Source of the DNA: Flagellimonas eckloniae
GTDB lineage: Bacteria; Bacteroidota; Bacteroidia; Flavobacteriales; Flavobacteriaceae
Assembly: GCF_001413955.1 (NCBI RefSeq)
Contig: NZ_LCTZ01000002.1
Span: forward strand, 3,761,501-3,825,500
Direction: 5' to 3'
Length of the DNA: 64,000 nucleotides
The notes below the pieces were generated by a model. That model saw only the letters and a program-made list of their open reading frames with translations, was not told the origin of the DNA and did no database searches. Position 1 is the first letter of the stretch; every line of letters begins with the position of its first letter. Position numbers and translations under genes: made by a program. Below, one piece after another: positions 1-64,000 of this stretch.

Positions 1-1761
1 TTGGATATCATTTTCCCTATTACTATTACGCTTGCCGACTTTACTGAAATCGTAATTGAAAACAAAGAGCAATTAAGAGAATTGGCTGCTGAATGTATAG
101 AGGGTGGTGACGATGATGATATTGAATGCATCGATTTTGTATACCCCCTTACAATGTTCACCTTTAATGTGGACAACCAGGTTACGGGAGAAGTTGTGAT
201 TGGAAGCGATAAGGAACTTAGAAGGTTTTTTGCTGGATTGGAAGATAATGATCTTGTAAGTATTGATTTTCCAGTAACCTTAAAGAAGTACGATGGAACA
301 GAGATAGTTGTTGATAGTAATGGCGAATTGGCCAATGCCCTTGAAGAGGCTAAAGATGAATGTGATGAAGATGATGACGATGATTACAATGATGATGATT
401 TTACCAAAGAAAGATTAGATGCGTATTTGGTGGAATGTCCTTGGGAAGTTCGTGAGGTTTTACGAAGTGGTACGTATCAAACCGACCAGTATTTTGAAAA
501 TATGCTCAATTTCATGGAAGATGGAAGCGTGATGTTGGTTATGGACGGTGATATTGCTATTCCTGGAACATGGACTACTAGAGTTACTGACAATGGAGTA
601 CTGCTTACCTTGGATTTTGACAATCTAGTTGACTTCACTTTAGAATGGATAGTGTATGAGATTGATGAGTATAAAATAAAACTATACGCTGGAGACGGAG
701 ATAAAATTATCCTTAAGCAACGTTGTGAAAATAGTGGGAGTGAATGTCGTATTGATGACATAGCGACTATTCTGGAATATTGTAAATGGAGAATCGAAGA
801 ATCCAATGAAGACTTTGATTTTGATGGTACAATTGATTTTTCAAACAGAAATATCCATGCTTACCTTGATAATGGCGCTTTTGCTGACGAAGGCAACTGG
901 GAACTTACCGATACAGGTTTTAGATTCAACTCCCTGATTGAACGATTGGAGTTCATTGTTGGAGACTGGACCATTGTGGCCTGTGGAGAAGGATGGGTGA
1001 AAATCCAAAATGCCAACGGAAGGTATCTTGTATTGCGCAAAGACTGCGATTTCCAAGTGCCTAATCTAGATACACTTAGAGAGATCTTAACAGAGTGTGA
1101 GTGGATTATCAAAAAAGTAAAAAACCAAGGTGAGGAAATCGATAGACTATTAGGGTTTGGATTTGAATTCATGCAAGGTGGTGTGGTTACCTTGAGTGAT
1201 GGCGAAACAACATCTACCGGTTCTTGGGAAATAGGATTGAACGATGATGGAGTACTATCACTATTAATTACGATGGGAGATGAACCTGGTGTAAGCTTCG
1301 ATTGGCCTTTAAGGGACCTTACCAACACTAGACTGAAGTTTGAAGTTGAAGAAGTTGATTATGAACTGATTTTACTACGGGTTTGTGATGACAACGCAGG
1401 TGATGGAGATGTTGCTGAAATTAGAAATATAATGATGGGTGGAGCATGGAACGTTGCCCAATATAAAGAAGGTGATGTGGATAAGACTACTGAGCTTAGC
1501 GGATTGGATTTCTATTTCAACGAAATGCACCGAGTACAAGTTGATGAAAACGATAATCCCATTATAGAAGGTTTATGGAGAGTTATTAGAAATGATGAAG
1601 GTAAATTGAAGTTTTACCTAAACTTTGACCATGATGGCATATTTGGTGAGTTGACGGATGATTGGTATTTCGAATCCCTTTCAACAGATGGTAACCGTCT
1701 TGAACTGGTTCATGAAGATGAAAATTCCACTGAAATACTGGTTTTTGAAAAACTACTATAA
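1..1761 (+). CDS. Large acidic lipocalin-like repeat protein, 5' end cut by window
   Basis: The reading frame is open from the first base, so the true start and any signal peptide lie outside the window; the TTG at base 1 is not a credible start. In the visible 586 residues I see two short N-terminal units of about 75 residues (I-D-F-x-Y/F-P-x-T followed by an acidic Cys-containing tail). A low-complexity Asp stretch follows near residues 115-135. Then come four tandem units of about 100-115 residues, starting near 137, 255, 355 and 470. Each begins with a helix ending in C-x-W or A-W, continues as predicted beta strands with a G-x-W element, and the first three end in a Cys. This resembles lipocalin-like domains of Bacteroidota lipoproteins. 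Function is unknown; a secreted or surface role is inferred. It has its own strong terminator before ffh. Confidence 0.75.
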   Translation: MDIIFPITITLADFTEIVIENKEQLRELAAECIEGGDDDDIECIDFVYPLTMFTFNVDNQVTGEVVIGSDKELRRFFAGLEDNDLVSIDFPVTLKKYDGTEIVVDSNGELANALEEAKDECDEDDDDDYNDDDFTKERLDAYLVECPWEVREVLRSGTYQTDQYFENMLNFMEDGSVMLVMDGDIAIPGTWTTRVTDNGVLLTLDFDNLVDFTLEWIVYEIDEYKIKLYAGDGDKIILKQRCENSGSECRIDDIATILEYCKWRIEESNEDFDFDGTIDFSNRNIHAYLDNGAFADEGNWELTDTGFRFNSLIERLEFIVGDWTIVACGEGWVKIQNANGRYLVLRKDCDFQVPNLDTLREILTECEWIIKKVKNQGEEIDRLLGFGFEFMQGGVVTLSDGETTSTGSWEIGLNDDGVLSLLITMGDEPGVSFDWPLRDLTNTRLKFEVEEVDYELILLRVCDDNAGDGDVAEIRNIMMGGAWNVAQYKEGDVDKTTELSGLDFYFNEMHRVQVDENDNPIIEGLWRVIRNDEGKLKFYLNFDHDGIFGELTDDWYFESLSTDGNRLELVHEDENSTEILVFEKLL

Positions 1762-1783
1762 GAATTTCCCCAATATTTTTTTG

Positions 1784-1820
1784 AAAAGGACGGCTTTCCC
1801 CAAAGCCGTCCTTTTCTTTT
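1784..1820 (+). terminator. Rho-independent terminator after the repeat protein
   Basis: A perfect 14-bp stem (1784-1797 pairs with 1802-1815) has a four-C loop and is followed by a T-rich tract. It begins 22 nt after the stop codon at 1759-1761 and separates the repeat protein from ffh. Confidence 0.93.
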
Positions 1821-1826
1821 TATTCT

Positions 1827-1834
1827 TAAATTTG
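1827..1834 (+). promoter_or_regulatory. Putative ffh -7 box (TAAATTTG)
   Basis: TAAATTTG matches the Bacteroidota -7 consensus TAnnTTTG exactly and lies just after the terminator, 26 nt before the ffh ATG. No TTG is found at the usual -33 distance. Confidence 0.5.
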
Positions 1835-1860
1835 TCCTTCTTCAAAAATGACGAAAGCAC

Positions 1861-3189
1861 ATGTTTGATAATTTAAGTGACAAGCTAGATAAAGCGTTAC
1901 ACGTTCTAAAAGGACATGGACAGATAACGGAAATTAATGTTGCGGAAACACTAAAAGAAGTGCGTAGGGCACTCTTGGATGCGGATGTTAACTTTAAAAT
2001 AGCAAAAGAGTTTACCAACACGGTCAAAGAAAAAGCGTTAGGGCAAAACGTTCTTACCAATCTTCAACCAGGTCAGTTAATGGTCAAGATTGTAAAGGAC
2101 GAATTGACCCAATTGATGGGCGGGGATGCTGAAGAAATTGACCTTTCGGGAAATCCATCCGTAATTTTGATGTCAGGTTTACAAGGCTCTGGTAAAACAA
2201 CCTTTTCCGGTAAACTGGCCAATTATTTAAAAAACAAAAAGGCCAAAAAACCACTTTTGGTTGCCTGTGATGTATACCGTCCTGCGGCAATAGATCAATT
2301 GCACGTTGTAGGCGAACAAATTGGAGTGGAAGTATACTCGGATAGGGAAAACAATGACCCGGTTTCCATTGCAAAAGCTGGAGTTAAACATGCAAAAAGC
2401 TTAGGATGTAATATAGTTATCATTGATACAGCAGGTCGTTTGGCGGTTGATGAACAAATGATGACCGAAATTGAAAACATCCATAAGGCAATTACCCCAC
2501 AAGAAACGCTGTTTGTAGTAGATTCCATGACTGGGCAAGATGCTGTGAACACGGCAAAAGCCTTTAATGATGTCCTTAATTTTGATGGAGTAATACTTAC
2601 AAAATTGGATGGTGATACCCGTGGTGGTGCGGCTATATCAATCAAATCTGTTGTTGATAAGCCTATCAAATTTATTGGAACAGGGGAAAAAATGGAGGCC
2701 ATAGATGTATTCTACCCTTCCAGAATGGCCGATAGAATTCTTGGAATGGGTGATGTGGTTTCTTTGGTGGAACGTGCCCAAGAACAATTTGATGAAGAGC
2801 AGGCACGTAAAATCCAAAAGAAAATAGCCAAAAACAGATTTGGGTTTGATGACTTCTTGAGTCAAATACAGCAGATCAAGAAGATGGGGAATATGAAGGA
2901 CCTTATGGGAATGATTCCAGGTGCTGGAAAAGCATTGAAAGGGCTGGATATTGATGATGATGCCTTTAAACATATTGAAGCCATTATTCATTCCATGACT
3001 CCGGAGGAGCGTTCAACCCCTTCAAAATTAAATGCCAGTCGTAAAAAAAGAATTGCTTTAGGAAGCGGTCGTACCATTCAAGAGGTCAATCAACTGTTAA
3101 AACAATTTGAGCAAATGAGCAAGATGATGAAGATGATGCAAGGCGGTGGTGGCAAGAAAATGATGCAAATGATGCAGAACATGAGATAA
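1861..3189 (+). CDS. ffh: Signal recognition particle protein Ffh
   Basis: This is the GTPase subunit of the signal recognition particle. It binds 4.5S RNA and signal sequences and delivers ribosome-nascent chains to FtsY at the membrane. The 442 residues have the full family layout: an N-domain helical bundle (1-90), a G domain with P-loop GLQGSGKTT (106-114), DTAGR (189-193) and TKLDGD (247-252), and a methionine-rich M domain after about 300. The C-terminus ends in a Gly-rich and Met-rich tail. The ATG at 1861 gives the usual family N-terminus; an ATG at 1848 is out of frame and closes quickly. folD follows 51 nt downstream on the same strand. Confidence 0.98.
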   Translation: MFDNLSDKLDKALHVLKGHGQITEINVAETLKEVRRALLDADVNFKIAKEFTNTVKEKALGQNVLTNLQPGQLMVKIVKDELTQLMGGDAEEIDLSGNPSVILMSGLQGSGKTTFSGKLANYLKNKKAKKPLLVACDVYRPAAIDQLHVVGEQIGVEVYSDRENNDPVSIAKAGVKHAKSLGCNIVIIDTAGRLAVDEQMMTEIENIHKAITPQETLFVVDSMTGQDAVNTAKAFNDVLNFDGVILTKLDGDTRGGAAISIKSVVDKPIKFIGTGEKMEAIDVFYPSRMADRILGMGDVVSLVERAQEQFDEEQARKIQKKIAKNRFGFDDFLSQIQQIKKMGNMKDLMGMIPGAGKALKGLDIDDDAFKHIEAIIHSMTPEERSTPSKLNASRKKRIALGSGRTIQEVNQLLKQFEQMSKMMKMMQGGGGKKMMQMMQNMR

Positions 3190-3240
3190 TTCTCTAAAAC
3201 CTGATAAAAACCTTTGAATATATCCCTATAAACCAACCCA

Positions 3241-4125
3241 ATGGAAATTCTTGACGGAAAAAAAATATCAAACCAAATTAAAGATGAGATTGCCGTAGAG
3301 GTAGCCCAAATAAAGGAACGAGGAGAAAAAGTTCCTCATTTGGCAGCTGTATTGGTAGGGAATGATGGCGCAAGCCTCACATATGTAGGGAGTAAAGTGC
3401 GTTCCTGTAGAAAGATTGGTTTTGACTCTACTTTGGTCCATTTACCAGAGGAAACCACGGAAGAAGAATTGCTAGCTCAAGTTGAGGCGCTAAACGCCAA
3501 TAAGGATATAGATGGATATATTGTACAACTTCCATTGCCCAAACACATTGATGAACAAAAGGTTCTAATGGCAGTGCACCCCGATAAGGATGTGGATGGT
3601 TTTCACCCTACAAATTTTGGAAAAATGGCCTTGGATATGCAATCATTTATTCCGGCAACGCCATTTGGAATTATGGAATTGTTGCGGAGGTATAATGTTG
3701 AGACCGAGGGTAAACATACCGTTGTAATTGGACGAAGCCATATTGTGGGCAGACCTATTAGTATTCTTATGAGTCAAAAAGGAAAAGCGGCCAATTCTAC
3801 CGTAACACTTACACATAGCCGTACTAAAGATATCAAAGAACTTACCTTACAGGCAGATATCATTGTTTCGGCGCTTGGGGTTCCCAACTTTTTAAAGGCA
3901 GATATGGTCAAAGACAATGTTGTGGTCATAGATGTAGGAATAACCAGAGTTCCCGACGATACAAGAGAAAGAGGATATTATATTACAGGTGATGTAGATT
4001 TTGAAAATGTGGGCAAAAAGGCTTCATTTATTACACCAGTTCCTGGTGGAGTAGGACCCATGACCATTGCAATGCTGTTGAAAAACACATTATTGGCAAG
4101 AGAACGGCATAGAATGAATAAATAA
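3241..4125 (+). CDS. folD: Bifunctional 5,10-methylene-THF dehydrogenase/cyclohydrolase FolD
   Basis: This cytosolic enzyme interconverts 5,10-methylene-THF, 5,10-methenyl-THF and 10-formyl-THF in one-carbon metabolism. It is 294 residues, normal for the family. Visible signatures are Y48-x3-K52 with the catalytic lysine, the DGYIVQLPLP segment (91-100), KDVDG (116-120), the NADP-binding stretch VVIGRSHIVGRP, and the C-terminal PGGVGPMT motif. It follows ffh in the same direction and may be read through from it. It converges on a tiny lipoprotein gene whose stop lies 4 nt after the folD stop. Confidence 0.97.
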   Translation: MEILDGKKISNQIKDEIAVEVAQIKERGEKVPHLAAVLVGNDGASLTYVGSKVRSCRKIGFDSTLVHLPEETTEEELLAQVEALNANKDIDGYIVQLPLPKHIDEQKVLMAVHPDKDVDGFHPTNFGKMALDMQSFIPATPFGIMELLRRYNVETEGKHTVVIGRSHIVGRPISILMSQKGKAANSTVTLTHSRTKDIKELTLQADIIVSALGVPNFLKADMVKDNVVVIDVGITRVPDDTRERGYYITGDVDFENVGKKASFITPVPGGVGPMTIAMLLKNTLLARERHRMNK

Positions 4126-4129
4126 GCTG

Positions 4130-4258
4130 TTACTCTTCTAATTGTGTTTCCTCTTCTGGAGTTAGAATCTCTAAATCTTGGTCACCCTCGTCGTTGGTGC
4201 AACTAGTTACTGCCATTGTAGAAAATAGGACCGTAATCAATAAAAAAACAATTTTCAT
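4130..4258 (-). CDS. Small 42-residue lipoprotein
   Basis: Reading the minus strand from the ATG at 4258 gives 42 codons and a TAA at 4130-4132. The product starts M-K followed by a hydrophobic stretch (residues 4-18). It has a lipobox V-T-S-C with Cys20, then an acidic tail rich in Glu and Asp. It is too short for most gene callers but has the complete form of a type II signal peptide plus a short acidic segment. Asp and Glu soon after the Cys (C-T-N-D-E) could act as a surface-export signal. Function is unknown. It converges on folD and is divergent from the DUF2306 gene. Confidence 0.6.
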   Translation of the reverse strand: MKIVFLLITVLFSTMAVTSCTNDEGDQDLEILTPEEETQLEE

Positions 4259-4376
4259 AATAAACAATTAAGGGGCAATATTGCTTGTTCATTTAGTTTT
4301 ATAACGTTTTAGGTTTTTGATTCTTGTTATTTATGTTGATTATTCGATAAATTGCTATTTGTTTATTAGAGGTATT

Positions 4377-5000
4377 ATGAATAAATCGATGAATAAGGTT
4401 TCTTGGATTGTATTTGCTTTTCTTGCCATGGGAGTTGGGTTGTATCCTGCGGTATATTTGTTTACCTCAGATAACTTTGGAATTTTAAATAGTAAGACGG
4501 CAGAAGTATTGGCGAACCAGCTATGGAATATTGGCTTCTACGGGCACATTGTCTTTGGTGGGTTGGCGCTTATGAGCGGTTGGTCACAATTCAGTAAGAA
4601 AATCCGAGCCAAAAATCTAAAATTGCATAGAAACCTGGGTAAGTTTTATGTTCTAACCGCCTTGGTTAGTGGAGTATGTGGTGTGTATATCGCTTTTTTT
4701 GCAACCGGTGGAGTTATCACTACACTTGGATTCATGTGTTTGGGTCTAATTTGGCTATACACTACGGTAAGAGCATACCGTGCCATAAAGGCAAAGGATT
4801 TATCCCTTCATCAAGGTATGATGATTTACAGTTATGCAGCATGCTTTGCTGCCGTTACCCTGCGCATTTGGCTTCCTCTTTTAACAATGACATTTGGTGA
4901 GTTTTTGATTGCCTATAAAATTGTAGCCTGGCTCTGTTGGGTACCCAACATAATTTTTGCGTTTTATTGGGTTAGAAGAAAAGGGCTTATTTTGGATTGA
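4377..5000 (+). CDS. DUF2306 integral membrane protein
   Basis: This is a polytopic inner-membrane protein of unknown function. About six hydrophobic segments are visible, with the family pattern G-H-I-V-x-G-G near residue 57, a basic stretch ending in L-x-L-H-R-x-L-G-K, and a later L-S-L-H-Q-x-M-M motif. The conserved histidines in membrane loops suggest cofactor or metal binding; this is inference. I prefer the ATG at 4377 (207 residues), where the sequence begins M-N-K-S-M-N-K just before the first helix. An upstream TTG at 4317 would add 20 atypical residues. The neighbouring genes give no functional hint. Confidence 0.8.
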   Translation: MNKSMNKVSWIVFAFLAMGVGLYPAVYLFTSDNFGILNSKTAEVLANQLWNIGFYGHIVFGGLALMSGWSQFSKKIRAKNLKLHRNLGKFYVLTALVSGVCGVYIAFFATGGVITTLGFMCLGLIWLYTTVRAYRAIKAKDLSLHQGMMIYSYAACFAAVTLRIWLPLLTMTFGEFLIAYKIVAWLCWVPNIIFAFYWVRRKGLILD

Positions 5001-5003
5001 CCT

Positions 5004-5426
5004 TTACTTGGCAAAAAGTTGCTCCATATCCTTAAATGCTTTGAATTCCAAGGCGTTTCCGGCTGGGTCTAAAAAGAACATGGTAGCTTGTTCACCGACT
5101 TCATCCTTAAATCGAATGTAAGGTTCGATAACAAACTCAATTTTCTTAGTTTGAAGATCTTTAGAAAATGATTGGAACACGTCCCACGGTAAGACTACTC
5201 CATAATGAGGTACGGGAACATTTTTTCCATCTACAGCGTTAGTATGCAAATTTCCTTCCGATTTTGGCTTATAATGAATCACCAATTGATGGCCAAAAAG
5301 ATTGAAATCTACCCAGTGATTACTGCTTCTTCCTTCTTCACAACCCAAAACATCTCTATAAAATGACCTACAATCATCTAAATTATGAACAGGAATAGCA
5401 ACATGGAATGGAGTAATGGTTTGCAT
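5004..5426 (-). CDS. VOC-family (glyoxalase/dioxygenase fold) protein
   Basis: The 140-residue protein has one VOC beta-alpha-beta-beta-beta pair. It begins H-V-A-I-P-V-H-N-L with a first possible metal ligand, followed by F-Y-R-D-V-L-G and a D-F-N-L-F-G-H segment. The second half ends [13 protein letters not shown], whose Glu is the usual last metal ligand. The fold is clear but the substrate is not; relatives include lyases, isomerases and resistance proteins. It converges on the DUF2306 gene with 3 nt between stops. Confidence 0.85.
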
Positions 5427-5461
5427 GAAAAAGACTTTTTCGGAAAGTTAGTTTTTCTTTT

Positions 5462-6301
5462 TCAAGCCTCCAAAAATTCTATAATTTGGTTGTTCACTTC
5501 CTCTTGATGCATGGAATGCCCCAAACCTTCCGTACTGATTAATTTACTGCTCGCCCAATTCTTATGGACATTTTCAGATGCGTGATAAGGCGCTATCTTA
5601 TCCAATCGGTCATGGAACAACAACCCTTTTTTAGTATTTGATTGTGCAAACCGTGAGGATGAAAAGTCCTGGATATGAAAACCGAATCTATCAAAAATGT
5701 AACCATCCAGAACAGTCATAAACCGATTGCTGAATTTTAGAATTTTTTGATAATTGTCCATAAACTCATGAAATTCTGAAGGAGCTCCAATAGTCACAAG
5801 TTTTTCAACTTTAGGATTTGGGTTTTTAAACTCATTGTACATGAGCGTCATACCTCCTACCGAATGCCCGATGATATATTTTGGGGTGTATTTTTTTGTC
5901 ATATAATGCAAGGCCTTTTCGTACAATGGCACATACAAAAGTTTACCGGATGAATAACCATGCGATGGAGCATCAAATGCTATAATATTAAACTCAGCAT
6001 CTTGAAGTTTTTTTATCAAGTTACGCCAACGGAATGTGTTACTTTCCCAGCCATGTACCAGCAATATGGTTTCTTTTTTACCGGGCCACCGATACGATTG
6101 TAACTGATGCCCAGCTGCATCTTCAACCTCCAGTTTTGCGTTATCCAAAAAATCTTTTTGCTCAGTTCTGACTTTCCCTTTTCTTACGGTACAGAGTAGA
6201 TTGAAAGCCTTGTGGGCGGCTTTTTTAGGTGTAAAAAGAGAATATATGTTGAAATATTGGCCGTAGACCAGCGGAAGTATTTTAGTAATAAGTTTTTTCA
6301 T
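5462..6301 (-). CDS. Alpha/beta hydrolase
   Basis: A 279-residue alpha/beta-hydrolase. The oxyanion segment L-L-V-H-G-W is near residue 82 and the nucleophile elbow is G-H-S-V-G-G with Ser147. A late Asp lies in H-D-R-L-D-K-I-A and the catalytic His262 in G-L-G-H-S-M-H. The N-terminus is hydrophobic and basic, possibly a membrane anchor rather than a cleaved signal. It is divergent from an HxlR regulator and has a TTAC/GTAA dyad between its predicted start of transcription and its ATG, so local control by that regulator is likely. The substrate is unknown. Confidence 0.88.
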   Translation of the reverse strand: MKKLITKILPLVYGQYFNIYSLFTPKKAAHKAFNLLCTVRKGKVRTEQKDFLDNAKLEVEDAAGHQLQSYRWPGKKETILLVHGWESNTFRWRNLIKKLQDAEFNIIAFDAPSHGYSSGKLLYVPLYEKALHYMTKKYTPKYIIGHSVGGMTLMYNEFKNPNPKVEKLVTIGAPSEFHEFMDNYQKILKFSNRFMTVLDGYIFDRFGFHIQDFSSSRFAQSNTKKGLLFHDRLDKIAPYHASENVHKNWASSKLISTEGLGHSMHQEEVNNQIIEFLEA

Positions 6302-6304
6302 TTG

Positions 6305-6383
6305 GTTACTTTTTGTAACTTACTCTATAAAAGAAATCAAAAATACAGATAACTTTTAAATAAAATATTGGTTACCAAAGTAA
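6305..6383. promoter_or_regulatory. Divergent promoter with two TTAC/GTAA dyads (likely HxlR operators)
   Basis: Dyad 1 is GTTAC-TTTTT-GTAAC (6305-6319) and dyad 2 is TTAC-CAAA-GTAA (6372-6383). On the minus strand TATTTTTG (6338-6345) is an exact -7 box for the hydrolase, placing dyad 1 downstream of its start site. On the plus strand TAACTTTT (6350-6357) is a near match for the regulator gene, placing dyad 2 just before its ATG at 6392. The layout fits autorepression plus repression of the hydrolase. The assignment to HxlR is inference. Confidence 0.5.
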
Positions 6384-6391
6384 AATCAGGT

Positions 6392-6820
6392 ATGAATATG
6401 GAAACTATCGCTGAAAATCAGAAAGTTAGAACGGCAAAAAAATTAGAAAAAATGTTTGGTCATATTGATTACAAGCACCCTCCTGAACTTTGCCCTGTCA
6501 GAGATGTGATGTCCGTGGCCTCAGATCAGTGGAGTACATTGATTATTCTTTGGTTGGGATACTTTCCAGTGCTACGCTTCAATAAACTTAAAAAGTTTGT
6601 TTATGGAATATCAAATAAGGTTTTAAGCCAACGGTTAAAAGTGTTGGAGGCGGATGGTTATATTTCTAGGAAAGCATATGCTGAAGTTCCCATTAGAGTT
6701 GAATACAGATTGACAGATTTTGGACAAACGTATGTTGAAAAATTATTGGAATTAACGGAATGGATGCAATCCAATAGCCCAAAAGTTTTGGCTAATAGGG
6801 AAAAGTTTGGACTGCTTTAG
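6392..6820 (+). CDS. HxlR-family winged-helix transcriptional regulator
   Basis: A dimeric DNA-binding regulator of the HxlR/MarR-like group. The central part shows the HxlR hallmark C-P-V-R-D-V, with a Cys that in relatives senses electrophiles or redox state. It then has W-S-T-L-I-I-L-W-L, F-N-K-L-K-K-F-V-Y-G-I-S, S-Q-R-L-K-V-L-E-A-D-G-Y-I, and Y-R-L-T-D-F-G at the wing. I place the start at ATG 6392 (142 residues). An upstream TTG at 6368 would put the operator-like dyad inside the gene. Its last bases overlap the stop of the convergent gene by 4 nt. It likely controls the divergent alpha/beta hydrolase. Confidence 0.88.
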   Translation: MNMETIAENQKVRTAKKLEKMFGHIDYKHPPELCPVRDVMSVASDQWSTLIILWLGYFPVLRFNKLKKFVYGISNKVLSQRLKVLEADGYISRKAYAEVPIRVEYRLTDFGQTYVEKLLELTEWMQSNSPKVLANREKFGLL

Positions 6821-7773
6821 TCTTTTATTCTATTCCATATATCTAAATACATTTTCCAACTGCCATTTTCCTTTTTCCATATAGCCACGTACTTTCCTCC
6901 CCATTCAAACACCTCGCCAGCTGCGTTTTGGGTTTTCCCTTCATAATATCCATGATCATGTGCATAGTTGCCCAAAAATTTAATTTCTTCTGAACTTATT
7001 TTATGGTGAATCACCTTTGAACCATTGTTTTGTGGAGTCCAATATTCCAGTAGCCCTGAACCGCTTAAAATGTCCAAATTGTTGGGGAAAATTTTCGCAT
7101 CCGAAGTATAACTGTTTTGAATTCCTTCAATATCACCTTGCATAAAGGCTTTTGAGAAGTTTTGAGAAGCTTGAACAATCTCGTTTTTCAATTCCTCCTG
7201 TTCTGCTGATATTTTCCCATTGCTGCAATCGATCTTCCAGGTAGGAAAAACTATTGTTTCCGTCTTATCTACCCATTCTCCAACCCATTTATAACCTTTT
7301 TCGTCAATCTCATAGAAAGACAGCCTATAAAATCCATCCGTGCCATTTGGTGCTTTTTGCTCTCTATAAAGTACAATTTTCCCTTCTTTGGTTTTATTGC
7401 CTTCCCATACTGGAAGTGTAGGACTGGGTGAACGGGTACTGTAATAATGTACATACCATTTTGTACTATCTGGAATAAATTGGCGAATGCTTCCGGAAAA
7501 CGTTTGGTCTTCTTTTAAGGTTTCATCCTGAATCGCCATTCCGTTCATAATGTATTTGAACCGCCAGATCATGTCAACAGGTTCAGCCCAGGTTTGGTCG
7601 GCTTTTTTTGTCTGGGATTTGCAATTACATTCTCCAATAAGGGGAGCAAAGTCTAAAAGTTCCTTTGGTGCGTTTGGATTGGGCAATCCAAAAGGATGTT
7701 CAACTGAAGGTTCAAAATCGTATTGAGCACATAATGCAAAGGGAAAGACTAAAACTAAAAGAAAGTATTTCAT
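6817..7773 (-). CDS. Secreted two-domain protein with C-terminal NTF2/SnoaL-like domain
   Basis: The first 16 residues are a Sec signal peptide ending C-A-Q. Residues 40-190 form a beta-rich domain with the W-R-F-x-Y-I-M-N-G pattern of DUF1579-like lipocalin-type proteins. Residues 195-318 look like a DUF4440/SnoaL NTF2-like domain: F-x-x-A-F-M-Q-G-D-I, Y-T-S-D-A-K-I-F-P, and the closing W-K-K-E-N-G-S-W-K-M-Y-L-D-I-W. The catalytic role, if any, is unknown; NTF2-like domains of this kind are often non-enzymatic. The gene converges on the HxlR regulator with overlapping stops. Confidence 0.75.
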   Translation of the reverse strand: MKYFLLVLVFPFALCAQYDFEPSVEHPFGLPNPNAPKELLDFAPLIGECNCKSQTKKADQTWAEPVDMIWRFKYIMNGMAIQDETLKEDQTFSGSIRQFIPDSTKWYVHYYSTRSPSPTLPVWEGNKTKEGKIVLYREQKAPNGTDGFYRLSFYEIDEKGYKWVGEWVDKTETIVFPTWKIDCSNGKISAEQEELKNEIVQASQNFSKAFMQGDIEGIQNSYTSDAKIFPNNLDILSGSGLLEYWTPQNNGSKVIHHKISSEEIKFLGNYAHDHGYYEGKTQNAAGEVFEWGGKYVAIWKKENGSWKMYLDIWNRIKD

Positions 7774-7845
7774 TTGGATGGATTTTACCCAAATTAACCA
7801 AATGGACTAAAGTCACGACTTTCTTTAGGAATTAATTAACAAGTG

Positions 7846-8394
7846 TTACTCCCACCCCAACATTAGATACTTTATTTTGGCATTATCTGGAATCTGTACA
7901 GCTTCAATAGTTGAAGTCGAATATCTAAGATTGGCTGGTAATTCACCCTTATCAATAGTGAAATACAGATTACTTTCCTTTGGAAATATAACGATACTGT
8001 TCAAAGTGGTAACAATTTTCTTTATGGCGTATGTAGTTTGAATGTCTTTAAAAGTGCTTTGCAAACTAATGCCATCACCCGTGACATAACGGGTATCAAA
8101 AATTCTAATATTTTCAATTTTTGGAACACTGTCCAGATTCGGAGTAAGGGTCATAAGATGTTTACCTCCTTTTTCAAAAAGTTTGATTTTTCTGGATTGT
8201 GATGCAATCGAAAGGCTGGAGGTGTCTTTTACAATGGAATCCTGAATAAATACAGCTTCCAAATCTTCAACCGGGGTTGTATTTGAAAGTGGACCTATAC
8301 TATTTTCGGTAATTAAAAAAGAAGTGTCTTTTTTTTCACAACCAAGAGAAAACAACAGACAACAAATACCAAGTACTACTATATATTTTTTCAT
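7846..8394 (-). CDS. Hypothetical lipoprotein in operon with HerA-like ATPase
   Basis: 182 residues beginning with a type II signal peptide and lipobox L-F-S-L-G-C (Cys19), followed by E-K-K-D. I recognise no domain in the mature part, which is predicted mainly beta and lacks further cysteines. It starts 8 nt after the stop of the HerA-like gene, so the two are probably co-transcribed although one product is cytosolic and the other is envelope-bound. Function is unknown. Confidence 0.75.
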   Translation of the reverse strand: MKKYIVVLGICCLLFSLGCEKKDTSFLITENSIGPLSNTTPVEDLEAVFIQDSIVKDTSSLSIASQSRKIKLFEKGGKHLMTLTPNLDSVPKIENIRIFDTRYVTGDGISLQSTFKDIQTTYAIKKIVTTLNSIVIFPKESNLYFTIDKGELPANLRYSTSTIEAVQIPDNAKIKYLMLGWE

Positions 8395-8402
8395 TTTATT
8401 GA

Positions 8403-9908
8403 TTACCGGATAACTTTTTTCAAAACTCCCAAAACCCCTCTTATAAAAGTAGCACTGGTCAATACCTTAACGACAGGGTTCATTCTTGTGCTTCTTCGGG
8501 ATGATGAGCTTTTTTTCGAAGTGGTTTTGCGTTCTTTTTCTTTTTCCTTCTCGGCCTTTTCTATTTTTTCATTCAGGATTTCATAGGCACTTTCCCTATC
8601 AATGTCCTCGTTGTATTTTTTTATCAATTTTGATTTACCCAAAGTTTCTTTCAGCTCGGTATCGGTCAAAACATCCATTCGACTCATGGGTGCGCGCAAC
8701 ATTGTGGCGGCCAAAGGAGTGGGTCTTCCTTTTTCATCAAGTGCAGAAATCAAGGCTTCTCCTATTCCCAAGGATGTCAACACCTCTTTTGTATCATAAA
8801 ATTCAGAATCAGGATAGTTTTCAGCAGTAAGCTTAATGGCCTTTCTATCTTTTGCGGTAAATGCCCTAAGCGCATGTTGTACCTTTAAACCCAATTGCGC
8901 GAGCACATCGTCAGGTACATCAGTAGGGTTTTGAGTGACAAAATAGAGGCCTATTCCTTTAGAGCGAATCAATTTTACGATACTTTCAATTTGGTCTAAA
9001 AGGGCTTTTGAAGCTTCTTTAAAAATTAGATGGGCTTCATCAATAAAAAGGATCAACTCAGGCCTATCACTATCCCCTTGTTCAGGGAAAGTTGAATAGA
9101 TTTCAGCCAAAAGACTCAACATAAAAGTTGAAAACAGTTTAGGTCTATCTTGAATGTCAGTTAGGCGGATTATGTTGATGTATCCCTTGCCATTTTCATC
9201 AATTCTTACCAAATCATCAACATCAAAAGACTTTTCGCCAAAAAATAAATCAGCACCCTGTTGTTCCAGTTCAATGATTTTTCTCAATATAGTTCCTGTA
9301 GAACTGGTAGAAATACGACCATAGGACTCTTGAAATTCCTTTTTGCCTTGTCCTGTAGCATATTGTAGCACCTTTTTAAAATCTTTAAGGTCTAAAAGCG
9401 GTAATTTGTTGTCATCACAATATTTAAATACAACAGCTACAATACCTTCCTGTGTAACTGTTAAATCTAGTATTCTGGATAATAAGGTTGGACCAAACTC
9501 CGAAACGGTTGCTCTTAAACGTACTCCATCTTGCTCCGAAAGGGATAGTATTTCAACAGGAAATCCACTAGCTTCAAATGGAAGCCCAATTTTTTCATGG
9601 CGTTCATCAATTTTCGGATGTCCAGGACTTGGTTGTGCAATCCCACTGAGATCTCCTTTAAGGTCCATGAGTAGGACGGGTATCCCTTTGTTTGAAAGGT
9701 TTTCTGCAATAACCTGTAATGTCTTTGTCTTTCCAGTACCGGTGGCCCCAGCAATAAGACCATGCCTATTCAGTGTTTTTAATGGAATTTTTACGTGGGC
9801 ATTCGTAACCGTCTCCCCGTTGAACATTCCTGCCCCCATAGTAATAAAATCACCCTTTGTGGTATAGCCTTTTTCAATATGTTCAAAGAATTTTTCTTTG
9901 CTACTCAT
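8403..9908 (-). CDS. HerA-like DUF853 ATPase
   Basis: A cytosolic P-loop ATPase of the HerA/FtsK-like DUF853 group. With the ATG at 9908 as start (501 residues), Walker A is GATGTGKT at 54-61 and Walker B is L-I-L-F-I-D-E-A-H near residue 290. Further signatures are the family segment D-L-K-G-D-L-S-G after the P-loop and G-L-Y-F-V-T-Q-N-P as sensor. A Lys/Glu/Ser-rich linker near 440-475 precedes a conserved hydrophobic C-terminus. The TTG at 9917 is a less likely start. The biological role of DUF853 proteins is unsettled; DNA translocation is inferred from the fold. Confidence 0.9.
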   Translation of the reverse strand: MSSKEKFFEHIEKGYTTKGDFITMGAGMFNGETVTNAHVKIPLKTLNRHGLIAGATGTGKTKTLQVIAENLSNKGIPVLLMDLKGDLSGIAQPSPGHPKIDERHEKIGLPFEASGFPVEILSLSEQDGVRLRATVSEFGPTLLSRILDLTVTQEGIVAVVFKYCDDNKLPLLDLKDFKKVLQYATGQGKKEFQESYGRISTSSTGTILRKIIELEQQGADLFFGEKSFDVDDLVRIDENGKGYINIIRLTDIQDRPKLFSTFMLSLLAEIYSTFPEQGDSDRPELILFIDEAHLIFKEASKALLDQIESIVKLIRSKGIGLYFVTQNPTDVPDDVLAQLGLKVQHALRAFTAKDRKAIKLTAENYPDSEFYDTKEVLTSLGIGEALISALDEKGRPTPLAATMLRAPMSRMDVLTDTELKETLGKSKLIKKYNEDIDRESAYEILNEKIEKAEKEKEKERKTTSKKSSSSRRSTRMNPVVKVLTSATFIRGVLGVLKKVIR

Positions 9909-9945
9909 GGAATTCAATTTCCGATAAAAATAGGGTAATTTTAAC

Positions 9946-9953
9946 CAAATCTA
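9946..9953 (-). promoter_or_regulatory. Putative -7 box for the HerA-like operon (TAGATTTG)
   Basis: The minus strand reads TAGATTTG, an exact TAnnTTTG match, 37 nt upstream of the chosen HerA-like ATG. It lies in the 58-nt divergent spacer shared with the ridA-like gene. On the plus strand TAATTTTA (9936-9943) is a one-mismatch -7 box for the latter. Confidence 0.45.
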
Positions 9954-9966
9954 AAAACACATCAAG

Positions 9967-10419
9967 ATGAAAACTGCCCATTACCTTTTTCTTTCCATTT
10001 TTATGTCGGGAATCTTCACATGCCTGTATTCTCAGGAAAAAACCAATGTTGTTTTTCACAAGACCCATGAAGAAAAGAAACTAAGTGCTCCATACAGTGA
10101 CGCCGTACAAGTAGGGAATGTATTCTATCTATCTGGTCAAATAGGAATGGATCATTCCACAAGAACGTTGGTTGAAGGTGGTATTGAGGCTGAAACCAAA
10201 AAAAGTATCAAAAATATTGAAGAAGTGTTGGCGCAACATGGGATGACATTGGATAATGTGGTGAAGTGCACAGTGATTTTAAATTCAATTTCGGATTATA
10301 ATGTTTTCAATGGGGTTTATTCCAAGTTTTTTCCAAAAAAGCCTGCAAGGACAACTATGGCTGCAAGTGGTTTGCCCAGAAACGCCAAGGTTGAGATTGA
10401 AGTTATTGCGGTGCAATAG
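9967..10419 (+). CDS. Exported RidA-family protein
   Basis: RidA proteins are trimeric enamine/imine deaminases. This copy carries an N-terminal signal peptide (residues 1-22, ending L-Y-S-Q), so it should act in the periplasm rather than the cytosol. The core has Y-S-D-A-V-Q-V-G, F-Y-L-S-G-Q-I-G, the substrate-binding Arg128 in K-P-A-R-T-T and the acidic V-E-I-E-V-I-A end, so the deaminase site looks intact. It is divergent from the HerA-like operon and sits 47 nt before queE. Confidence 0.9.
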   Translation: MKTAHYLFLSIFMSGIFTCLYSQEKTNVVFHKTHEEKKLSAPYSDAVQVGNVFYLSGQIGMDHSTRTLVEGGIEAETKKSIKNIEEVLAQHGMTLDNVVKCTVILNSISDYNVFNGVYSKFFPKKPARTTMAASGLPRNAKVEIEVIAVQ

Positions 10420-10454
10420 TTTTTTAAACTAAGGTTTAAGAATTAACTAAATCC

Positions 10455-10462
10455 TATCTTTG
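10455..10462 (+). promoter_or_regulatory. Putative queE -7 box (TATCTTTG)
   Basis: TATCTTTG is an exact TAnnTTTG match that ends only 4 nt before the first queE ATG at 10467. Transcription would then start near that ATG, implying a leaderless message or translation from the in-frame ATG at 10485. Confidence 0.4.
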
Positions 10463-10466
10463 CCCA

Positions 10467-11099
10467 ATGGTTTCAGAACAGGTCATGGATTTGGTTGATA
10501 AAGGACTTATGCTTCCATTAATGGAGGAGTTCTACACAATTCAGGGAGAGGGATATCACAAGGGTACGGCTGCCTACTTTATCCGCGTAGGTGGGTGTGA
10601 TGTAGGTTGTCATTGGTGTGATGTTAAGGAAAGTTGGAATGCGGAAACACATCCACCAACACAAATAGCGAGTATTGTTGATAATGCCTCGAATTATTCT
10701 GATACCATTGTTATTACGGGAGGAGAGCCACTGACTTGGGATATGGGGCCTTTGACTGCTGCTTTAAAGGAAAAAAAACTGCAAACACATATTGAAACGT
10801 CGGGTGCCTATCCGTTCACAGGTATTTGGGATTGGATTTGTCTTTCACCCAAGAAAAATAAGCTTCCCGAAGAAGAAATATATGCTGTTGCGCATGAATT
10901 AAAAGTCATTGTTTACAACAAGCACGATTTTATTTTTGCAGAGGAACAAGCAGAAAAAGTAAATGGAAAGTGCATTCTGTATCTTCAGCCAGAATGGAGT
11001 GTTCGTGAAAAAATGGTTCCTTTGATTGTGGATTATGTAATGAAAAACCCCAAATGGAAGGTATCCTTACAAACCCATAAATATTTGAATATACCCTAA
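10467..11099 (+). CDS. queE: 7-carboxy-7-deazaguanine synthase QueE
   Basis: A radical-SAM enzyme that contracts 6-carboxy-tetrahydropterin to 7-carboxy-7-deazaguanine in the queuosine/preQ0 pathway. The 210 residues show L-M-E-E-F-Y-T-I-Q-G-E-G (18-29) and the cluster-binding C44-x3-C48-x2-C51. The S-adenosylmethionine segment I-T-G-G-E-P-L follows, then K-x-x-L-P-E-E-E. The start could be the ATG at 10485 (204 residues), because a -7 box lies almost on top of the first ATG. No other queuosine gene is nearby. Confidence 0.93.
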   Translation: MVSEQVMDLVDKGLMLPLMEEFYTIQGEGYHKGTAAYFIRVGGCDVGCHWCDVKESWNAETHPPTQIASIVDNASNYSDTIVITGGEPLTWDMGPLTAALKEKKLQTHIETSGAYPFTGIWDWICLSPKKNKLPEEEIYAVAHELKVIVYNKHDFIFAEEQAEKVNGKCILYLQPEWSVREKMVPLIVDYVMKNPKWKVSLQTHKYLNIP

Positions 11100-11112
11100 T
11101 TCTATTTATGGA

Positions 11113-12024
11113 TTAACGTCCGCCATTACCTTGCAGGTCCAGAATACATTCAGTATCAAGCACTGGTACTATTGCAAGTCCTTTTGCAGTTCTGCTTTCT
11201 AAAATTTTTAGCATAGAGTCTCCATCTAATGCACATGGAGAAGTCAAAACACTTCCTTTTGAAGTCAAACTTCTAGAGGTAGAGCTGCCAAATTGAATTT
11301 CTGCAAGCATTAAGCATCCATCAACATTACAATGATCGTTACCGAGTGGAATGCCATTGGAATCAAGAATGGGCTCATCATTCTCATCCGTTTGTACACC
11401 CTCATGGTCATTTATGGGTGGTGTTCCTAAATTTACCAATCCAAACAAATGCCCAAATTCATGGTTCAAAGTAGCAGTTTCTATGTCTGTAACAGTTACT
11501 ATGGCACTTCTTCTCGCAAGTTCCGAAATGGTAGATTCATATATTACCATTGAAGTATTTCTGTAAACGGCCCCAAGAGTTACTAAACCTTCATCCAATT
11601 CGTCCCCATCAGAAGGGGCATCGGCAAAATAAATGTAGATGGCCAAGGTAGTTCCATTATTGTATTGCGTTCTATTTTCATCTTCCAAATCCCTTATTTC
11701 TTCAAGAACCAGGGTTTCTTCATTTGGAGATGGCAGTTCATTATAAATTACCTCTATATCTTCTTTAAATGTTCTTTCCCTAAGATAATCTTCAAAGTTG
11801 GAAATGGAGGTCGGCGTTGGCCTAAATCCAGGAACATAAGCAATTTCAATTACTAACTTATCAAAATTGTCATTGGATAAAATATCATTGGCCGAAGCTC
11901 CTGCTGCTCTAAGATTTGGCGTTTTATCAATATTTTGTGGTCCTGAAGTATCATCAGAACTATCAGAACAAGCTATAACAAGTCCAAGACTCAAAAATAA
12001 GGCAATAAAGATTTTCTTTTTCAT
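11113..12024 (-). CDS. Lipoprotein zinc metalloprotease (HExxH)
   Basis: The precursor has a type II signal peptide with Cys19 (lipobox V-I-A-C) and an acidic Ser/Asp run right after it, typical of outer-membrane lipoproteins. The zinc-binding motif is H188-E-F-G-H192-L-F-G-L, followed by N and a possible third ligand in N-D-H-E about 15 residues later. This matches the annotated membrane metalloproteases of Flavobacteriia. The mature protein has several Cys (D-H-C-N-V-D-G-C) that may form disulfides. Its substrate is unknown. It converges on queE. Confidence 0.85.
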   Translation of the reverse strand: MKKKIFIALFLSLGLVIACSDSSDDTSGPQNIDKTPNLRAAGASANDILSNDNFDKLVIEIAYVPGFRPTPTSISNFEDYLRERTFKEDIEVIYNELPSPNEETLVLEEIRDLEDENRTQYNNGTTLAIYIYFADAPSDGDELDEGLVTLGAVYRNTSMVIYESTISELARRSAIVTVTDIETATLNHEFGHLFGLVNLGTPPINDHEGVQTDENDEPILDSNGIPLGNDHCNVDGCLMLAEIQFGSSTSRSLTSKGSVLTSPCALDGDSMLKILESRTAKGLAIVPVLDTECILDLQGNGGR

Positions 12025-12066
12025 GGTAAATCTGTATGTATAACAAACGGAGATGAAATCATTCTA

Positions 12067-12777
12067 TTATGATCGTATAGAAAGTTTAGCTAAATAGTCG
12101 TAATGTTCACCTTCACTTACAAGTTCACATTTTAAATTATTATCTAAACAAGCATTTTGCAAGGTATTAAAATCCAAGTAGAGCCAATGAAACAGTAAGC
12201 TCTTTTTGCCTTTATATTCCATGTAAAACTGAACTTCGCCGTAATATTTTCCTGTATTTGGAACCCAAACCCCACCATCTTCATCTTGGTCAAACATATA
12301 AATGATATCGCTTGAATCCAACAAGATTTGACCGTTTGGCGATAAAAGCGATTTCAAATGTTGTAAAAAAGAACTTAAATCCGTGAGTTTTCCCGCCAAA
12401 CCTATTCCGTTCATCAGCAAAAGAAGTGTATCATACTTTACATTGGTATAATCTAATATTGAAGAGGAAATGGTATTCTGAACGCCTCTTTTTTTACAAA
12501 CCTCAATAGCCCCAACGGATGTATCCAGACCAGTAATATCCATTCCTTTTTTCTGAAGGTACAAGGCGTGGTTTCCAGCTCCGCAGCCTATATCAAGAAC
12601 TTTCCCTTTTGCCAATTGTAGAGCTTTTTGCTCTAAAATGGGCATTTTATCAAAACCTCGGAAAAGGTAGGGCAATGGAATGGTGTCCTCTTCATCCAAA
12701 GAAGAAAAGGTTTTTATATCTTCAGTATAGTTACCAGACTGGTAGTCAAGAAGTGCTTGTCCAAAAATGTCAGCCAT
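12067..12777 (-). CDS. Class I SAM-dependent methyltransferase
   Basis: 236 residues with a Rossmann methyltransferase core. Motif I is V-L-D-I-G-C-G-A-G-N-H-A near residue 60, an acidic end of beta-2 lies in I-T-G-L-D, and motif IV is Y-D-T-L-L-L-L-M-N-G-I-G. Motif post-IV includes I-L-L-D-S-S-D. The substrate cannot be read from the sequence. It is divergent from the YkgJ-like gene and tail-to-head with the metalloprotease. Confidence 0.88.
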   Translation of the reverse strand: MADIFGQALLDYQSGNYTEDIKTFSSLDEEDTIPLPYLFRGFDKMPILEQKALQLAKGKVLDIGCGAGNHALYLQKKGMDITGLDTSVGAIEVCKKRGVQNTISSSILDYTNVKYDTLLLLMNGIGLAGKLTDLSSFLQHLKSLLSPNGQILLDSSDIIYMFDQDEDGGVWVPNTGKYYGEVQFYMEYKGKKSLLFHWLYLDFNTLQNACLDNNLKCELVSEGEHYDYLAKLSIRS

Positions 12778-12844
12778 GTTATATGCTAAAACTGCAAAAA
12801 TGGGACTTTAATCGCACATAAAGGTTTAAATGAAAACAGTTTTT

Positions 12845-12852
12845 TATGTTTG
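12845..12852 (+). promoter_or_regulatory. Putative -7 box for the YkgJ-like gene (TATGTTTG)
   Basis: TATGTTTG is an exact TAnnTTTG match ending 6 nt before the ATG at 12859. It overlaps the alternative TTG start at 12850, which argues for the later ATG. Confidence 0.4.
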
Positions 12853-12858
12853 TTGGAT

Positions 12859-13353
12859 ATGGAGAGGCAATTAGGGGAATTACCAAAAAAAGCAAAAGAA
12901 AAGCTTGCTGAGAACAAAAAGTTCTTCGCAAAACTAAAAAAGCGTCCACCAAAGAATTTAGATTATGTAATGGGTGAATTGCATGATGCTGAATTTGAAC
13001 GAACTGATTGTCTAAGTTGTGCGAACTGCTGTAAAACCACTGGACCTCTTTTTACTAACGCTGATATTGATCGAATTGCCAAGCATTTTAGGTTAAAACC
13101 CTCTCGCTTTATAGAACGCTATTTAAGAATTGATGACGAAAACGACTATGTGTTAAAGGAAGTGCCCTGTGCTTTTTTAGGAATGGATAATTATTGTTCC
13201 ATATATGATGTTAGGCCAAAAGCGTGTCGGGAATTTCCGCATACCAACCGTAAAAAGTTTCATCAAATTAGTAATCTCACACTAAAAAACACATCCATTT
13301 GTCCGGCAGCATTCAACATTGTTGAGGAGATGAAGAAGAAAATAAAACTATGA
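12859..13353 (+). CDS. YkgJ-family cysteine-cluster protein
   Basis: A small cytosolic protein that probably binds a metal or an Fe-S cluster. It has the family signature C-x2-C-x2-C-C in D-C-L-S-C-A-N-C-C, then V-P-C-A-F, N-Y-C-S-I-Y and K-A-C-R-E-F-P-H, and a last Cys in S-I-C-P-A-A. The first 50 residues are a basic, Lys-rich helical extension. Upstream TTG codons at 12850 and 12853 are rejected because a -7 box overlaps them. The next gene starts 22 nt downstream. Its molecular function is unknown. Confidence 0.87.
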   Translation: MERQLGELPKKAKEKLAENKKFFAKLKKRPPKNLDYVMGELHDAEFERTDCLSCANCCKTTGPLFTNADIDRIAKHFRLKPSRFIERYLRIDDENDYVLKEVPCAFLGMDNYCSIYDVRPKACREFPHTNRKKFHQISNLTLKNTSICPAAFNIVEEMKKKIKL

Positions 13354-13362
13354 CCAATTCAG

Positions 13363-13370
13363 TATATTTG
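13363..13370 (+). promoter_or_regulatory. Putative -7 box (TATATTTG) before the desaturase-like gene
   Basis: TATATTTG matches TAnnTTTG exactly and ends 5 nt before the ATG at 13376. A message starting here would be nearly leaderless, so chance occurrence in AT-rich DNA is possible. Confidence 0.3.
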
Positions 13371-13375
13371 AAAAT

Positions 13376-14212
13376 ATGGAACAGCTAATAACATACTTTG
13401 AGAATATACCTCCATTGCACAGAAGTATTATTCTTGTAGGGGGAATTACGTTTTTCTGGATTCTGGAGGGTATTGTGCCTTTGTTCAAAATTCCGTACAA
13501 AAAGTGGCGGCATTCGGTTCCTAATTTCTTTTTTACACTAACCACGATCATCATAAATTTTCCACTTGCATTTTTATTGTTACAAACATCTGATTGGGCA
13601 ATAGAGAATCAATTTGGAATCATCAATTGGCTACCACAAATGCCACTTTGGCTTTATGTAGTACTTGGATTAATGCTGCTGGATTTAATTGGAGCCTATA
13701 CTGCCCATTTGGTGGAACATAAGGTAAAACCTTTGTGGATGGTGCATTTGGTACATCACTCTGATCATAATGTGGATACCACAACGGCTAACCGCCATCA
13801 CCCGTTGGAGAGTTTGATTAGGTATATTTTTACATTGATCGGCGTTTTTGTAGTTGGTGCTCCAATTGGGATTATAATGCTATATCAAAGTGCATCAGTT
13901 GTTCTTTCACAATTTAACCATGCCAATATTCGATTGCCAAAAAAGGTGGACAATGCAATAAGCTGGTTAATCGTAAGTCCTGATATGCATAAAGTGCACC
14001 ACCATTATAAGCTTCCCTATACAGATTCTAACTATGGTAATATTTTCTCTATTTGGGATAGGTTATTTGGAACCTATATGAAAATGGAGGTTGATGACAT
14101 TGTTTATGGTGTGGATACTTTTCCCGATGAAAAGGAAAACAGTAGTATTGTAGGGTTACTCAAACAGCCTTTCCATAAATACAGAAGGCCTACCACCTCA
14201 GAGACTAAGTAA
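13376..14212 (+). CDS. Sterol desaturase/fatty acid hydroxylase superfamily protein
   Basis: A 278-residue membrane-bound di-iron oxygenase of the fatty-acid hydroxylase superfamily. About four transmembrane segments lie in the first 200 residues. The histidine clusters that bind the two irons are visible: A-H-L-V-E-H, H-L-V-H-H-S-D-H, N-R-H-H-P, and the C-terminal H-K-V-H-H-H-Y. The last is followed by N-Y-G-N-I-F-S-I-W-D-R-L-F-G-T-Y. Relatives hydroxylate or desaturate lipids, including carotenoids and sterol-like compounds; the substrate here is not clear. An alpha/beta hydrolase follows 23 nt later. Confidence 0.9.
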   Translation: MEQLITYFENIPPLHRSIILVGGITFFWILEGIVPLFKIPYKKWRHSVPNFFFTLTTIIINFPLAFLLLQTSDWAIENQFGIINWLPQMPLWLYVVLGLMLLDLIGAYTAHLVEHKVKPLWMVHLVHHSDHNVDTTTANRHHPLESLIRYIFTLIGVFVVGAPIGIIMLYQSASVVLSQFNHANIRLPKKVDNAISWLIVSPDMHKVHHHYKLPYTDSNYGNIFSIWDRLFGTYMKMEVDDIVYGVDTFPDEKENSSIVGLLKQPFHKYRRPTTSETK

Positions 14213-14235
14213 AACCTTTTTAGTAATCTTTACCT

Positions 14236-15093
14236 ATGATTTACAAAGAGATTGAGATTCCTTGTAAAGATAGTTTTGTGCTCAAAGGAACTATATATTC
14301 TGCTAAACCTTCTTCAAATAAAAAGAAAGTACTTGTCATTAACTCAGCTACGGCCGTAAGCAAAGATTTGTATAAGAATTATGCCTTATACATGTCAGAG
14401 TATGGTTTTGATGTGATTACCTATGACTATCGTGGTATTGCAGCTTCAAGACCCAAAAAACTGAGAGGTTTTCAAGCTTCTTTTTCAATTTGGGGCCAAA
14501 AGGATTTCACGGGCGTATTGCAATACGCAAAGCAAAACTATCCAAATTATTCAGTTTTGGTTTTAGGCCATAGTATTGGAGGAACCATAATTGGAATGTC
14601 GGAAAATTGCTCATTAATTGATGGAATAGTTAATATTGGTGCCCAGACGGCCTACTACAAAGATTGGGATGTGGAAAAACATAAACTTTATCTTTTGTGG
14701 CATGTGGTTTTCCCATCTATCACAAAGGTTTTTGGGTATTTTCCAGGAAAACGGCTTGGTCTTTTAGAAGATGTTCCCAAAGGAGTGATAAAACAGTGGC
14801 ATGCAAGAAGAAAAATCCATAACATGACAGAGCAGTTGAACAAGAGTGGTCAAAAAGTGTACTATCATGAGTTTTATGGTAAGCTTTTGACCTTGGCAAT
14901 TGAGGATGATCCAATTGGAACAGAAAAAGCATTAAAAAGAATACATGATGTATTTACTTCTGCTGATAAAAGAATTGAACTTGTAAGGCCCAAAGATATT
15001 GGTGCTGAAAAAATAGGTCACTTTGGATTTTTCAGTAGAAGATTTGAAACCACACTTTGGCCTAAAACAGCCTTATATTATGATATGGTTTAA
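14236..15093 (+). CDS. Alpha/beta hydrolase (S33-like)
   Basis: 285 residues with an alpha/beta-hydrolase fold. The N-terminal strand pair is I-Y-K-E-I-E-I-P, then T-Y-D-Y-R-G-I near 63-69 and the nucleophile elbow L-G-H-S-I-G-G with Ser113. An acidic segment E-D-D-P-I and the last His in E-K-I-G-H-F-G-F-F complete the triad. There is no signal peptide, so it is cytosolic. It follows the desaturase-like gene closely and may act on a related lipid; this is inference. It converges on namZ. Confidence 0.87.
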   Translation: MIYKEIEIPCKDSFVLKGTIYSAKPSSNKKKVLVINSATAVSKDLYKNYALYMSEYGFDVITYDYRGIAASRPKKLRGFQASFSIWGQKDFTGVLQYAKQNYPNYSVLVLGHSIGGTIIGMSENCSLIDGIVNIGAQTAYYKDWDVEKHKLYLLWHVVFPSITKVFGYFPGKRLGLLEDVPKGVIKQWHARRKIHNMTEQLNKSGQKVYYHEFYGKLLTLAIEDDPIGTEKALKRIHDVFTSADKRIELVRPKDIGAEKIGHFGFFSRRFETTLWPKTALYYDMV

Positions 15094-15118
15094 AGGTTGC
15101 AGGAAGTCAGTTGGATTA

Positions 15119-16342
15119 CTAGTAGATTAAGTACTTAACTCTAATTTTTTTGAAATCCTCCAAATCCTGTTTCCAAGTTACCTTTATCTCCGATTCTGGT
15201 AGCCCCTTTTCAATTTGTTTCTGTAATTCGGATGTTCCCGCATGTTTGGTAAATGATGTAGTAATAAAGAATTTTGATTTATCAGGTGTGTTTTTATAAG
15301 CATCGATTAACCAACGCAAAGAAACTGATTGCATTCGTTCAGATTCAGATACATCTCTCCCAAAACAACGTTTGTCTTCTTCCTTCGGATATTTTGACCC
15401 GAAATTAGGCTTCGGAACATAACTAAAATCATATTGGGTACTATCCATAAAAGATGCCCCATAGCGCTGAAACTGGAATTCTGTTCCCCGACCGGCATTA
15501 ACATTCGTACCTTCAAAAAGCCCCAAACTAGGATAAATATTAATAGATATATCATTAGGTAGGTTGGGAGAGGGCCTAATGGGAAGATTGTACGCAGAGT
15601 TATGCGTATAATTTTTAAGCGGAAGTACAGTGAGATTCACTTGCTTTCCATTTTCTAACCATTTTTCCTCATTGAGCATTTGTGCATACTCTCCAATAGT
15701 CATTCCATATACTAATGGAATCGTGGTCATTCCAAGAAAACCGGTATGCTCTTTTTTCATGGTTGGACCATCCACATAATGCCCATTGGGATTGGGTCTA
15801 TCCAAAACAATAATCGGAATATCACTTTCTGCACAGGCTTCCATTACCAATTGTAATGTAGCAATATACGTATAGAAACGAACCCCAACATCTTGAATAT
15901 CAAAAACAACAATATCCAAACCCTTTAATTGCTCGTTGGAAGGTTTTTTGTTTTTTCCATAAAGAGAAGTAATGGGAAGACCTGTTTTAGTGTCAATTCC
16001 ATCTTTCACCAATTCTCCTGCATCGGCCTTTCCGCGGAATCCATGTTCTGGTGCAAATACCTTCTTGATGTCTATTTTTAGGGTCAATAAAGAATCTACC
16101 AGATGTGTATGTCCGGTTTTTTTAAAGATGACGCTGGTTTGGTTGGCTACAATTCCAACTTTTTTTTCTTTAAGAAGTGGTAAATACAGTTCCGTTCTAT
16201 TTGCTGCTACTTCTATTTTCGGGACAGAATCAATTTCTGCATTTACCGCAATGCGTGCGATTTCCTTTTCTTGCCCCTTGCACGAAGAAAACATTAAAAC
16301 CAACAATAAAACTGTACTTTTGAAAATAGAAAAAATGGGCAT
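15119..16342 (-). CDS. namZ: Exo-beta-N-acetylmuramidase NamZ (DUF1343, GH171), lipoprotein
   Basis: DUF1343 proteins such as NamZ remove MurNAc from the non-reducing end of peptidoglycan fragments during cell-wall turnover. The 407-residue precursor starts with a type II signal and lipobox F-S-S-C (Cys21). The family core includes G-I-V-A-N-Q-T-S, F-A-P-E-H-G-F-R-G, S-L-Y-G, V-F-D-I-Q-D-V-G-V-R-F-Y-T-Y, L-D-R-P-N-P and G-x-T-I-G-E. It should act in the periplasm. Its ATG lies only 3 nt from the start of the divergent permease, so its promoter must lie in the permease gene. Confidence 0.9.
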   Translation of the reverse strand: MPIFSIFKSTVLLLVLMFSSCKGQEKEIARIAVNAEIDSVPKIEVAANRTELYLPLLKEKKVGIVANQTSVIFKKTGHTHLVDSLLTLKIDIKKVFAPEHGFRGKADAGELVKDGIDTKTGLPITSLYGKNKKPSNEQLKGLDIVVFDIQDVGVRFYTYIATLQLVMEACAESDIPIIVLDRPNPNGHYVDGPTMKKEHTGFLGMTTIPLVYGMTIGEYAQMLNEEKWLENGKQVNLTVLPLKNYTHNSAYNLPIRPSPNLPNDISINIYPSLGLFEGTNVNAGRGTEFQFQRYGASFMDSTQYDFSYVPKPNFGSKYPKEEDKRCFGRDVSESERMQSVSLRWLIDAYKNTPDKSKFFITTSFTKHAGTSELQKQIEKGLPESEIKVTWKQDLEDFKKIRVKYLIY

Positions 16343-16345
16343 TCG

Positions 16346-17587
16346 TTGAATTTAGAATTGTTTATTGCCAAACGCCTGATTACAGGGAAGGAGCATAAAA
16401 TTAGTATTTCCGCACCTATTATAAAAATTGCCATTGCCGCTATCGCCATTGGCATTGTTATGATGCTCATTGCCATTGCCACCGGAGTAGGCCTAAAGCA
16501 TAAGATTCGAGAAAAAGTGGCCGCTTTTAATGGGCACATCCAAATTTCCAATTTCGACAATAATACTTCCGAAGTATCCGTGAAGCCAGTTTCTATTGAG
16601 AAAGACTTTTATCCTGAATTTAAAGATGTTGAAGGCATTTCACATGTGCAGGCCGTGGCCACCAAAGGTGGAATTATTCGAACAGAGGATACATTTGAAG
16701 GAATGCTGGCCAAAGGAGTTGGAAAAGACTATAATTGGACGGTTTTTGAAGAATATATTGTTGATGGAAGTTTGCCAGATTATATGGGGAAACTAAATGA
16801 TGAGGTTTTGATTTCCAAATTGATGGCCAACAGACTTCAACTAAATGTTGGCGATTCCTTTTTTTCCTTTTTCTTAAAAGAAGGAGATGCCTCCAAAGTT
16901 CCCAATAATAGAAGGTTTAAGATTGTGGGTATTTACGATAGTGGTTTTGAAGAGTTTGATGCAACCTATGTTTTTGTTGATATTCGACATATACAACGCA
17001 TGAACAAATGGGCTTCAAATGAAATTGGCAACTTTGAAGTTTTTCTGTCGGATTTCAATCAATTAGAGGAGAAGAGCAACGAGATTTATGGGAAGACGAT
17101 TTCAAATTTGGATACGCAGAACATTAAGACCAAATACTTCAGAATATTTGAATGGATAGGTCTTTTTGATTTTAACATTGCATTGATCATTGGAATCATG
17201 ATTATAGTCGGCGGAATCAATATGATTACTGCGCTACTTGTGCTTATCTTGGAGCGAACCCAAATGATAGGAGTTTTAAAAGCTTTGGGTTCGGCCAATT
17301 GGAGTATTCGAAAAGTGTTTTTGTATAATGCTGCCTACCTAATCACTATTGGATTATTGTGGGGGAATGCAATTGGTTTGGGATTGCTGTTTCTTCAGAA
17401 TAAATATAGACTCTTTAAGTTTCCCAATCCAGAAGAATATTATATTGAGTACATCCCCGTGCATATTGATATACCTATGATATTGTTCTTAAACCTAGGG
17501 GTACTGGTATTGTGCTTGTTGATGCTTTTGGTGCCTTCTTATATTATCACCAAAATTACACCAGTAAAGGCCATAAAGTTTGAATAA
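16346..17587 (+). CDS. ABC transporter permease, LolC/FtsX type
   Basis: A 413-residue inner-membrane permease of the FtsX/MacB/LolC superfamily. The N-terminal helix spans about residues 20-50 (I-A-I-A-A-I-A-I-G-I). A large periplasmic domain covers 55-270. Three C-terminal helices follow, with the hallmark G-G-I-N-M-I-T-A-L-L-V-L-I-L-E-R and G-V-L-K-A-L-G-S. LolC-like lipoprotein release is plausible in a lipoprotein-rich organism but unproven. No ATPase gene is adjacent. The start is a TTG at 16346; no in-frame ATG exists nearby. TACTTTTG at 16315-16322, inside namZ, is a good -7 box. Confidence 0.88.
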   Translation: MNLELFIAKRLITGKEHKISISAPIIKIAIAAIAIGIVMMLIAIATGVGLKHKIREKVAAFNGHIQISNFDNNTSEVSVKPVSIEKDFYPEFKDVEGISHVQAVATKGGIIRTEDTFEGMLAKGVGKDYNWTVFEEYIVDGSLPDYMGKLNDEVLISKLMANRLQLNVGDSFFSFFLKEGDASKVPNNRRFKIVGIYDSGFEEFDATYVFVDIRHIQRMNKWASNEIGNFEVFLSDFNQLEEKSNEIYGKTISNLDTQNIKTKYFRIFEWIGLFDFNIALIIGIMIIVGGINMITALLVLILERTQMIGVLKALGSANWSIRKVFLYNAAYLITIGLLWGNAIGLGLLFLQNKYRLFKFPNPEEYYIEYIPVHIDIPMILFLNLGVLVLCLLMLLVPSYIITKITPVKAIKFE

Positions 17588-17611
17588 GGTCTTCGCGAAA
17601 AACTATCTTTG
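17580..17611 (+). promoter_or_regulatory. Promoter TTG-N21-TATCTTTG for the cysteine-synthase gene
   Basis: TTG at 17580-17582 and TATCTTTG at 17604-17611 are separated by 21 nt, matching the Bacteroidota consensus TTG-N17-23-TAnnTTTG. The -7 box ends 8 nt before the ATG at 17620. Confidence 0.6.
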
Positions 17612-17619
17612 TTGCAATT

Positions 17620-18600
17620 ATGGACTACGCAAATAACATTTTGGAAACCATTGGAAATACTCCGTTGGTTAAACTCAATAAGCTTACCGAGGATTTGCCA
17701 TGCTTGGTTTTGGCCAAATATGAAACATTTAACCCCGGGAACTCCGTTAAAGACCGTATGGCACTTCAAATGGTAGAAGACGCGGAAGCCGAAGGCATAT
17801 TGAAACCGGGAGGGACTATTATTGAAGGTACATCAGGAAATACAGGAATGGGTTTGGCTTTGGCCGCTGTGGTCAAAGGGTATAAGATGATTTGCGTTAT
17901 CAGTGACAAACAATCCAAGGAAAAGATAGATATCCTTAAAGCTGTAGGCAGTGAAGTACATGTTTGCCCAACAGATGTTGCCCCAGACGACCCAAGAAGT
18001 TATTATTCCACTGCAAGAAGATTGGCCACTGAGATTCCAAACTCATGGTATGTAAATCAATATGATAACCCAAGCAATACCAAAGCACACTATTTAAGTA
18101 CAGGCCCTGAGATATGGGAGCAAACCAACGCTAAAGTGACGCATTTTGTGGTTGGAGTAGGTACGGGGGGTACTATTTCGGGAGTTGGAACTTATCTAAA
18201 GGAGCAAAACCCAGATATTAAAGTTTGGGGGATTGATACCTATGGCTCTGTGTTCAAAAAATACCATGAGACAGGCATTTTTGATGAAAATGAAATCTAT
18301 CCATATGTTACCGAGGGTATTGGAGAAGACATATTGCCCAAAAATGTCAATTTCGATATCATAGACGGGTTTACTAAGGTAACTGACAAAGATGCTGCAG
18401 TCTACACGCAACGCTTGGCTAAAGAAGAGGGGATGTTTTTGGGAAATTCAGCCGGTGCAGCCATAAAAGGGTTATTACAGTTGAAGGAACGTTTTACAAA
18501 AGATGATGTGGTTGTAGTTTTGTTTCACGATCATGGCAGTCGTTATGTAGGTAAAATGTTTAATGATGATTGGATGCGTGAAAAAGGATATATTGAATAA
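17620..18600 (+). CDS. Cysteine synthase/cystathionine beta-synthase family PLP enzyme
   Basis: A fold-type II pyridoxal-phosphate enzyme, 326 residues. The PLP-binding lysine is K44 in N-S-V-K-D-R. The substrate loop is E-G-T-S-G-N-T-G-M-G and the phosphate-binding Gly-rich loop is G-T-G-G-T-I-S-G-V-G. The C-terminal G-N-S-A-G-A-A segment is also present. It lacks the heme and CBS domains of animal cystathionine synthases. O-acetylserine sulfhydrylase or bacterial cystathionine beta-synthase activity fits equally well. It is co-transcribed with the epimerase-like gene 2 nt downstream. Confidence 0.92.
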   Translation: MDYANNILETIGNTPLVKLNKLTEDLPCLVLAKYETFNPGNSVKDRMALQMVEDAEAEGILKPGGTIIEGTSGNTGMGLALAAVVKGYKMICVISDKQSKEKIDILKAVGSEVHVCPTDVAPDDPRSYYSTARRLATEIPNSWYVNQYDNPSNTKAHYLSTGPEIWEQTNAKVTHFVVGVGTGGTISGVGTYLKEQNPDIKVWGIDTYGSVFKKYHETGIFDENEIYPYVTEGIGEDILPKNVNFDIIDGFTKVTDKDAAVYTQRLAKEEGMFLGNSAGAAIKGLLQLKERFTKDDVVVVLFHDHGSRYVGKMFNDDWMREKGYIE

Positions 18601-18602
18601 GT

Positions 18603-19379
18603 ATGGTTAAATTACAAGAAGGAAACGCATCAGTAAAGATTGATCAAGGGGAATTGGTCAGTTTTAAGGTTGATGCACATGAATACATCCATCAAAAAGG
18701 AAGTCCGGGTTGGCGCAGTGCGGATACGGAAATGTTTCCTATTATAGGGCCCGTAAACGAAACCGATTATAGAGTGCAAGTTCCCAAAGGAGGCAATGCC
18801 ATTCAAGATCAACATGGTATTCTTCGTGAATTGCAATATCAATTGGTTTCACAGAATGATACAAACGCCGTTTTTAGAAAGGAATATTCAGCGGGAACAA
18901 TGATCGCGAATTCCAAGTTCCCTGAAAAGTCAACTAAAAAATGGCAGATTTGGCCGTATTCCTTTAGTTTCCAAAAATCTTTTTCTTTAAATGAAAATAA
19001 ACTGGAAATCACATTTACGGTTTCTGGCGAACGGGATATGCCTTTTATGCTCGGATATCATCCTGCTTTTAAACTTCATATTGACCAGCCATTAATTGTT
19101 TCAGATAATGGGCAGATTACTTTGGATGAGGTGTTGGCTGTAGGCAATAGAGCGTTTCAGGTTGAAAATTGTTCATCAATCACCTTACAGGACAAAAAGG
19201 AGCTTACTATAGAAACCGAGGGTTTTGGACATTTCATGTGTTGGACTGAGGTTAGAAACATGGTTTGCATAGAGCCTATTTCTTTTTATCCCTATTCTGT
19301 TGCACAACGGGATTTGAATTCAGGTTTTCGGTATCTTAAAGATTCAGAGGAAATTTTTAAAGTAATGCTAAAAGTGTGA
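18603..19379 (+). CDS. Aldose 1-epimerase family protein
   Basis: 258 residues with a galactose-mutarotase-like beta-sandwich. Key elements are F-P-I-I-G-P near residue 46, H-G-I-L-R near 75, and L-G-Y-H-P-A-F-K-L-H near 150, which holds the likely catalytic His. The late segment M-V-C-I-E-P-I contains the general-base Glu. It lacks a signal peptide. The substrate may be a simple aldose or a phosphorylated hexose. It begins 2 nt after the PLP-enzyme gene, so the two are translationally coupled. Confidence 0.88.
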   Translation: MVKLQEGNASVKIDQGELVSFKVDAHEYIHQKGSPGWRSADTEMFPIIGPVNETDYRVQVPKGGNAIQDQHGILRELQYQLVSQNDTNAVFRKEYSAGTMIANSKFPEKSTKKWQIWPYSFSFQKSFSLNENKLEITFTVSGERDMPFMLGYHPAFKLHIDQPLIVSDNGQITLDEVLAVGNRAFQVENCSSITLQDKKELTIETEGFGHFMCWTEVRNMVCIEPISFYPYSVAQRDLNSGFRYLKDSEEIFKVMLKV

Positions 19380-19568
19380 TTGATTTTTTGAAAAGTTAAA
19401 AAAATCATAATTTCTTAACCTTCCGTATCTAATTTCTTACTAATTTAGAGTAACCAGAAGCAAAAAATCACCTTCTTGTTTTTAGTTCGTTCTTTTCCGG
19501 TGGAAAAAATAAGAACCTTTTTCTAGGGTTCTGGTGTAGGGGCTTATAAAAACTTCAATCTGCTTGTT

Positions 19569-19664
19569 ATGGATATTATACTTCCTTACGTTTTGGTAGT
19601 TGCCCTTATTTTTGTGATTTGGATTGTCTTTATGGTCAAAATGTACCGGAAAATAAAAAAGTAA
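19569..19664 (+). CDS. 31-residue single-pass membrane protein
   Basis: ATG at 19569 to TAA at 19662-19664 encodes 31 residues: M-D-I-I-L-P-Y, a continuous hydrophobic helix of about 18 residues, then a basic tail M-Y-R-K-I-K-K. The positive-inside rule predicts an N-out, C-in single helix. The upstream 190 nt contain an AGAACC/GGTTCT stem near 19511-19533 that may be a leader structure or attenuator. I recognise no family. The hydrophobic design and basic end are unlikely in random AT-rich DNA, but a conserved homologue would be needed for certainty. Confidence 0.5.
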   Translation: MDIILPYVLVVALIFVIWIVFMVKMYRKIKK

Positions 19665-19678
19665 ATTTTCCTTGTGCT

Positions 19679-21040
19679 TTAAAGAACAAATGATTCCAAT
19701 TTTGGAAGTAAAGAGGCTACAATACGCTCGGTTTCCAAGGTGTTCTTTTGAGGGACAATGAATGCTTCTATATCTTCAATTGAAGAAACTTTCAGTTCTT
19801 GATCTATAAATCCATATCCTCGATATATTCCTTCAGAAATAAGTACAACTGCATTTTCATTCGCATCTCGACCTTTCTCTCTGATAATCCTTACCCCAGA
19901 TTGCATGTTTTTCATTTCTAGGATAGCAGATTCCACTTTTTGATTGTAGTCAATTACTGATTCTTGGGAAGTACAAATGCCCTCACAAGAGTTTAATTCA
20001 TGATGTGAACAAGCTGAATTGGTTTGCTGTAAGTGACAATATTTAGGACAAAGGGAGAATCTTCCGCAAACTTCATGCAAATACGTTCTGCAATCGGTCT
20101 GATTGTAAAAGACTTTTATGGGATTTGGCACTCCTTTTATGGTATTGTAAGCAAGATGTACAATACCCTTTCTGTCCTCATAGCTAAAAATAGCATATTG
20201 TTTTACCACACGCTTTTGAGCACGGTTGTATGAGGGGAAGTGCTTTTTTATTTCAGCTGACTCCATTAGGAGCGCAACAAGTTCACTTCCTGAAAGTTTA
20301 AAATCAATATGTGCGGTTTCACGGCACATTTGGGTTTCCTTGGTGCTTTTGTCATAAAAATGGCTTAGTACCCTTTTCTTAAGATTAATGGCCTTTCCCA
20401 CATAAATAATCTCATCTTTTTGATTCTTGAAATAGTAAATACCAGGCTTGTAGGGAATAGCATCAAAAACCGATTTAGGTAAGTGGGGGGGAAGGGTTGC
20501 TTCCTGACTTCGGGCATTCAAAGATTTTTGAATAATGGAATCAGCCTCTGGAGCATTTAGCAGTTTTTGAAAAAGAAGAACTGTAGCATGGGCATCGCCC
20601 CTTGCTCTATGCCTGTCAACCAATGGAATTTGAACTGCAGAGCAAAGTTTTCCCAAACTATAGGATTGTAGACCCGGAATAAGTTTACGGGACAATCTGA
20701 CCGTGCAAAGTTTTTTTCTAGTGAAATCAAGATTTATCCTTCTAAATTCCTCTTTAATTACGCCATAATCAAAGTTTACGGAGTGAGCCACAAAGATGCT
20801 ATCTTTTGTAATTTCTAAAATTGTGTTGGCAATTTCGCTAAAGACCGGTGCATTTTGTACCATTTGATCATCGATGCCTGTCAGTCCAGTAATAAAATAG
20901 GGAATAGGGGAGAGCGGGTTCACCAAAGAGGTAAACTCATCAATAATTTGTTCCCCATCAAACTTGAAAATGGAAATTTCCGTGATTTTGTTGCCCTTGA
21001 TACCGTTTCCGGTGGTCTCTATATCGATGATAGTGTACAC
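19679..21040 (-). CDS. DEDD exonuclease fused to GIY-YIG nuclease domain
   Basis: This 453-residue protein combines two nuclease modules. Residues 1-165 form a DnaQ-like 3'-5' exonuclease: D-I-E-T-T-G at 6-11, H-S-V-N-F-D-Y-G, and H-R-A-R-G-D-A for the last His/Asp. Residues 195-280 form a UvrC/Cho-like GIY-YIG domain starting P-G-I-Y-Y-F and containing Y-V-G-K-A-I-N-L-K-K-R. The C-terminal third has several Cys, including C-P-K-Y-C-H and C-E-G-I-C. It resembles the PolC-epsilon/UvrC fusions annotated in many bacteria and presumably works in DNA repair. Confidence 0.93.
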   Translation of the reverse strand: MYTIIDIETTGNGIKGNKITEISIFKFDGEQIIDEFTSLVNPLSPIPYFITGLTGIDDQMVQNAPVFSEIANTILEITKDSIFVAHSVNFDYGVIKEEFRRINLDFTRKKLCTVRLSRKLIPGLQSYSLGKLCSAVQIPLVDRHRARGDAHATVLLFQKLLNAPEADSIIQKSLNARSQEATLPPHLPKSVFDAIPYKPGIYYFKNQKDEIIYVGKAINLKKRVLSHFYDKSTKETQMCRETAHIDFKLSGSELVALLMESAEIKKHFPSYNRAQKRVVKQYAIFSYEDRKGIVHLAYNTIKGVPNPIKVFYNQTDCRTYLHEVCGRFSLCPKYCHLQQTNSACSHHELNSCEGICTSQESVIDYNQKVESAILEMKNMQSGVRIIREKGRDANENAVVLISEGIYRGYGFIDQELKVSSIEDIEAFIVPQKNTLETERIVASLLPKLESFVL

Positions 21041-21064
21041 TCCCTAAAATTAGAAATAATCTGA

Positions 21065-21091
21065 GAACCTTTTAAATTAGTTTTAAGGTTC
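21065..21091. repeat. Inverted repeat between exonuclease and rhamnose operon
   Basis: GAACCTT (21065-21071) and AAGGTTC (21085-21091) form a 7-bp stem with a 13-nt loop. It lies about 90 nt downstream of the permease stop on the minus strand and could end the rhamnose operon transcript. There is no clear T tract. Confidence 0.35.
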
Positions 21092-21178
21092 CATTCGAAT
21101 TTAAAAAAAGGGAATATCGCAAAGAATTCTCTTTCGGTTCTTACTAAGGTACCGTGTTCACGAACAAGCTGCTTAAAA

Positions 21179-22585
21179 TTACTGTTTTTGTAGAAATTTG
21201 CTAAAAATAAGAAACATAATTCCGCAGCAGACCCAAGCAGGTAATGTTAAGAATGAAAGAAAGATGTCAAATTTTAATGATACCAAATAAAAAACCGCAA
21301 AACTGATTCCCCAGGCAAGGAAAACGGAAATGTTGAAGTTTATTTTTTTCTTTTCAGCATAAAAGGAAACAACTTTAAAACGGTCTGCAAAGAAGTGCTC
21401 AAATACGATTATAGCTCCAACAGGTGCAAGGATAAAACCATAAAGCGATACAAACCCGAGTAATTTCATGGCAAAGGCTGGAAAAATACCGGCAATGGTT
21501 GCTATTGAACCTGCAAGAATTGTGACCCAGAAAGTCGATGTTTTCGGCAAGATGGCCTGAAAGGCCAGTCCCGCTCTATAAATTGTTGGGTTTGCCGTCG
21601 TCCATCCGGCAAGTATGACGGCAATAATACCGAATATTCCTATTGCATTATAAGCCAAGGGTCCCGGTGCAACTGGAGGAGCCTCTCCGTTGCCTAAAAA
21701 GGCCTGTGCTTCTGGTGTTTTTAGATACACTGCATAAAGTAAAGCTGCGGCAATCCAAGCCATATAATGGCCAATGTACATACCAGCGGCAGTGGTCCAA
21801 CCAGATTTGGCGTTTTTGGCAAATCTAAATACTGAAAGATCAGACATTCCAATATGCATGGCCGCATTGGCAAACCATGACCATAGAACTACATGCCAAA
21901 ATGTGAATTTTATTTGTCCAGGGAATGGCTCTGAACCTTGCCCCCAAATATCCCAAAAATCCTTAAAAGAGGTTGCCCCTAATTGATTGAGAGCAACAAT
22001 TCCACATGCTAAAAATGCAAGTACAATTATCGGAGACATCCAATTGGCAGCTTTTGAAACTGTGTCGTAACCCTTTGCCGCTACCAAGGAGATTACCAGT
22101 CCTATTGCTATTACAATTATAATCCATGTAATGCCATTGGGCAGTGTATCGGTTAATTTTGGCATTTCCATGTTAAATGGTACGCCAACCGCGGTTGCGG
22201 ATACGGTAATCATTGCACCCGCCAAAAAACAAAAAAGCACCCCATTGGCAAGGTTATAGCCTGTGACGAGATTTTTACCACATATTTTTTCTAAGTGATA
22301 ATACAGGGTCAATCTATTTTTTACCGCTATTTCTGCTGTTAGGAACCGCCAGCTCAAAACAGCCATAAGATTTCCAATAAGTAATCCAATAATCAAATCA
22401 AAAGCACTGACCCCGGCTGTTAGAAAAAGTGGTCCAATCATGAATTCGGTACCAGCAGCATGTTCGCCGGCGTACATTCCCAAAAAACTTTTCCAGCTTT
22501 TCCAATTTGATTTTGGCACTGGCTGCCTTACAAACTCGGTACTAGTAGTTTCGTTTTCTTGTTGTTCAATGTTTGGTGCGCTCAT
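21179..22585 (-). CDS. NCS1-type permease, predicted L-rhamnose transporter
   Basis: A 468-residue inner-membrane protein with about twelve transmembrane helices, of the nucleobase:cation symporter-1 type. The first helix region has S-F-L-G-M-Y-A-G-E-H-A-A-G-T, where NCS1 members bind substrate, and A-A-K-G-Y-D-T-V-S-K lies between helices. It is the last gene of the rhamnose operon, so L-rhamnose or a rhamnose-containing oligomer is a likely cargo; that is context inference, because classic NCS1 members carry nucleobases. I start at ATG 22585 rather than at the TTG 24 nt upstream. Confidence 0.85.
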   Translation of the reverse strand: MSAPNIEQQENETTSTEFVRQPVPKSNWKSWKSFLGMYAGEHAAGTEFMIGPLFLTAGVSAFDLIIGLLIGNLMAVLSWRFLTAEIAVKNRLTLYYHLEKICGKNLVTGYNLANGVLFCFLAGAMITVSATAVGVPFNMEMPKLTDTLPNGITWIIIVIAIGLVISLVAAKGYDTVSKAANWMSPIIVLAFLACGIVALNQLGATSFKDFWDIWGQGSEPFPGQIKFTFWHVVLWSWFANAAMHIGMSDLSVFRFAKNAKSGWTTAAGMYIGHYMAWIAAALLYAVYLKTPEAQAFLGNGEAPPVAPGPLAYNAIGIFGIIAVILAGWTTANPTIYRAGLAFQAILPKTSTFWVTILAGSIATIAGIFPAFAMKLLGFVSLYGFILAPVGAIIVFEHFFADRFKVVSFYAEKKKINFNISVFLAWGISFAVFYLVSLKFDIFLSFLTLPAWVCCGIMFLIFSKFLQKQ

Positions 22586-22622
22586 GTTTTGGTTGTTTAG
22601 TTTTGGCAATATTTTAGTTGTA

Positions 22623-23996
22623 TTACTCTAGCGGTACTTTCAATTTTCGCATTTTATAATGTGATTTTAGAAAATTTTTCTCGATTTCCTTTTCTGAAAT
22701 GACCATGGCGGCACCAAGTGCTGATCCAAGAGGAGATTTAGTCGTTCTAACTTTAAGTTCGGGAAAGTTCAAAGCCACCAATTTTATAAAAATGTCATTG
22801 TCAACAAAGCCACCATCAATGTAGATTTTTTTAATTTTTGAATTACCTATGGCCAATCTGATGGTCTTCACCTGAATAGTGACCAATTCCAGCATTAATT
22901 GATGATAGGCTTCTTCAAAAGAATTAAAAATCGTTAAATCTTGATTTGAAAATTCTGTATGGCTATCAATTCTAATTTCATCAAATTTGAAGAAACGATG
23001 TGTTTTTTGTTTTAATTTTTGATAGAGCCCAAAATCAAATTTAATGCGTTTGTGATAGGTCTTGCTTTTATCGAAAATAGCAGCAAGCTTTTTTACCTGA
23101 AGGCCATATTCCTTTCCTAAGAAAAAGCGTGTAGCACGGACTGGTTTTCCTTGTACGGTCAAGTAATTTAGACAGTTATTTTCAATATCATTGGAGGACA
23201 GTGCATTTACACTGAATGGATTAAGGGTAATGCTCCATGTTCCGGTTGAAATCAATATAAATGGCTTTTTTTCTGATAACATATATGGAATCAGGGCTGC
23301 TGAACTGTCGTGTATACCCGTTCCAATTTTTATCTTTTTATCGCCATAATCAAAGCTATAGCTTTTGGTCGCTGGCAAAATATCAGGAAACTTTTTGGTA
23401 AGCCCCTCTTCTATTGTCCAATTGTGATACTCTCTTTTTTTATAGTCCCATAAAGCGGTATGACAGCCTATGCTGGTAAATTCGGCGACTGGTTTGCCTG
23501 TAAATAAAAATGATAGGTATTGCGGAAAATGTAGCGAATACTTTATGGTTTTAAACAATTCTGGCCTGGTGCGTTTTAACCAATATAATTGCATTCCTGA
23601 ATTCAACATTCCGGCCTCCGGAGAACCGGTTACCTGGGATATGGTGGTCTGGTCATAATCGGTATCAAACGTATCAGCTATTTTTTCAGGAAGTGGCTTT
23701 AGGTAATTGTAGAGCGGAGTGAGCACATTCCCGTCTGCATCTAAATGCACAAAACTTGCCCCATAGGTGGAAAAGTTGATTGCTCGAACATCAAACCGAT
23801 TGGTTTCCAGTATTTTATCAACAGATGTCTTTAGCCATTTTTGCAGTTTGTTCAAATCTTCGGTAGGAAAACCATCTTCATCTTGAATTTCATCAATTAC
23901 AAGATACTCTTGATAAACCTTCTTGTAATTTTCATCAAAAAGAAAGAATTTTTTATTGGTCTTACCTATATCAAAAACCGCAATTACCTTTTTCAT
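22623..23996 (-). CDS. FGGY-family sugar kinase, predicted L-rhamnulokinase
   Basis: A cytosolic kinase of 457 residues with the actin-like FGGY fold. The N-terminal phosphate loop is V-F-D-I-G-K-T-N-K-K. The substrate-proximal Asp lies in G-I-H-D-S-S-A-A and the second-domain loop in S-T-G-T-W-S. The adenosine loop is Y-I-D-G-G-F-V-D-N, with G-S-A-L-G-A-A near the end. Its place between the isomerase and the permease predicts ATP-dependent phosphorylation of L-rhamnulose to L-rhamnulose 1-phosphate. It is sequence-divergent from enterobacterial RhaB. Confidence 0.88.
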   Translation of the reverse strand: MKKVIAVFDIGKTNKKFFLFDENYKKVYQEYLVIDEIQDEDGFPTEDLNKLQKWLKTSVDKILETNRFDVRAINFSTYGASFVHLDADGNVLTPLYNYLKPLPEKIADTFDTDYDQTTISQVTGSPEAGMLNSGMQLYWLKRTRPELFKTIKYSLHFPQYLSFLFTGKPVAEFTSIGCHTALWDYKKREYHNWTIEEGLTKKFPDILPATKSYSFDYGDKKIKIGTGIHDSSAALIPYMLSEKKPFILISTGTWSITLNPFSVNALSSNDIENNCLNYLTVQGKPVRATRFFLGKEYGLQVKKLAAIFDKSKTYHKRIKFDFGLYQKLKQKTHRFFKFDEIRIDSHTEFSNQDLTIFNSFEEAYHQLMLELVTIQVKTIRLAIGNSKIKKIYIDGGFVDNDIFIKLVALNFPELKVRTTKSPLGSALGAAMVISEKEIEKNFLKSHYKMRKLKVPLE

Positions 23997-24000
23997 GATA

Positions 24001-25281
24001 TTAAAGCCCAGATGCTATTGAATCATTACCCCTTTTATTGATAAGGTTTTCACGTACGTTTAAATCTCTGTATACAGCTAAAGGGTCTATAGCTGCATCA
24101 GCCTGCAACCTTGATTCTTTTAGTAGAGGACGAACATCAGTTCTGTAGGCATCTTGAAGTATTTCTTGACACTTTACAACGTCATGGTCTTGTTGTGCTG
24201 CTCTTAAAGTATCTTGATCTACCAAAAGGGCTTGGGCATAGGCAATGAGTATAGCTTCCAGAGATTGAATGAGATCTTCAAGGGGATCTTTGATATTATG
24301 ACTGGCATCTATCATCCAGGCTAAATCTGGATTATTTGCATTATTTGCCATTCCATAGACCAACTCATTGAATATTAAAAAGAGTGCATAGGGTTTTATT
24401 GCACCTACAGTTAGGTCATCATCACCGTATTTACTGTCATTAAAGTGAAAACCACCCAATTTGCCCTTTAACATTAAAGTAGCTACAATTTGCTCAATAT
24501 TTGTGTTTGGTAAGTGATGCCCCAGATCAACCAAACAAAAAGCCCTGTCTCCGCAGCTATTTGCAAGCATTAATGAAGTGCCCCAATCTTGTATAACGGT
24601 GCTGTAAAAATTGGGCTCGTATGGTTTGTATTCTATAAACATCCTCCAATCCAATGGTAGTTCTTTGTAAATTTCCTTAAGACTATTTTCAGTGTTTTGT
24701 AGTGCTTTTTGAAAATTGCTCTGTCCTGGAAAAGTTGCCCCATCTGCCAACCATACCGTAAGACTTTTTGAGCCTAATTTTTCACCAATTTTAGCAACTT
24801 CTATATTGTGCTGGATCGCCTGGTTCCTAATGGCATCTTCACTATTGGAAAGTGAACCGAACTTATAGCTCAGCTTGGCATCTTTTTGATCTTGAAAAGT
24901 GTTTGAATTAACTGCATCAAAGGTAATATTATGGGAGGCTGCTATTTGCTTTGTAGCATCGTAATCTTCGGGAGTGTCCCATGGAATATGCAATGAAACT
25001 GACCCAGCGGTGTTAGTCAGTGCATGTAAAATGCCAATATCATCAAGTTTTTCATGTAGGTTTGAAGGTTCTCCCCCATAAGAGAATCTGCCAAACCTTG
25101 TTCCTCCGGCACCCAATGCCCAACTGGGTATGGCTACTTGAAAATCTTTTATTTTTTGAATAATAGCATGGCCATCTATTCCCTTTGAGTTAAGTTGATT
25201 TAAAGCAAAATCAAGTTGAACGGTATGCTCAGCTTTTTTACTTTTATTGAGCGATGCAATTTGTTGCTTTTCTATTTTCAT
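24001..25281 (-). CDS. rhaI: L-rhamnose isomerase
   Basis: Converts L-rhamnose to L-rhamnulose. The 426-residue TIM-barrel protein resembles the RhaI isomerases of Pseudomonas stutzeri type rather than E. coli RhaA. Metal and substrate residues are visible in F-I-E-Y-K-P-Y-E-P (Glu), C-L-V-D-L-G-H-H (Asp and His), G-G-F-H-F-N-D-S-K-Y-G-D-D-D-L and W-M-I-D-A-S-H-N. It lies 12 nt after the aldolase/dehydrogenase gene and 4 nt before the kinase gene, in a tight operon. Confidence 0.92.
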   Translation of the reverse strand: MKIEKQQIASLNKSKKAEHTVQLDFALNQLNSKGIDGHAIIQKIKDFQVAIPSWALGAGGTRFGRFSYGGEPSNLHEKLDDIGILHALTNTAGSVSLHIPWDTPEDYDATKQIAASHNITFDAVNSNTFQDQKDAKLSYKFGSLSNSEDAIRNQAIQHNIEVAKIGEKLGSKSLTVWLADGATFPGQSNFQKALQNTENSLKEIYKELPLDWRMFIEYKPYEPNFYSTVIQDWGTSLMLANSCGDRAFCLVDLGHHLPNTNIEQIVATLMLKGKLGGFHFNDSKYGDDDLTVGAIKPYALFLIFNELVYGMANNANNPDLAWMIDASHNIKDPLEDLIQSLEAILIAYAQALLVDQDTLRAAQQDHDVVKCQEILQDAYRTDVRPLLKESRLQADAAIDPLAVYRDLNVRENLINKRGNDSIASGL

Positions 25282-25293
25282 ATGACCGTTAGA

Positions 25294-27399
25294 TTATCGC
25301 ACAAAAGCATTTGCCATTCCACCATCAACATTAATAGTGTTTCCTGTGCTTTTATCCAAAATAGCTACTAATGAATATACGCCATTTGCAATATCTTTTG
25401 GTAAAATGATTTCATTTAAAAGATTTCTGCTTGCATAATGTTTGGGTAATTCTTCAACGGAAATACCATATGCCTTGGCCCTTCCTTCTGCCCATTCACC
25501 TTCCCAAATTTTACTTCCTACAATAACTCCATCCGGGTTTACCGTATTAACCTTTATTTGGTGTTTCCCCAATTCTGCAGCCAATAAACGGGTCATATGT
25601 TGCTGGGCGGCCTTAGCAGTTCCATAGGCGACATTGTTGGGACCTGAGACAATGCCATTCTTACTGGCAATATGAATAATGTCTCCTCCCAAGCCTTGTG
25701 CCTTTAATATTGAAGCTCCTTTTTTTGCCATTAAAAATTGGCCCTTTACCAAAATATCTTGTAGTAACGTCCAATCATCAGTTGTGGTTTCTTCCAAAGG
25801 TTTGGAAATTGCCAATCCAGCAGAATGTACAACAATATCAACCCCACCAAATTCTATACAAGCTTTAGCATAGGCATCTTCAATCGATTCACTTTTGGTT
25901 ACATCACAGACCGCTGTTGCAGTTTCATCTTTTTTATAGGATTTCTGAGTTTCGGAAAGCACATTGTTGTCCAAATCTGTAAGTACTACATTTGCTCCCT
26001 CTGCGACCAGCTTGTCTACAATTGCCTTACCAATACCACCAGTTGCACCTGTTACAATGGCAACTTTTCTTGAAAGTGGCTTTTCCTTTGGCATTCGCTG
26101 CAATTTGGCTTCTTCCAACAGCCAATATTCAATGTTAAAAGCTTCCTGTCTTGGAAGTGCGGTATATTTGGAAATGGCCTCTGCCCCTCGCATTACATTA
26201 ATTGCATTTAAATAAAACTCACTGGCCACACGTGCCGTTTGCTTATTTTTTGCAAAAGTGAACATTCCAATGCCCGGATAAATTATAACCACAGGATTGG
26301 CATCTCGCATTGCGGGACTATTCTCATGCTTGCAATTGTCATAATACGCGGCATAGTCAGCCCTGTAATTTTCAAATTGTGGTTTTAGTTTTGCTATGAT
26401 TTCTTCAGTATTGGAAAAATCTTCATCAGAAGTCAAATTAATTACCAAAGGCATTATTTTTGTTCGAAGAAAGTGATCCGGGCAAGATGTGCCCATTGGA
26501 GCCAAGCGCTCCAAATCATTACTGTTGATGAATTCCAAAACTGCTTCCGAGTCGGTAAAATGCCCTATCATCCTATTTTCCTGGGAACACAGTCCTCTTA
26601 AAATAGGCGCAATTTGAGCGGCTTGTGAAATCCTTTTTTCTGGAGGAGCAGCTGTAATTTTTTCCCCTCCAAAGACAACACCGTTTGACTTTATTTTGTC
26701 CACAATGTAAGCGGATGCTTTTTCAATAACTTCAAGACTGTTTACATAACATTCATAGGAAGTATCTCCCCAGGTAAATAAACCATGGCTCCCCAAGACT
26801 ATACCTCTAATCCCAGGGTTGTTGTTCAGGCAGTTCTCTAACTGTAAACCCAGATCAAATCCAGGCCTTTGCCATGGAATCCACCCCATGGAATCACCCC
26901 ATATCTCCTTAGTGATTTGTTCCCCATCTTTGGCGGCAGCAATAGCAATTAAAGCGTCTGGATGCAGATGATCTATATGTTTAAAAGGTAGCAATCCATG
27001 CAAAGGGGTATCTATAGAAGGTGCCTTACTATCTAAATCATAGATGCAATGGTTAAACAGGGCAACCATTTCGTCTTCATTTTCTATTCCCCTGTATACT
27101 TTCTTTAGGTTTTGTAGTCTTTCTACATAGAGACCTGCAATTCCAGACCTGGTAAGGGTACCAATATCACCCCCAGAGCCCTTGACCCACATTACTTCAA
27201 CTTTATTTTTTGTTAGAGGGTCTATCTCAAAGGTCTTACAACTGGTATTTCCTCCTCCATAGTTGGTTATCCTTAAATCAGCTCCTAAAATATTGGAACG
27301 GTATAGGAACAATTCAACTTCATTTCCTGAAAGTTGATCTGCTTTTTCTTTATCCCATAGATAATCAACATATTGGTATTTCTTCTTTTTTACTTCCAT
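25294..27399 (-). CDS. Bifunctional rhamnulose-1-phosphate aldolase/lactaldehyde dehydrogenase
   Basis: A 701-residue fusion and the first gene of the rhamnose operon. Residues 1-435 are a class II aldolase domain: N-Y-G-G-G-N-T-S-C-K, the zinc segment H-I-D-H-L-H-P-D-A, and G-S-H-G-L-F-T-W. It should split L-rhamnulose 1-phosphate into dihydroxyacetone phosphate and L-lactaldehyde. From about 446 on is a short-chain dehydrogenase: V-T-G-A-T-G-G-I-G, V-H-S-A-G and catalytic Y-G-T-A-K. It should oxidise lactaldehyde to lactate. Such RhaE-RhaW fusions are known from other rhamnose-using bacteria. Expression likely starts from the direct-repeat promoter upstream. Confidence 0.93.
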   Translation of the reverse strand: MEVKKKKYQYVDYLWDKEKADQLSGNEVELFLYRSNILGADLRITNYGGGNTSCKTFEIDPLTKNKVEVMWVKGSGGDIGTLTRSGIAGLYVERLQNLKKVYRGIENEDEMVALFNHCIYDLDSKAPSIDTPLHGLLPFKHIDHLHPDALIAIAAAKDGEQITKEIWGDSMGWIPWQRPGFDLGLQLENCLNNNPGIRGIVLGSHGLFTWGDTSYECYVNSLEVIEKASAYIVDKIKSNGVVFGGEKITAAPPEKRISQAAQIAPILRGLCSQENRMIGHFTDSEAVLEFINSNDLERLAPMGTSCPDHFLRTKIMPLVINLTSDEDFSNTEEIIAKLKPQFENYRADYAAYYDNCKHENSPAMRDANPVVIIYPGIGMFTFAKNKQTARVASEFYLNAINVMRGAEAISKYTALPRQEAFNIEYWLLEEAKLQRMPKEKPLSRKVAIVTGATGGIGKAIVDKLVAEGANVVLTDLDNNVLSETQKSYKKDETATAVCDVTKSESIEDAYAKACIEFGGVDIVVHSAGLAISKPLEETTTDDWTLLQDILVKGQFLMAKKGASILKAQGLGGDIIHIASKNGIVSGPNNVAYGTAKAAQQHMTRLLAAELGKHQIKVNTVNPDGVIVGSKIWEGEWAEGRAKAYGISVEELPKHYASRNLLNEIILPKDIANGVYSLVAILDKSTGNTINVDGGMANAFVR

Positions 27400-27455
27400 G
27401 TTTTGGTTAGGCTACTTAAAAATTATCGTCCTCTTTCTTTACCTTGTATTGAATG

Positions 27456-27501
27456 CTAATATATAACCCCCATTATAAAACTGTATCCTGTGCTATGCTG
27501 T
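27456..27501 (-). promoter_or_regulatory. Direct-repeat promoter A (rhamnose operon)
   Basis: In the direction of the rhamnose operon the sequence reads ACAGCATA-GC-ACAGGATA (27501 down to 27484), two half-sites repeated at 10-nt pitch. Exactly 20 nt later comes TATATTAG (27463-27456), a one-mismatch TAnnTTTG box. The predicted leader is about 50 nt. The surrounding 27400-27756 gap holds no gene and also contains the GntR promoter. Confidence 0.65.
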
Positions 27502-27756
27502 TATTGTTAATTTTGAAAGTATAGTTTTTGGATTTTCAGGCCATCCTTGATAAAAAACTATCAATGTTGACCCAGAATGTTATAATTATAAATTTTTTCT
27601 AGGCTCTTTAAGTCGGTCTTAATTCAAAATAGGAATAGACTATCAAAAGGTTACACCAGATATTTTGGTATTTGGGATATCAACTAGATTTGAAAAGGAA
27701 TTTTTAAAATTGAAAAAATGTTGTTAACCTTACAATCAATCTAAACCTCTGTTTAA

Positions 27757-28803
27757 ATGAATATGTTTAAATATATTCAGATTGATAAAAATTCACGTAT
27801 CCCCAAGTATCAACAAATAGTGGATTCCATTATTTACAATATTTCCATTGGCAACCTTCAGATTGATGAAAAGATTCCATCAATCAATATGTTTAGTGAG
27901 GAATATCTTATTTCTAGGGATACTATTGAAAAAGCCTACAGTATTTTAAAGGAGCGGAAAATTATTTCATCGATTAGGGGCAAAGGATATTATATTGCTC
28001 GCACCCAATTGATATCCAAGATAAATATCTTGTTTCTGATAAATAAGCTGAGTACTTACAAAATGAAGATATACAATACCTTCATAAATAACATGGGTGG
28101 AAATTCACACACCGACCTTCATATTTATCATTGTGATGAGTCTTTGTTTTTAAACTTAATGGCAAAAAATAATAAATCATATGATTACTATGTAATCATG
28201 CCTCATTTTAAAACGAAAGACTTAAAACACATAAGTTACACTGATGAAGTATTGAAAACGATTAACAAAATCCCCAAGGGTAAGCTTATTATCATGGACA
28301 ATAATAAGCTTGAAATTGATGGAGACATTGTAGAAATCTATCAAGATTTTGAAAATGATATCTATCAAGCATTGAAAGAGGGCCTTTCTAAAATTTCATC
28401 ATACAAGAAATTGATTATGGTCTATCCCAAAAAATCGATTTACCCCTACCCTAAAAGGGTTTTGATGGGTTTTAAAAAATTCTGTACTGAATTTGATATG
28501 GATTTTGAAATTTTGGATGAAATATATGATGATATAATTCTCAAGAGGGGAGACTTGTTCATTACTATTGAAGAATCTGATTTAGTTAATTTAATAAATG
28601 AAATAAGGGACGGGGAGCTTCTTATTGGAAAGGATATAGGGGTTATCTCATATAATGACACTCAGTTAAAAGAACTGTTAAGGGTTACCGTAATTTCTAC
28701 AGATTTTGAAGCAATGGGTGAAACTGCGGCCAGAATGATATTGAACAAGGAGAAAGGTAAAATTAAAAATCCGTTTCACTTTATCGATAGAAAATCTATC
28801 TAG
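27757..28803 (+). CDS. GntR-family regulator with LacI-type sensor domain (copy 1)
   Basis: 348 residues. Residues 1-75 are a GntR winged helix (S-R-I-P-K-Y-Q-Q-I-V, G-x-L-x-I-D-E-K-I-P-S-I-N, S-R-D-T-I-E-K-A-Y, G-K-G-Y-Y-I-A). Residues 90-345 are a periplasmic-binding-protein-like sugar sensor ending G-V-I-S-Y-N-D-T and a late T-A-A-R-M-I-L. It is cytosolic. It is divergent from the rhamnose operon, so rhamnose or an intermediate is a plausible ligand. A close full-length paralogue lies at 43001-44047. A GntR protein (AusR) is known to repress alginate use in Zobellia. Confidence 0.9.
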   Translation: MNMFKYIQIDKNSRIPKYQQIVDSIIYNISIGNLQIDEKIPSINMFSEEYLISRDTIEKAYSILKERKIISSIRGKGYYIARTQLISKINILFLINKLSTYKMKIYNTFINNMGGNSHTDLHIYHCDESLFLNLMAKNNKSYDYYVIMPHFKTKDLKHISYTDEVLKTINKIPKGKLIIMDNNKLEIDGDIVEIYQDFENDIYQALKEGLSKISSYKKLIMVYPKKSIYPYPKRVLMGFKKFCTEFDMDFEILDEIYDDIILKRGDLFITIEESDLVNLINEIRDGELLIGKDIGVISYNDTQLKELLRVTVISTDFEAMGETAARMILNKEKGKIKNPFHFIDRKSI

Positions 28804-29032
28804 TTTTAGCGTTTTTCTTTCTTTTGGTCCAGTTTATTGATTAAAAGATTTCATTTTCCTCTTCGGATAACATTTGTTGAAACTGCTTTTGCATGATATT
28901 TAATTTTTTTTGTGGCAAATTCGTTCCCTATTCCAAATATCATCTAAAAAGGGTGGTTCTTGTAACGTTCAAGATCAAAAAAATCATAGTTTTATAAGGA
29001 GAACAAAGGGAAATACTTTTAAACAAAGCAGT

Positions 29033-30391
29033 ATGTCAGAAAATAAAAGAAGAAAGTTTTTACAAAGAGCCGTTCTTGGTGGTGGTGCTATTGTGGCCTC
29101 ACCAACACTTGGATTTTCTGGCGATTATAAATCTACAAACCAACTTAAGCGCGTTTCCAAATCAAAAGTAAATAACGAAGAGCTTTCAATTGCGGTAATT
29201 GGGGCAGGGGGAATGGGTTCTGAGAATGTAAATACCATTCTTAAGCATGATGGTGTAAAACTTGTTGCAGTTTGTGATTTGTATCAAGGGAGACTAAAAG
29301 CTGCAAGTGAAAAATGGGGAGAAAATCTATTTTTAACGGATAATTATAAAGACGTACTTAAACGAAAGGATATTGATGCTGTTATAATAGGTACTCCTGA
29401 TCATTGGCACAAACAGATTTCGATAGATGCCCTAAATGCTGGAAAGCATGTTTATTGTGAGAAACCAATGGTACATTCGGTTGAAGAAGGGCATGAGTTG
29501 ATCAATACGTGGAAACGTTCTGGGAAGGTTTTTATGGTAGGGAGTCAGGGACTTTCTTCTTTAGGTAATGAAAAGGCAAAACAATTATTGGCAGATGGAG
29601 CAATTGGTGAACTGAATTATGCTGAAGGTTTTTGGGCACGGCACTCCCCCATTGGAGCGTGGCAGTATACCATTCCAACGGATGCCTCCCAAAAAACTGT
29701 AAATTGGAACCAGTTTGTATCAAATACAAAAAGAATACCTTTTGATTCCATTCGATTTTTTAGATGGAGGAATTATTTGGATTACGGTACTGGAATGTCT
29801 GGCGATTTGTTCGTGCATCTTTTTTCAAGCCTTCACTTTATTACCAATTCGTTGGGGCCAAATAAAATTAGTGCTATGGGAGGCCTACGGTATTGGAAGG
29901 ACGGAAGGGAAGTGCCTGATGTTCTTTTGGGAATGTTCCAATATCCAGAGGTCAAGGAACATCCAGGTTTCAATCTTTCCTTGAGATGTAATTTTGTTGA
30001 TGGCACTAGCGGAACCACATATTTAAAACTTGTTGGTAGCAAGGGTTCCATGGATGTGAAATGGGAAGAAGTGGTGTTAAGAAGGAACGCTACCTCTACA
30101 GATGACCCCTTTGAATTGGCCAAAATGAAAGAGGCCGGTATAGAACCAAATGACAGAAAGAAAATGGTCCCTCCAAGTGAAGTGGTCTATAAGGCAGAAA
30201 ATGGATACAAAGGAGCACATTATGATCATCATGGAAATTTTGTGAATGCAATTAGAAATGGCACATCGGTAGTGGAGGATCCCATATTTGGATTTAGGGC
30301 AGCTGCTCCAGCTTTGTTATGCAATGAGAGTTATTTTAAAGATAAATTCATTAAATGGAATCCAATTACAATGGAAGTTGAAGAAGAATGA
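29033..30391 (+). CDS. Tat-exported Gfo/Idh/MocA family oxidoreductase
   Basis: 452 residues from the ATG at 29033. An ORF extends 123 nt further upstream but its codons do not look coding. The N-terminus carries a twin-arginine signal K-R-R-K-F-L-Q followed by a hydrophobic segment, so the folded protein with its bound NAD(P) should be exported. The Rossmann motif is V-I-G-A-G-G-M-G and the family motif is Y-C-E-K-P-M. A late H-Y-D-H-H-G-N-F segment probably lies at the active site. Exported members often oxidise sugar C3 hydroxyls to ketones. The next gene encodes a DUF1080 protein, which fits a 3-keto-glycoside route. Confidence 0.88.
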   Translation: MSENKRRKFLQRAVLGGGAIVASPTLGFSGDYKSTNQLKRVSKSKVNNEELSIAVIGAGGMGSENVNTILKHDGVKLVAVCDLYQGRLKAASEKWGENLFLTDNYKDVLKRKDIDAVIIGTPDHWHKQISIDALNAGKHVYCEKPMVHSVEEGHELINTWKRSGKVFMVGSQGLSSLGNEKAKQLLADGAIGELNYAEGFWARHSPIGAWQYTIPTDASQKTVNWNQFVSNTKRIPFDSIRFFRWRNYLDYGTGMSGDLFVHLFSSLHFITNSLGPNKISAMGGLRYWKDGREVPDVLLGMFQYPEVKEHPGFNLSLRCNFVDGTSGTTYLKLVGSKGSMDVKWEEVVLRRNATSTDDPFELAKMKEAGIEPNDRKKMVPPSEVVYKAENGYKGAHYDHHGNFVNAIRNGTSVVEDPIFGFRAAAPALLCNESYFKDKFIKWNPITMEVEEE

Positions 30392-30445
30392 TAATAAAGA
30401 CAAGATGATTTTGGCTTTAAAAATCAATCATTTAAAATAAAATCA

Positions 30446-31183
30446 ATGAAAAATTCAATTGAAATATGCTTGATTGGTATCTTTTTGCTAACTGGTTGTT
30501 TAGAGAAGGTTAAGGAAAAAGAGGTTGTAGCAGAACCACAAACCCAAAACTTGGAAAAGAACAAAGACTGGCTTTATCTATTTGATGGTACAACAACTGA
30601 AGGATGGAGAGGTTATAATTCCACAGAACTTCCGGCTAGCTGGATTATTGAAGATGGAGCATTAAAATCACTTGGAAAAGGTGGCGATATTGGAGGGGAT
30701 ATCGTATACAGTTCTCAAGAATTTGAAAACTTTGAACTTTATTTAGAATGGAAAATATCTGAAGGGGGAAATAGTGGTGTTTTTTATCATGTTCAGGAGG
30801 GAGAACAATATGAGTCGCCCTATCAGAATGCACCTGAGTATCAATTGATAGATCAGTTGGGATTTCCCCAAAAACTCGAAGATTGGCAGAGCGTTGGAGC
30901 GGATTATGGAATGTACATAACAGACAAGGCCAATTTGGTAGTAAAACAAGCTGGAGAATGGAATACCACTAGAATTGTATTTCAACCCAACAAGGTGCGG
31001 CATTGGTTGAATGGAAAGAAGGTTATTGAATTCATTCCTTGGTCAGACGATTGGAATATGAAAAAAGAGAAGGGTAAGTGGAAGGACTATCCTGATTATG
31101 GGCTTGCAAAAAAGGGATTCATTGGACTTCAGGACCACGGCAGCTTTATTTGGTTTAAAAATATCAGGATAAAGGAATTATAA
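30446..31183 (+). CDS. DUF1080 (3-keto-disaccharide hydrolase-like) lipoprotein
   Basis: 245 residues with a type II signal peptide and lipobox L-T-G-C (Cys18). The mature part is a single concanavalin-like beta-sandwich of the DUF1080 family: W-L-Y-L-F-D-G-T-T near residue 42, E-G-G-N-S-G-V-F-Y-H, P-E-Y-Q-L-I-D, W-N-T-T-R-I-V and the end F-I-G-L-Q-D-H-G-S. Family members cleave 3-keto-glycosides. It lies 54 nt after the Gfo/Idh/MocA gene in the same direction, so both likely act in the envelope on the same oxidised sugar. Confidence 0.88.
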   Translation: MKNSIEICLIGIFLLTGCLEKVKEKEVVAEPQTQNLEKNKDWLYLFDGTTTEGWRGYNSTELPASWIIEDGALKSLGKGGDIGGDIVYSSQEFENFELYLEWKISEGGNSGVFYHVQEGEQYESPYQNAPEYQLIDQLGFPQKLEDWQSVGADYGMYITDKANLVVKQAGEWNTTRIVFQPNKVRHWLNGKKVIEFIPWSDDWNMKKEKGKWKDYPDYGLAKKGFIGLQDHGSFIWFKNIRIKEL

Positions 31184-31838
31184 ATCGGAAAAAGGATATG
31201 CTTTCTTGAATTGTGATAAGAGATATGGAGAACTATCCATATTTGAACAACCATGTTTTTATTGAAGCCATGGAAATTGCTCCAAAAAGCTGGATTTTTT
31301 AAAGACTAATATAATATACCTGAAAACTACAGTAGCGTTTCTCTACCCATAACCCCCATAATTACAAAAATTGTGATAGAGATGGTCAAACAGCAAAAAG
31401 CTGCAAATAGGTTGTCGGGTGTGAATTCCTTTTTAATAGTGATAATCAATGCTTTCATGGGAACTTCTTTTGAACAAAGTTGGGAAGATTGGGGGTTTTA
31501 CCCTTTTGGATTCGTTCAAAGAAAAGAAGATAGGATAAATGGTAAAGAGGACAGGTTTTATCGAAAAATATAGCTTTTCAACCAATTTTTGTGGTCAATA
31601 AAGTAAAGTTATGAAGATCGGATACTCTAGAATACTCAAAACATTGTTTTGCGCAACTTCTTGGCATACAATTTAAAACTATAATCAATTCCTCAATAAT
31701 TTGAGCCTGTCAATTAGCATAAGGAGCTCGTCTAGTTTGTTTTTAGTCATTTGGAAGTACCATGGTTGATGCTCTTCTGCAAGAGATGCTGGCGCCTAAT
31801 TTTAGAAATATTACCAATAAATTATTTACAACAACAAG
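31184..31838. other. Gene-poor gap with short coding remnants
   Basis: I find no intact gene here. Short frames exist: 25 codons from the ATG at 31229 on the plus strand, and a 66-codon GTG-initiated frame at 31373-31573. Neither has a recognisable motif. A protein-like fragment on the minus strand at 31685-31795 is listed separately. The stretch is probably eroded DNA between two oppositely transcribed units that meet here. Confidence 0.45.
31685..31795 (-). pseudogene. Possible C-terminal remnant of a decayed gene
   Basis: After an in-frame stop at 31796-31798, 36 codons read to a TGA at 31685-31687. The residues look protein-like: A-E-E-H-Q-P-W-Y-F-Q-M-T then an amphipathic K-L-D-E-L-L-M-L-I-D-R-L. 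No start codon sits upstream in frame. I do not recognise the family. It may be the tail of a deleted gene, or chance. Confidence 0.25.
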
Positions 31839-31874
31839 AATCCTCTATAGCATATTTATAAACTATAGAGGATT
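31839..31874 (-). terminator. Hairpin terminator of the SusC1-SusD1-FAS1 operon
   Basis: A perfect 12-bp stem, AATCCTCTATAG (31839-31850) with CTATAGAGGATT (31863-31874), has a 12-nt loop and lies 44 nt after the FAS1 stop codon. The following T content on the minus strand is moderate. Confidence 0.65.
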
Positions 31875-31917
31875 TCATGCTAACTCACAAAAAAACTAAC
31901 TCAAACTAATTATTTTA

Positions 31918-32628
31918 TTAAATGCTTGGAGCTGGATACGGTTGGTTCCTAACAGGATCGTTCAAACTATGGCCTATGCCGTTGTTAAAAACGTAGTTAT
32001 AATTTCTCAACCTTTCGTCCTGACTTGTTGCTGTACTTGGCAATGGAGCAGGACTCCTATTAACATCTATACGTAGTCTATTATCGCGTCTTAAAATAAT
32101 CTTACCTGCATCACCCGGTATCAACGTTTGAAATTCGTAATTCACGTCAAACTCAATAAGAGGGTCGTTTTGGGTTATATAGGTTGTAATAATGTGATAT
32201 TGTAAAATCAACCTTAAAACATCAATATCTGCCCTGGCCATTACTTGGGCAGGGGTTTCTCCTTCGGCAACCTCTTCAGAGCCTGTTATTAGTTCAATAA
32301 CATCGCCCCCTCCTTCAAAAGCATTGTTGTTTAACATTAAATATGTTCTACCACTGTTAGGGGTATTGTATTCATCTATCATACCTGCTGCTTCTATGGC
32401 GGCAACTAAATAATTATAATTGTCACCATTGAATGTGCCATCTTCATTCAATCCATTGACTTGTGGTAGATTGAAAAATTCCCAAGCTGTAATAGTGTCA
32501 TATGGATCCGTGAGGTCAACATCAGGCTCAAAAACAAATCTTTCTTGCAGGTCTATATCGCAGCCAAACAAAAACATTGTAAAGCTTGCCAATGCCAAAA
32601 TCTTTATATTTTTTATGTTTTTCATCAT
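31918..32628 (-). CDS. FAS1 (fasciclin) domain lipoprotein of SusCD pair 1
   Basis: About 236 residues, with a lipobox L-F-G-C (Cys23) after a hydrophobic leader. One FAS1-like domain covers most of the mature protein. Supporting elements are Y-N-Y-L-V-A-A-I-E-A-A-G-M, T-Y-L-M-L-N-N-N-A-F and V-L-R-L-I-L-Q-Y-H-I-I, the last resembling the H-box. It is the third gene of the SusC1-SusD1 operon, so a surface glycan-binding or adhesion role is likely, analogous to SusE/F-type accessory lipoproteins; this is inference. The start could be either of two adjacent ATGs (32628 or 32625), not the upstream TTG. Confidence 0.8.
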   Translation of the reverse strand: MMKNIKNIKILALASFTMFLFGCDIDLQERFVFEPDVDLTDPYDTITAWEFFNLPQVNGLNEDGTFNGDNYNYLVAAIEAAGMIDEYNTPNSGRTYLMLNNNAFEGGGDVIELITGSEEVAEGETPAQVMARADIDVLRLILQYHIITTYITQNDPLIEFDVNYEFQTLIPGDAGKIILRRDNRLRIDVNRSPAPLPSTATSQDERLRNYNYVFNNGIGHSLNDPVRNQPYPAPSI

Positions 32629-32652
32629 TATCAATTTTGTTTATGTTGTGAT

Positions 32653-34254
32653 TTAGTATCCTGGTGTTTGGCCTAACAATGGATTCTCAACCAAATGGTC
32701 ATCAAAAATGGGGAACAACAATCGTTCTTGGGTCAAAGGGATACCTCCTGTAAGCGTGTCCAATATTGGGTTCATGACTTCCAAGGCTCTATTGGTTCTC
32801 CTAAGATCCCACCATCTTTGTGCTTCACCTACCAACTCAAGGTGACGTTCATCTAGGATAAAGATTTCCCGTTCGTCCATGGTTGCGCCGAATTCTACTG
32901 AATCAACAGGTGGTAATTGTCTTGCAGTTCTAAATTCATTTATCAATTCTAATGCCCTTGCATTATTACCAAGTCTATTCTCTACTTCAGCCAAATAAAG
33001 TATAATATTGGCATAACGGTACAATACCATATCACTATCGTCCAGCGATTGATTATAATTTACCTTATTATACTTTGCCAATCTTGCATTACCAAGACCT
33101 TTACTTTCCAAGTTTACATCATTTTCACGGGATAGGTAATATCTATAGTCCCCGTAGACTGGTGCAATGGAATCTTGTTCCATACCATTTTCATCGGTAA
33201 AAACCACTGTCTGGGTAAGTACTGGATCGGTATTTGGGTATTTTGTTACCCAGCCTAAAGAATCGATTGGAAACTTTTCCCTCCATTTATTTTCAAGTGC
33301 CGGTGATAGTGTGTAAGAAGGGATACCAGCAAAAAACAAGGCATAAATACCTGCTCTGTTACGATTACCTGACCCTGCATCCTCATTTAAACTGAAACCA
33401 ATTGACATTATAAGCTCCGGTCCTTCCTGAACCTTCAAAGGTCCCATGCTTTCAGAATCCGGGTCGAAAGGATCTACGTTATCATTAAGGAAAAGGTTTT
33501 GCCATGCCTCGGCAGTTGTTACTAGGCTAAACTCATTGCTGTCAACAATCTTTTGTAAAGCTGTACGGGCGTTTGTATCATCACCCAAAAATCCGTATAC
33601 CTCGGCTTGTAAGGCCCAAATACTGGTCAAAGAAAACCTATATGGTGCGGTAAATAAGTTCATGTTTTGCTCCGCTGCCAACATATCTGGTATAATTACC
33701 TCATTAATAATTGTATTGGCATCCGTGCGCGTTTTTTGCAACTCTGGTCCAGCACCCACTACAGGTTCTGTGAAGAGCGGGACAGCTCCCCATACCCTGA
33801 CAGCTTGAAAATAAGCATATGCTCTCATCGCTTGAGCCTCACCAAGCAAATTGGAGTCAAAGCCATCAATTGTTGGAATATTGGCTATGGCATAATTAGC
33901 CCTGTTGATCATGTCATAAAAGTCATTCCATCGTATCACATTTGAATTACCTGAAGTAACGTCATTTGTGGTTAACTCAATATTATCCGCATTAGCGCCA
34001 TCGTTTCCGTTGATGTAACTGTCTCCCCTGAGCTCCCCCCAATAATAATGCTTCAGCCTAAATGTAGGTTGCATAGCATCATACATTCCAATGATAGCTC
34101 CCAAGGCATCATTATTGTTTCTAAAGAAGTTGTTTGGATCAATTTCACTTATTGGCGATTCATCAACCAACTCATTACATGATATAGTACCTACGAATAC
34201 CATAAGAATGGTAAGTACTAGTGTGATATAGTTTTTTATATTTTGAATTTTCAT
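32653..34254 (-). CDS. SusD-like glycan-binding lipoprotein (pair 1)
   Basis: 533 residues, normal for the RagB/SusD family. It has a type II signal with Cys26 and an acidic stretch soon after. The N-terminal family pattern includes N-N-F-F-R-N-N-N-D-A, followed by the TPR-rich helices with A-M-R-A-Y-A-Y-F. The C-terminal R-Y-A-N-I-I-L-Y-L-A-E-V pattern and the late E-R-H-L-E-L-V-G-E-A-Q-R-W-W-D-L-R-R are typical. It forms the lid of SusC1 at the outer-membrane surface and delivers oligosaccharide. It begins 10 nt after SusC1. Confidence 0.95.
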   Translation of the reverse strand: MKIQNIKNYITLVLTILMVFVGTISCNELVDESPISEIDPNNFFRNNNDALGAIIGMYDAMQPTFRLKHYYWGELRGDSYINGNDGANADNIELTTNDVTSGNSNVIRWNDFYDMINRANYAIANIPTIDGFDSNLLGEAQAMRAYAYFQAVRVWGAVPLFTEPVVGAGPELQKTRTDANTIINEVIIPDMLAAEQNMNLFTAPYRFSLTSIWALQAEVYGFLGDDTNARTALQKIVDSNEFSLVTTAEAWQNLFLNDNVDPFDPDSESMGPLKVQEGPELIMSIGFSLNEDAGSGNRNRAGIYALFFAGIPSYTLSPALENKWREKFPIDSLGWVTKYPNTDPVLTQTVVFTDENGMEQDSIAPVYGDYRYYLSRENDVNLESKGLGNARLAKYNKVNYNQSLDDSDMVLYRYANIILYLAEVENRLGNNARALELINEFRTARQLPPVDSVEFGATMDEREIFILDERHLELVGEAQRWWDLRRTNRALEVMNPILDTLTGGIPLTQERLLFPIFDDHLVENPLLGQTPGY

Positions 34255-34264
34255 CGTTGTTGTT

Positions 34265-37200
34265 TTAAAATTTAAGATTAAGACCTAAAATTACCTCACG
34301 ATCGTTGGGGAACCTTAAGTTATCAACCCCCGGTTGTAATGGGTTGCCTCTGGTACCTAATTCAGGATTAAAACCTTTGTAATTTGTCCATGTCAATAAA
34401 TTATTGCCCGATACAAAAAATGAACATTTCTTAAGAAAGCTTATCCTCTCGAGCACTTTTTGTGGCAAGTCATATCCTAATCGTACAAATCGTAATTTGA
34501 TAAAGCCGCCGTCGCTTACAAAAAAGCTGTTGGGTCTGTCCCTGTTTTGTGGCACACGGGTTAGTCTAGGGTAAACCGTAACGTCTCCTGGGTTTAGCCA
34601 AGCTCCTTCAATACGATCAGGACCTGGGGTCTCGTTTGAAGAGTTCAAATCGTTACGTGTTTCATCCCATCGTCTCCATAGATCATTACCTAGGGTAAAA
34701 TCAAAAAGAAAACTCAAACTGATATCTTTATATTTAAAGTCATTGGAAAATCCACCAAAGGCTGTTGGCAGACCATTACCTATTACCTGTCTATCCTCAT
34801 TGGTGATGACAAAATCACCATCAACATCGTCCCAGATAATATCGCCACCTTCGGCAACACGCCCATCATTTCTAATCTGATTAACATTACCTGTAAATTC
34901 TTGACCGTTCAAGGTATAATTAGCAAAGTTGCCAGAACCGTCAAAATTTGGGGTAAGCTGTACGCCATCATCTGTAAATGCATTGGATTCATCGTATTGA
35001 TATACACCAAGATTTTTGAAGCCAAAAATATTACCTATAGGTTGGCCTTCTTCAATCAAATAATCCCCTGATTGAAATGGAGTGCCTTCAAATAATCTAG
35101 TAACTTCATTTTCCTGAAAACTTATGTTGAAATTACTATTCCAACTGAAATTTTCAGATTGGATGATGCTGCCGCCTACATTTATGTCAATTCCTTGGTT
35201 ACGAACGGCACCAACGTTCTGACGAATTCCACTAAAACCTGATTCTTCTGGCAATGGAACACTTGCTAAAAGATCTTCGGTGTCTTTTCTCCAAACATCA
35301 AAGTTAACGGTTAACCGATTTCTGAACATGCCTAGGTCAAAACCAATATTGGTAGCATTAGTGCTTTCCCAGCTTAGTTCAGGATTTCCCAACCTAGAAG
35401 GTGCAACACCACTTATCCCATCATAAACCGCCCCCGGTTCAAAAGCTGATGTAAATTCATAATCACCAATTCGATCATTCCCTGTTTCACCATAACTAGC
35501 TCGTAATAGCAGGTTGTTTAAAATGTTGTTCCCTTGTAAAAAAGGTTCGTTGCTAACCCGCCAGCCAATAGACCCAGATGGGAAATAACCAAATTCTTTG
35601 TTTTCACCGAATCGAGAAGACCCGTCACGTCTTATTGTAGCACTAATCAAGTATCTGTTGTCAAAGTCATAGTTGAAACCTGCAAAAAGCGAGAACAAAT
35701 TACTTCTTGTATCAAAGGTTTGATCAGCATTAATACCCAGTCCATCTGGGTCTACATTGTTAAATGTTTGAATGTCTTCAGAAACAAAAAGAGCATTTGA
35801 AATACCAAATTCCTCTTGATACCGCTTCAATATCTGCATACCGGCAAATGCTGATACACTATGTTTTCCAAATTCGTTAGTATAATTGACGAAGTTTTCT
35901 TGTTGAATATCATAATCGATACGATCTCTATAGCTAGCCAAAGGATTCGTATTTCTAGGGTTTAATACCAATAAGGGTTCAAAGTTATTGTTCCTTCTTA
36001 ATCTAAAGTTGATACCTAGGGTAGACTTAATGGAAAAGGAAGGGGTAATGTTATATTGGGCCGAGTTAAAGCTCTGCCCCCTCCATGTTCGTAAGCGCTG
36101 TTGACGCAATCGTGCTTCCGCAACAGGGTTTTGACGACCCGCAATTTCGGGGGTCAAATCGCCGTTGGGTTCAAAGATGGGAAAGTAGGCGATTCGTTCC
36201 ACTAACTGTTGGAATACCTGTCCTTCATTAAGTCCGCTAAATTCTTCGAAAGATGCATTAAAAGAAGAACTGAGGGCTAATTTTTTGTTAGGTGTAAAAT
36301 CAAGCTTGAAACGGGTGTTTATTCTTCTGAAACTACTGTTCACCACAATACCTTCTTCATTTAAATAACCTGTGTTCCAATAAGCACGTACTTTATCACT
36401 ACCTGCACTTACAGCTACATTTATTTGATTTCTAGTACCAGCTCTTGTAATCAAATCTTGCAGATCGAACGAATTTCTAAGCAATAGACTTAAGGAATCA
36501 CGTTGGTTACCTGTAGGGTTTAGTCTTTGTGCGTCCGTTCTTCGCACATCTTCGTAAAACAAACGCTGCCTTGTATTGGCAACTGGAATGGCCCCATTCA
36601 AGGTATTAATACCAGTTACAACATTTACATCTATACTTACATCCCCAGCTTTACCGGATTTTGTGGTAATCAATACAACTCCGTTTGCACCTCGCGTACC
36701 ATAGATTGCAGTTGTTGCTCCATCTTTTAATACTTCCAAGGAAGCAATATCGTTGGGATCGATATTATCAACATTATCCAATTGTTGACCATCTACTACA
36801 TATAATGGCCCTGTACCGCCCGCACTGAAGGTAGAGGTACCTCGTACCCGAATATCAAAACCAGCTCCTGGACCACCGTTTGTTGCAATTTGCACTCCTG
36901 CTAAACGCCCTTGTATTCCTTCGAAGGCATTTGTGGGTGTCACTTCTGCAATCTTTTCAGCTTTTACAGTAGATAAAGCTCCCAATACTTTTTCACGGGA
37001 CACGGTAGCATAGCCAATTACCACGACCTCATCTAGGTTTTGGGTGTCCTCCTCAAGTGCTACATTGATGGTAGCTGCATTTACCGTAATTTCTTTGGCA
37101 TTAAATCCGATGTAAGAAAAAACGAGAATCCTAGAGCCTTGCCCCAGTCGTATGGAGTAGTTACCATCAAAGTCAGAAGATACTCCATTTGCTGTTCCTT

Positions 37201-37369
37201 TTTGCACCACATTTACCCCTGGAAGAGGTTCTCCGTTTACATCGGTCACCGTTCCCGTGACTGCTTGTATTTGTGCAAATGAAGACGAAACGGAAAATAT
37301 ACATAATACCATTGTCGCCATAAACGCCAAACCAGCAAAACGGAACCGTTTGTTAGACTTTTTTTTCAT
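34265..37369 (-). CDS. SusC-like TonB-dependent transporter (pair 1)
   Basis: A 1034-residue outer-membrane transporter. In order it shows a Sec signal (1-33, ending F-A-Q), a carboxypeptidase-D-like regulatory domain (35-115) with G-T-V-T-D-V-N-G-E-P-L-P-G-V, the TonB-box region L-D-E-V-V-V-I-G-Y, and a plug with V-R-G-T-S-T-F and Y-G-T-R-G-A-N-G-V. A 22-strand barrel ends in the typical aromatic K-F. Its first 59 residues differ from SusC2 at one position, while the plug and barrel differ widely. It is transcribed with SusD1 and FAS1 from direct-repeat promoter B. Confidence 0.96.
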   Translation of the reverse strand: MKKKSNKRFRFAGLAFMATMVLCIFSVSSSFAQIQAVTGTVTDVNGEPLPGVNVVQKGTANGVSSDFDGNYSIRLGQGSRILVFSYIGFNAKEITVNAATINVALEEDTQNLDEVVVIGYATVSREKVLGALSTVKAEKIAEVTPTNAFEGIQGRLAGVQIATNGGPGAGFDIRVRGTSTFSAGGTGPLYVVDGQQLDNVDNIDPNDIASLEVLKDGATTAIYGTRGANGVVLITTKSGKAGDVSIDVNVVTGINTLNGAIPVANTRQRLFYEDVRRTDAQRLNPTGNQRDSLSLLLRNSFDLQDLITRAGTRNQINVAVSAGSDKVRAYWNTGYLNEEGIVVNSSFRRINTRFKLDFTPNKKLALSSSFNASFEEFSGLNEGQVFQQLVERIAYFPIFEPNGDLTPEIAGRQNPVAEARLRQQRLRTWRGQSFNSAQYNITPSFSIKSTLGINFRLRRNNNFEPLLVLNPRNTNPLASYRDRIDYDIQQENFVNYTNEFGKHSVSAFAGMQILKRYQEEFGISNALFVSEDIQTFNNVDPDGLGINADQTFDTRSNLFSLFAGFNYDFDNRYLISATIRRDGSSRFGENKEFGYFPSGSIGWRVSNEPFLQGNNILNNLLLRASYGETGNDRIGDYEFTSAFEPGAVYDGISGVAPSRLGNPELSWESTNATNIGFDLGMFRNRLTVNFDVWRKDTEDLLASVPLPEESGFSGIRQNVGAVRNQGIDINVGGSIIQSENFSWNSNFNISFQENEVTRLFEGTPFQSGDYLIEEGQPIGNIFGFKNLGVYQYDESNAFTDDGVQLTPNFDGSGNFANYTLNGQEFTGNVNQIRNDGRVAEGGDIIWDDVDGDFVITNEDRQVIGNGLPTAFGGFSNDFKYKDISLSFLFDFTLGNDLWRRWDETRNDLNSSNETPGPDRIEGAWLNPGDVTVYPRLTRVPQNRDRPNSFFVSDGGFIKLRFVRLGYDLPQKVLERISFLKKCSFFVSGNNLLTWTNYKGFNPELGTRGNPLQPGVDNLRFPNDREVILGLNLKF

Positions 37370-37400
37370 TTCAAGTTTAGTTTAGTTAAATTAATTTGTT
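37150..37400 (-). repeat. Near-identical 5' segment shared with SusC2 (copy 1)
   Basis: The signal peptide and first domain of SusC1 plus the bases just before its ATG are nearly identical to 42488-42738, at a constant offset of 5338 nt. Only a few substitutions are visible across the first 120 nt around the start codon. The boundaries are approximate. Confidence 0.8.
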
Positions 37401-37475
37401 CAAGCTTTACTAATTTCTTATAGAGAATATTGCTGATAGGTCAACAAAAGCCTCTTAGATTTAGTAATTCGTTAA

Positions 37476-37521
37476 CAATTATATAAACTTGAAATTTTTA
37501 GGGCATCCTGTACTGTGCTGA
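37476..37521 (-). promoter_or_regulatory. Direct-repeat promoter B (SusC1 operon)
   Basis: In the direction of SusC1 the sequence reads TCAGCACA-GT-ACAGGATG (37521 down to 37504). After exactly 20 nt comes TATAATTG (37483-37476), a one-mismatch TAnnTTTG box. The predicted leader is about 100 nt. No -33 TTG is present. Confidence 0.65.
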
Positions 37522-37592
37522 ACTAATGCTTTTAATTCAAAAAAGAAAATATTTTGTGCGAAAAAACATATAAATAACAATCAAGATACTTC

Positions 37593-37627
37593 AAAAAAAT
37601 CCCCAACATATTAAATTGATGTTGGGG
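37593..37627 (-). terminator. Rho-independent terminator of the SusC2-SusD2 operon
   Basis: CCCCAACAT (37601-37609) pairs with ATGTTGGGG (37619-37627), a 9-bp stem. On the minus strand it is followed by a run of seven T (37599-37593). It lies 63 nt after the SusD2 stop codon and upstream of promoter B. Confidence 0.9.
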
Positions 37628-37689
37628 ACTACTAACTCAAATCGCTATTGTAATCTATATTTTTCTTGTACTCATTTTTATGAAATTAT

Positions 37690-39450
37690 TTACCACCCAG
37701 GATTTTGTTGAATATTTGGGTTCTGGGAAATAACATTTGCAGGTATGGGCCATAAATAATGCCTGGACTCGTCGAATTCAGGTATAAAATCCGTGTCCTT
37801 ACGTACATCTATATATGGTATACCATCTATTTCAGTAATTTCTACATTAGCACCTTCGTACCTTGCTTCTGCCGCTGCATCGAATCGTATACCAAAATCT
37901 GATTGTCCAAAAAATCGCGGGCCTTGCTTCCAACGTCTTACATCATGGTAGCGATGGCCTTCCAAGAAAAGTTCAACCCTTCTTTCCCTGCGTATCTCAA
38001 CAATCAAAGATGAAACTCCCATATCTGCATATCTTGGATCCATAGGTGGATTTATATCCAAACCAGGCATATTTACCCTAGACCTTAACAGATTAATAGA
38101 AATGTCCAAATCTCCTTGAGTTAGTGTTCCCAATTCTGCTTTCGCCTCTGCAAAGTTCAAAAATACTTCACCCAATCTCAAACAAGGGGGGGATGCAATA
38201 TGTTGGTTTCTAGGACGTTGTTCATCCTCTGCATTCCAGTGCTTTACCACGTGATATCCGGTATTGGATCTATTTCTGCCTCCCGTCATACCTACTAATC
38301 TTGGATAATCGAAATCATCATTGGGATAATTAAGTAATTCTTTATCCGCTGGATTCAATACACATTGTCTTAGACGCGAATCGCGAGCCACAAAAACATC
38401 CTCTATTTGTGCATCTCCGGCATAAAGGGGTGATAGAGAAATCGGCAATCCGTCTTCACAAAGAACATCTTCCACAAAGCTTTTTGTGGCACCTCCGTTA
38501 TAGTTCCAAAACAAACGTGATGCAAAATGACCGTTAATCAACGACTCATATTTACGCCAGTAGATTACCTCCGAGTTTCCTTCTTGAGTTGTTGAAGATG
38601 ATGCATAGCGGTAATCCCCTACAGGGTCACCAGTGCTATATAGTGTAAAACCTCCATTGTCCATCAATTCTTTTGAGGCCACTACGCACTGTTCCAGCCA
38701 AAAATCGGCATTACTAAGCCCATGATATTTTCTCCAAGTACCCTCAAATAGACACACTCTGGATTTTACGGCTAAGGCTACCCATTTATCAACGCGGCCT
38801 GGGTTTCCCCCATTTTCCCAGTCCTCTGGTAGACCGGCAATGGCAAAATCCAAATCCTCCAATACTTTTTGCATTACAAAATCACGGTTATCCCTAGGGT
38901 TGAACAATTCTTCTGAATCTATGTTCAATACCTTATCAATCCATTGTACATCCCCGAACCTTCTGACCTTATCTGAATAGAACCACCCCCTGAACAAACG
39001 AGCCTCGCCCTTATACCTGTTAACGATTTCCTCACTTAGCCCAGCCCTGTCATAATTTTCAAGTCCGAAATTAATAGATCGTATAAAATCCCATCCAGTA
39101 TACCCCATGGGCCTAGGATCATTGTCAATATTATGTTTGCCTGCCCTTACCCGGTACATTTCTATTGCTCTTGGGTGTGTCGCTCCCAGATTATCGCTCA
39201 TTTCGTCTTGCCACCATATACCGTGGTAAAACAATACTCCGGGGCCAGGACCCAAGCCCATCATAATGGGATAGTCTCTATCGTTTTTGGCAATGTCGTA
39301 TAAGCTATTGTTATAATTGACAATATCATTTTCGTTTGAAAAAAATGTCTCATTACTTACCTCGTCAAGTGGCGTACGATCTAAGAAATCGTCACTGCAG
39401 GACAGTATGCCCAACACTATGATTGTTAAAAGATATTTTATAATTTTCAT
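37690..39450 (-). CDS. SusD-like glycan-binding lipoprotein (pair 2)
   Basis: 586 residues, somewhat longer than pair 1. The lipobox is I-L-S-C (Cys18), followed by S-D-D-F-L-D, an acidic patch of the kind that directs Bacteroidota lipoproteins to the surface. Family hallmarks include F-L-D-R-T-P-L-D-E, N-E-T-F-F, G-E-A-R-L-F-R-G-W-F-Y near residue 150, and the C-terminal E-R-R-V-E-L-F-L-E-G-H-R-Y-H-D-V-R-R-W. The long form and the Trp-rich middle suggest a binding site for a different oligosaccharide than pair 1. It follows SusC2 by 50 nt. Confidence 0.95.
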   Translation of the reverse strand: MKIIKYLLTIIVLGILSCSDDFLDRTPLDEVSNETFFSNENDIVNYNNSLYDIAKNDRDYPIMMGLGPGPGVLFYHGIWWQDEMSDNLGATHPRAIEMYRVRAGKHNIDNDPRPMGYTGWDFIRSINFGLENYDRAGLSEEIVNRYKGEARLFRGWFYSDKVRRFGDVQWIDKVLNIDSEELFNPRDNRDFVMQKVLEDLDFAIAGLPEDWENGGNPGRVDKWVALAVKSRVCLFEGTWRKYHGLSNADFWLEQCVVASKELMDNGGFTLYSTGDPVGDYRYASSSTTQEGNSEVIYWRKYESLINGHFASRLFWNYNGGATKSFVEDVLCEDGLPISLSPLYAGDAQIEDVFVARDSRLRQCVLNPADKELLNYPNDDFDYPRLVGMTGGRNRSNTGYHVVKHWNAEDEQRPRNQHIASPPCLRLGEVFLNFAEAKAELGTLTQGDLDISINLLRSRVNMPGLDINPPMDPRYADMGVSSLIVEIRRERRVELFLEGHRYHDVRRWKQGPRFFGQSDFGIRFDAAAEARYEGANVEITEIDGIPYIDVRKDTDFIPEFDESRHYLWPIPANVISQNPNIQQNPGW

Positions 39451-39500
39451 TTGTTGTAATTTTTTGTTTTTAAATCTATCGGCTTTTAAAATCTTAACTA

Positions 39501-42500
39501 TTAAAAGCCCAACACCATTCCAACACTATAGGTTCTCAATAATGGAAAATCTATTGAATTGTCAAAAATATATTCAGGATCCAAAGGCTTTCGAATTTTG
39601 GAATATTCCCAAACATTTTGCCCTGCCACATATAACCTGAAACTAGACAGGCCTATCTTATCAGTTATTGAAGTGGGGAATGCATAACCAACATTAAGGT
39701 TTTTAAGTCTTATATAAGCCGCGTTCTGCAAAAATCGAGTTTGTTCAGTATAATTTTTGGCGTCTGTCTGAATTTCTGGAAAATATGCATTTGGATTATC
39801 TGGAGTCCAAGTATTGGTCAACCAAGATTCATCACCATTATACGAACGCCACGGGAAAAACCATGTCCAGTTTTGGTTACCCGGATAATAGTCTCTTTTT
39901 CCAACCCCTTGAAAGAATGCGTCTATGGAAAAACCTTTATAACTTATTCCGGTATTTATACCATAAGTATACCTTGGCGTTGTATTACCAATAATTCTTC
40001 TATCACCAGGATCGTCAAGCGTATTGATGCCAGGACTAATTTCTCCGTCACCATTAAGATCTCTAAATTGAATATCCCCTGCTCTCCATCCGTTACCAAG
40101 TCTAGATTGACTTTCATTAAAGGCCGCTACCTCTTCATCAGTTCCTCCTTGAAAAATACCAACGGTCTCATACCCCCATATCTCGCCAATCTGTTGGCCT
40201 TCATAGTAATTACTGCTCGCATTTGCGGATAAAGCATTTCCATTACTGGGATTACCTGGAATGGCCCCTGTAGGATTATCATACTTTGTTATTTCCGAAG
40301 TCCAATCCGCTACATTCAAATTAATGAAGTAGCTAATGTTATCCCCAATTTTGTCACGCCATTTTATGGATGCTTCCCAACCTTGGGTCTTTAGGTCGGC
40401 CCCGTTTTCCCTTGGGGCGGCAGCTCCTAAAACATCAGGATAAGCCCTTCTTAAGAGCATATCAAGGGTTTCTCGGGTATATACATCAAAAGACATATCC
40501 AATTTATTTTTGAACATCACAACATCTAAACCAAGGTTGGTACTTACTACACGCTCCCAAGTAAGACTTGGACTGACCAATCCTGGGGCACCAACAGTTG
40601 GAATTAGTCCTGAAGACAAAACATTATTTGATGTGCCTACACTAAGTGAGGGTATGTAGGGATAAAAACTATCATTTCCTAGGAGCTGGCTTCCAGAGCC
40701 TAAAAGTTGGTTACCTAGTTCTCCATAGGAGGCTCTTAACTTAAGATTATCGAGCCACTCACGAGTGCCCGACATAAAGTTTTCGTTAGAAATTCTCCAC
40801 CCTGCGGAAATTGAAGGGAAAAGCCCAAAACGGTCTCCTGCAGGAAAACGTGATGTGCCATCATAACGGGTGCTGGCTTCCAAAAGATATTTGTCCTTAT
40901 AAATGTAATTTAAGCGATAAAAATAGCCTCTAAGGGTAGCATGTCCTTTTCCACCTTCTATAAATCTATTCCCAGTAGTTGCCCCTATGTCAATAATGTT
41001 TGGCGAAACCAACTGGTTTGCATCACCAGCAATACGTTGGTTGAAATCCCATTCTTGGTTGTAACCAAAAACCATTTTTATGTAGTGGTCATCCAAAGAA
41101 TCTAATTCATATTCCCCAAAAAGGTTCAATACATAATATTGGTTAAAGTTTCTTTGTATCTCAATATCGTCATCCCCTACAACCTGTACCGGGTTATCTT
41201 GTTCAAGGTTAAATGAAACCACCTCATAGGCCGGTCTAAAGCTTTCAAACTGCCTGGTAAATGTATTATAGGAGAAATTACCGTTCAGGGTAAGGTTTTT
41301 AATGGGATTGGCTACTAGGCCACCCCTTAACCATATATCCTGGGTCGTGAACTTGGTACGCCCCCCATTTTCCAATTGTGCATAAATTGGGAACGCGTGG
41401 TTCCAACTCATACCCTCGTATTGTTCATACCCAGGTATTAAGGGTACGCGGTATGGACGTATGGGTTCAATCCGGATCAATGTATTTATATCCACAGCAG
41501 CTGGCTTATCTGAATTTTCAAAATTTGCAGTAATCTGGCTATCGAATGTTAACCAATCCGTGAGTTTATAATCTGCCTTCGCTAGAATATTATATCTTTT
41601 AAAATTATCATTTGCTGGATGATTATAAAACCCGTCGGTATTAAAAAGTCCAAAAGAAGTGAAGTAATTGGTTTTTTCAGTGGCACCTGAAATGGTCAAA
41701 TCAATTTTTTGTCTAGGTGAAGTTGCATTGACCAAATCGTCCACCATACCCGGGTTTTCATAATTTACAAAACTACCGTCAATTACTTCCCATGGTGCAT
41801 TGTTTGCCGGATCTGCCCAATATTGCTGAAGTCCTTGTAAATAAGCTTCATCGTATCTAGGATCTCCACCATTTCTTTCTTGTGCCTTATTTCTTTCCAA
41901 AGCATAGATATATCCATTGTCTATTTGGTTAATATTAAAGATAGGTTTGTTCCAAGATAGCTGTGTGCTCAATTGAACGTTAGTTTTACCAAGGGAGCCT
42001 TCCTTTGTCTTTACTAGAATTACACCAAAAGCGGCCCTTGCCCCGTAGATTGCAGCCGAGGCACCATCCTTTAATACATTTACGCTCTCAATGTTCTCCG
42101 GATTGATACGGTTGAGATCCATAGGTACACCATCAACAAGTATTAAAGGAGACCCCCCGTTAATAGATTCAAAACCCCGAATATTAAACTCCGGACCTTC
42201 CGTAGGGTCACCGCTAGTTACAGTTACATTAAGGCCTGGTACCACCCCTTGTAATCCCTCTCCAACATTGGCGATGGCCCTATTCTGTAAAACCTCAGCT
42301 GTTGCGACGGATACGGCACCGGTTAAATTTGCTTTTTTCTGAGTGCCATAACCCACAACAACTACTTCATCCAAGCTTTGAGTATCTTCATCAAGTGTTA
42401 CGTTAATGTTTGAGGCATTGACTGTTACTTCTTTGGTATTGAAACCAATAGAAGAAAAGATTATTACTCGCGATCCTGGAATTAATCTGATTGCATAATT

Positions 42501-42707
42501 GCCATCAAAGTCGGCAGATACCCCATTTGTTGTTCCTTTTTGAACCACATTTACCCCAGGAAGAGGTTCTCCGTTTACATCGGTCACCGTACCCGTCACT
42601 GCTTGTATTTGTGCAAATGAAGACGAAATGGAAAATATACATAATACCATCGTCGCCATAAACGCCAAACCAGCAAAACGGAACCGTTTGTTAGACTTTT
42701 TTTTCAT
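39501..42707 (-). CDS. SusC-like TonB-dependent transporter (pair 2)
   Basis: 1068 residues with the same layout as SusC1: signal peptide, carboxypeptidase-D-like domain, TonB-box region L-D-E-V-V-V-V-G-Y-G-T, plug with I-R-G-F-E-S-I-N-G-G and Y-G-A-R-A-A-F-G-V, then the barrel ending G-M-V-L-G-F. Its plug is unlike that of SusC1, so the two probably import different glycans although their N-termini are almost the same. It is transcribed from direct-repeat promoter C and followed by SusD2. Confidence 0.96.
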   Translation of the reverse strand: MKKKSNKRFRFAGLAFMATMVLCIFSISSSFAQIQAVTGTVTDVNGEPLPGVNVVQKGTTNGVSADFDGNYAIRLIPGSRVIIFSSIGFNTKEVTVNASNINVTLDEDTQSLDEVVVVGYGTQKKANLTGAVSVATAEVLQNRAIANVGEGLQGVVPGLNVTVTSGDPTEGPEFNIRGFESINGGSPLILVDGVPMDLNRINPENIESVNVLKDGASAAIYGARAAFGVILVKTKEGSLGKTNVQLSTQLSWNKPIFNINQIDNGYIYALERNKAQERNGGDPRYDEAYLQGLQQYWADPANNAPWEVIDGSFVNYENPGMVDDLVNATSPRQKIDLTISGATEKTNYFTSFGLFNTDGFYNHPANDNFKRYNILAKADYKLTDWLTFDSQITANFENSDKPAAVDINTLIRIEPIRPYRVPLIPGYEQYEGMSWNHAFPIYAQLENGGRTKFTTQDIWLRGGLVANPIKNLTLNGNFSYNTFTRQFESFRPAYEVVSFNLEQDNPVQVVGDDDIEIQRNFNQYYVLNLFGEYELDSLDDHYIKMVFGYNQEWDFNQRIAGDANQLVSPNIIDIGATTGNRFIEGGKGHATLRGYFYRLNYIYKDKYLLEASTRYDGTSRFPAGDRFGLFPSISAGWRISNENFMSGTREWLDNLKLRASYGELGNQLLGSGSQLLGNDSFYPYIPSLSVGTSNNVLSSGLIPTVGAPGLVSPSLTWERVVSTNLGLDVVMFKNKLDMSFDVYTRETLDMLLRRAYPDVLGAAAPRENGADLKTQGWEASIKWRDKIGDNISYFINLNVADWTSEITKYDNPTGAIPGNPSNGNALSANASSNYYEGQQIGEIWGYETVGIFQGGTDEEVAAFNESQSRLGNGWRAGDIQFRDLNGDGEISPGINTLDDPGDRRIIGNTTPRYTYGINTGISYKGFSIDAFFQGVGKRDYYPGNQNWTWFFPWRSYNGDESWLTNTWTPDNPNAYFPEIQTDAKNYTEQTRFLQNAAYIRLKNLNVGYAFPTSITDKIGLSSFRLYVAGQNVWEYSKIRKPLDPEYIFDNSIDFPLLRTYSVGMVLGF

Positions 42708-42738
42708 TTCAAGTTTAGTTTAATTAAATTGATATGGT
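42488..42738 (-). repeat. Near-identical 5' segment shared with SusC1 (copy 2)
   Basis: This is the partner of 37150-37400, at a constant offset of 5338 nt. The likeness covers codons 1-60 almost perfectly and fades through the rest of the first domain. The upstream AT-rich block and the promoter are conserved in patches. Confidence 0.8.
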
Positions 42739-42813
42739 TAATATTTACTAATTTATTAAGAAGAATATTGCTGAAATAACAGCAAAATGGACTTATATAT
42801 AGTAATTCAATAA

Positions 42814-42859
42814 CAATTATATAAACTTGAAATTTTCATAGCATCCTGTGGTGTACTGT
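42814..42859 (-). promoter_or_regulatory. Direct-repeat promoter C (SusC2 operon)
   Basis: In the direction of SusC2 the sequence reads ACAGTACA-CC-ACAGGATG (42859 down to 42842). After exactly 20 nt comes TATAATTG (42821-42814). Distance to the ATG equals that of promoter B, consistent with a duplicated 5' region. Confidence 0.65.
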
Positions 42860-43000
42860 AATTATCTAAAAATAGTTTGTTTTATAAAAAAATATAAGAT
42901 AAATACTTCGAAAAAATAACTTATTTTCTTATGAAAATTTTAAAGAAAAAACAAATGTTCAGAATTTTGCACTCAGAACAAAAGTTGAACTTTTGAAGAA

Positions 43001-44047
43001 TTACAAAGAAAAACGGTCTATGAAGTGAAACTTGTTTTTTATGTCAATAGGGTTATTGTTTAAGATCATATTTGCAGCTTCTTCCCCCATTTTTTTAAAG
43101 TTTGTACTCATTACTGTAATCCCTAAAAGTTCCTTTAGTGGGGTGTCATTGTAAGAAATAATACCGATATCCTCTCCCAATTTATAATGGCGGTCTCTTA
43201 CCTGTTTGACCAAGTTTACAAGATCTCCTTCCTCTATTATTATGTAAAGGTCATTTAGTTGTAACTCCATACTATCATAAATCTCATCAAGTATTTCATA
43301 GTCTATGGCATGTTGAATACAGAACCTTTTAAACCCCGTAACTATGCCCTTGGGGTAAGGATATACTGCTTTGCTTGGATATACTAGCATAATTTTCTTG
43401 TACTTATTCAACTTTTCCAAAGCAGTGGTCAAAGCATCATAAATATCTTCGGTAAAATCCTGATAAATTCTTCCAGATTCCTTTGATAGACTTTTGAGGT
43501 TACGATCCATTATTATCAATTTACCATTTGGTATGGAATGAATGGTTTTCAGGATGTCATCAGTACAGCCCATATGTTGCAAATTCTCATTTTTAAAATG
43601 TGGCATGATGACATAATAATCATAAAGATTTTTCTTTTTATCTAAAATATCCCTGAAAACTAAGGGTTCGCAATGGTATATATCAAGGTCAACCTTTGCG
43701 TTCGCGCCCAGCGTGTTTACAAAAGAATTGAAAATGCGCATTTTGTATGTGCTCAGTTTATTGATCAAGAAAAGAACGTTTGCTTGGATGGATAGGTCCG
43801 TTTTTGCAATGTAATACCCCTTACCTTTTACTGATGCTATAATATTTTGTTTTTTTAAGAGTCCATAAGCCTTTTCAACTGTATCTCTAGACAATAAATA
43901 CTCTTCACTTAGTTCATTGATAGAAGGTATTTTTTGCCCCATACCTAAACTGCCCATATGAATACTCTTCATTATCGAATCCATTACTTGTTTGTATTTG
44001 GGGATTCTAGAGTTTGTATCTATGTTTATATATTCCAATCTTTTCAA
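43001..44047 (-). CDS. GntR-family regulator with LacI-type sensor domain (copy 2)
   Basis: 348 residues, the same length as copy 1 at 27757-28803 and similar along the whole sequence. It has the winged helix with S-R-I-P-K-Y-K-Q-V-M and S-R-D-T-V-E-K-A-Y-G-L-L, then the sugar-sensor domain with Y-D-Y-Y-V-I-M-P-H-F and G-I-I-S-Y-N-D-T. It is the last gene of the kduI-kduD-DUF4861 operon, 6 nt after its neighbour, so it is co-expressed with uronate catabolism. A uronate breakdown product is the likely ligand. It may bind the direct-repeat promoters, but that is untested. Confidence 0.9.
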   Translation of the reverse strand: MKRLEYINIDTNSRIPKYKQVMDSIMKSIHMGSLGMGQKIPSINELSEEYLLSRDTVEKAYGLLKKQNIIASVKGKGYYIAKTDLSIQANVLFLINKLSTYKMRIFNSFVNTLGANAKVDLDIYHCEPLVFRDILDKKKNLYDYYVIMPHFKNENLQHMGCTDDILKTIHSIPNGKLIIMDRNLKSLSKESGRIYQDFTEDIYDALTTALEKLNKYKKIMLVYPSKAVYPYPKGIVTGFKRFCIQHAIDYEILDEIYDSMELQLNDLYIIIEEGDLVNLVKQVRDRHYKLGEDIGIISYNDTPLKELLGITVMSTNFKKMGEEAANMILNNNPIDIKNKFHFIDRFSL

Positions 44048-44053
44048 AATACT

Positions 44054-45232
44054 TTATTTAATAGTGACTTTCAATGGGTTATTTAGGCGCTTGGCAAATT
44101 CATCGATGTAAGCTTCCCATTCTGCCTTATCAGTGTACTGACCACTTTTTTCCCATCCAAAACCTGCATAATAAATGGCTTTCCCATCATTAATTTTGAT
44201 ATGTGCAAAAAGATTGCTTTCATCTTTTCTATCAGTTTGATAATGTTCGTGACCTGCCATCGCGTTTTCAGGAACAACAATAGCGGTTCCCAGTTCCGAA
44301 TCTTCATGGGGTTCCCAATAACTAACCCATCCATTTTCTTGATTTACTCCAACTTTCCCATTTTTTTCATGAAGTGTGAGACCTGCTGATATCGTATCAG
44401 TACCTTTTAAGCTAATCTCAAATCTTGATAGGTTGTTTCCGTAATCCAGCGATATCTTTTTTTCTTCTGATATTTTGTTGCCAGCGGCATCCCAATCGGC
44501 ATAAGAGAGTGTAAAACTTGTCCGTATAGGTCCTATGTTCAACGTTTTCCATGAAGTGAAATTTCTAGAAATATAATAGGTGGTATCTATCTTTTTTGCG
44601 ATGCCGCCAACTCCTCTGCTTATGCCAACATGGAAATTATCCAGTCCTTCACCGTCATCTTTATGATAACTACCATCCGTTTCCAGTTCCTTCTTATACC
44701 ATTTATTGATGATAGGGTAATCAACACGTTTTAACCAAGCATCAATGCCGCTGGATAATGTTCCTCCTTTAACTCCATCTTCAATCATTTTTTGTGCGGT
44801 TGGGCCGTAGGTCCTGAAGGCAACGCGATTGTTTTCCCAAGCGTAATCGTCCGTTCGTTCGGGCACAAATCTTGAATAACAAGCTGGAACACTATCTTTT
44901 TGCTTTGTTGCTTCAGAAAATGTTAGCTCGTATACTTTTTCACTATTGGCTGCAATTTCAGGTTGGAATAAAATCGCATCCATTTCTCCATCTCCATCTG
45001 AGTCTACTAGCTGTGAAGTAATTTCAGTTTTGTTTTCTGTATCCAAGAGTACAATACTACCTTTTACATTAACTAGTTGAAGCGAAGCAATGTCTACAGA
45101 GACTGTTTCGAAAGAACGGTTTGTATCCATAGTATTCTTTACAATGATCTGTTGGTTCTTTTTTGATTTTTCTTCGCATGAGAAAGCTATGATTGAAAAG
45201 ATAGCTATCAGCAAAAGATTGATTTTTCTCAT
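44054..45232 (-). CDS. DUF4861 lipoprotein in the kdu operon
   Basis: 392 residues with lipobox A-F-S-C (Cys19) and a polar linker after it. The mature part is one beta-rich DUF4861 domain with G-D-G-E-M-D-A-I-L-F-Q-P, A-W-E-N-N-R-V-A-F-R-T-Y-G-P, D-G-S-Y-H-K-D-D-G-E-G and a late G-F-G-W-E-K-S-G-Q. Conserved His, Asp and Trp suggest an enzyme acting on a sugar in the periplasm. Family members commonly neighbour uronate genes in polysaccharide loci, but I know of no established reaction. The gene starts 12 nt after kduD. Confidence 0.85.
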   Translation of the reverse strand: MRKINLLLIAIFSIIAFSCEEKSKKNQQIIVKNTMDTNRSFETVSVDIASLQLVNVKGSIVLLDTENKTEITSQLVDSDGDGEMDAILFQPEIAANSEKVYELTFSEATKQKDSVPACYSRFVPERTDDYAWENNRVAFRTYGPTAQKMIEDGVKGGTLSSGIDAWLKRVDYPIINKWYKKELETDGSYHKDDGEGLDNFHVGISRGVGGIAKKIDTTYYISRNFTSWKTLNIGPIRTSFTLSYADWDAAGNKISEEKKISLDYGNNLSRFEISLKGTDTISAGLTLHEKNGKVGVNQENGWVSYWEPHEDSELGTAIVVPENAMAGHEHYQTDRKDESNLFAHIKINDGKAIYYAGFGWEKSGQYTDKAEWEAYIDEFAKRLNNPLKVTIK

Positions 45233-45244
45233 AATTGATACTAT

Positions 45245-46039
45245 TTAATTTTCATTGGTAGGCTTTCCTATCGTGGCCAGGATACCACCATCAACGTATA
45301 GGATGTGTCCATTTACAAAATCGCTTGCTCTTGAGGACAAGAATATGGCCGCTCCTGCTAAATCATCTGGGTCTCCCCATTTTGCAGCAGGTGTGCGATT
45401 TATAATAAACTCGTTGAAAGGATGGCCATCAACCCTAATCGGGGCCGTTTGGGAAGTAGCAAAATAGCCCGGTCCGATACCGTTTACCTGGATATTGTGT
45501 TTGGCCCATTCCGTTGCCATATTCTGAGTCAGCATTTTAAGTCCTCCTTTTGCGGCTGCATAAGCTCCAACCGTATTTCGACCCAATTCGCTCATCATTG
45601 AGCAAATGTTGATGATTTTTCCTTTCTTACGGGACATCATGGTCTTGACTACATGTTTGGAAACGATAAAGGGACTCACCAAATCAATATCGATTACTTC
45701 TTTGAAATCAGCGATTTCCATTTCTTCCAAAGGAGTTCTTTTGATAATGCCTGCATTATTTACCAAAACATCGATAGGTCCAACCTCACTTTGAATCTTG
45801 CTTATGGCATTAATCACCTCATCTTCATCAGCCACATTAAACTTGTAGCCCACAGCCTTGATACCCTCCCTTTTATAAAGCTTTACGGCGTCATCAATTT
45901 TTTGCTGTGATGAATTTCCATTAACAACAATAGTGGCTCCTGCTTTACCGAGTCCTTTGGCCATAGCCATGCCCAATCCATGTGTGCTGCCAGTAACCAA
46001 TACGATTTTCCCGGTTAGGTTGAATAGTTCTGTGCTCAT
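45245..46039 (-). CDS. kduD: 2-dehydro-3-deoxy-D-gluconate 5-dehydrogenase KduD
   Basis: A cytosolic short-chain dehydrogenase of 264 residues. It has T-G-S-T-H-G-L-G (17-23) for NAD binding, N-N-A-G at 94-97, Ser148, and catalytic Y160-A-A-A-K164. It reduces the KduI product (2,5-diketo-3-deoxygluconate) to 2-keto-3-deoxygluconate. The gene lies 4 nt after kduI. Related gluconate dehydrogenases are similar, but the pairing with kduI makes KduD the best call. Confidence 0.93.
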   Translation of the reverse strand: MSTELFNLTGKIVLVTGSTHGLGMAMAKGLGKAGATIVVNGNSSQQKIDDAVKLYKREGIKAVGYKFNVADEDEVINAISKIQSEVGPIDVLVNNAGIIKRTPLEEMEIADFKEVIDIDLVSPFIVSKHVVKTMMSRKKGKIINICSMMSELGRNTVGAYAAAKGGLKMLTQNMATEWAKHNIQVNGIGPGYFATSQTAPIRVDGHPFNEFIINRTPAAKWGDPDDLAGAAIFLSSRASDFVNGHILYVDGGILATIGKPTNEN

Positions 46040-46043
46040 TGCA

Positions 46044-46883
46044 TTATCTTAAATCTGTTATCTTGGTGGCATCCATATCACCATAATCCATATTTTCTCC
46101 TGCCATACCCCATATAAAAGTGTAGTTCGAAGTTCCTGAACCACAATGGATAGACCATGGTGGTGAAATAACGGCTTCGTGGTTCTGCATCCAGATATGA
46201 CGTGTTTCTTGGGGCTGTCCCATAAAATGACATACAGATTGTCCTTCGGGAACATCCAAATAAAAATAAACCTCCATCCTTCGGTCATGTACATGTGCTG
46301 GCATAGTGTTCCAAACACTTCCCGTGTTCAACTCGGTCATTCCCATCTGCAGTTGACAGGTCGTGACTATCCCACCAATGATCATTTGGCTCACAGTACG
46401 ATCATTTGCCGTTTCTAGAGAACCAAGCTCCAATTTATTGGCCTCCGAAAGACTAACCTTTTTAGTAGGGTAGGTTGTATGTGCTGGTGCTGAATTCAAG
46501 TAGAACATGGCTGGCTTGTTCTTATCATTGCTCTTGAAAACAATTTCTTTATTGCCCATACCAATATATAGGGCATCTTTATTGCCCAATTCAAAGGAAG
46601 TACCATCTACTTCAACTGAACCCGAATCGCCTACATTTATAATTCCAAGCTCACGTCTTTCTAGAAAATAATCTGCCTTTAATGGGTCGATTTTATGTAG
46701 TTTGAGTGGATTTTCTGGAACTGCCGAACCAACTATATAGCGGTCATAATGGGTATAGGTCAGATTGATTTTACCTTTTTGCATAAGATTGTCTATCAAA
46801 AACTCATCCCGCAGTTCGGTAGTATCGTATTTTTTTACAGCTTTTGGGCTTGAGGCGTATCTAGTTTGGTAGGATATTGACAT
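46044..46883 (-). CDS. kduI: 5-dehydro-4-deoxy-D-glucuronate isomerase KduI
   Basis: A 279-residue cupin isomerase and the first gene of its operon. The zinc site is visible in H-V-H-D-R-R-M-E-V-Y-F-Y around residues 195-207, with a last His in P-W-S-I-H-C-G-S-G-T. The ending Y-T-F-I-W-G-M-A-G-E-N-M-D-Y-G-D-M-D is typical. It isomerises the linear keto-uronate that forms from unsaturated uronic acids released by GH88-type enzymes. Its predicted promoter is far upstream, giving a leader of about 370 nt. Confidence 0.96.
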   Translation of the reverse strand: MSISYQTRYASSPKAVKKYDTTELRDEFLIDNLMQKGKINLTYTHYDRYIVGSAVPENPLKLHKIDPLKADYFLERRELGIINVGDSGSVEVDGTSFELGNKDALYIGMGNKEIVFKSNDKNKPAMFYLNSAPAHTTYPTKKVSLSEANKLELGSLETANDRTVSQMIIGGIVTTCQLQMGMTELNTGSVWNTMPAHVHDRRMEVYFYLDVPEGQSVCHFMGQPQETRHIWMQNHEAVISPPWSIHCGSGTSNYTFIWGMAGENMDYGDMDATKITDLR

Positions 46884-47258
46884 AATATTTATTTTCTATT
46901 TGTTAGCTATTTGTTTCCTTTCTACTCTTTTCTAACCACTCCTTTTTCAAATAATATGAGCGATAATACCTCAGACTTTACTACCTATTCTATTGAATTC
47001 TTTTGGCTACTTTTAGAAGTGTTTTGCTACAAACCAAAAAAAGAAAATTTGTGCCTTTCATTAACTATAACTGTGGCAGATTTACAGAATAAAACGCGAC
47101 TGGTATCAGTTAAAACAATTACTTTTTTTTAGAATCAAGTACTTAAAAACATGATAACACCGCTTACTCAAATTTCAAGCTTTTAATTGAAAGGAACTAG
47201 TGGGTCACCTGCACAAATAGTCCAAAAAAAGGGGTAAATAAGTCCAACATATCGTTTC
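46884..47258 (-). other. Long untranslated leader upstream of kduI
   Basis: If direct-repeat promoter D drives kduI, transcripts carry about 370 nt before the ATG. I see no gene here beyond frames of up to 23 codons on the minus strand, no second TAnnTTTG box facing kduI, and no clear riboswitch. The 46911-47132 plus-strand frame has no protein-like features. Confidence 0.4.
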
Positions 47259-47304
47259 TAAAAGTACTAAAGGTGAAAAATGCAGCTATCCTGTGGTATC
47301 TTGT
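47259..47304 (-). promoter_or_regulatory. Direct-repeat promoter D (kdu operon)
   Basis: In the direction of kduI the sequence reads ACAAGATA-CC-ACAGGATA (47304 down to 47287). After exactly 20 nt comes TACTTTTA (47266-47259), a one-mismatch TAnnTTTG box. It is the only member of the set far from its gene. Confidence 0.55.
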
Positions 47305-47350
47305 TTTTTGATTCATTTTTTTAGGAATTCTTTCCAAAAAAAACAGTATT

Positions 47351-47572
47351 ATGATATACTCCATGCGTGCAAGCCGCCAGTCTTATTGTTTTTCTCTCTT
47401 GATGTTTCTGTCCCATGAACTTCCATAGATTTCACAATTCTTCAATGGGTCAGAAGTTGAGTGTTTGGCTGATTTTAGTTATGCGGGCTATGCTTTTGGT
47501 GAGATGGGAAATGATAGTTTTGAAAATAGTGGGCTTATTGTTATTGAACTCAATGCAAGGTGGATTTTTTAA
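47351..47572 (+). pseudogene. N-terminal remnant of a secreted protein, in-frame TAG
   Basis: From the ATG at 47351 the frame reads 25 codons that look like a signal peptide (basic start, then C-F-S-L-L-M-F-L-S). It then meets a TAG at 47426-47428 and continues in the same frame for 47 protein-like codons to a TAA at 47570. The second part contains A-D-F-S-Y-A-G-Y-A-F-G-E, a pattern I associate with the start of beta-helix polysaccharide lyases and glycosidases. The TAG could come from a CAG by one change. Everything downstream is lost. It sits between the kdu operon and the hybrid sensor, where a lyase gene would be expected. Confidence 0.5.
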
Positions 47573-47778
47573 TAGTCTAATTGGAATTAAAGGGAATCAT
47601 CCAGTTAAGATAGCCTACTTGTTTAAGCGCTTGCATGGAATTAAAAAATCAAAACCTAGAACATATTCTCTTATCATATGATTATCAACTAAATGTACGG
47701 CTTCGATATTAACACAAGTTATTTTTATATTAGGGCTAAACTTAAATTCGTTAGCCTTACATAGCTCACGGGATTTCT

Positions 47779-50700
47779 ATGAAAAACCTATATACATTCT
47801 GTTTTGTTTTTTTTAGTGTTTTTTGCTTTGGTCAAAGTCCAGACAAGGCCTATCAATTTAAACACCTAAATACTAGTGATGGACTTTCCCAAAGTTCCGT
47901 TATCGCAATGGAGCAAGACAGATTAGGGCGCATGTGGTTGGGTACACGGGATGGACTCAATGTGTATGATGGCACCATGTTTAAGGTGTACCGCACTATT
48001 TTAAACGATAGTACGTCCATCAGTAATAGCGATATTCTTTCAATAAAGGAAGATAGTGAAGGTTTTTTATGGATAGGTACTTATAACGGGTTGAACAGAT
48101 ATGACCCTATTAAAGATACCTTTGAACGGTTTTATCATTTCAAGGATAAAAATTCGCTAAGTAACAATACGGTTTGGTCAATTGAGGAAGTTACAAATGG
48201 TGATATTTGGATTGGAACCTCAAATGGATTGTCTATCTACAACAAAGAAACAAATGAATTCACCAATGTGTACAATAATGGTGATTCAGTTTCTGATAAC
48301 GAAATACCATCTAATTATGTTCTAAGCATTAAGGAGGCCAATAATGGCACAATTTGGGTAGGTACATCAAAAGGTTTTTGTAAAGCTATAAAAGAAGAGG
48401 AGCATACTATTGACTTTCAACAATTCAGCCCAAGCAATTATCATGAACAACCCTTTGTACAGACCATTTCAGATTGTGGGGAAAACAGTATCTGCGTAGG
48501 GACTAAAAACATGGGGTTGTTGAGTTTTGACTTGATTTCTGAACGATTTCTTACCAATTCCCGTACCATTGAATATAAAGATGTAAGAGCAGTTGCAGCT
48601 GCAGAGGAAGGTGTTTTATGGGTGGGTACCTCTAAAGGAATCATTTTATTGAATAACAATGATATTTTAAAAAATATCGCTTACGAACCTGAAAAGCAAA
48701 ACGGTATAAGTCACAACTATATTAAATCCATTTTTAAGGATAGGAAAGGATCTATTTGGATAGGCTCCTATTACGGGGGAATAGATATTTGGGATGTTTC
48801 CAATGCCAACTTTATCAACTATAAAGAATCTTCAGGCAAAAATAGGTTAGGACATAAGGTAGTGAGTTCTATAGTCAGCGACAATAAAGAGAATCTATAT
48901 TTTGGAACCGAAGGTGGTGGGGTAACGGTTTTTGATAAAAAAGGGAAAGAACCACGTTACATCAATACATCAAATACCAATATTCTCCAAAGTGATAATA
49001 TCAAATCATTGCTTATTGATGATAACTTACTTTGGGTGGGAACCTTTAACGGTGGAGTCGAAATTTTCAATATTGAACAAAATCGGTTTGAAACAAGTAT
49101 CCTATCTAAAGAGTTGGATGACATATTAAACGAGACAGGAGTTTATACCATTAAAAAAGGTATAGAAGGGGATTATTGGTTTGGTACATTTGGGCAAGGA
49201 CTCGTTCGCTATGATTTGAAGAAAAAAACATATAAGGTATTTGGTCATAAGCCGGAAGTAGATAAATCCGTTTCAAGTAACAGAATTCGTAGTTTAATGA
49301 TAGATAAGGGTGCAAACGTGTGGGTAGGTACGCAAAGTGGTCTTAATCTATTGCCTTTCTCCAATGGAGGATATACATCGGACAAGATAACTAGATTTTT
49401 TTATGATAATGAAACAGGGTCTGGTGATGATATTCTTACAATTTTTCAAGATACAAGTGGTGTAATCTGGATTGGAATAAGGGCAAAAGGCCTATTTCGC
49501 TTTGATGGCAAAAAATTTCAAAAAATACCTTTAAATACCAATATACAGGTAACCTCTATTTATGCCATTTTAGAGGATGTTGACAATACATTATGGATGA
49601 GCAGTAACCAAGGTTTAGTGAAATATAATACTTACGAAGGTTCGTTTGTTCTATATAGTGGAAAAGATGGACTAGTGGGAAACGAGTTCAGTACCGGCGC
49701 GGCTCTTCGGCCAGAACCCTCAAAATTCTATTTTGGGGGGGCGGAAGGTGTTTCTTATTTTGATTCTAAGGCAATCGCTAAAAATTCTTATGTACCGCAG
49801 GTTTTATTAACTGATTTGAAGATTAAGAACGAGACAGTATCTGTCACCAATGAAAATGGTATTTTAAATCAAAGTATGCCTTTTACCAAGCAGATAACAC
49901 TTGATTATAATAAGGCAAATTTTTCCATTGATTTTACAATCCCCAACTTTATTAATCCAAATAGCAACCAGTACCAATATCGTATGGTAGGATTAGATGA
50001 AAATTGGACGCTCACCAATCAATCCAAGGCGAACTATACCATACAGAGGCCAGGGGATTATGTATTTCAAGTAAAAGGAGCAAATAATGATGGATATTGG
50101 AACCCTGAGCCTACTATTTTGAAAATTAAGGTTCTTCCTGCTCCTTGGCTAAGTAATTGGGCAAAAATCTTATATAGTCTTTTATTTTTAGGAGTACTTT
50201 TTGGGTTGATTGGTATTATTCGTTCAAGAACAAAACTCAAACATAAATTGGAATTGGAACATTTGGAGCATGAGCGCAATAAAGAGCTCAACAATGCCAA
50301 ACTAAGATTTTTTACCAATATCTCCCACGAGTTTAGAACGCCCTTGACCCTTATTACTGGACCTTTGCAACAATTGTTGACAGATTATAAGGGGAGTAGG
50401 GTCGTTTATCAAAAGTTGTTGGTGATAGAAAGTAATGCCAAACATCTATTGCAGTTGATAAACAGGCTGATGGACTTTAGGAAATTAGAGCATAAAAAAT
50501 ATAAACTTGAAACTGCTGAAGGTAATATTGTAAAATTTCTAAAGGAAATCTACCTCTCTTTTTCTGAATTTGCCAAAGGAAACGGTTACGAGTACCTATT
50601 TGAAACGGAGCAGTCTAAAATTCTTGTGTATTATGATCGTTCCAAACTCGAGCAAGTATTTTACAATTTGATTTCCAATGCATTTAAATATACTCCTTAC

Positions 50701-51888
50701 GGTGGAAAGATTATTATTAGTGTAAAAGAAGATAGAGGATCGGTATTTGTAGATGTTAAAGATTCAGGACGTGGAATACCTGAGAAATATAGAGATAAAG
50801 TATTTGATCGGTTTTTTGAAATACCCGATTTCACTAAAGATGAAAACACTCGCGGTACGGGAACTGGAATCGGTTTATCCATTGCCAAAAGTATAGTGGA
50901 GCTTCATAAAGGAACTATTTCGGTTGTTAGCAATAATTCATCTGGAAGTACCTTTAGAGTAGCTTTGAAATTAGGAAGACTCCACGTCAACGATGATGAG
51001 ATAATCAAGGATTTTAAGTTTAGTGATGATCTAGGTCTTTATACTTCGCAATTACAGCAAAAGTTACCCGATATTTCGATAACTTCAAGCGAACTGTTGA
51101 TGACTGAGGAACGTGATGTAGTTCTTATAGTTGAGGATAATGTACCCTTGAGAAACTTTATTAAAGATATATTACAGGATACTTATAATGTACTAGAAGC
51201 AGGTAATGGAAAAGAGGCGCTGGAAAAAGCTTTGAAATATATTCCGTCCTTAATTGTTTCTGATGTGATTATGCCCGTAATGGTAGGGACAGAACTTTGT
51301 GCAAAGATTAAAGAGAATATTCAAACAAGCCATATTCCTGTAATATTGCTTACTTCGAGAACATCTTTGTTATATAAGTTTGAAGGTTTGGAGAGTGGTG
51401 CGGATGATTACATAAGCAAGCCTTTTGATGTTATGGAATTCAAACTCCGAATTAAAAACCTGATAGATTCTACAAACAGGCTTAAAAGTAAATTTTCTGA
51501 TGAAAAAGGCTTAACACCCAATGAAATAGTGATTTCATCTATAGATGAAAAGTTATTGAAGAAAGCACTCAAGATTGTTGAAGATAATATTTCAAATGAC
51601 CAATTTGATATTATAACCTTTAGTGCCGAGCTTGGGGTTAGTAGGACTTTACTGTTTACTAAGATTAAGGCTTGGACCAATTTCACACCATATGAATTCA
51701 TTCAAGAAATCAGAATGAAACGAGCTATTCAATTGCTGGAGCAGGGAAATCTTACAATTGCTGAAATTGGTTATCAAGTAGGGTTTAAAAACCCAAAATA
51801 CTTCAGCAAATGCTTTGTGAAAAAATTCGGTTTAAGTCCATCGGCTTACCTGAAAAAATTCTCCGAAGAGTTTTTTGGCTTAAATTAA
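47779..51888 (+). CDS. Hybrid two-component system sensor/regulator (HTCS)
   Basis: 1369 residues in one polypeptide. It has a signal peptide (1-18), a periplasmic sensor made of two beta-propellers with repeats of W-I/V-G-T-x-x-G-L (20-690), a Y_Y_Y domain (695-780), and a transmembrane helix near 790-815. A histidine kinase follows with His850 in I-S-H-E-F-R-T-P, N-A-F-K-Y-T and G-T-G-I-G-L-S. The receiver domain has Asp1162 in S-D-V-I-M-P, and the C-terminus is an AraC-type helix-turn-helix (about 1265-1365) with I-A-E-I-G-Y-Q-V-G-F. It should sense an oligosaccharide in the periplasm and activate nearby genes, most likely SusC3 and those after it. Confidence 0.97.
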   Translation: MKNLYTFCFVFFSVFCFGQSPDKAYQFKHLNTSDGLSQSSVIAMEQDRLGRMWLGTRDGLNVYDGTMFKVYRTILNDSTSISNSDILSIKEDSEGFLWIGTYNGLNRYDPIKDTFERFYHFKDKNSLSNNTVWSIEEVTNGDIWIGTSNGLSIYNKETNEFTNVYNNGDSVSDNEIPSNYVLSIKEANNGTIWVGTSKGFCKAIKEEEHTIDFQQFSPSNYHEQPFVQTISDCGENSICVGTKNMGLLSFDLISERFLTNSRTIEYKDVRAVAAAEEGVLWVGTSKGIILLNNNDILKNIAYEPEKQNGISHNYIKSIFKDRKGSIWIGSYYGGIDIWDVSNANFINYKESSGKNRLGHKVVSSIVSDNKENLYFGTEGGGVTVFDKKGKEPRYINTSNTNILQSDNIKSLLIDDNLLWVGTFNGGVEIFNIEQNRFETSILSKELDDILNETGVYTIKKGIEGDYWFGTFGQGLVRYDLKKKTYKVFGHKPEVDKSVSSNRIRSLMIDKGANVWVGTQSGLNLLPFSNGGYTSDKITRFFYDNETGSGDDILTIFQDTSGVIWIGIRAKGLFRFDGKKFQKIPLNTNIQVTSIYAILEDVDNTLWMSSNQGLVKYNTYEGSFVLYSGKDGLVGNEFSTGAALRPEPSKFYFGGAEGVSYFDSKAIAKNSYVPQVLLTDLKIKNETVSVTNENGILNQSMPFTKQITLDYNKANFSIDFTIPNFINPNSNQYQYRMVGLDENWTLTNQSKANYTIQRPGDYVFQVKGANNDGYWNPEPTILKIKVLPAPWLSNWAKILYSLLFLGVLFGLIGIIRSRTKLKHKLELEHLEHERNKELNNAKLRFFTNISHEFRTPLTLITGPLQQLLTDYKGSRVVYQKLLVIESNAKHLLQLINRLMDFRKLEHKKYKLETAEGNIVKFLKEIYLSFSEFAKGNGYEYLFETEQSKILVYYDRSKLEQVFYNLISNAFKYTPYGGKIIISVKEDRGSVFVDVKDSGRGIPEKYRDKVFDRFFEIPDFTKDENTRGTGTGIGLSIAKSIVELHKGTISVVSNNSSGSTFRVALKLGRLHVNDDEIIKDFKFSDDLGLYTSQLQQKLPDISITSSELLMTEERDVVLIVEDNVPLRNFIKDILQDTYNVLEAGNGKEALEKALKYIPSLIVSDVIMPVMVGTELCAKIKENIQTSHIPVILLTSRTSLLYKFEGLESGADDYISKPFDVMEFKLRIKNLIDSTNRLKSKFSDEKGLTPNEIVISSIDEKLLKKALKIVEDNISNDQFDIITFSAELGVSRTLLFTKIKAWTNFTPYEFIQEIRMKRAIQLLEQGNLTIAEIGYQVGFKNPKYFSKCFVKKFGLSPSAYLKKFSEEFFGLN

Positions 51889-51970
51889 ATGCCTGAATAT
51901 TAGTCATTTAAATTTTAATTATAGGATTTTTGCACCCCTATTTCTGGACTTTTACCATTCTCTTTTAGCA

Positions 51971-51978
51971 TAACTTTG
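51971..51978 (+). promoter_or_regulatory. Putative SusC3 -7 box (TAACTTTG)
   Basis: TAACTTTG matches TAnnTTTG exactly and would give a leader of about 130 nt before the SusC3 ATG. No -33 TTG at the right spacing and no ACAGGATR repeat are found upstream, which fits activation by a different regulator, probably the HTCS. Confidence 0.45.
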
Positions 51979-52112
51979 GGATAGTGTGATTTTGTAAATA
52001 CTTGTTCAACGAAAAAGTGTGCAATAACTTTTTTTTCACTGTCAACTGTTCGATGAATTTTGTATTACTGAATTCCATAATCTGAAAACTAACTCACAAA
52101 CAATTGAAGCTT

Positions 52113-55100
52113 ATGTTAAAAACAAGAATTTGTAGATGGATAAGGGCACTATGCTTTGGTGTTTTTATTCTTGCCAGTACGCTGACTTATGGTCAGCAAA
52201 AAAATATTACAGGCACCGTAGTGGCCAGTGCGGATGGTATAGGTATTCCGGGCGTTAATGTAGTTGAAAAAGGAACAACTAACGGTGTTACTACTGATTT
52301 TGATGGGAATTATTCAATTACGGTGTCAAGTCAGAATGCTAATTTGGTTTTCAGCTATATTGGTTTTGTATCACAAGAACAAAATGTTTCTGGCAGCGCA
52401 ACAATTAACATAAGTCTGGAAGAAGACATCAGTGCATTGGATGAAGTTGTGGTAGTCGGTTATGGAACGGCTAAAAAATCTGATATCACTGGGTCTGTTT
52501 CTTCTGTTAAATCAGAAGAATTGACAGCCTTTCCGGTATTGAGCGCAGAGCAGGCACTACAAGGTCGGGCCGCAGGTGTTGCTGTACAATCCAACAATGG
52601 GGGTGAACCTGGTGCGCCAATAGCGATTAGCATTCGTGGTAATACTTCAATAGGATCCAGTAGTGCTGCATTGGTGGTGGTAGATGGTTTTGTTGGTGGT
52701 GCTTTACCACAACCTGCTGATATCGAATCCATAGAAATACTCAAAGATGCTTCCGCCACTGCCATTTATGGTTCTAGGGGAGCAAATGGGGTGATTATGG
52801 TGACCACAAAAAAAGGAACAAAGGGTAGAATGGTTGTCGAAATCAATTCCACATATTCTTCCCAAGCGGTTACCGAAAGACTAGAGCTTTTAGATGCAGA
52901 CCAGTTTGCGTCCTACCGACAAGCTATCAATCCATCCTATGTACAGGGTTCGGCACAAACGGATTGGCAAGACCTTATTTACAGGACAGGTAACATTTCC
53001 AACCATCAGCTTTCTTTTTCAGGGGGATCTGATAAGATTAACTACTACGTATCCGGTAATTATTTTAAACAAAACGGAGTAGTAATCAACTCAGCTTTTG
53101 AACGTTTTTCATTTTTGAGCAACATTGAAGTTCAGGCTACGGATAAATTAAAACTTGGCTTTAATGCATTTGCCAATCGTGGTAATAAAGATGGTATACA
53201 AAGTCAAGCAGGAAGTGGTGGAAGTGGGGAAGGAGATGTAATTTCCACTGCATATCGTTTTGCACCTGATACTCCGGTACAAGATGAAAACGGTGTGAAT
53301 ACCACAAACCCGGTGGGAGATCAATTCGATAATCCATTTGCTATCGCTACGGAATCGGTTGATGAAACCACAACAGACGATTACAGGGCCAATTTTTATG
53401 CCGATTATGAAATAATAAAAGGACTATCGTTTAAAACTACATTTGGATTTAGTACGGAAAATAGAACCCGTGGTAGGTTTCAACCTTCAACTTTAATAGG
53501 CCAAGCAAGCATTCAAGGTGGTATTGCCAGTGTAGAATCAGTTAAAGGAACCAATATTCTTTCTGAAAATTATTTGACCTATACTACCGAAATTGGTAAA
53601 GGTAATTTAACCGCTTTGGCAGGTTATTCATACCAAAAAGATAGAACGGAAAGATTTAGAGCAGCATCACAGGGGTTTCTTAGCAATAGTTTATCCTATT
53701 TTGCCCTTGATGCCGGCTCTGATATTCAGACACCCTCTTCATCGCTCACCGAAAGGGAAATTGTTTCTTTATTTGGGAGACTTAATTATGAGTACGATGA
53801 TCGTTACCTATTGACTTTTACGGCAAGAAGGGATGGAGCTTCCAATTTTGCCAAAAACAATAAGTACGCTTTTTTCCCTTCCGGAGCAATTGGATGGAGA
53901 ATTTCCAACGAAGAATTTCTAAGGGACAATAAAACACTTTCCAATTTAAAACTGCGAGCTAGTTATGGTGTAACAGGAAATCCTTCTCTAACTCCATACC
54001 AGTCTTTGGCAAATTTTCAGCCTATTTATTCCAATGTAGGAGATCAACAAGTTGGAGCTGTTGTACCTGATTTATTGGAAAATCCCGACTTAAAATGGGA
54101 ATCTTCGTATCAAACCAATATAGGTCTTGATTTTGGTCTTTTTGACAACCGAATCAGCGCTACGTTGGATTATTATACAATCGATACAAAAGATTTAATC
54201 TTACGAAATTCTGGATTGATAGAGTATGCAGGTCTTCTGAGTAACCCATTCCAGAACGTTGGGGAAATTAACAATACTGGATTTGAAGTGACACTTTCCA
54301 CAAAAAATGTAACCACTGAGAACTTTTCATGGACTACAGATTTGAATTGGTCGACCAATAAGGTTGAAGTAGTAAAGCTTATAGACGGTGAGGATATATT
54401 TTTGGATTCTTCGCCTGGTTCGTTCTTACAAGATGAAACCCATATTCTAAGGGAAGGTGAACCTGTAGGGGTCTTCTGGGGCTATGAATATAGGGGTGTA
54501 AATCAGGGAACACCAGAGGCTGGTACAGCTGGGTATTCTGGAACTGGAGCAGGGGATGAGCTGTTTACAGATTTGGATGATAATGGTGTAATTACAGGAG
54601 AAGATCGTAAAATTATTGGAGACCCCAATCCAGATTGGATAGCAGGTCTTAGCAACAATTTTAGGTATAAGAATTTTGACATGAATATTTTCTTCCAAGC
54701 TTCTGTAGGCGGTGATATCTTCAGCTATACTTTTCTTGAGTTGGCTTCAGGTGAATCCAATGCAACTCCAGAAGTATTGAACGCATGGACGTCTGCCAAT
54801 ACCAACACCAATGTTCCTTCTGCCGCTGTTCGTGAAAAGCGTATTACAGATCGCTTTGTTTATGATGGTAGTTATGTTCGATTAAAAAACCTCTCTTTAG
54901 GATACAATCTTCCAACCGGTATTGTGAGTAAAATGGGAATGCAGGGCGTACGTCTTAGTTTGAGCGGTCAAAATTTATTGACATTTACGGATTTTCCTGG
55001 TACAGACCCTGAGGCACAATACCAAACTACTGCCAATAGTCAAGATAGTAACGTAAACAGAGGATTCGACTACGGAAGTTACCCTAATATAAGGTCGTAC

Positions 55101-55127
55101 ACATTATCAATAAATCTAAAATTCTAA
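52113..55127 (+). CDS. SusC-like TonB-dependent transporter (pair 3)
   Basis: About 1004 residues from the ATG at 52113; the TTG 9 nt upstream is less likely. It shows the usual order: signal peptide ending T-Y-G-Q, carboxypeptidase-D-like domain with G-I-G-I-P-G-V-N-V-V, L-D-E-V-V-V-V-G-Y-G, a plug with I-R-G-N-T-S-I-G and Y-G-S-R-G-A-N-G-V, and a barrel ending I-N-L-K-F. Its N-terminus is clearly different from SusC1 and SusC2. It lies 225 nt after the HTCS gene, its probable activator, and 11 nt before SusD3. Confidence 0.96.
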   Translation: MLKTRICRWIRALCFGVFILASTLTYGQQKNITGTVVASADGIGIPGVNVVEKGTTNGVTTDFDGNYSITVSSQNANLVFSYIGFVSQEQNVSGSATINISLEEDISALDEVVVVGYGTAKKSDITGSVSSVKSEELTAFPVLSAEQALQGRAAGVAVQSNNGGEPGAPIAISIRGNTSIGSSSAALVVVDGFVGGALPQPADIESIEILKDASATAIYGSRGANGVIMVTTKKGTKGRMVVEINSTYSSQAVTERLELLDADQFASYRQAINPSYVQGSAQTDWQDLIYRTGNISNHQLSFSGGSDKINYYVSGNYFKQNGVVINSAFERFSFLSNIEVQATDKLKLGFNAFANRGNKDGIQSQAGSGGSGEGDVISTAYRFAPDTPVQDENGVNTTNPVGDQFDNPFAIATESVDETTTDDYRANFYADYEIIKGLSFKTTFGFSTENRTRGRFQPSTLIGQASIQGGIASVESVKGTNILSENYLTYTTEIGKGNLTALAGYSYQKDRTERFRAASQGFLSNSLSYFALDAGSDIQTPSSSLTEREIVSLFGRLNYEYDDRYLLTFTARRDGASNFAKNNKYAFFPSGAIGWRISNEEFLRDNKTLSNLKLRASYGVTGNPSLTPYQSLANFQPIYSNVGDQQVGAVVPDLLENPDLKWESSYQTNIGLDFGLFDNRISATLDYYTIDTKDLILRNSGLIEYAGLLSNPFQNVGEINNTGFEVTLSTKNVTTENFSWTTDLNWSTNKVEVVKLIDGEDIFLDSSPGSFLQDETHILREGEPVGVFWGYEYRGVNQGTPEAGTAGYSGTGAGDELFTDLDDNGVITGEDRKIIGDPNPDWIAGLSNNFRYKNFDMNIFFQASVGGDIFSYTFLELASGESNATPEVLNAWTSANTNTNVPSAAVREKRITDRFVYDGSYVRLKNLSLGYNLPTGIVSKMGMQGVRLSLSGQNLLTFTDFPGTDPEAQYQTTANSQDSNVNRGFDYGSYPNIRSYTLSINLKF

Positions 55128-55138
55128 AAAATAGCACT

Positions 55139-56659
55139 ATGAAAAATTTTAAAACTTTAGGAATTCTTCTGGCATTTGCTACGGTAGTGGGGTGCTCGGA
55201 TTTAGAAGAGGTGCCCGTAGGTAGGCTGTCGCCAGATGGTCTGGTACAGTCACCGGCAGATGTTCAAACCTTGATTAACGGTGCCATTGGTAATATGGCC
55301 ACAGAGGCTTATTGGGGAAGAAAACTGTCGCTGCCAATTATGTTGAGAAGTGATATGGTTTCCATAGGAGATTTAGGGACACCAGGCCGTCGGCAAGATG
55401 TCGATAGATTTTCAATGTCCGATGATAATGGTATGGTCACGGCATTATGGCCAAGGGCATACCAAGTCATAGCGGCAACGAATGAAGCCATTGCGGCGGC
55501 AGCTACCTTGACAGGGTTTCCACCGGAACAAATTGATCCGGTAACAGCTCAAGCACACTTTTTTAGAGCATATACCTATTATCATTTGGTTCGATTGTTT
55601 GGCGAAATCCCATACCTTGATGCGCCAGTAGTCAATGTCGAAGAAGCTAGTCAAATAGGCAAGAGCTCCGTGGATGCGGTATACAACAATATCATTGCTG
55701 ATTTAGAGCTTGCCAAATCACAACTTCCAGATAACCAATCTGTTAGCGCTTTGCCATCAAAAGCAACGGCAGCGGCATTTTTAGCTTCAGTTTATTTAAC
55801 CTTAGGGGAATTTCAAAATGCTTATGATGAAGCAAAATTTGTAATAGATAACGAAGGTGCCTTTAATTTGGGTCTTGCCGCTGATTTTCAAGATTTGTTT
55901 GACCATGCCGCCCAAACAAGTACGAACGAATTTCTTTTAAGTCTTGATTTTAACGGTTTCAGTGATGGGGATACAGGAAGGGATTATGCACCTGCCCTAA
56001 CTGGAATACGAGCAAATGAACGCGGCAACATTGGAGGTGGTTGGTCTGTTGCTGTACCTACGATTAATGTATATAATTCATGGGATGGTCGTGACTACAG
56101 AAAAGCGGTAAGTTTAGACACCACAGGAATATTCGATGGCGTAGAAGAACCCTTTACTGCTTTCCCTGATTTTGATTCAAGAAATATCCAAAGTGCCTAT
56201 ATCGCTAAGTATACAAGAGCCATTGGGCCTACAGGAACAGGAAATGGTCGGGCATCAAGTTTAAATTATGGATTAATGCGTTATGCTGAGGTCTTGTTGA
56301 TAGCTGCAGAAGCTTTAAACGAATTGAGCCCGGGTTCTGGAGAAGCGGCCGGTTATGTCAATCGCGTAAGAGCAAGAGCAAGGGAAGGCAACGGTTCAGC
56401 TTTCCCAGCGGATGTTGCAGGAGGTATGTCGCAAGATGATTTCAGGAATATGGTGCTGGAAGAGCGTAAATGGGAACTTGCCTTCGAATTCAAAAGGTGG
56501 TATGACATCAAAAGAAGACAACTAGGTCCAGAGGTTTTTGGACCCGGAAGTTTGGAACCACAACCTAATTTTGATCCAAGTCGAGATTACTTATTTCCTC
56601 TGCCTTTCGATGAGTTGGATAGGAACCCCAATTTAGCTCCCAACAATCCCGGTTATTAA
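55139..56659 (+). CDS. SusD-like glycan-binding lipoprotein (pair 3)
   Basis: 506 residues with lipobox V-V-G-C (Cys19) and an acidic S-D-L-E-E start of the mature chain. SusD hallmarks include T-A-Q-A-H-F-F-R-A-Y-T-Y-Y-H-L-V-R-L-F-G near residue 137 and A-T-A-A-A-F-L-A-S-V-Y-L-T-L-G. The C-terminal E-E-R-K-W-E-L-A-F-E-F-K-R-W-Y-D-I-K-R is also present, and the end N-L-A-P-N-N-P-G-Y is typical. It works with SusC3 as the outer-membrane importer for the products handled by the GH88 and GH2 enzymes downstream. Confidence 0.96.
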   Translation: MKNFKTLGILLAFATVVGCSDLEEVPVGRLSPDGLVQSPADVQTLINGAIGNMATEAYWGRKLSLPIMLRSDMVSIGDLGTPGRRQDVDRFSMSDDNGMVTALWPRAYQVIAATNEAIAAAATLTGFPPEQIDPVTAQAHFFRAYTYYHLVRLFGEIPYLDAPVVNVEEASQIGKSSVDAVYNNIIADLELAKSQLPDNQSVSALPSKATAAAFLASVYLTLGEFQNAYDEAKFVIDNEGAFNLGLAADFQDLFDHAAQTSTNEFLLSLDFNGFSDGDTGRDYAPALTGIRANERGNIGGGWSVAVPTINVYNSWDGRDYRKAVSLDTTGIFDGVEEPFTAFPDFDSRNIQSAYIAKYTRAIGPTGTGNGRASSLNYGLMRYAEVLLIAAEALNELSPGSGEAAGYVNRVRARAREGNGSAFPADVAGGMSQDDFRNMVLEERKWELAFEFKRWYDIKRRQLGPEVFGPGSLEPQPNFDPSRDYLFPLPFDELDRNPNLAPNNPGY

Positions 56660-56730
56660 AATCAAATTCTTCCAGGGTTGTCTTTTGTCTTTAGAAAAGT
56701 AGCCTTGGGAGAGTTTTAAAAATCCATTTA

Positions 56731-57915
56731 ATGAATAGAGTTAGTTACTTTGTCTTGACTGTTGGTTTTACTTTATTTTTTCTGTCTTGTAAAACCGACG
56801 GTAAAGACGAAAATGTTACAAGTTCTGTATCGATAGACTCATTAGTACAAACACGGTATCAAAAGCTATTGAAGTATCCTTTGGATTCTTTAAGTTTTCC
56901 TAGAAGCTATAATCCAACGGCAAATGAAATAAGAAAAGTTCCTTCTAGAGATTGGACCAGTGGATTTTTCCCCGGTAATCTTTGGCATTTATTCCAACTT
57001 ACGGGAAATGAAGCGTTCAAGGAACGTGCACAAGAATGGACAAGCTTTATTGAAAAGGAAAAGCTAAATGCAGGTACACACGACATGGGCTTTAAAGTAT
57101 TCTGCAGTTTTGGTGAAGGATTAAGGATTGGTAAAAACGAAGATTATAAAAAAATTATAGTTGAAAGCGCCAAGACCTTATCCACTCGCTATAATGAACA
57201 AGTGGAATGCCTTCGGTCTTGGGATTTTAATCAAGATGTTTGGGAATTTCCCGTAATCGTTGACAATATGATGAACTTGGAATTGTTGTTCGAGGCAACA
57301 AAAATTTCAGGTGACAGTACCTATCACAATATTGCAGTTTCCCATGCCAATACTACACTCAAAAACCATTTTAGAGAAGATTCAAGTAGCTATCATGTAG
57401 TTGTTTATGATACCATAAATGGTAAGGTAAAAGATAAGGTTACCCATCAAGGTTTCAATGCTTCTTCAGCATGGGCTAGGGGTCAGGCCTGGGGTATTTA
57501 TGGGTTTACTATGGCGTATAGATATACCAAAGATGCCGAATATCTGGCACAGGCAAAATCTAGCGCTTCATTTTATATGCAACATCCAAATATGCGAGAT
57601 GATGGTATTCCGTATTGGGATTTCAATGACCCTAATATTCCTGATGCAGTAAGAGATGTCTCTGCTGCAACAATTGTTACCTCAGCGTTTTATGAGCTTT
57701 CACAATATGATAATGATTCTCGGTATTTGGAATACGCCAATAAGGTCATGGAGACTTTAAATACAGAGGAATACATTCTAGGACCAGAAGTTCAAGCACC
57801 ATTTATTTTAAAACATAGTACCGGTAATTGGCCAAGGAAAGACGAAATGGATAAACCGATTGTTTATGGAGATTATTACTACTTGGAAGCACTTCTGAGA
57901 AAAGAAAGTCAATGA
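56731..57915 (+). CDS. GH88 unsaturated glucuronyl hydrolase, lipoprotein
   Basis: Removes the 4,5-unsaturated uronic acid left at the non-reducing end by polysaccharide lyases. The 394-residue lipoprotein (F-L-S-C, Cys20) has the GH88 alpha6/alpha6 barrel. The two catalytic Asp correspond to D118 in T-H-D-M-G-F and D178 in V-I-V-D-N-M-M-N. Further family segments are D-W-T-S-G-F-F-P-G-N and W-A-R-G-Q-A-W-G-I-Y-G-F. The released sugar opens to the linear keto-uronate used by KduI, which links this gene to the kdu operon. It probably faces the periplasm. Confidence 0.93.
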   Translation: MNRVSYFVLTVGFTLFFLSCKTDGKDENVTSSVSIDSLVQTRYQKLLKYPLDSLSFPRSYNPTANEIRKVPSRDWTSGFFPGNLWHLFQLTGNEAFKERAQEWTSFIEKEKLNAGTHDMGFKVFCSFGEGLRIGKNEDYKKIIVESAKTLSTRYNEQVECLRSWDFNQDVWEFPVIVDNMMNLELLFEATKISGDSTYHNIAVSHANTTLKNHFREDSSSYHVVVYDTINGKVKDKVTHQGFNASSAWARGQAWGIYGFTMAYRYTKDAEYLAQAKSSASFYMQHPNMRDDGIPYWDFNDPNIPDAVRDVSAATIVTSAFYELSQYDNDSRYLEYANKVMETLNTEEYILGPEVQAPFILKHSTGNWPRKDEMDKPIVYGDYYYLEALLRKESQ

Positions 57916-57992
57916 CCGAATTAGGAAAGTTCATATCCCAAATCAAAACAAATACGATATCGGCAAAGAATAGTAGCGTTTAATACCCGAGT

Positions 57993-58039
57993 ACAAGGAT
58001 AGTACAGGATGAAACCAAAACTTGACCACCCTACTTTTA
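57993..58039 (+). promoter_or_regulatory. Direct-repeat promoter E (GH2 operon)
   Basis: The plus strand reads ACAAGGATA-GT-ACAGGATG (57993-58011), with one extra base in the first half-site. After exactly 20 nt comes TACTTTTA (58032-58039). The predicted leader is about 35 nt before the GH2 ATG at 58080. This splits the GH2 group from the SusCD3-GH88 transcript. Confidence 0.6.
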
Positions 58040-58079
58040 AGCGCAATGGGAGACTCTCATCATTTTTAATAGGTTTATA

Positions 58080-60485
58080 ATGAAATTAAAATGTATCATT
58101 TTCTGTGTTGCTTTATTTCTTTTGAATTGTGGACAGAAACCTGAAGAAGGCGCACTTAGAACAAAAGAGAATATAAATAAAGAATGGTCCTACCTAGAGA
58201 ATCCAACTCGTTCACTCGCAGATATTGAAAACAGCTTAGATTGGGTTAGCATTGATTTGCCCCATACGTGGAACAGTGAAGACCCAACAGATAATATGGC
58301 CGGTTACCGAAGAAGTGGTAGTTGGTATAAAAAAGAGCTTGAACTCGATGGAATAAACCCAGATAAGCGATATCTTCTCTATTTTGAAGGAGCAAATATA
58401 ACCGCAAAGGTCTATATGAACGGTAGTGAAATAGGTACACACATTGGGGGGTATATTGGTTTTGAAATTGATATTTCTGAGCATCTTCAAAAAGGGCAAA
58501 ATAGTATCTATGTGCGAGTCGATAATAGTTATGACAGAGATATAATTCCGTCCCAAAAGAGTGACTTTTTCATCTACGGAGGTATTACAAGGGATGTTTG
58601 GCTAATTACCAAACCTAAAACTTCGATTGGGAATGTAAAACTGACTACACCAAAAGTATCGCACGAAAAAGCTTCACTTCAAGTTGAAGTCCCTCTGGAA
58701 GGTGCGGAACAAGTATCGGATTTGAAGCTTATAGTAGTATTGAAAAATGAAAAAGGAGAAGTTGTCGTGTCTAAGTCTGAGAAGGTGTCTTCGAAAACTA
58801 CAACAATAACAATCACTGATATTCAAAATCCCCAACTATGGGATATATCAGACCCAAATCTTTATAAAGTAAATGTATCATTGTCTAGTAATGAAGAAAT
58901 CATCGATGAGGTTTTGGAAAAAGTAGGTTTTCGTTGGTTTGAGTTTAAGAAAAACGGGCCATTCTATCTTAACGGTAAACGTGTATTGCTCCGCGGCACT
59001 CATCGTCATGAAGAACATGCGGGTGTTGGGGCTGCCATGTCAAACGAACAGCACCGAAAGGATATGGAGCAGATTAAGGAGATGGGTGCAAATTTTGTTC
59101 GTTTGGCGCATTATCCACAAGACCCAGAGGTCTACAAAGCCTGCGATGAGCTTGGTATTTTGGTTTGGGATGAACTTCCTTGGTGCAGAGGGGGTTTAGG
59201 TGAAGAAACATGGCAAAAGAACACCAAGAATATGCTCACAGAAATTATCGATCAAAATCATAACCATCCCAGTATTATTATTTGGTCATTGGGCAATGAA
59301 ATGTATTGGTTGCCCGATTTTGAGGGTGGCGACGATACTACAAAGATGAATACCTTTTTGTCCGAGTTGAATACGCTTGCCCATAAATTGGACCCTACCC
59401 GTAAAACGGCGATAAGAAAGTACTATGAAGGTGCCGATATCGTAGATGTTTTCTCACCGTCCATTTGGTCGGGTTGGTACTCTGGGAGCTACAAGAGTTA
59501 TCAAAAGGCCATAGAGACCTATAAGCCACAATACAATCATTTTTTGCATGCAGAATACGGTGGGTCCAGTCATGTGGGACGACATTCTGAAAATCCCATT
59601 ACCGGTGAGGGAGTAATAAAATCCGAAGGATGGGAAGAAGCCATAGTTCAGACCAAGGTCGCCAACATTGCCAAGATTGGGGATTGGAGCGAAAATTATA
59701 TTGTGGACTTATTTGACTGGCACCTGCGTATTACCGAAACGGACTCGACCTTCGTAGGCAACGCACAATGGGCGTTCAAGGACTTTGGAACACCTTTGCG
59801 ACCAGAAAACGATATTCCCTACATGAACCAAAAAGGTTTGGTTGACCGAAACGGAAAGCCTAAGGATGCATATTACGTTTTTAAGAGCTATTGGTCTGAT
59901 GCCCCTTTCATTTACATAGAATCAGAAACGTGGACGAAGCGACAGGGGCCAAAAGGCAAACCAAGAAGTATCAATGTTTTTAGCAATTGTGATGTAGTTA
60001 ATCTCATTCACAACGGTAATGAATTGGGAAAAAAAGTGAAAGACATCACTAAGTTTCCCGCTTCAGGTCTTGTTTGGGACATTGATTTTGAAGAAGGTGA
60101 CAATCAATTGATTGCTGTTTCTGAAATGGCTGGTAACACGATACGTGATACGCTGAATATTTCTTACCGCTATACTAAAAACGGTTCGGCCAAAGAACTG
60201 TTGCTCTCTTCATCTAAATTAAAAAATGGAAATTTCTTGTTAACCGCCATGGCTGTCGATGAAAATGGGTTACGATGTCTGGACTATGAGGACAAGGTAT
60301 ATTTTCAATGCCTTGAAGGCGGTAAGGCTCTTAAAAACCAAGGAACACCTACTGGTAGTGAGGTCATTGGCATGGCAAACGGGCAGGCATCCATAGAAAT
60401 TATTCCAGATGACACCGAGATTGATTTAACCGTAATGGTCCTAAATCAAAATTTTAAGGGTACTTATCTAACCATTGAAAAATAG
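58080..60485 (+). CDS. Glycoside hydrolase family 2 enzyme, lipoprotein
   Basis: An 801-residue retaining exo-glycosidase anchored as a lipoprotein (L-L-N-C, Cys17). It has an N-terminal sugar-binding beta-sandwich with D-L-P-H-T-W-N near residue 60, immunoglobulin-like middle domain, and a TIM barrel from about 300 with G-T-H-R-H-E-E-H. The acid/base is Glu407 in L-G-N-E-M-Y-W and the nucleophile Glu492 in H-A-E-Y-G-G. A C-terminal beta domain follows. Family 2 includes beta-galactosidases, beta-glucuronidases and beta-mannosidases; the exact sugar cannot be read here. It is the first gene after promoter E. Confidence 0.94.
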   Translation: MKLKCIIFCVALFLLNCGQKPEEGALRTKENINKEWSYLENPTRSLADIENSLDWVSIDLPHTWNSEDPTDNMAGYRRSGSWYKKELELDGINPDKRYLLYFEGANITAKVYMNGSEIGTHIGGYIGFEIDISEHLQKGQNSIYVRVDNSYDRDIIPSQKSDFFIYGGITRDVWLITKPKTSIGNVKLTTPKVSHEKASLQVEVPLEGAEQVSDLKLIVVLKNEKGEVVVSKSEKVSSKTTTITITDIQNPQLWDISDPNLYKVNVSLSSNEEIIDEVLEKVGFRWFEFKKNGPFYLNGKRVLLRGTHRHEEHAGVGAAMSNEQHRKDMEQIKEMGANFVRLAHYPQDPEVYKACDELGILVWDELPWCRGGLGEETWQKNTKNMLTEIIDQNHNHPSIIIWSLGNEMYWLPDFEGGDDTTKMNTFLSELNTLAHKLDPTRKTAIRKYYEGADIVDVFSPSIWSGWYSGSYKSYQKAIETYKPQYNHFLHAEYGGSSHVGRHSENPITGEGVIKSEGWEEAIVQTKVANIAKIGDWSENYIVDLFDWHLRITETDSTFVGNAQWAFKDFGTPLRPENDIPYMNQKGLVDRNGKPKDAYYVFKSYWSDAPFIYIESETWTKRQGPKGKPRSINVFSNCDVVNLIHNGNELGKKVKDITKFPASGLVWDIDFEEGDNQLIAVSEMAGNTIRDTLNISYRYTKNGSAKELLLSSSKLKNGNFLLTAMAVDENGLRCLDYEDKVYFQCLEGGKALKNQGTPTGSEVIGMANGQASIEIIPDDTEIDLTVMVLNQNFKGTYLTIEK

Positions 60486-60512
60486 GGTGTGAGGTTTTAA
60501 TAACAAGACGAT

Positions 60513-61670
60513 ATGAAAAATATAATCGTATTACTATGCCTCTTCTTTCTCGGGTGCAAGCAGGAGCCAAGACTATTTGATGACCCTATTTTCGATAAAG
60601 AAAAAGCAAGAATATTGAAATTGGCTGAAAAATATATCGATGCAACACCAGTTACGGTAACAGCTGAATCTTGTGGACGTAGTGCCGGGGGAATACATGA
60701 TTTTTATTCTGAAGGTGATTATTGGTGGCCCGACCCTGAAAACCCTGAAGGACCTTACATTCGAAAAGATGGAATGACCAATCCTGATAATTTTACGGCA
60801 CATCGTTATGCTATGATACGGCTTAGCCAAATATGTGGTGCTTTGGCGTCCGCCTATCTAATTACTGATGATACATTCTATGTAAAGCAATTGGTTCCAC
60901 ATTTAAAAGCATGGTTTATAGATGAGACAACATTAATGAACCCCAATCTGGAATATGCGCAGGCAATAAAAGGTAAGGTAACAGGAAGAGGTATTGGCAT
61001 CATTGATACAATACAATTATTGGATGTGGTCAAGGCCATCATCGCCATACAGGATGCTAATTTGCTTTCCAACGAAGAAGTTACCAAGTTAAAGACTTGG
61101 TTCGCAAATTATTTACGATGGATGGATACCCACCCTTATGGAATTTCTGAACAAGCTAAGGATAACAACCACGGTGCCTGCTGGTTTTTACAGGCAGCCG
61201 TTTTTTCTGAATTTACAGAGAATGAAAGAATGCAGGCTTATGTAAAAGAGAAGTTTAAGAAGGTTTTATTGCCGTGCCAAATGGCTGAAGATGGTTCATT
61301 TCCGAAAGAATTGAATAGAACCAAGCCTTATGGGTATTCCTTGTTCAATTTAGATATAATGACGGGCATTGCCCAAGTAATTTCTAATACAAATGAGAAT
61401 ATGTTTGTGTTTGACCACGAAGGTAGAAGTATAAAAAAAGGGGTTGAATTTCTATATCCTTATATAAAGAATAAAGCAGATTGGCCCTACGAAAAAGATG
61501 TGCTTCATTGGGATGATTGGCCGGTACGCCATCCATTTTTATTGTTTACAGGCAGGTCACTGGACAATATGGAATACCTTGATATATGGAACCAGCTAGA
61601 TGCCGATTTTGATAATCCGGAGGTAATACGGAATATGCCTATACGCTATCCATTGATCTGGTTGAATTAA
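60513..61670 (+). CDS. Alginate_lyase-domain lipoprotein (PL38-like glucuronan lyase candidate)
   Basis: 385 residues with lipobox F-L-G-C (Cys15). The mature part is an alpha/alpha toroid of the Alginate_lyase family (PF05426), shared by PL5 and PL38. Supporting segments are W-W-P-D-P near residue 75, R-G-I-G-I-I-D-T, N-N-H-G-A-C-W (likely catalytic or binding His) and E-L-N-R-T-K-P-Y-G-Y-S-L-F-N (likely catalytic Tyr). PL38 members cleave glucuronan or related uronans. In this locus a uronic-acid oligomer is the expected substrate. It lies 27 nt after the GH2 gene. Confidence 0.85.
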   Translation: MKNIIVLLCLFFLGCKQEPRLFDDPIFDKEKARILKLAEKYIDATPVTVTAESCGRSAGGIHDFYSEGDYWWPDPENPEGPYIRKDGMTNPDNFTAHRYAMIRLSQICGALASAYLITDDTFYVKQLVPHLKAWFIDETTLMNPNLEYAQAIKGKVTGRGIGIIDTIQLLDVVKAIIAIQDANLLSNEEVTKLKTWFANYLRWMDTHPYGISEQAKDNNHGACWFLQAAVFSEFTENERMQAYVKEKFKKVLLPCQMAEDGSFPKELNRTKPYGYSLFNLDIMTGIAQVISNTNENMFVFDHEGRSIKKGVEFLYPYIKNKADWPYEKDVLHWDDWPVRHPFLLFTGRSLDNMEYLDIWNQLDADFDNPEVIRNMPIRYPLIWLN

Positions 61671-61709
61671 GCGATATTAAATGGTTTGCAAAGTTCAATA
61701 TGTTAGCTT

Positions 61710-62849
61710 ATGAATTATAGAATTGTTCTTCTTTTGCCCCTACTTGGCTTATTGCTGAATTGCTCGAACAAGACTACAAAGACTTTTTTGTTCATAGGGA
61801 GTTTTACAGAGGGAAAACCAGCAAAAGGAATTCTTGTTTATGAGTTTGATGTCAATTCTGGGGCGTTACAACTCGTACATGAGGAAGAGAATACCATCAA
61901 CCCTTCATTTTTAAAAGTTTCGCCTGATGGTCGCCATTTGTATTCAGTATTGGAGAGTCAATTGCAATCCAACGGAAAAGTAGCTGCATTTGCTGTCGAT
62001 TCTTTAACTGGAAGATTACAGTTATTGAACTTCCAAGATTCTGGTGGTAGAAATCCTGCCCACTTGGCTATACATTCTACTGGGAATTATTTGGTAAATT
62101 CAAATTATACCGATGCTGGGATATCGGTCTTTAAAATAAATGCCAACGGTAGTCTACATAAAAATCACCAACTCATTACCTTTCAAGACAGCAGTATTGT
62201 TAAAGGTAGGCAAGATGCGGCACATTTGCATTCCACTAATTTTTCACCAGATGGGGATTTTTCGTTCGGGCAAGATTTAGGAGCAGATAAAATAAGGGTT
62301 TTTGAAGTTATTTATCCCACCAAGAACACATTACAACTCGAAGAGTCTGGCTTTATAACCATAAAACCAGGTAGTGGTCCAAGACATTTTACGTTTCATC
62401 CCGATGGCAACTTTGGTTATGGCGTGGCAGAATTAAGTGGCACGATAACGGCATATTCTTATACAGATGGAAAGCTTGAGTACATCGAAGATTACCTGTC
62501 ATACAGTAAAAAACAAGATCTTTATCGCGCAGCTGATATTCATATTTCGCCAGATGGAAAATTTCTTTACGCCTCTAATCGTGGACCAGAAGAAGACAGT
62601 ATTTCTATATTTTCAATAGACAAGAATACAGGTAGGCTAACTCTAGTAGGACACGAACCTACTTTTGGCGAGCATCCCAGAAATTTTTGTATTGACCCGT
62701 CAGGTAACTTTTTGTTAGTGGCCAACCAATTCACCAACAATGTGGTCGTTTTTAAAAGACATAGTGAAACAGGGAGACTATCAAAACTGCAAAAAGAGTT
62801 AGCTATCGAAAATCCTTCAAGTTTGCAAATGCGAACTTATGGAGAGTAA
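61710..62849 (+). CDS. Lactonase-family seven-bladed beta-propeller lipoprotein
   Basis: 379 residues with lipobox L-L-N-C (Cys18). The mature chain has repeated blades, several with S-P-D-G-R/K/D or H-P-D-G-N turns, as in the YkgB-type 6-phosphogluconolactonase family (PF10282). Possible catalytic residues include the His and Arg in G-P-R-H-F-T-F-H and R-N-F-C-I-D. Export makes a role on free sugar lactones more likely than in the pentose-phosphate pathway. It is the last gene of the GH2 operon and fits with oxidised sugars made by the exported Gfo/Idh/MocA protein; this link is speculative. Confidence 0.88.
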   Translation: MNYRIVLLLPLLGLLLNCSNKTTKTFLFIGSFTEGKPAKGILVYEFDVNSGALQLVHEEENTINPSFLKVSPDGRHLYSVLESQLQSNGKVAAFAVDSLTGRLQLLNFQDSGGRNPAHLAIHSTGNYLVNSNYTDAGISVFKINANGSLHKNHQLITFQDSSIVKGRQDAAHLHSTNFSPDGDFSFGQDLGADKIRVFEVIYPTKNTLQLEESGFITIKPGSGPRHFTFHPDGNFGYGVAELSGTITAYSYTDGKLEYIEDYLSYSKKQDLYRAADIHISPDGKFLYASNRGPEEDSISIFSIDKNTGRLTLVGHEPTFGEHPRNFCIDPSGNFLLVANQFTNNVVVFKRHSETGRLSKLQKELAIENPSSLQMRTYGE

Positions 62850-62941
62850 ATAATAAGTTAAATCTACATTTTATGAAATGGTATTTTAGATATGTTTGAG
62901 AAACATTGGATTGGCTAGACTAAAAAGGGAAAACCACTGTA

Positions 62942-64000
62942 TCAATTTTTTTCTGATTCAGCTTTACCTGATAAAAAATCCTTACCCCATTTTTCCCGTA
63001 GTTCTTTTGCCAGTTGGGCAACTGTTTCTTGATATGTTGCTTTTTCTGCTAAATTATCAAGTTCCAATGGGTCTTTGCTATGATCAAATAGCATACGCTC
63101 GTATGCAATACCCTTATCATCCGTCCATTCAGTGTAGAATAAATCTCCTTTTATCAAGGTGACGGCATCTTTAAATTTGCTGACAGCCCAGTTCTTATCG
63201 CTTTCCTCACCATTAATTATGGAAACAACACTACGCCCTTCAACAGTATTTGGAACAGCTATGCCAATAAGCTCGCATAGTGTTGGGTATACATCAACAT
63301 ATTCAGTTATTGCTTTTGTTTTCTGACCTTTTGTTTTATGAGGTACTTTTATGAACAATGGGGTTCGCAAGGCCTTTTCAAATGTTGAATGCTTGCACCA
63401 TAGCTGATGGTCACCAAGAAACCATCCATGGTCTCCCCAAAGCACAACAATGGTGTTTTCTGCCATACCAAGTTTGTCCAGTTCGTCCAGTACCAACCCT
63501 ATCTGGGCGTCTATATAACTTACCGCAGCATAATAGCCATGAATCAATTCTTTGGCTAAGGCTTCAGGAAGATGCCCTTCTTTTGGGATTCCTTCGTAAT
63601 TGCGTAATTCACCAAACTTATGAAAGGCTTTTGTAGGTGTGGATATTGGCCGGATATAGCTTTCGGGCAATTCAATTTCTTCACGGTTGTACAAATTCCA
63701 GTATTTTGTTGGAGCAGTGAACGGAAGGTGGGGCTTTGCCACGCCCATGGTCAGAAAAAAAGGTTCTTCCGAACGTTTAAACTTTTTTAAATCTCCGATG
63801 ACTTTCAAAGCCAATTTACCATCGCGATAGACCGAATCATGCACATCAGCTGATTCAAATGGTAGGCCCCTGTGCGTATTTCTTCGAGTTTCTTGACTTT
63901 CTTCAAGGGCATAATCCCATAATCTGTCAGCTTGCCAGATTTCGTCCCAAGCATCGGCATCATCGGTTTTATGATGGTATATTTTACCGTTTGAAACTGT
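62942..64000 (-). CDS. Sulfatase, iduronate-2-sulfatase-like (S1_7 type), N-terminus cut
   Basis: A formylglycine-dependent sulfatase whose first part lies beyond the right edge. The frame is open to base 64000, so a GTG at 63844 is not the start. Visible are [41 protein letters not shown], the metal-binding [11 protein letters not shown], and [10 protein letters not shown]. These match the iduronate-2-sulfatase branch, which includes ulvan-active S1_7 enzymes. The catalytic Cys/Ser motif cannot be checked here. It converges on the lactonase gene. Confidence 0.92.

Follow-up and report, generated by a model that had tools for sequence, protein, structure and literature searches.

Five promoters in a 64,000-nt stretch of the Flagellimonas eckloniae genome (the window, whose numbering is used here for elements and genes; positions of seven digits are genome positions) share a direct repeat with a 10-nt pitch. 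The locus raises the question of which protein reads this element and how that protein would act on the genes behind it, which belong to an apparent ulvan PUL with an HTCS in its midst. Ulvan is a green-algal sugar polymer. The promoter consensus of Bacteroidota is −33/−7. From sequence comparison, we give a probability of about 0.72 to a reading in which a cytoplasmic GntR/LacI chimera, a regulator of L-rhamnose catabolism, has the element as its operator; this protein would be a class-II-type activator that switches the ulvan-type PUL together.

Operators and genes in the window

All five elements named in a preliminary description of this DNA were found at their positions and on their strands, with the fifth better framed as 57994–58011. 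The operator 5′ of the rhamnose operon, ACAGCATAGCACAGGATA (27484–27501, minus strand), has no mismatch in either pattern search and is followed at 20 nt by the −7 box TATATTAG (27456–27463, minus). The operators 5′ of SusC1 (TCAGCACAGTACAGGATG, 37504–37521, minus) and SusC2 (ACAGTACACCACAGGATG, 42842–42859, minus) match CAGNAYANNACAGGATR without mismatch and have three and two mismatches, respectively, to a stricter pattern that includes the box, which is TATAATTG in both promoters (37476–37483 and 42814–42821, both minus). ACAAGATACCACAGGATA (47287–47304, minus), 5′ of the kduI operon, has one mismatch in both searches, while CAAGGATAGTACAGGATG (57994–58011, plus), 5′ of the GH2 operon, has one mismatch to CAGNAYANNACAGGATR and two to the stricter pattern; the box is TACTTTTA in both cases (47259–47266, minus; 58032–58039, plus). 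The 18-mer and the box are separated by exactly 20 nt in all five promoters, each box is one mismatch from TAnnTTTG, and by eye a −33 TTG is absent from all five. At the GH2 site a TTG lies within the spacer, 7 nt ahead of the box.

The rhamnose operon begins with a bifunctional rhamnulose-1-phosphate aldolase/short-chain dehydrogenase (25294–27399, minus; NCBIfam TIGR02632 and NF006191, above cut-off), next to which lie an L-rhamnose isomerase-like protein (24001–25281, minus; TIGR02629, E 2.1e-150, below its cut-off) and an FGGY-type kinase, probably a rhamnulokinase (22623–23996, minus; Pfam PF00370, with TIGR02627 far below cut-off). SusC1 (34265–37369, minus) and SusC2 (39501–42707, minus) are SusC-like TonB-dependent transporters by Pfam. 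KduI (46044–46883, minus; Pfam PF04962), a protein of uronate catabolism, is the first gene of a presumed operon that continues with an SDR and a DUF4861 protein and ends with a GntR gene, GntR-b. GH2 (58080–60485, plus; Pfam) opens a presumed operon that also holds alginate-lyase-like and lactonase-like proteins.

The element in the genome and the region

The element is more frequent locally than expected by chance. Within a 142.5-kb region, CAGNAYANNACAGGATR occurs at seven sites with no mismatch and two with one, compared to means of 0 and 0.2 in ten third-order Markov shuffles of the region; sites with two mismatches (three observed vs 3.8 expected) are at the chance level. A TA stands at exactly 20 nt in 11 of the 12 sites with at most two mismatches. 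In the whole genome, the pattern repeat-N20-TANNTT has eight matches with at most two mismatches, all within one 87-kb stretch (3,788,958–3,875,702). At three mismatches or fewer there are 18 matches, six of them outside this stretch, and the reversed pattern gives four. A looser form of the pattern gives 11 matches with at most two mismatches, of which one is outside. The expectation that sites would not be equally common at unrelated genes is supported by the lack of strict matches elsewhere in the genome.

Position 58039 is a mere window limit, and the element series runs past it up to genome position 3,875,702. About 13 operons of the apparent ulvan PUL carry the element, and the PUL contains a lyase, SusC pairs, rhamnosidases, sulfatases, KduI and the rhamnose operon. 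Searches of the genome and of relatives support the proposal of one regulon that couples glycan import with uronate and rhamnose catabolism, and the members of this regulon lie close together and seem to make up a complete ulvan-type pathway, a large part of which is outside the window.

Promoter spacing in relatives

Spacing was computed in 53 loci picked by GntR protein similarity alone (18 from the genus, a further seven from the genus that belong to the 42%-identical subfamily, and 28 from the family). Perfect CRGNAYANNACAGRAYR elements number 52 and occur in 36 of the 53 loci; TAnnTT follows at 20 nt in 40 of the 52, at 21 nt in one and at 19 nt in none. Elements with at most one mismatch total 74 in these loci vs three for the reversed pattern. 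We rely on this count and not on an earlier one (44 of 59 perfect elements at 20 nt in 685,937 bases), which is partly circular because its stretches were partly chosen for an element with a box at 20 nt. An element with at most one mismatch and TAnnTT at 20 nt was not counted in eight of the 28 family loci or in five of the 18 genus loci, and two of 16 loci outside the family pass. In one genus, nine loci have TTATTTTA, which places the TA at 21 nt or indicates a box variant. Galactose-type paralogs have looser spacing, with the box 35–40 nt from the first base in 20 of 28 sites (modal value 38, n = 6). Conservation of the 20-nt spacing, as predicted earlier, is therefore found in most relatives, with exceptions in that genus and in the galactose-type paralogs.

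A class-II activator has a site that overlaps −33 at a rigid distance from the −7 box, and this arrangement is seen in 40 of the 52 perfect elements. Together with the lacking −33 TTG, it suggests a class-II-type activator, and the regulator would activate transcription. That the same GntR is a repressor that covers −33 and is released by the sugar, as AraR is in B. subtilis, is an unlikely alternative: AraR is reported to be a repressor (PMC4218819), the element does overlap −33, and the looser spacing at galactose-type paralogs would suit repression there. Repression does not need exact spacing, yet the spacing is exact in those 40 elements, and by eye the five window promoters have no −33 TTG.

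Identity of the reader

Two GntR winged-helix proteins with a LacI-type sensor (PF00392 and PF13377) are encoded in the window: GntR-a (27757–28803, plus), divergent from the rhamnose operon, and GntR-b (43001–44047, minus), a second chimera that is 57% identical to GntR-a and whose orthologs in relatives adjoin the element. PF13377 scores 28.1 and 27.2 bits, respectively, against a cut-off of 26.5. The DNA-binding domain of AraR is the second-best solved structure by sequence, and NCBIfam PdxR has the best score for the winged helix, far below cut-off.

Co-occurrence was computed in 71 congeneric genomes with a threshold of at least four pattern matches. This threshold is reached by 15 of 15 genomes with GntR, by two of five that hold only a 42%-identical GntR relative, and by none of the 51 without GntR, one of which (G068) has a 36% match. 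Fisher's test over all 71 genomes (15/15 vs 2/56) gives p = 1.5e-13, uncorrected for phylogeny; the loci are related by descent, so the counts are not independent. One genome, 79% complete (G055), has a perfect site with no GntR detected; about 0.45 kb downstream of it are ORFs similar to the cluster's rhamnosidase, so the site may be true and its GntR unassembled. A one-mismatch match in another genome without GntR (G024) lies inside an ORF, the ORFs there have no match to cluster proteins, and it was treated as chance.

Co-occurrence cannot separate GntR from a gene that travels with it, and the survey covered fetched stretches; a different, unlinked regulator always kept with the rhamnose operon could give the same pattern. 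We regard such a regulator as quite improbable. Of 25 proteins encoded in 40 kb of one genome (G066), only two are represented by relatives in each of the ten other motif clusters, namely GntR and the aldolase/dehydrogenase, which is an enzyme; moreover, the GntR recognition helix changes with the operator (see below).

The HTCS (47779–51888, plus; Pfam) was the other candidate named earlier. It is located in the PUL, direct repeats are predicted as HTCS sites in Bacteroides (PMC3878776), and the four genomes in which an ortholog was found all reach the threshold of four matches. With eight first-look candidates scored per genome, however, orthologs (67–100%) were found in only four of the 71 genomes and not in 11 of the 15 GntR-positive genomes with matches. 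An HTCS homolog is present in just two of the 11 motif clusters that were fetched (G000 and G060), and a short AraC-type protein in a third (G007). Clusters with the motif but no detected ortholog led us to reject the HTCS as reader. HTCS sites average 21 bp apart (PMC3878776) vs 10 bp here, and SusC3 and kduI carry a separate block. Upstream of the core, the conserved columns contain no second repeat copy of the kind that HTCS sites would have at 21 bp, and no sites with at most two mismatches occur at other HTCS-related loci (L007–L038). It is very improbable that the HTCS reads the element; perhaps it serves SusC3. Of the proteins first proposed, the GntR pair thus fits and the AraC domain of the HTCS does not. 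The reader is very probably a GntR/LacI chimera with AraR architecture, and the idea of one reader at the −33 position is supported.

Operator geometry and helix changes

A direct repeat of pitch 10 scores 0.744 vs 0.551 for the best palindrome; the direct-repeat score is favoured by the repeat-like patterns used for collecting. A weak GT-N5-AC pseudo-palindrome, the best palindrome of this scoring, is also present. We rejected a palindromic reading of the element, which fits less well than the direct repeat; variants alter both halves alike. In the 42% subfamily, CAGAACAGTACAGAACGG or a near form adjoins the gene in seven of seven loci, with both halves changed alike. The computed dipeptide of the recognition helix varies along with the operator in 88 loci. 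Helices with EK or ER accompany CAGGAY in 36 loci, the CAGAAC class in three and no element in 15; VR or VK helices accompany the CAGAAC class in nine and no element in two; L/I-x helices accompany CTRGTAG in 16 and no element in one; and the six loci with other helices have no element. These patterns point to an operator that is a head-to-tail repeat with a 10-bp pitch, unlike the AraR palindrome.

By its position and rigid spacing, the downstream half, CAGGATR, could also be what an alternative sigma factor recognises at −33. This reading is hardly credible, as the −7 boxes are similar to TAnnTTTG, the upstream half is conserved as well, and the changes between GntR subfamilies affect both halves.

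Relation to known regulators

Proteins of the AraR subfamily likewise join a GntR winged helix to a GalR/LacI-type sensor domain (PMC4494728) and have a regulon for sugar catabolism, and both domains are present here. AraR itself is described as a repressor on palindromes (PMC4218819), whereas the present operator would be a head-to-tail 10-bp repeat at fixed distance from −7 and not a palindrome. The MocR/GabR/PdxR subfamily of GntR has direct-repeat operators and known activators (PMC5320631), but its sensor is aminotransferase-like, and that of GntR-a and GntR-b is LacI-like (PF13377). Direct repeats are also reported for the GntR proteins FarR, NagQ and NanR (PMC4494728), which belong to the FadR/HutC subfamilies without a LacI-type sensor. 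Bacteroides HTCS regulons likewise have PUL-wide control via direct repeats; they use an AraC-type domain and an average distance of 21 bp (PMC3878776), whereas here a GntR domain goes with 10 bp, and an HTCS ortholog was found in four of the 15 GntR-positive genomes with at least four matches. The DeoR-family RhaR has a rhamnose regulon and direct repeats with 10–11 bp periodicity (PMC3870299), but it is of another protein family, and the domain here is GntR, not DeoR; RhaR of C. aurantiacus is reported as a repressor released by rhamnulose (PMC3870299). In Bacteroidota, RhaR of B. thetaiotaomicron is reported to regulate rhamnose genes positively, but it is an AraC-family protein with 21-bp periodicity and a single target operon. 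In the accessible portions of the mainly open-access literature, including PMC5507952, PMC12858550 and PMC12125979, we found no description, for Flavobacteriaceae, of a GntR-type rhamnose regulator that uses this operator.

Proposed mechanism and implications

We infer that two winged-helix domains bind 8-bp half-sites, CAGNAYAS and CAGGATRC, which would follow each other head-to-tail on the same DNA face with an offset of one helical turn (10 bp). The pair would occupy about −49 to −32 and replace the −33 element. From this site, fixed at 20 nt from the −7 box, the GntR protein would contact RNA polymerase as a class-II-type activator, and a rhamnose-pathway sugar on the LacI-type domain would set its activity. 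The lyase, SusC pairs, rhamnosidases, sulfatases, KduI and rhamnose operon would then be switched together.

For a large marine PUL that itself contains an HTCS, this proposal names a candidate reader, its operator and the arrangement of the promoters. Most ulvan genes are then predicted to be driven by a rhamnose-pathway sugar in the cytoplasm and not by an oligosaccharide in the periplasm. Three recognition helices, each with its matching operator, could help to derive a protein-DNA code for this GntR subfamily, whose repeat geometry is unexpected. More broadly, we see even odds that the AraR-like chimeras of Bacteroidota are a clade whose operators are head-to-tail 10-bp repeats and not palindromes, that the recognition helix has recoded the operator sequence in the rhamnose and galactose branches, and that the rhamnose branch has turned into a class-II-type activator. 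A cytoplasmic monosaccharide sensor, and not the HTCS, would then command an entire algal-polysaccharide PUL.

The element and the genes it precedes

The five elements of the preliminary description, which lie in the window (G000:C2:3761501-3825500, the organism's own genome) ahead of the rhamnose operon, SusC1, SusC2, kduI, and GH2, are present as described; the observation is real and was under-called, with 13 sites in and beyond the window rather than five. Each is a direct repeat of an 8-bp half-site followed by a TAnnTTTG-like -7 box. Beyond the window, site-preceded reading frames begin at ~3,831,640 (without a Pfam family), ~3,833,380 (PLH30 ulvan-lyase trefoil domain), ~3,848,825 (GH106), ~3,859,026 (GH115_C-like domain), ~3,859,275 (3-keto-disaccharide hydrolase), ~3,867,450 (a fusion of sulfatase and rhamnosidase, judged by eye), ~3,868,029 (sulfatase), and ~3,875,631 (GH78, then two sulfatases). 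The fusion is a 1172-aa frame (3,863,932-3,867,450) with sulfatase-like and rhamnosidase-like parts by eye and a perfect element ahead. Taken together, these genes (with an ulvan-lyase domain, GH88, GH78, GH106, sulfatases, KduI, and rhamnose enzymes) point to ulvan as the probable substrate. The nearest named relatives at the locus of the HTCS regulator, an uncultured Allomuricauda (98%) and a Flagellimonas (89%), also bear sites there.

Core alignment of 12 sites from a 142.5-kb region (the window plus the stretch downstream) gives NCAGNAYASYACAGGATRC, then 20 mostly unconserved nt, then TAnnTT. TA lies exactly 20 nt away in 10 of these 12; among the 13 sites, those at 3,833,436 and 3,859,213 depart from this spacing. 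The region has seven sites with no mismatch against a mean of 0 in 10 Markov shuffles, and two with one mismatch against 0.2; sites with two mismatches (3 versus 3.8 expected) and the three-mismatch list are at chance level, so that for these the -7 box and a location upstream of an operon must bear the case. Across the 4.13-Mb genome, repeat-N20-TANNTT has eight matches with ≤2 mismatches, all within 3,788,958-3,875,702, and 10 more with exactly three (four in the region, six elsewhere); the reversed control pattern gave four. A looser pattern with ≤2 mismatches has 11 matches, one of them outside the region (2,142,080), and one when reversed.

Candidate readers

Two GntR/LacI chimeras of AraR architecture, GntR-a (27757-28803) and GntR-b (43001-44047), are the candidate readers, the HTCS (47779-51888) being a much less likely one, and the same 71 congeneric genomes were searched for GntR, element, and HTCS. 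A GntR of at least 55% identity occurs in 15 genomes, all with at least four element-plus-box matches (92 matches, 5 reversed). None of the 51 genomes without one, which include G068 with a 36% match, has four (35 matches, 22 reversed), and two of the five with only a 42%-identical subfamily reach at least four (15 matches, 4 reversed). HTCS orthologs (67-100%) were found in four genomes, with eight candidates scored per genome, and in the 40 kb around the G066 motif cluster the rhamnose operon and GntR are present and no HTCS homolog was found. GntR-a and GntR-b share SRDT[IV]EKAY, by which both may read the same sites.

Tandem GntR/LacI gene pairs occur in several genomes (G140, G114, G223, G202, G233); a search over 1.5 kb found no element at four such loci (L125, L126, L136, L137). 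In the incomplete genome G055, where no GntR was found, two rhamnosidase-like ORFs lie ~0.45 kb downstream of a perfect element (L160, 6310).

Co-change of recognition helix and operator

Beside the 42% subfamily, CAGAACAGTACAGAACGG or a near form occurs in 7/7 loci, with both halves altered alike. More distant paralogs (35-40% identity; L163-L182, L208-L237), adjoined by genes that look galactokinase-like and epimerase-like from their sequences, carry ACTRGTAGGTACTRGTAGGT, also a 10-bp-pitch repeat near a -7 box. With ≤1 mismatch it occurs in 27 of 30 galactose-type loci (reversed, 0); 11 of the 30 are genes of L163-L182, where the pattern was first seen, and outside that discovery set it occurs in 17/19.

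Among 88 loci, which are all related by descent and include near-identical ones and genes counted twice, the operator sorts by the residue pair that follows SRDT[V/I/A] in the recognition helix. EK/ER helices (54 loci) go with CAGGAY in 36, the CAGAAC class (any site with a downstream half other than CAGGAT/CAGGAC) in 3, and none in 15; VR/VK helices (11) go with the CAGAAC class in 9 and none in 2. Sites of both these operator classes had to show a box-like T/A motif 20 nt away. L/I-x helices (17) go with CTRGTAG in 16 and none in 1, and no operator accompanies the six other helices.

Spacing in relatives

In 53 loci selected for GntR similarity and nothing else (213,312 bases), 40 of 52 perfect elements have TAnnTT at a spacer of 20, 8 at 18, 1 at 21, and none at 19; elements with ≤1 mismatch have it at 20 in 48/74 (reversed, 3). 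Counting identical repeats once, such a site plus box occurs in 13/18 genus loci, 6/7 genus loci of the 42% subfamily, and 20/28 family loci; 2/16 loci outside the family pass (L192, L204). Any site is lacking from family loci L125, L126, L136, and L137; two-mismatch matches without a box are all that L123 and L146 have, and L132 has a two-mismatch site with TA at 20. Two groups keep less strictly to the 20-nt spacing emphasized in the preliminary description: in one genus, nine loci (L128, L183-L189, L191) read TTATTTTA after a rhamnose-type element, with TA at 21 or else a TAnnTT variant at 20, and galactose-type sites have a box 35-40 nt from their first base in 20/28, with a modal 38 (6 sites). 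The rigid 20 nt is therefore a property of the rhamnose branch within the family.

Among 64 aligned sites, box position 8, which was not selected on, mostly carries G (59%) or A (34%), and T reaches only 44% at position 7. The -7 box conventionally spans about -11 to -4, which would place the element at about -49 to -32, centered near -40, a class-II position.

Half-site geometry and proposed mechanism

Direct-repeat similarity is 0.744 at pitch 10; pitch 5 scores 0.620 and the best palindrome 0.551. The collecting pattern is itself repeat-like, but columns 8 and 18, which it leaves free, are both mainly G/C (100% and 93%). On the best reading, a cytoplasmic GntR/LacI chimera would take both half-sites head-to-tail and, standing in for a -33 element, recruit RNA polymerase, with a sugar as effector; binding, activation, and effector are all proposed here by inference. 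Direct-repeat operators and activation are known for MocR proteins (PMC5320631), which makes this geometry possible for a GntR winged helix. The whole is best classed as the regulon of a GntR protein of AraR architecture, with an operator geometry unlike that of AraR.

A second block at SusC3 and kduI

A block, CCCCTATTTCTGGACTTTTA, upstream of SusC3 is conserved in three genomes. Its pattern has just two exact matches in the genome, one at SusC3 and the other 24 nt beyond the kduI -7 box; it was built from these two sites and with ≤2 mismatches is not above control (6 versus 6). The two are exact CCCCTNTTTNTGGACTNTT blocks upstream of SusC3 (window 51935-51953, + strand) and kduI (47216-47234, - strand); by eye they contain GGA repeats 22 bp apart. 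The SusC3/kduI block may be an HTCS operator, and, if so, kduI would be under dual control.
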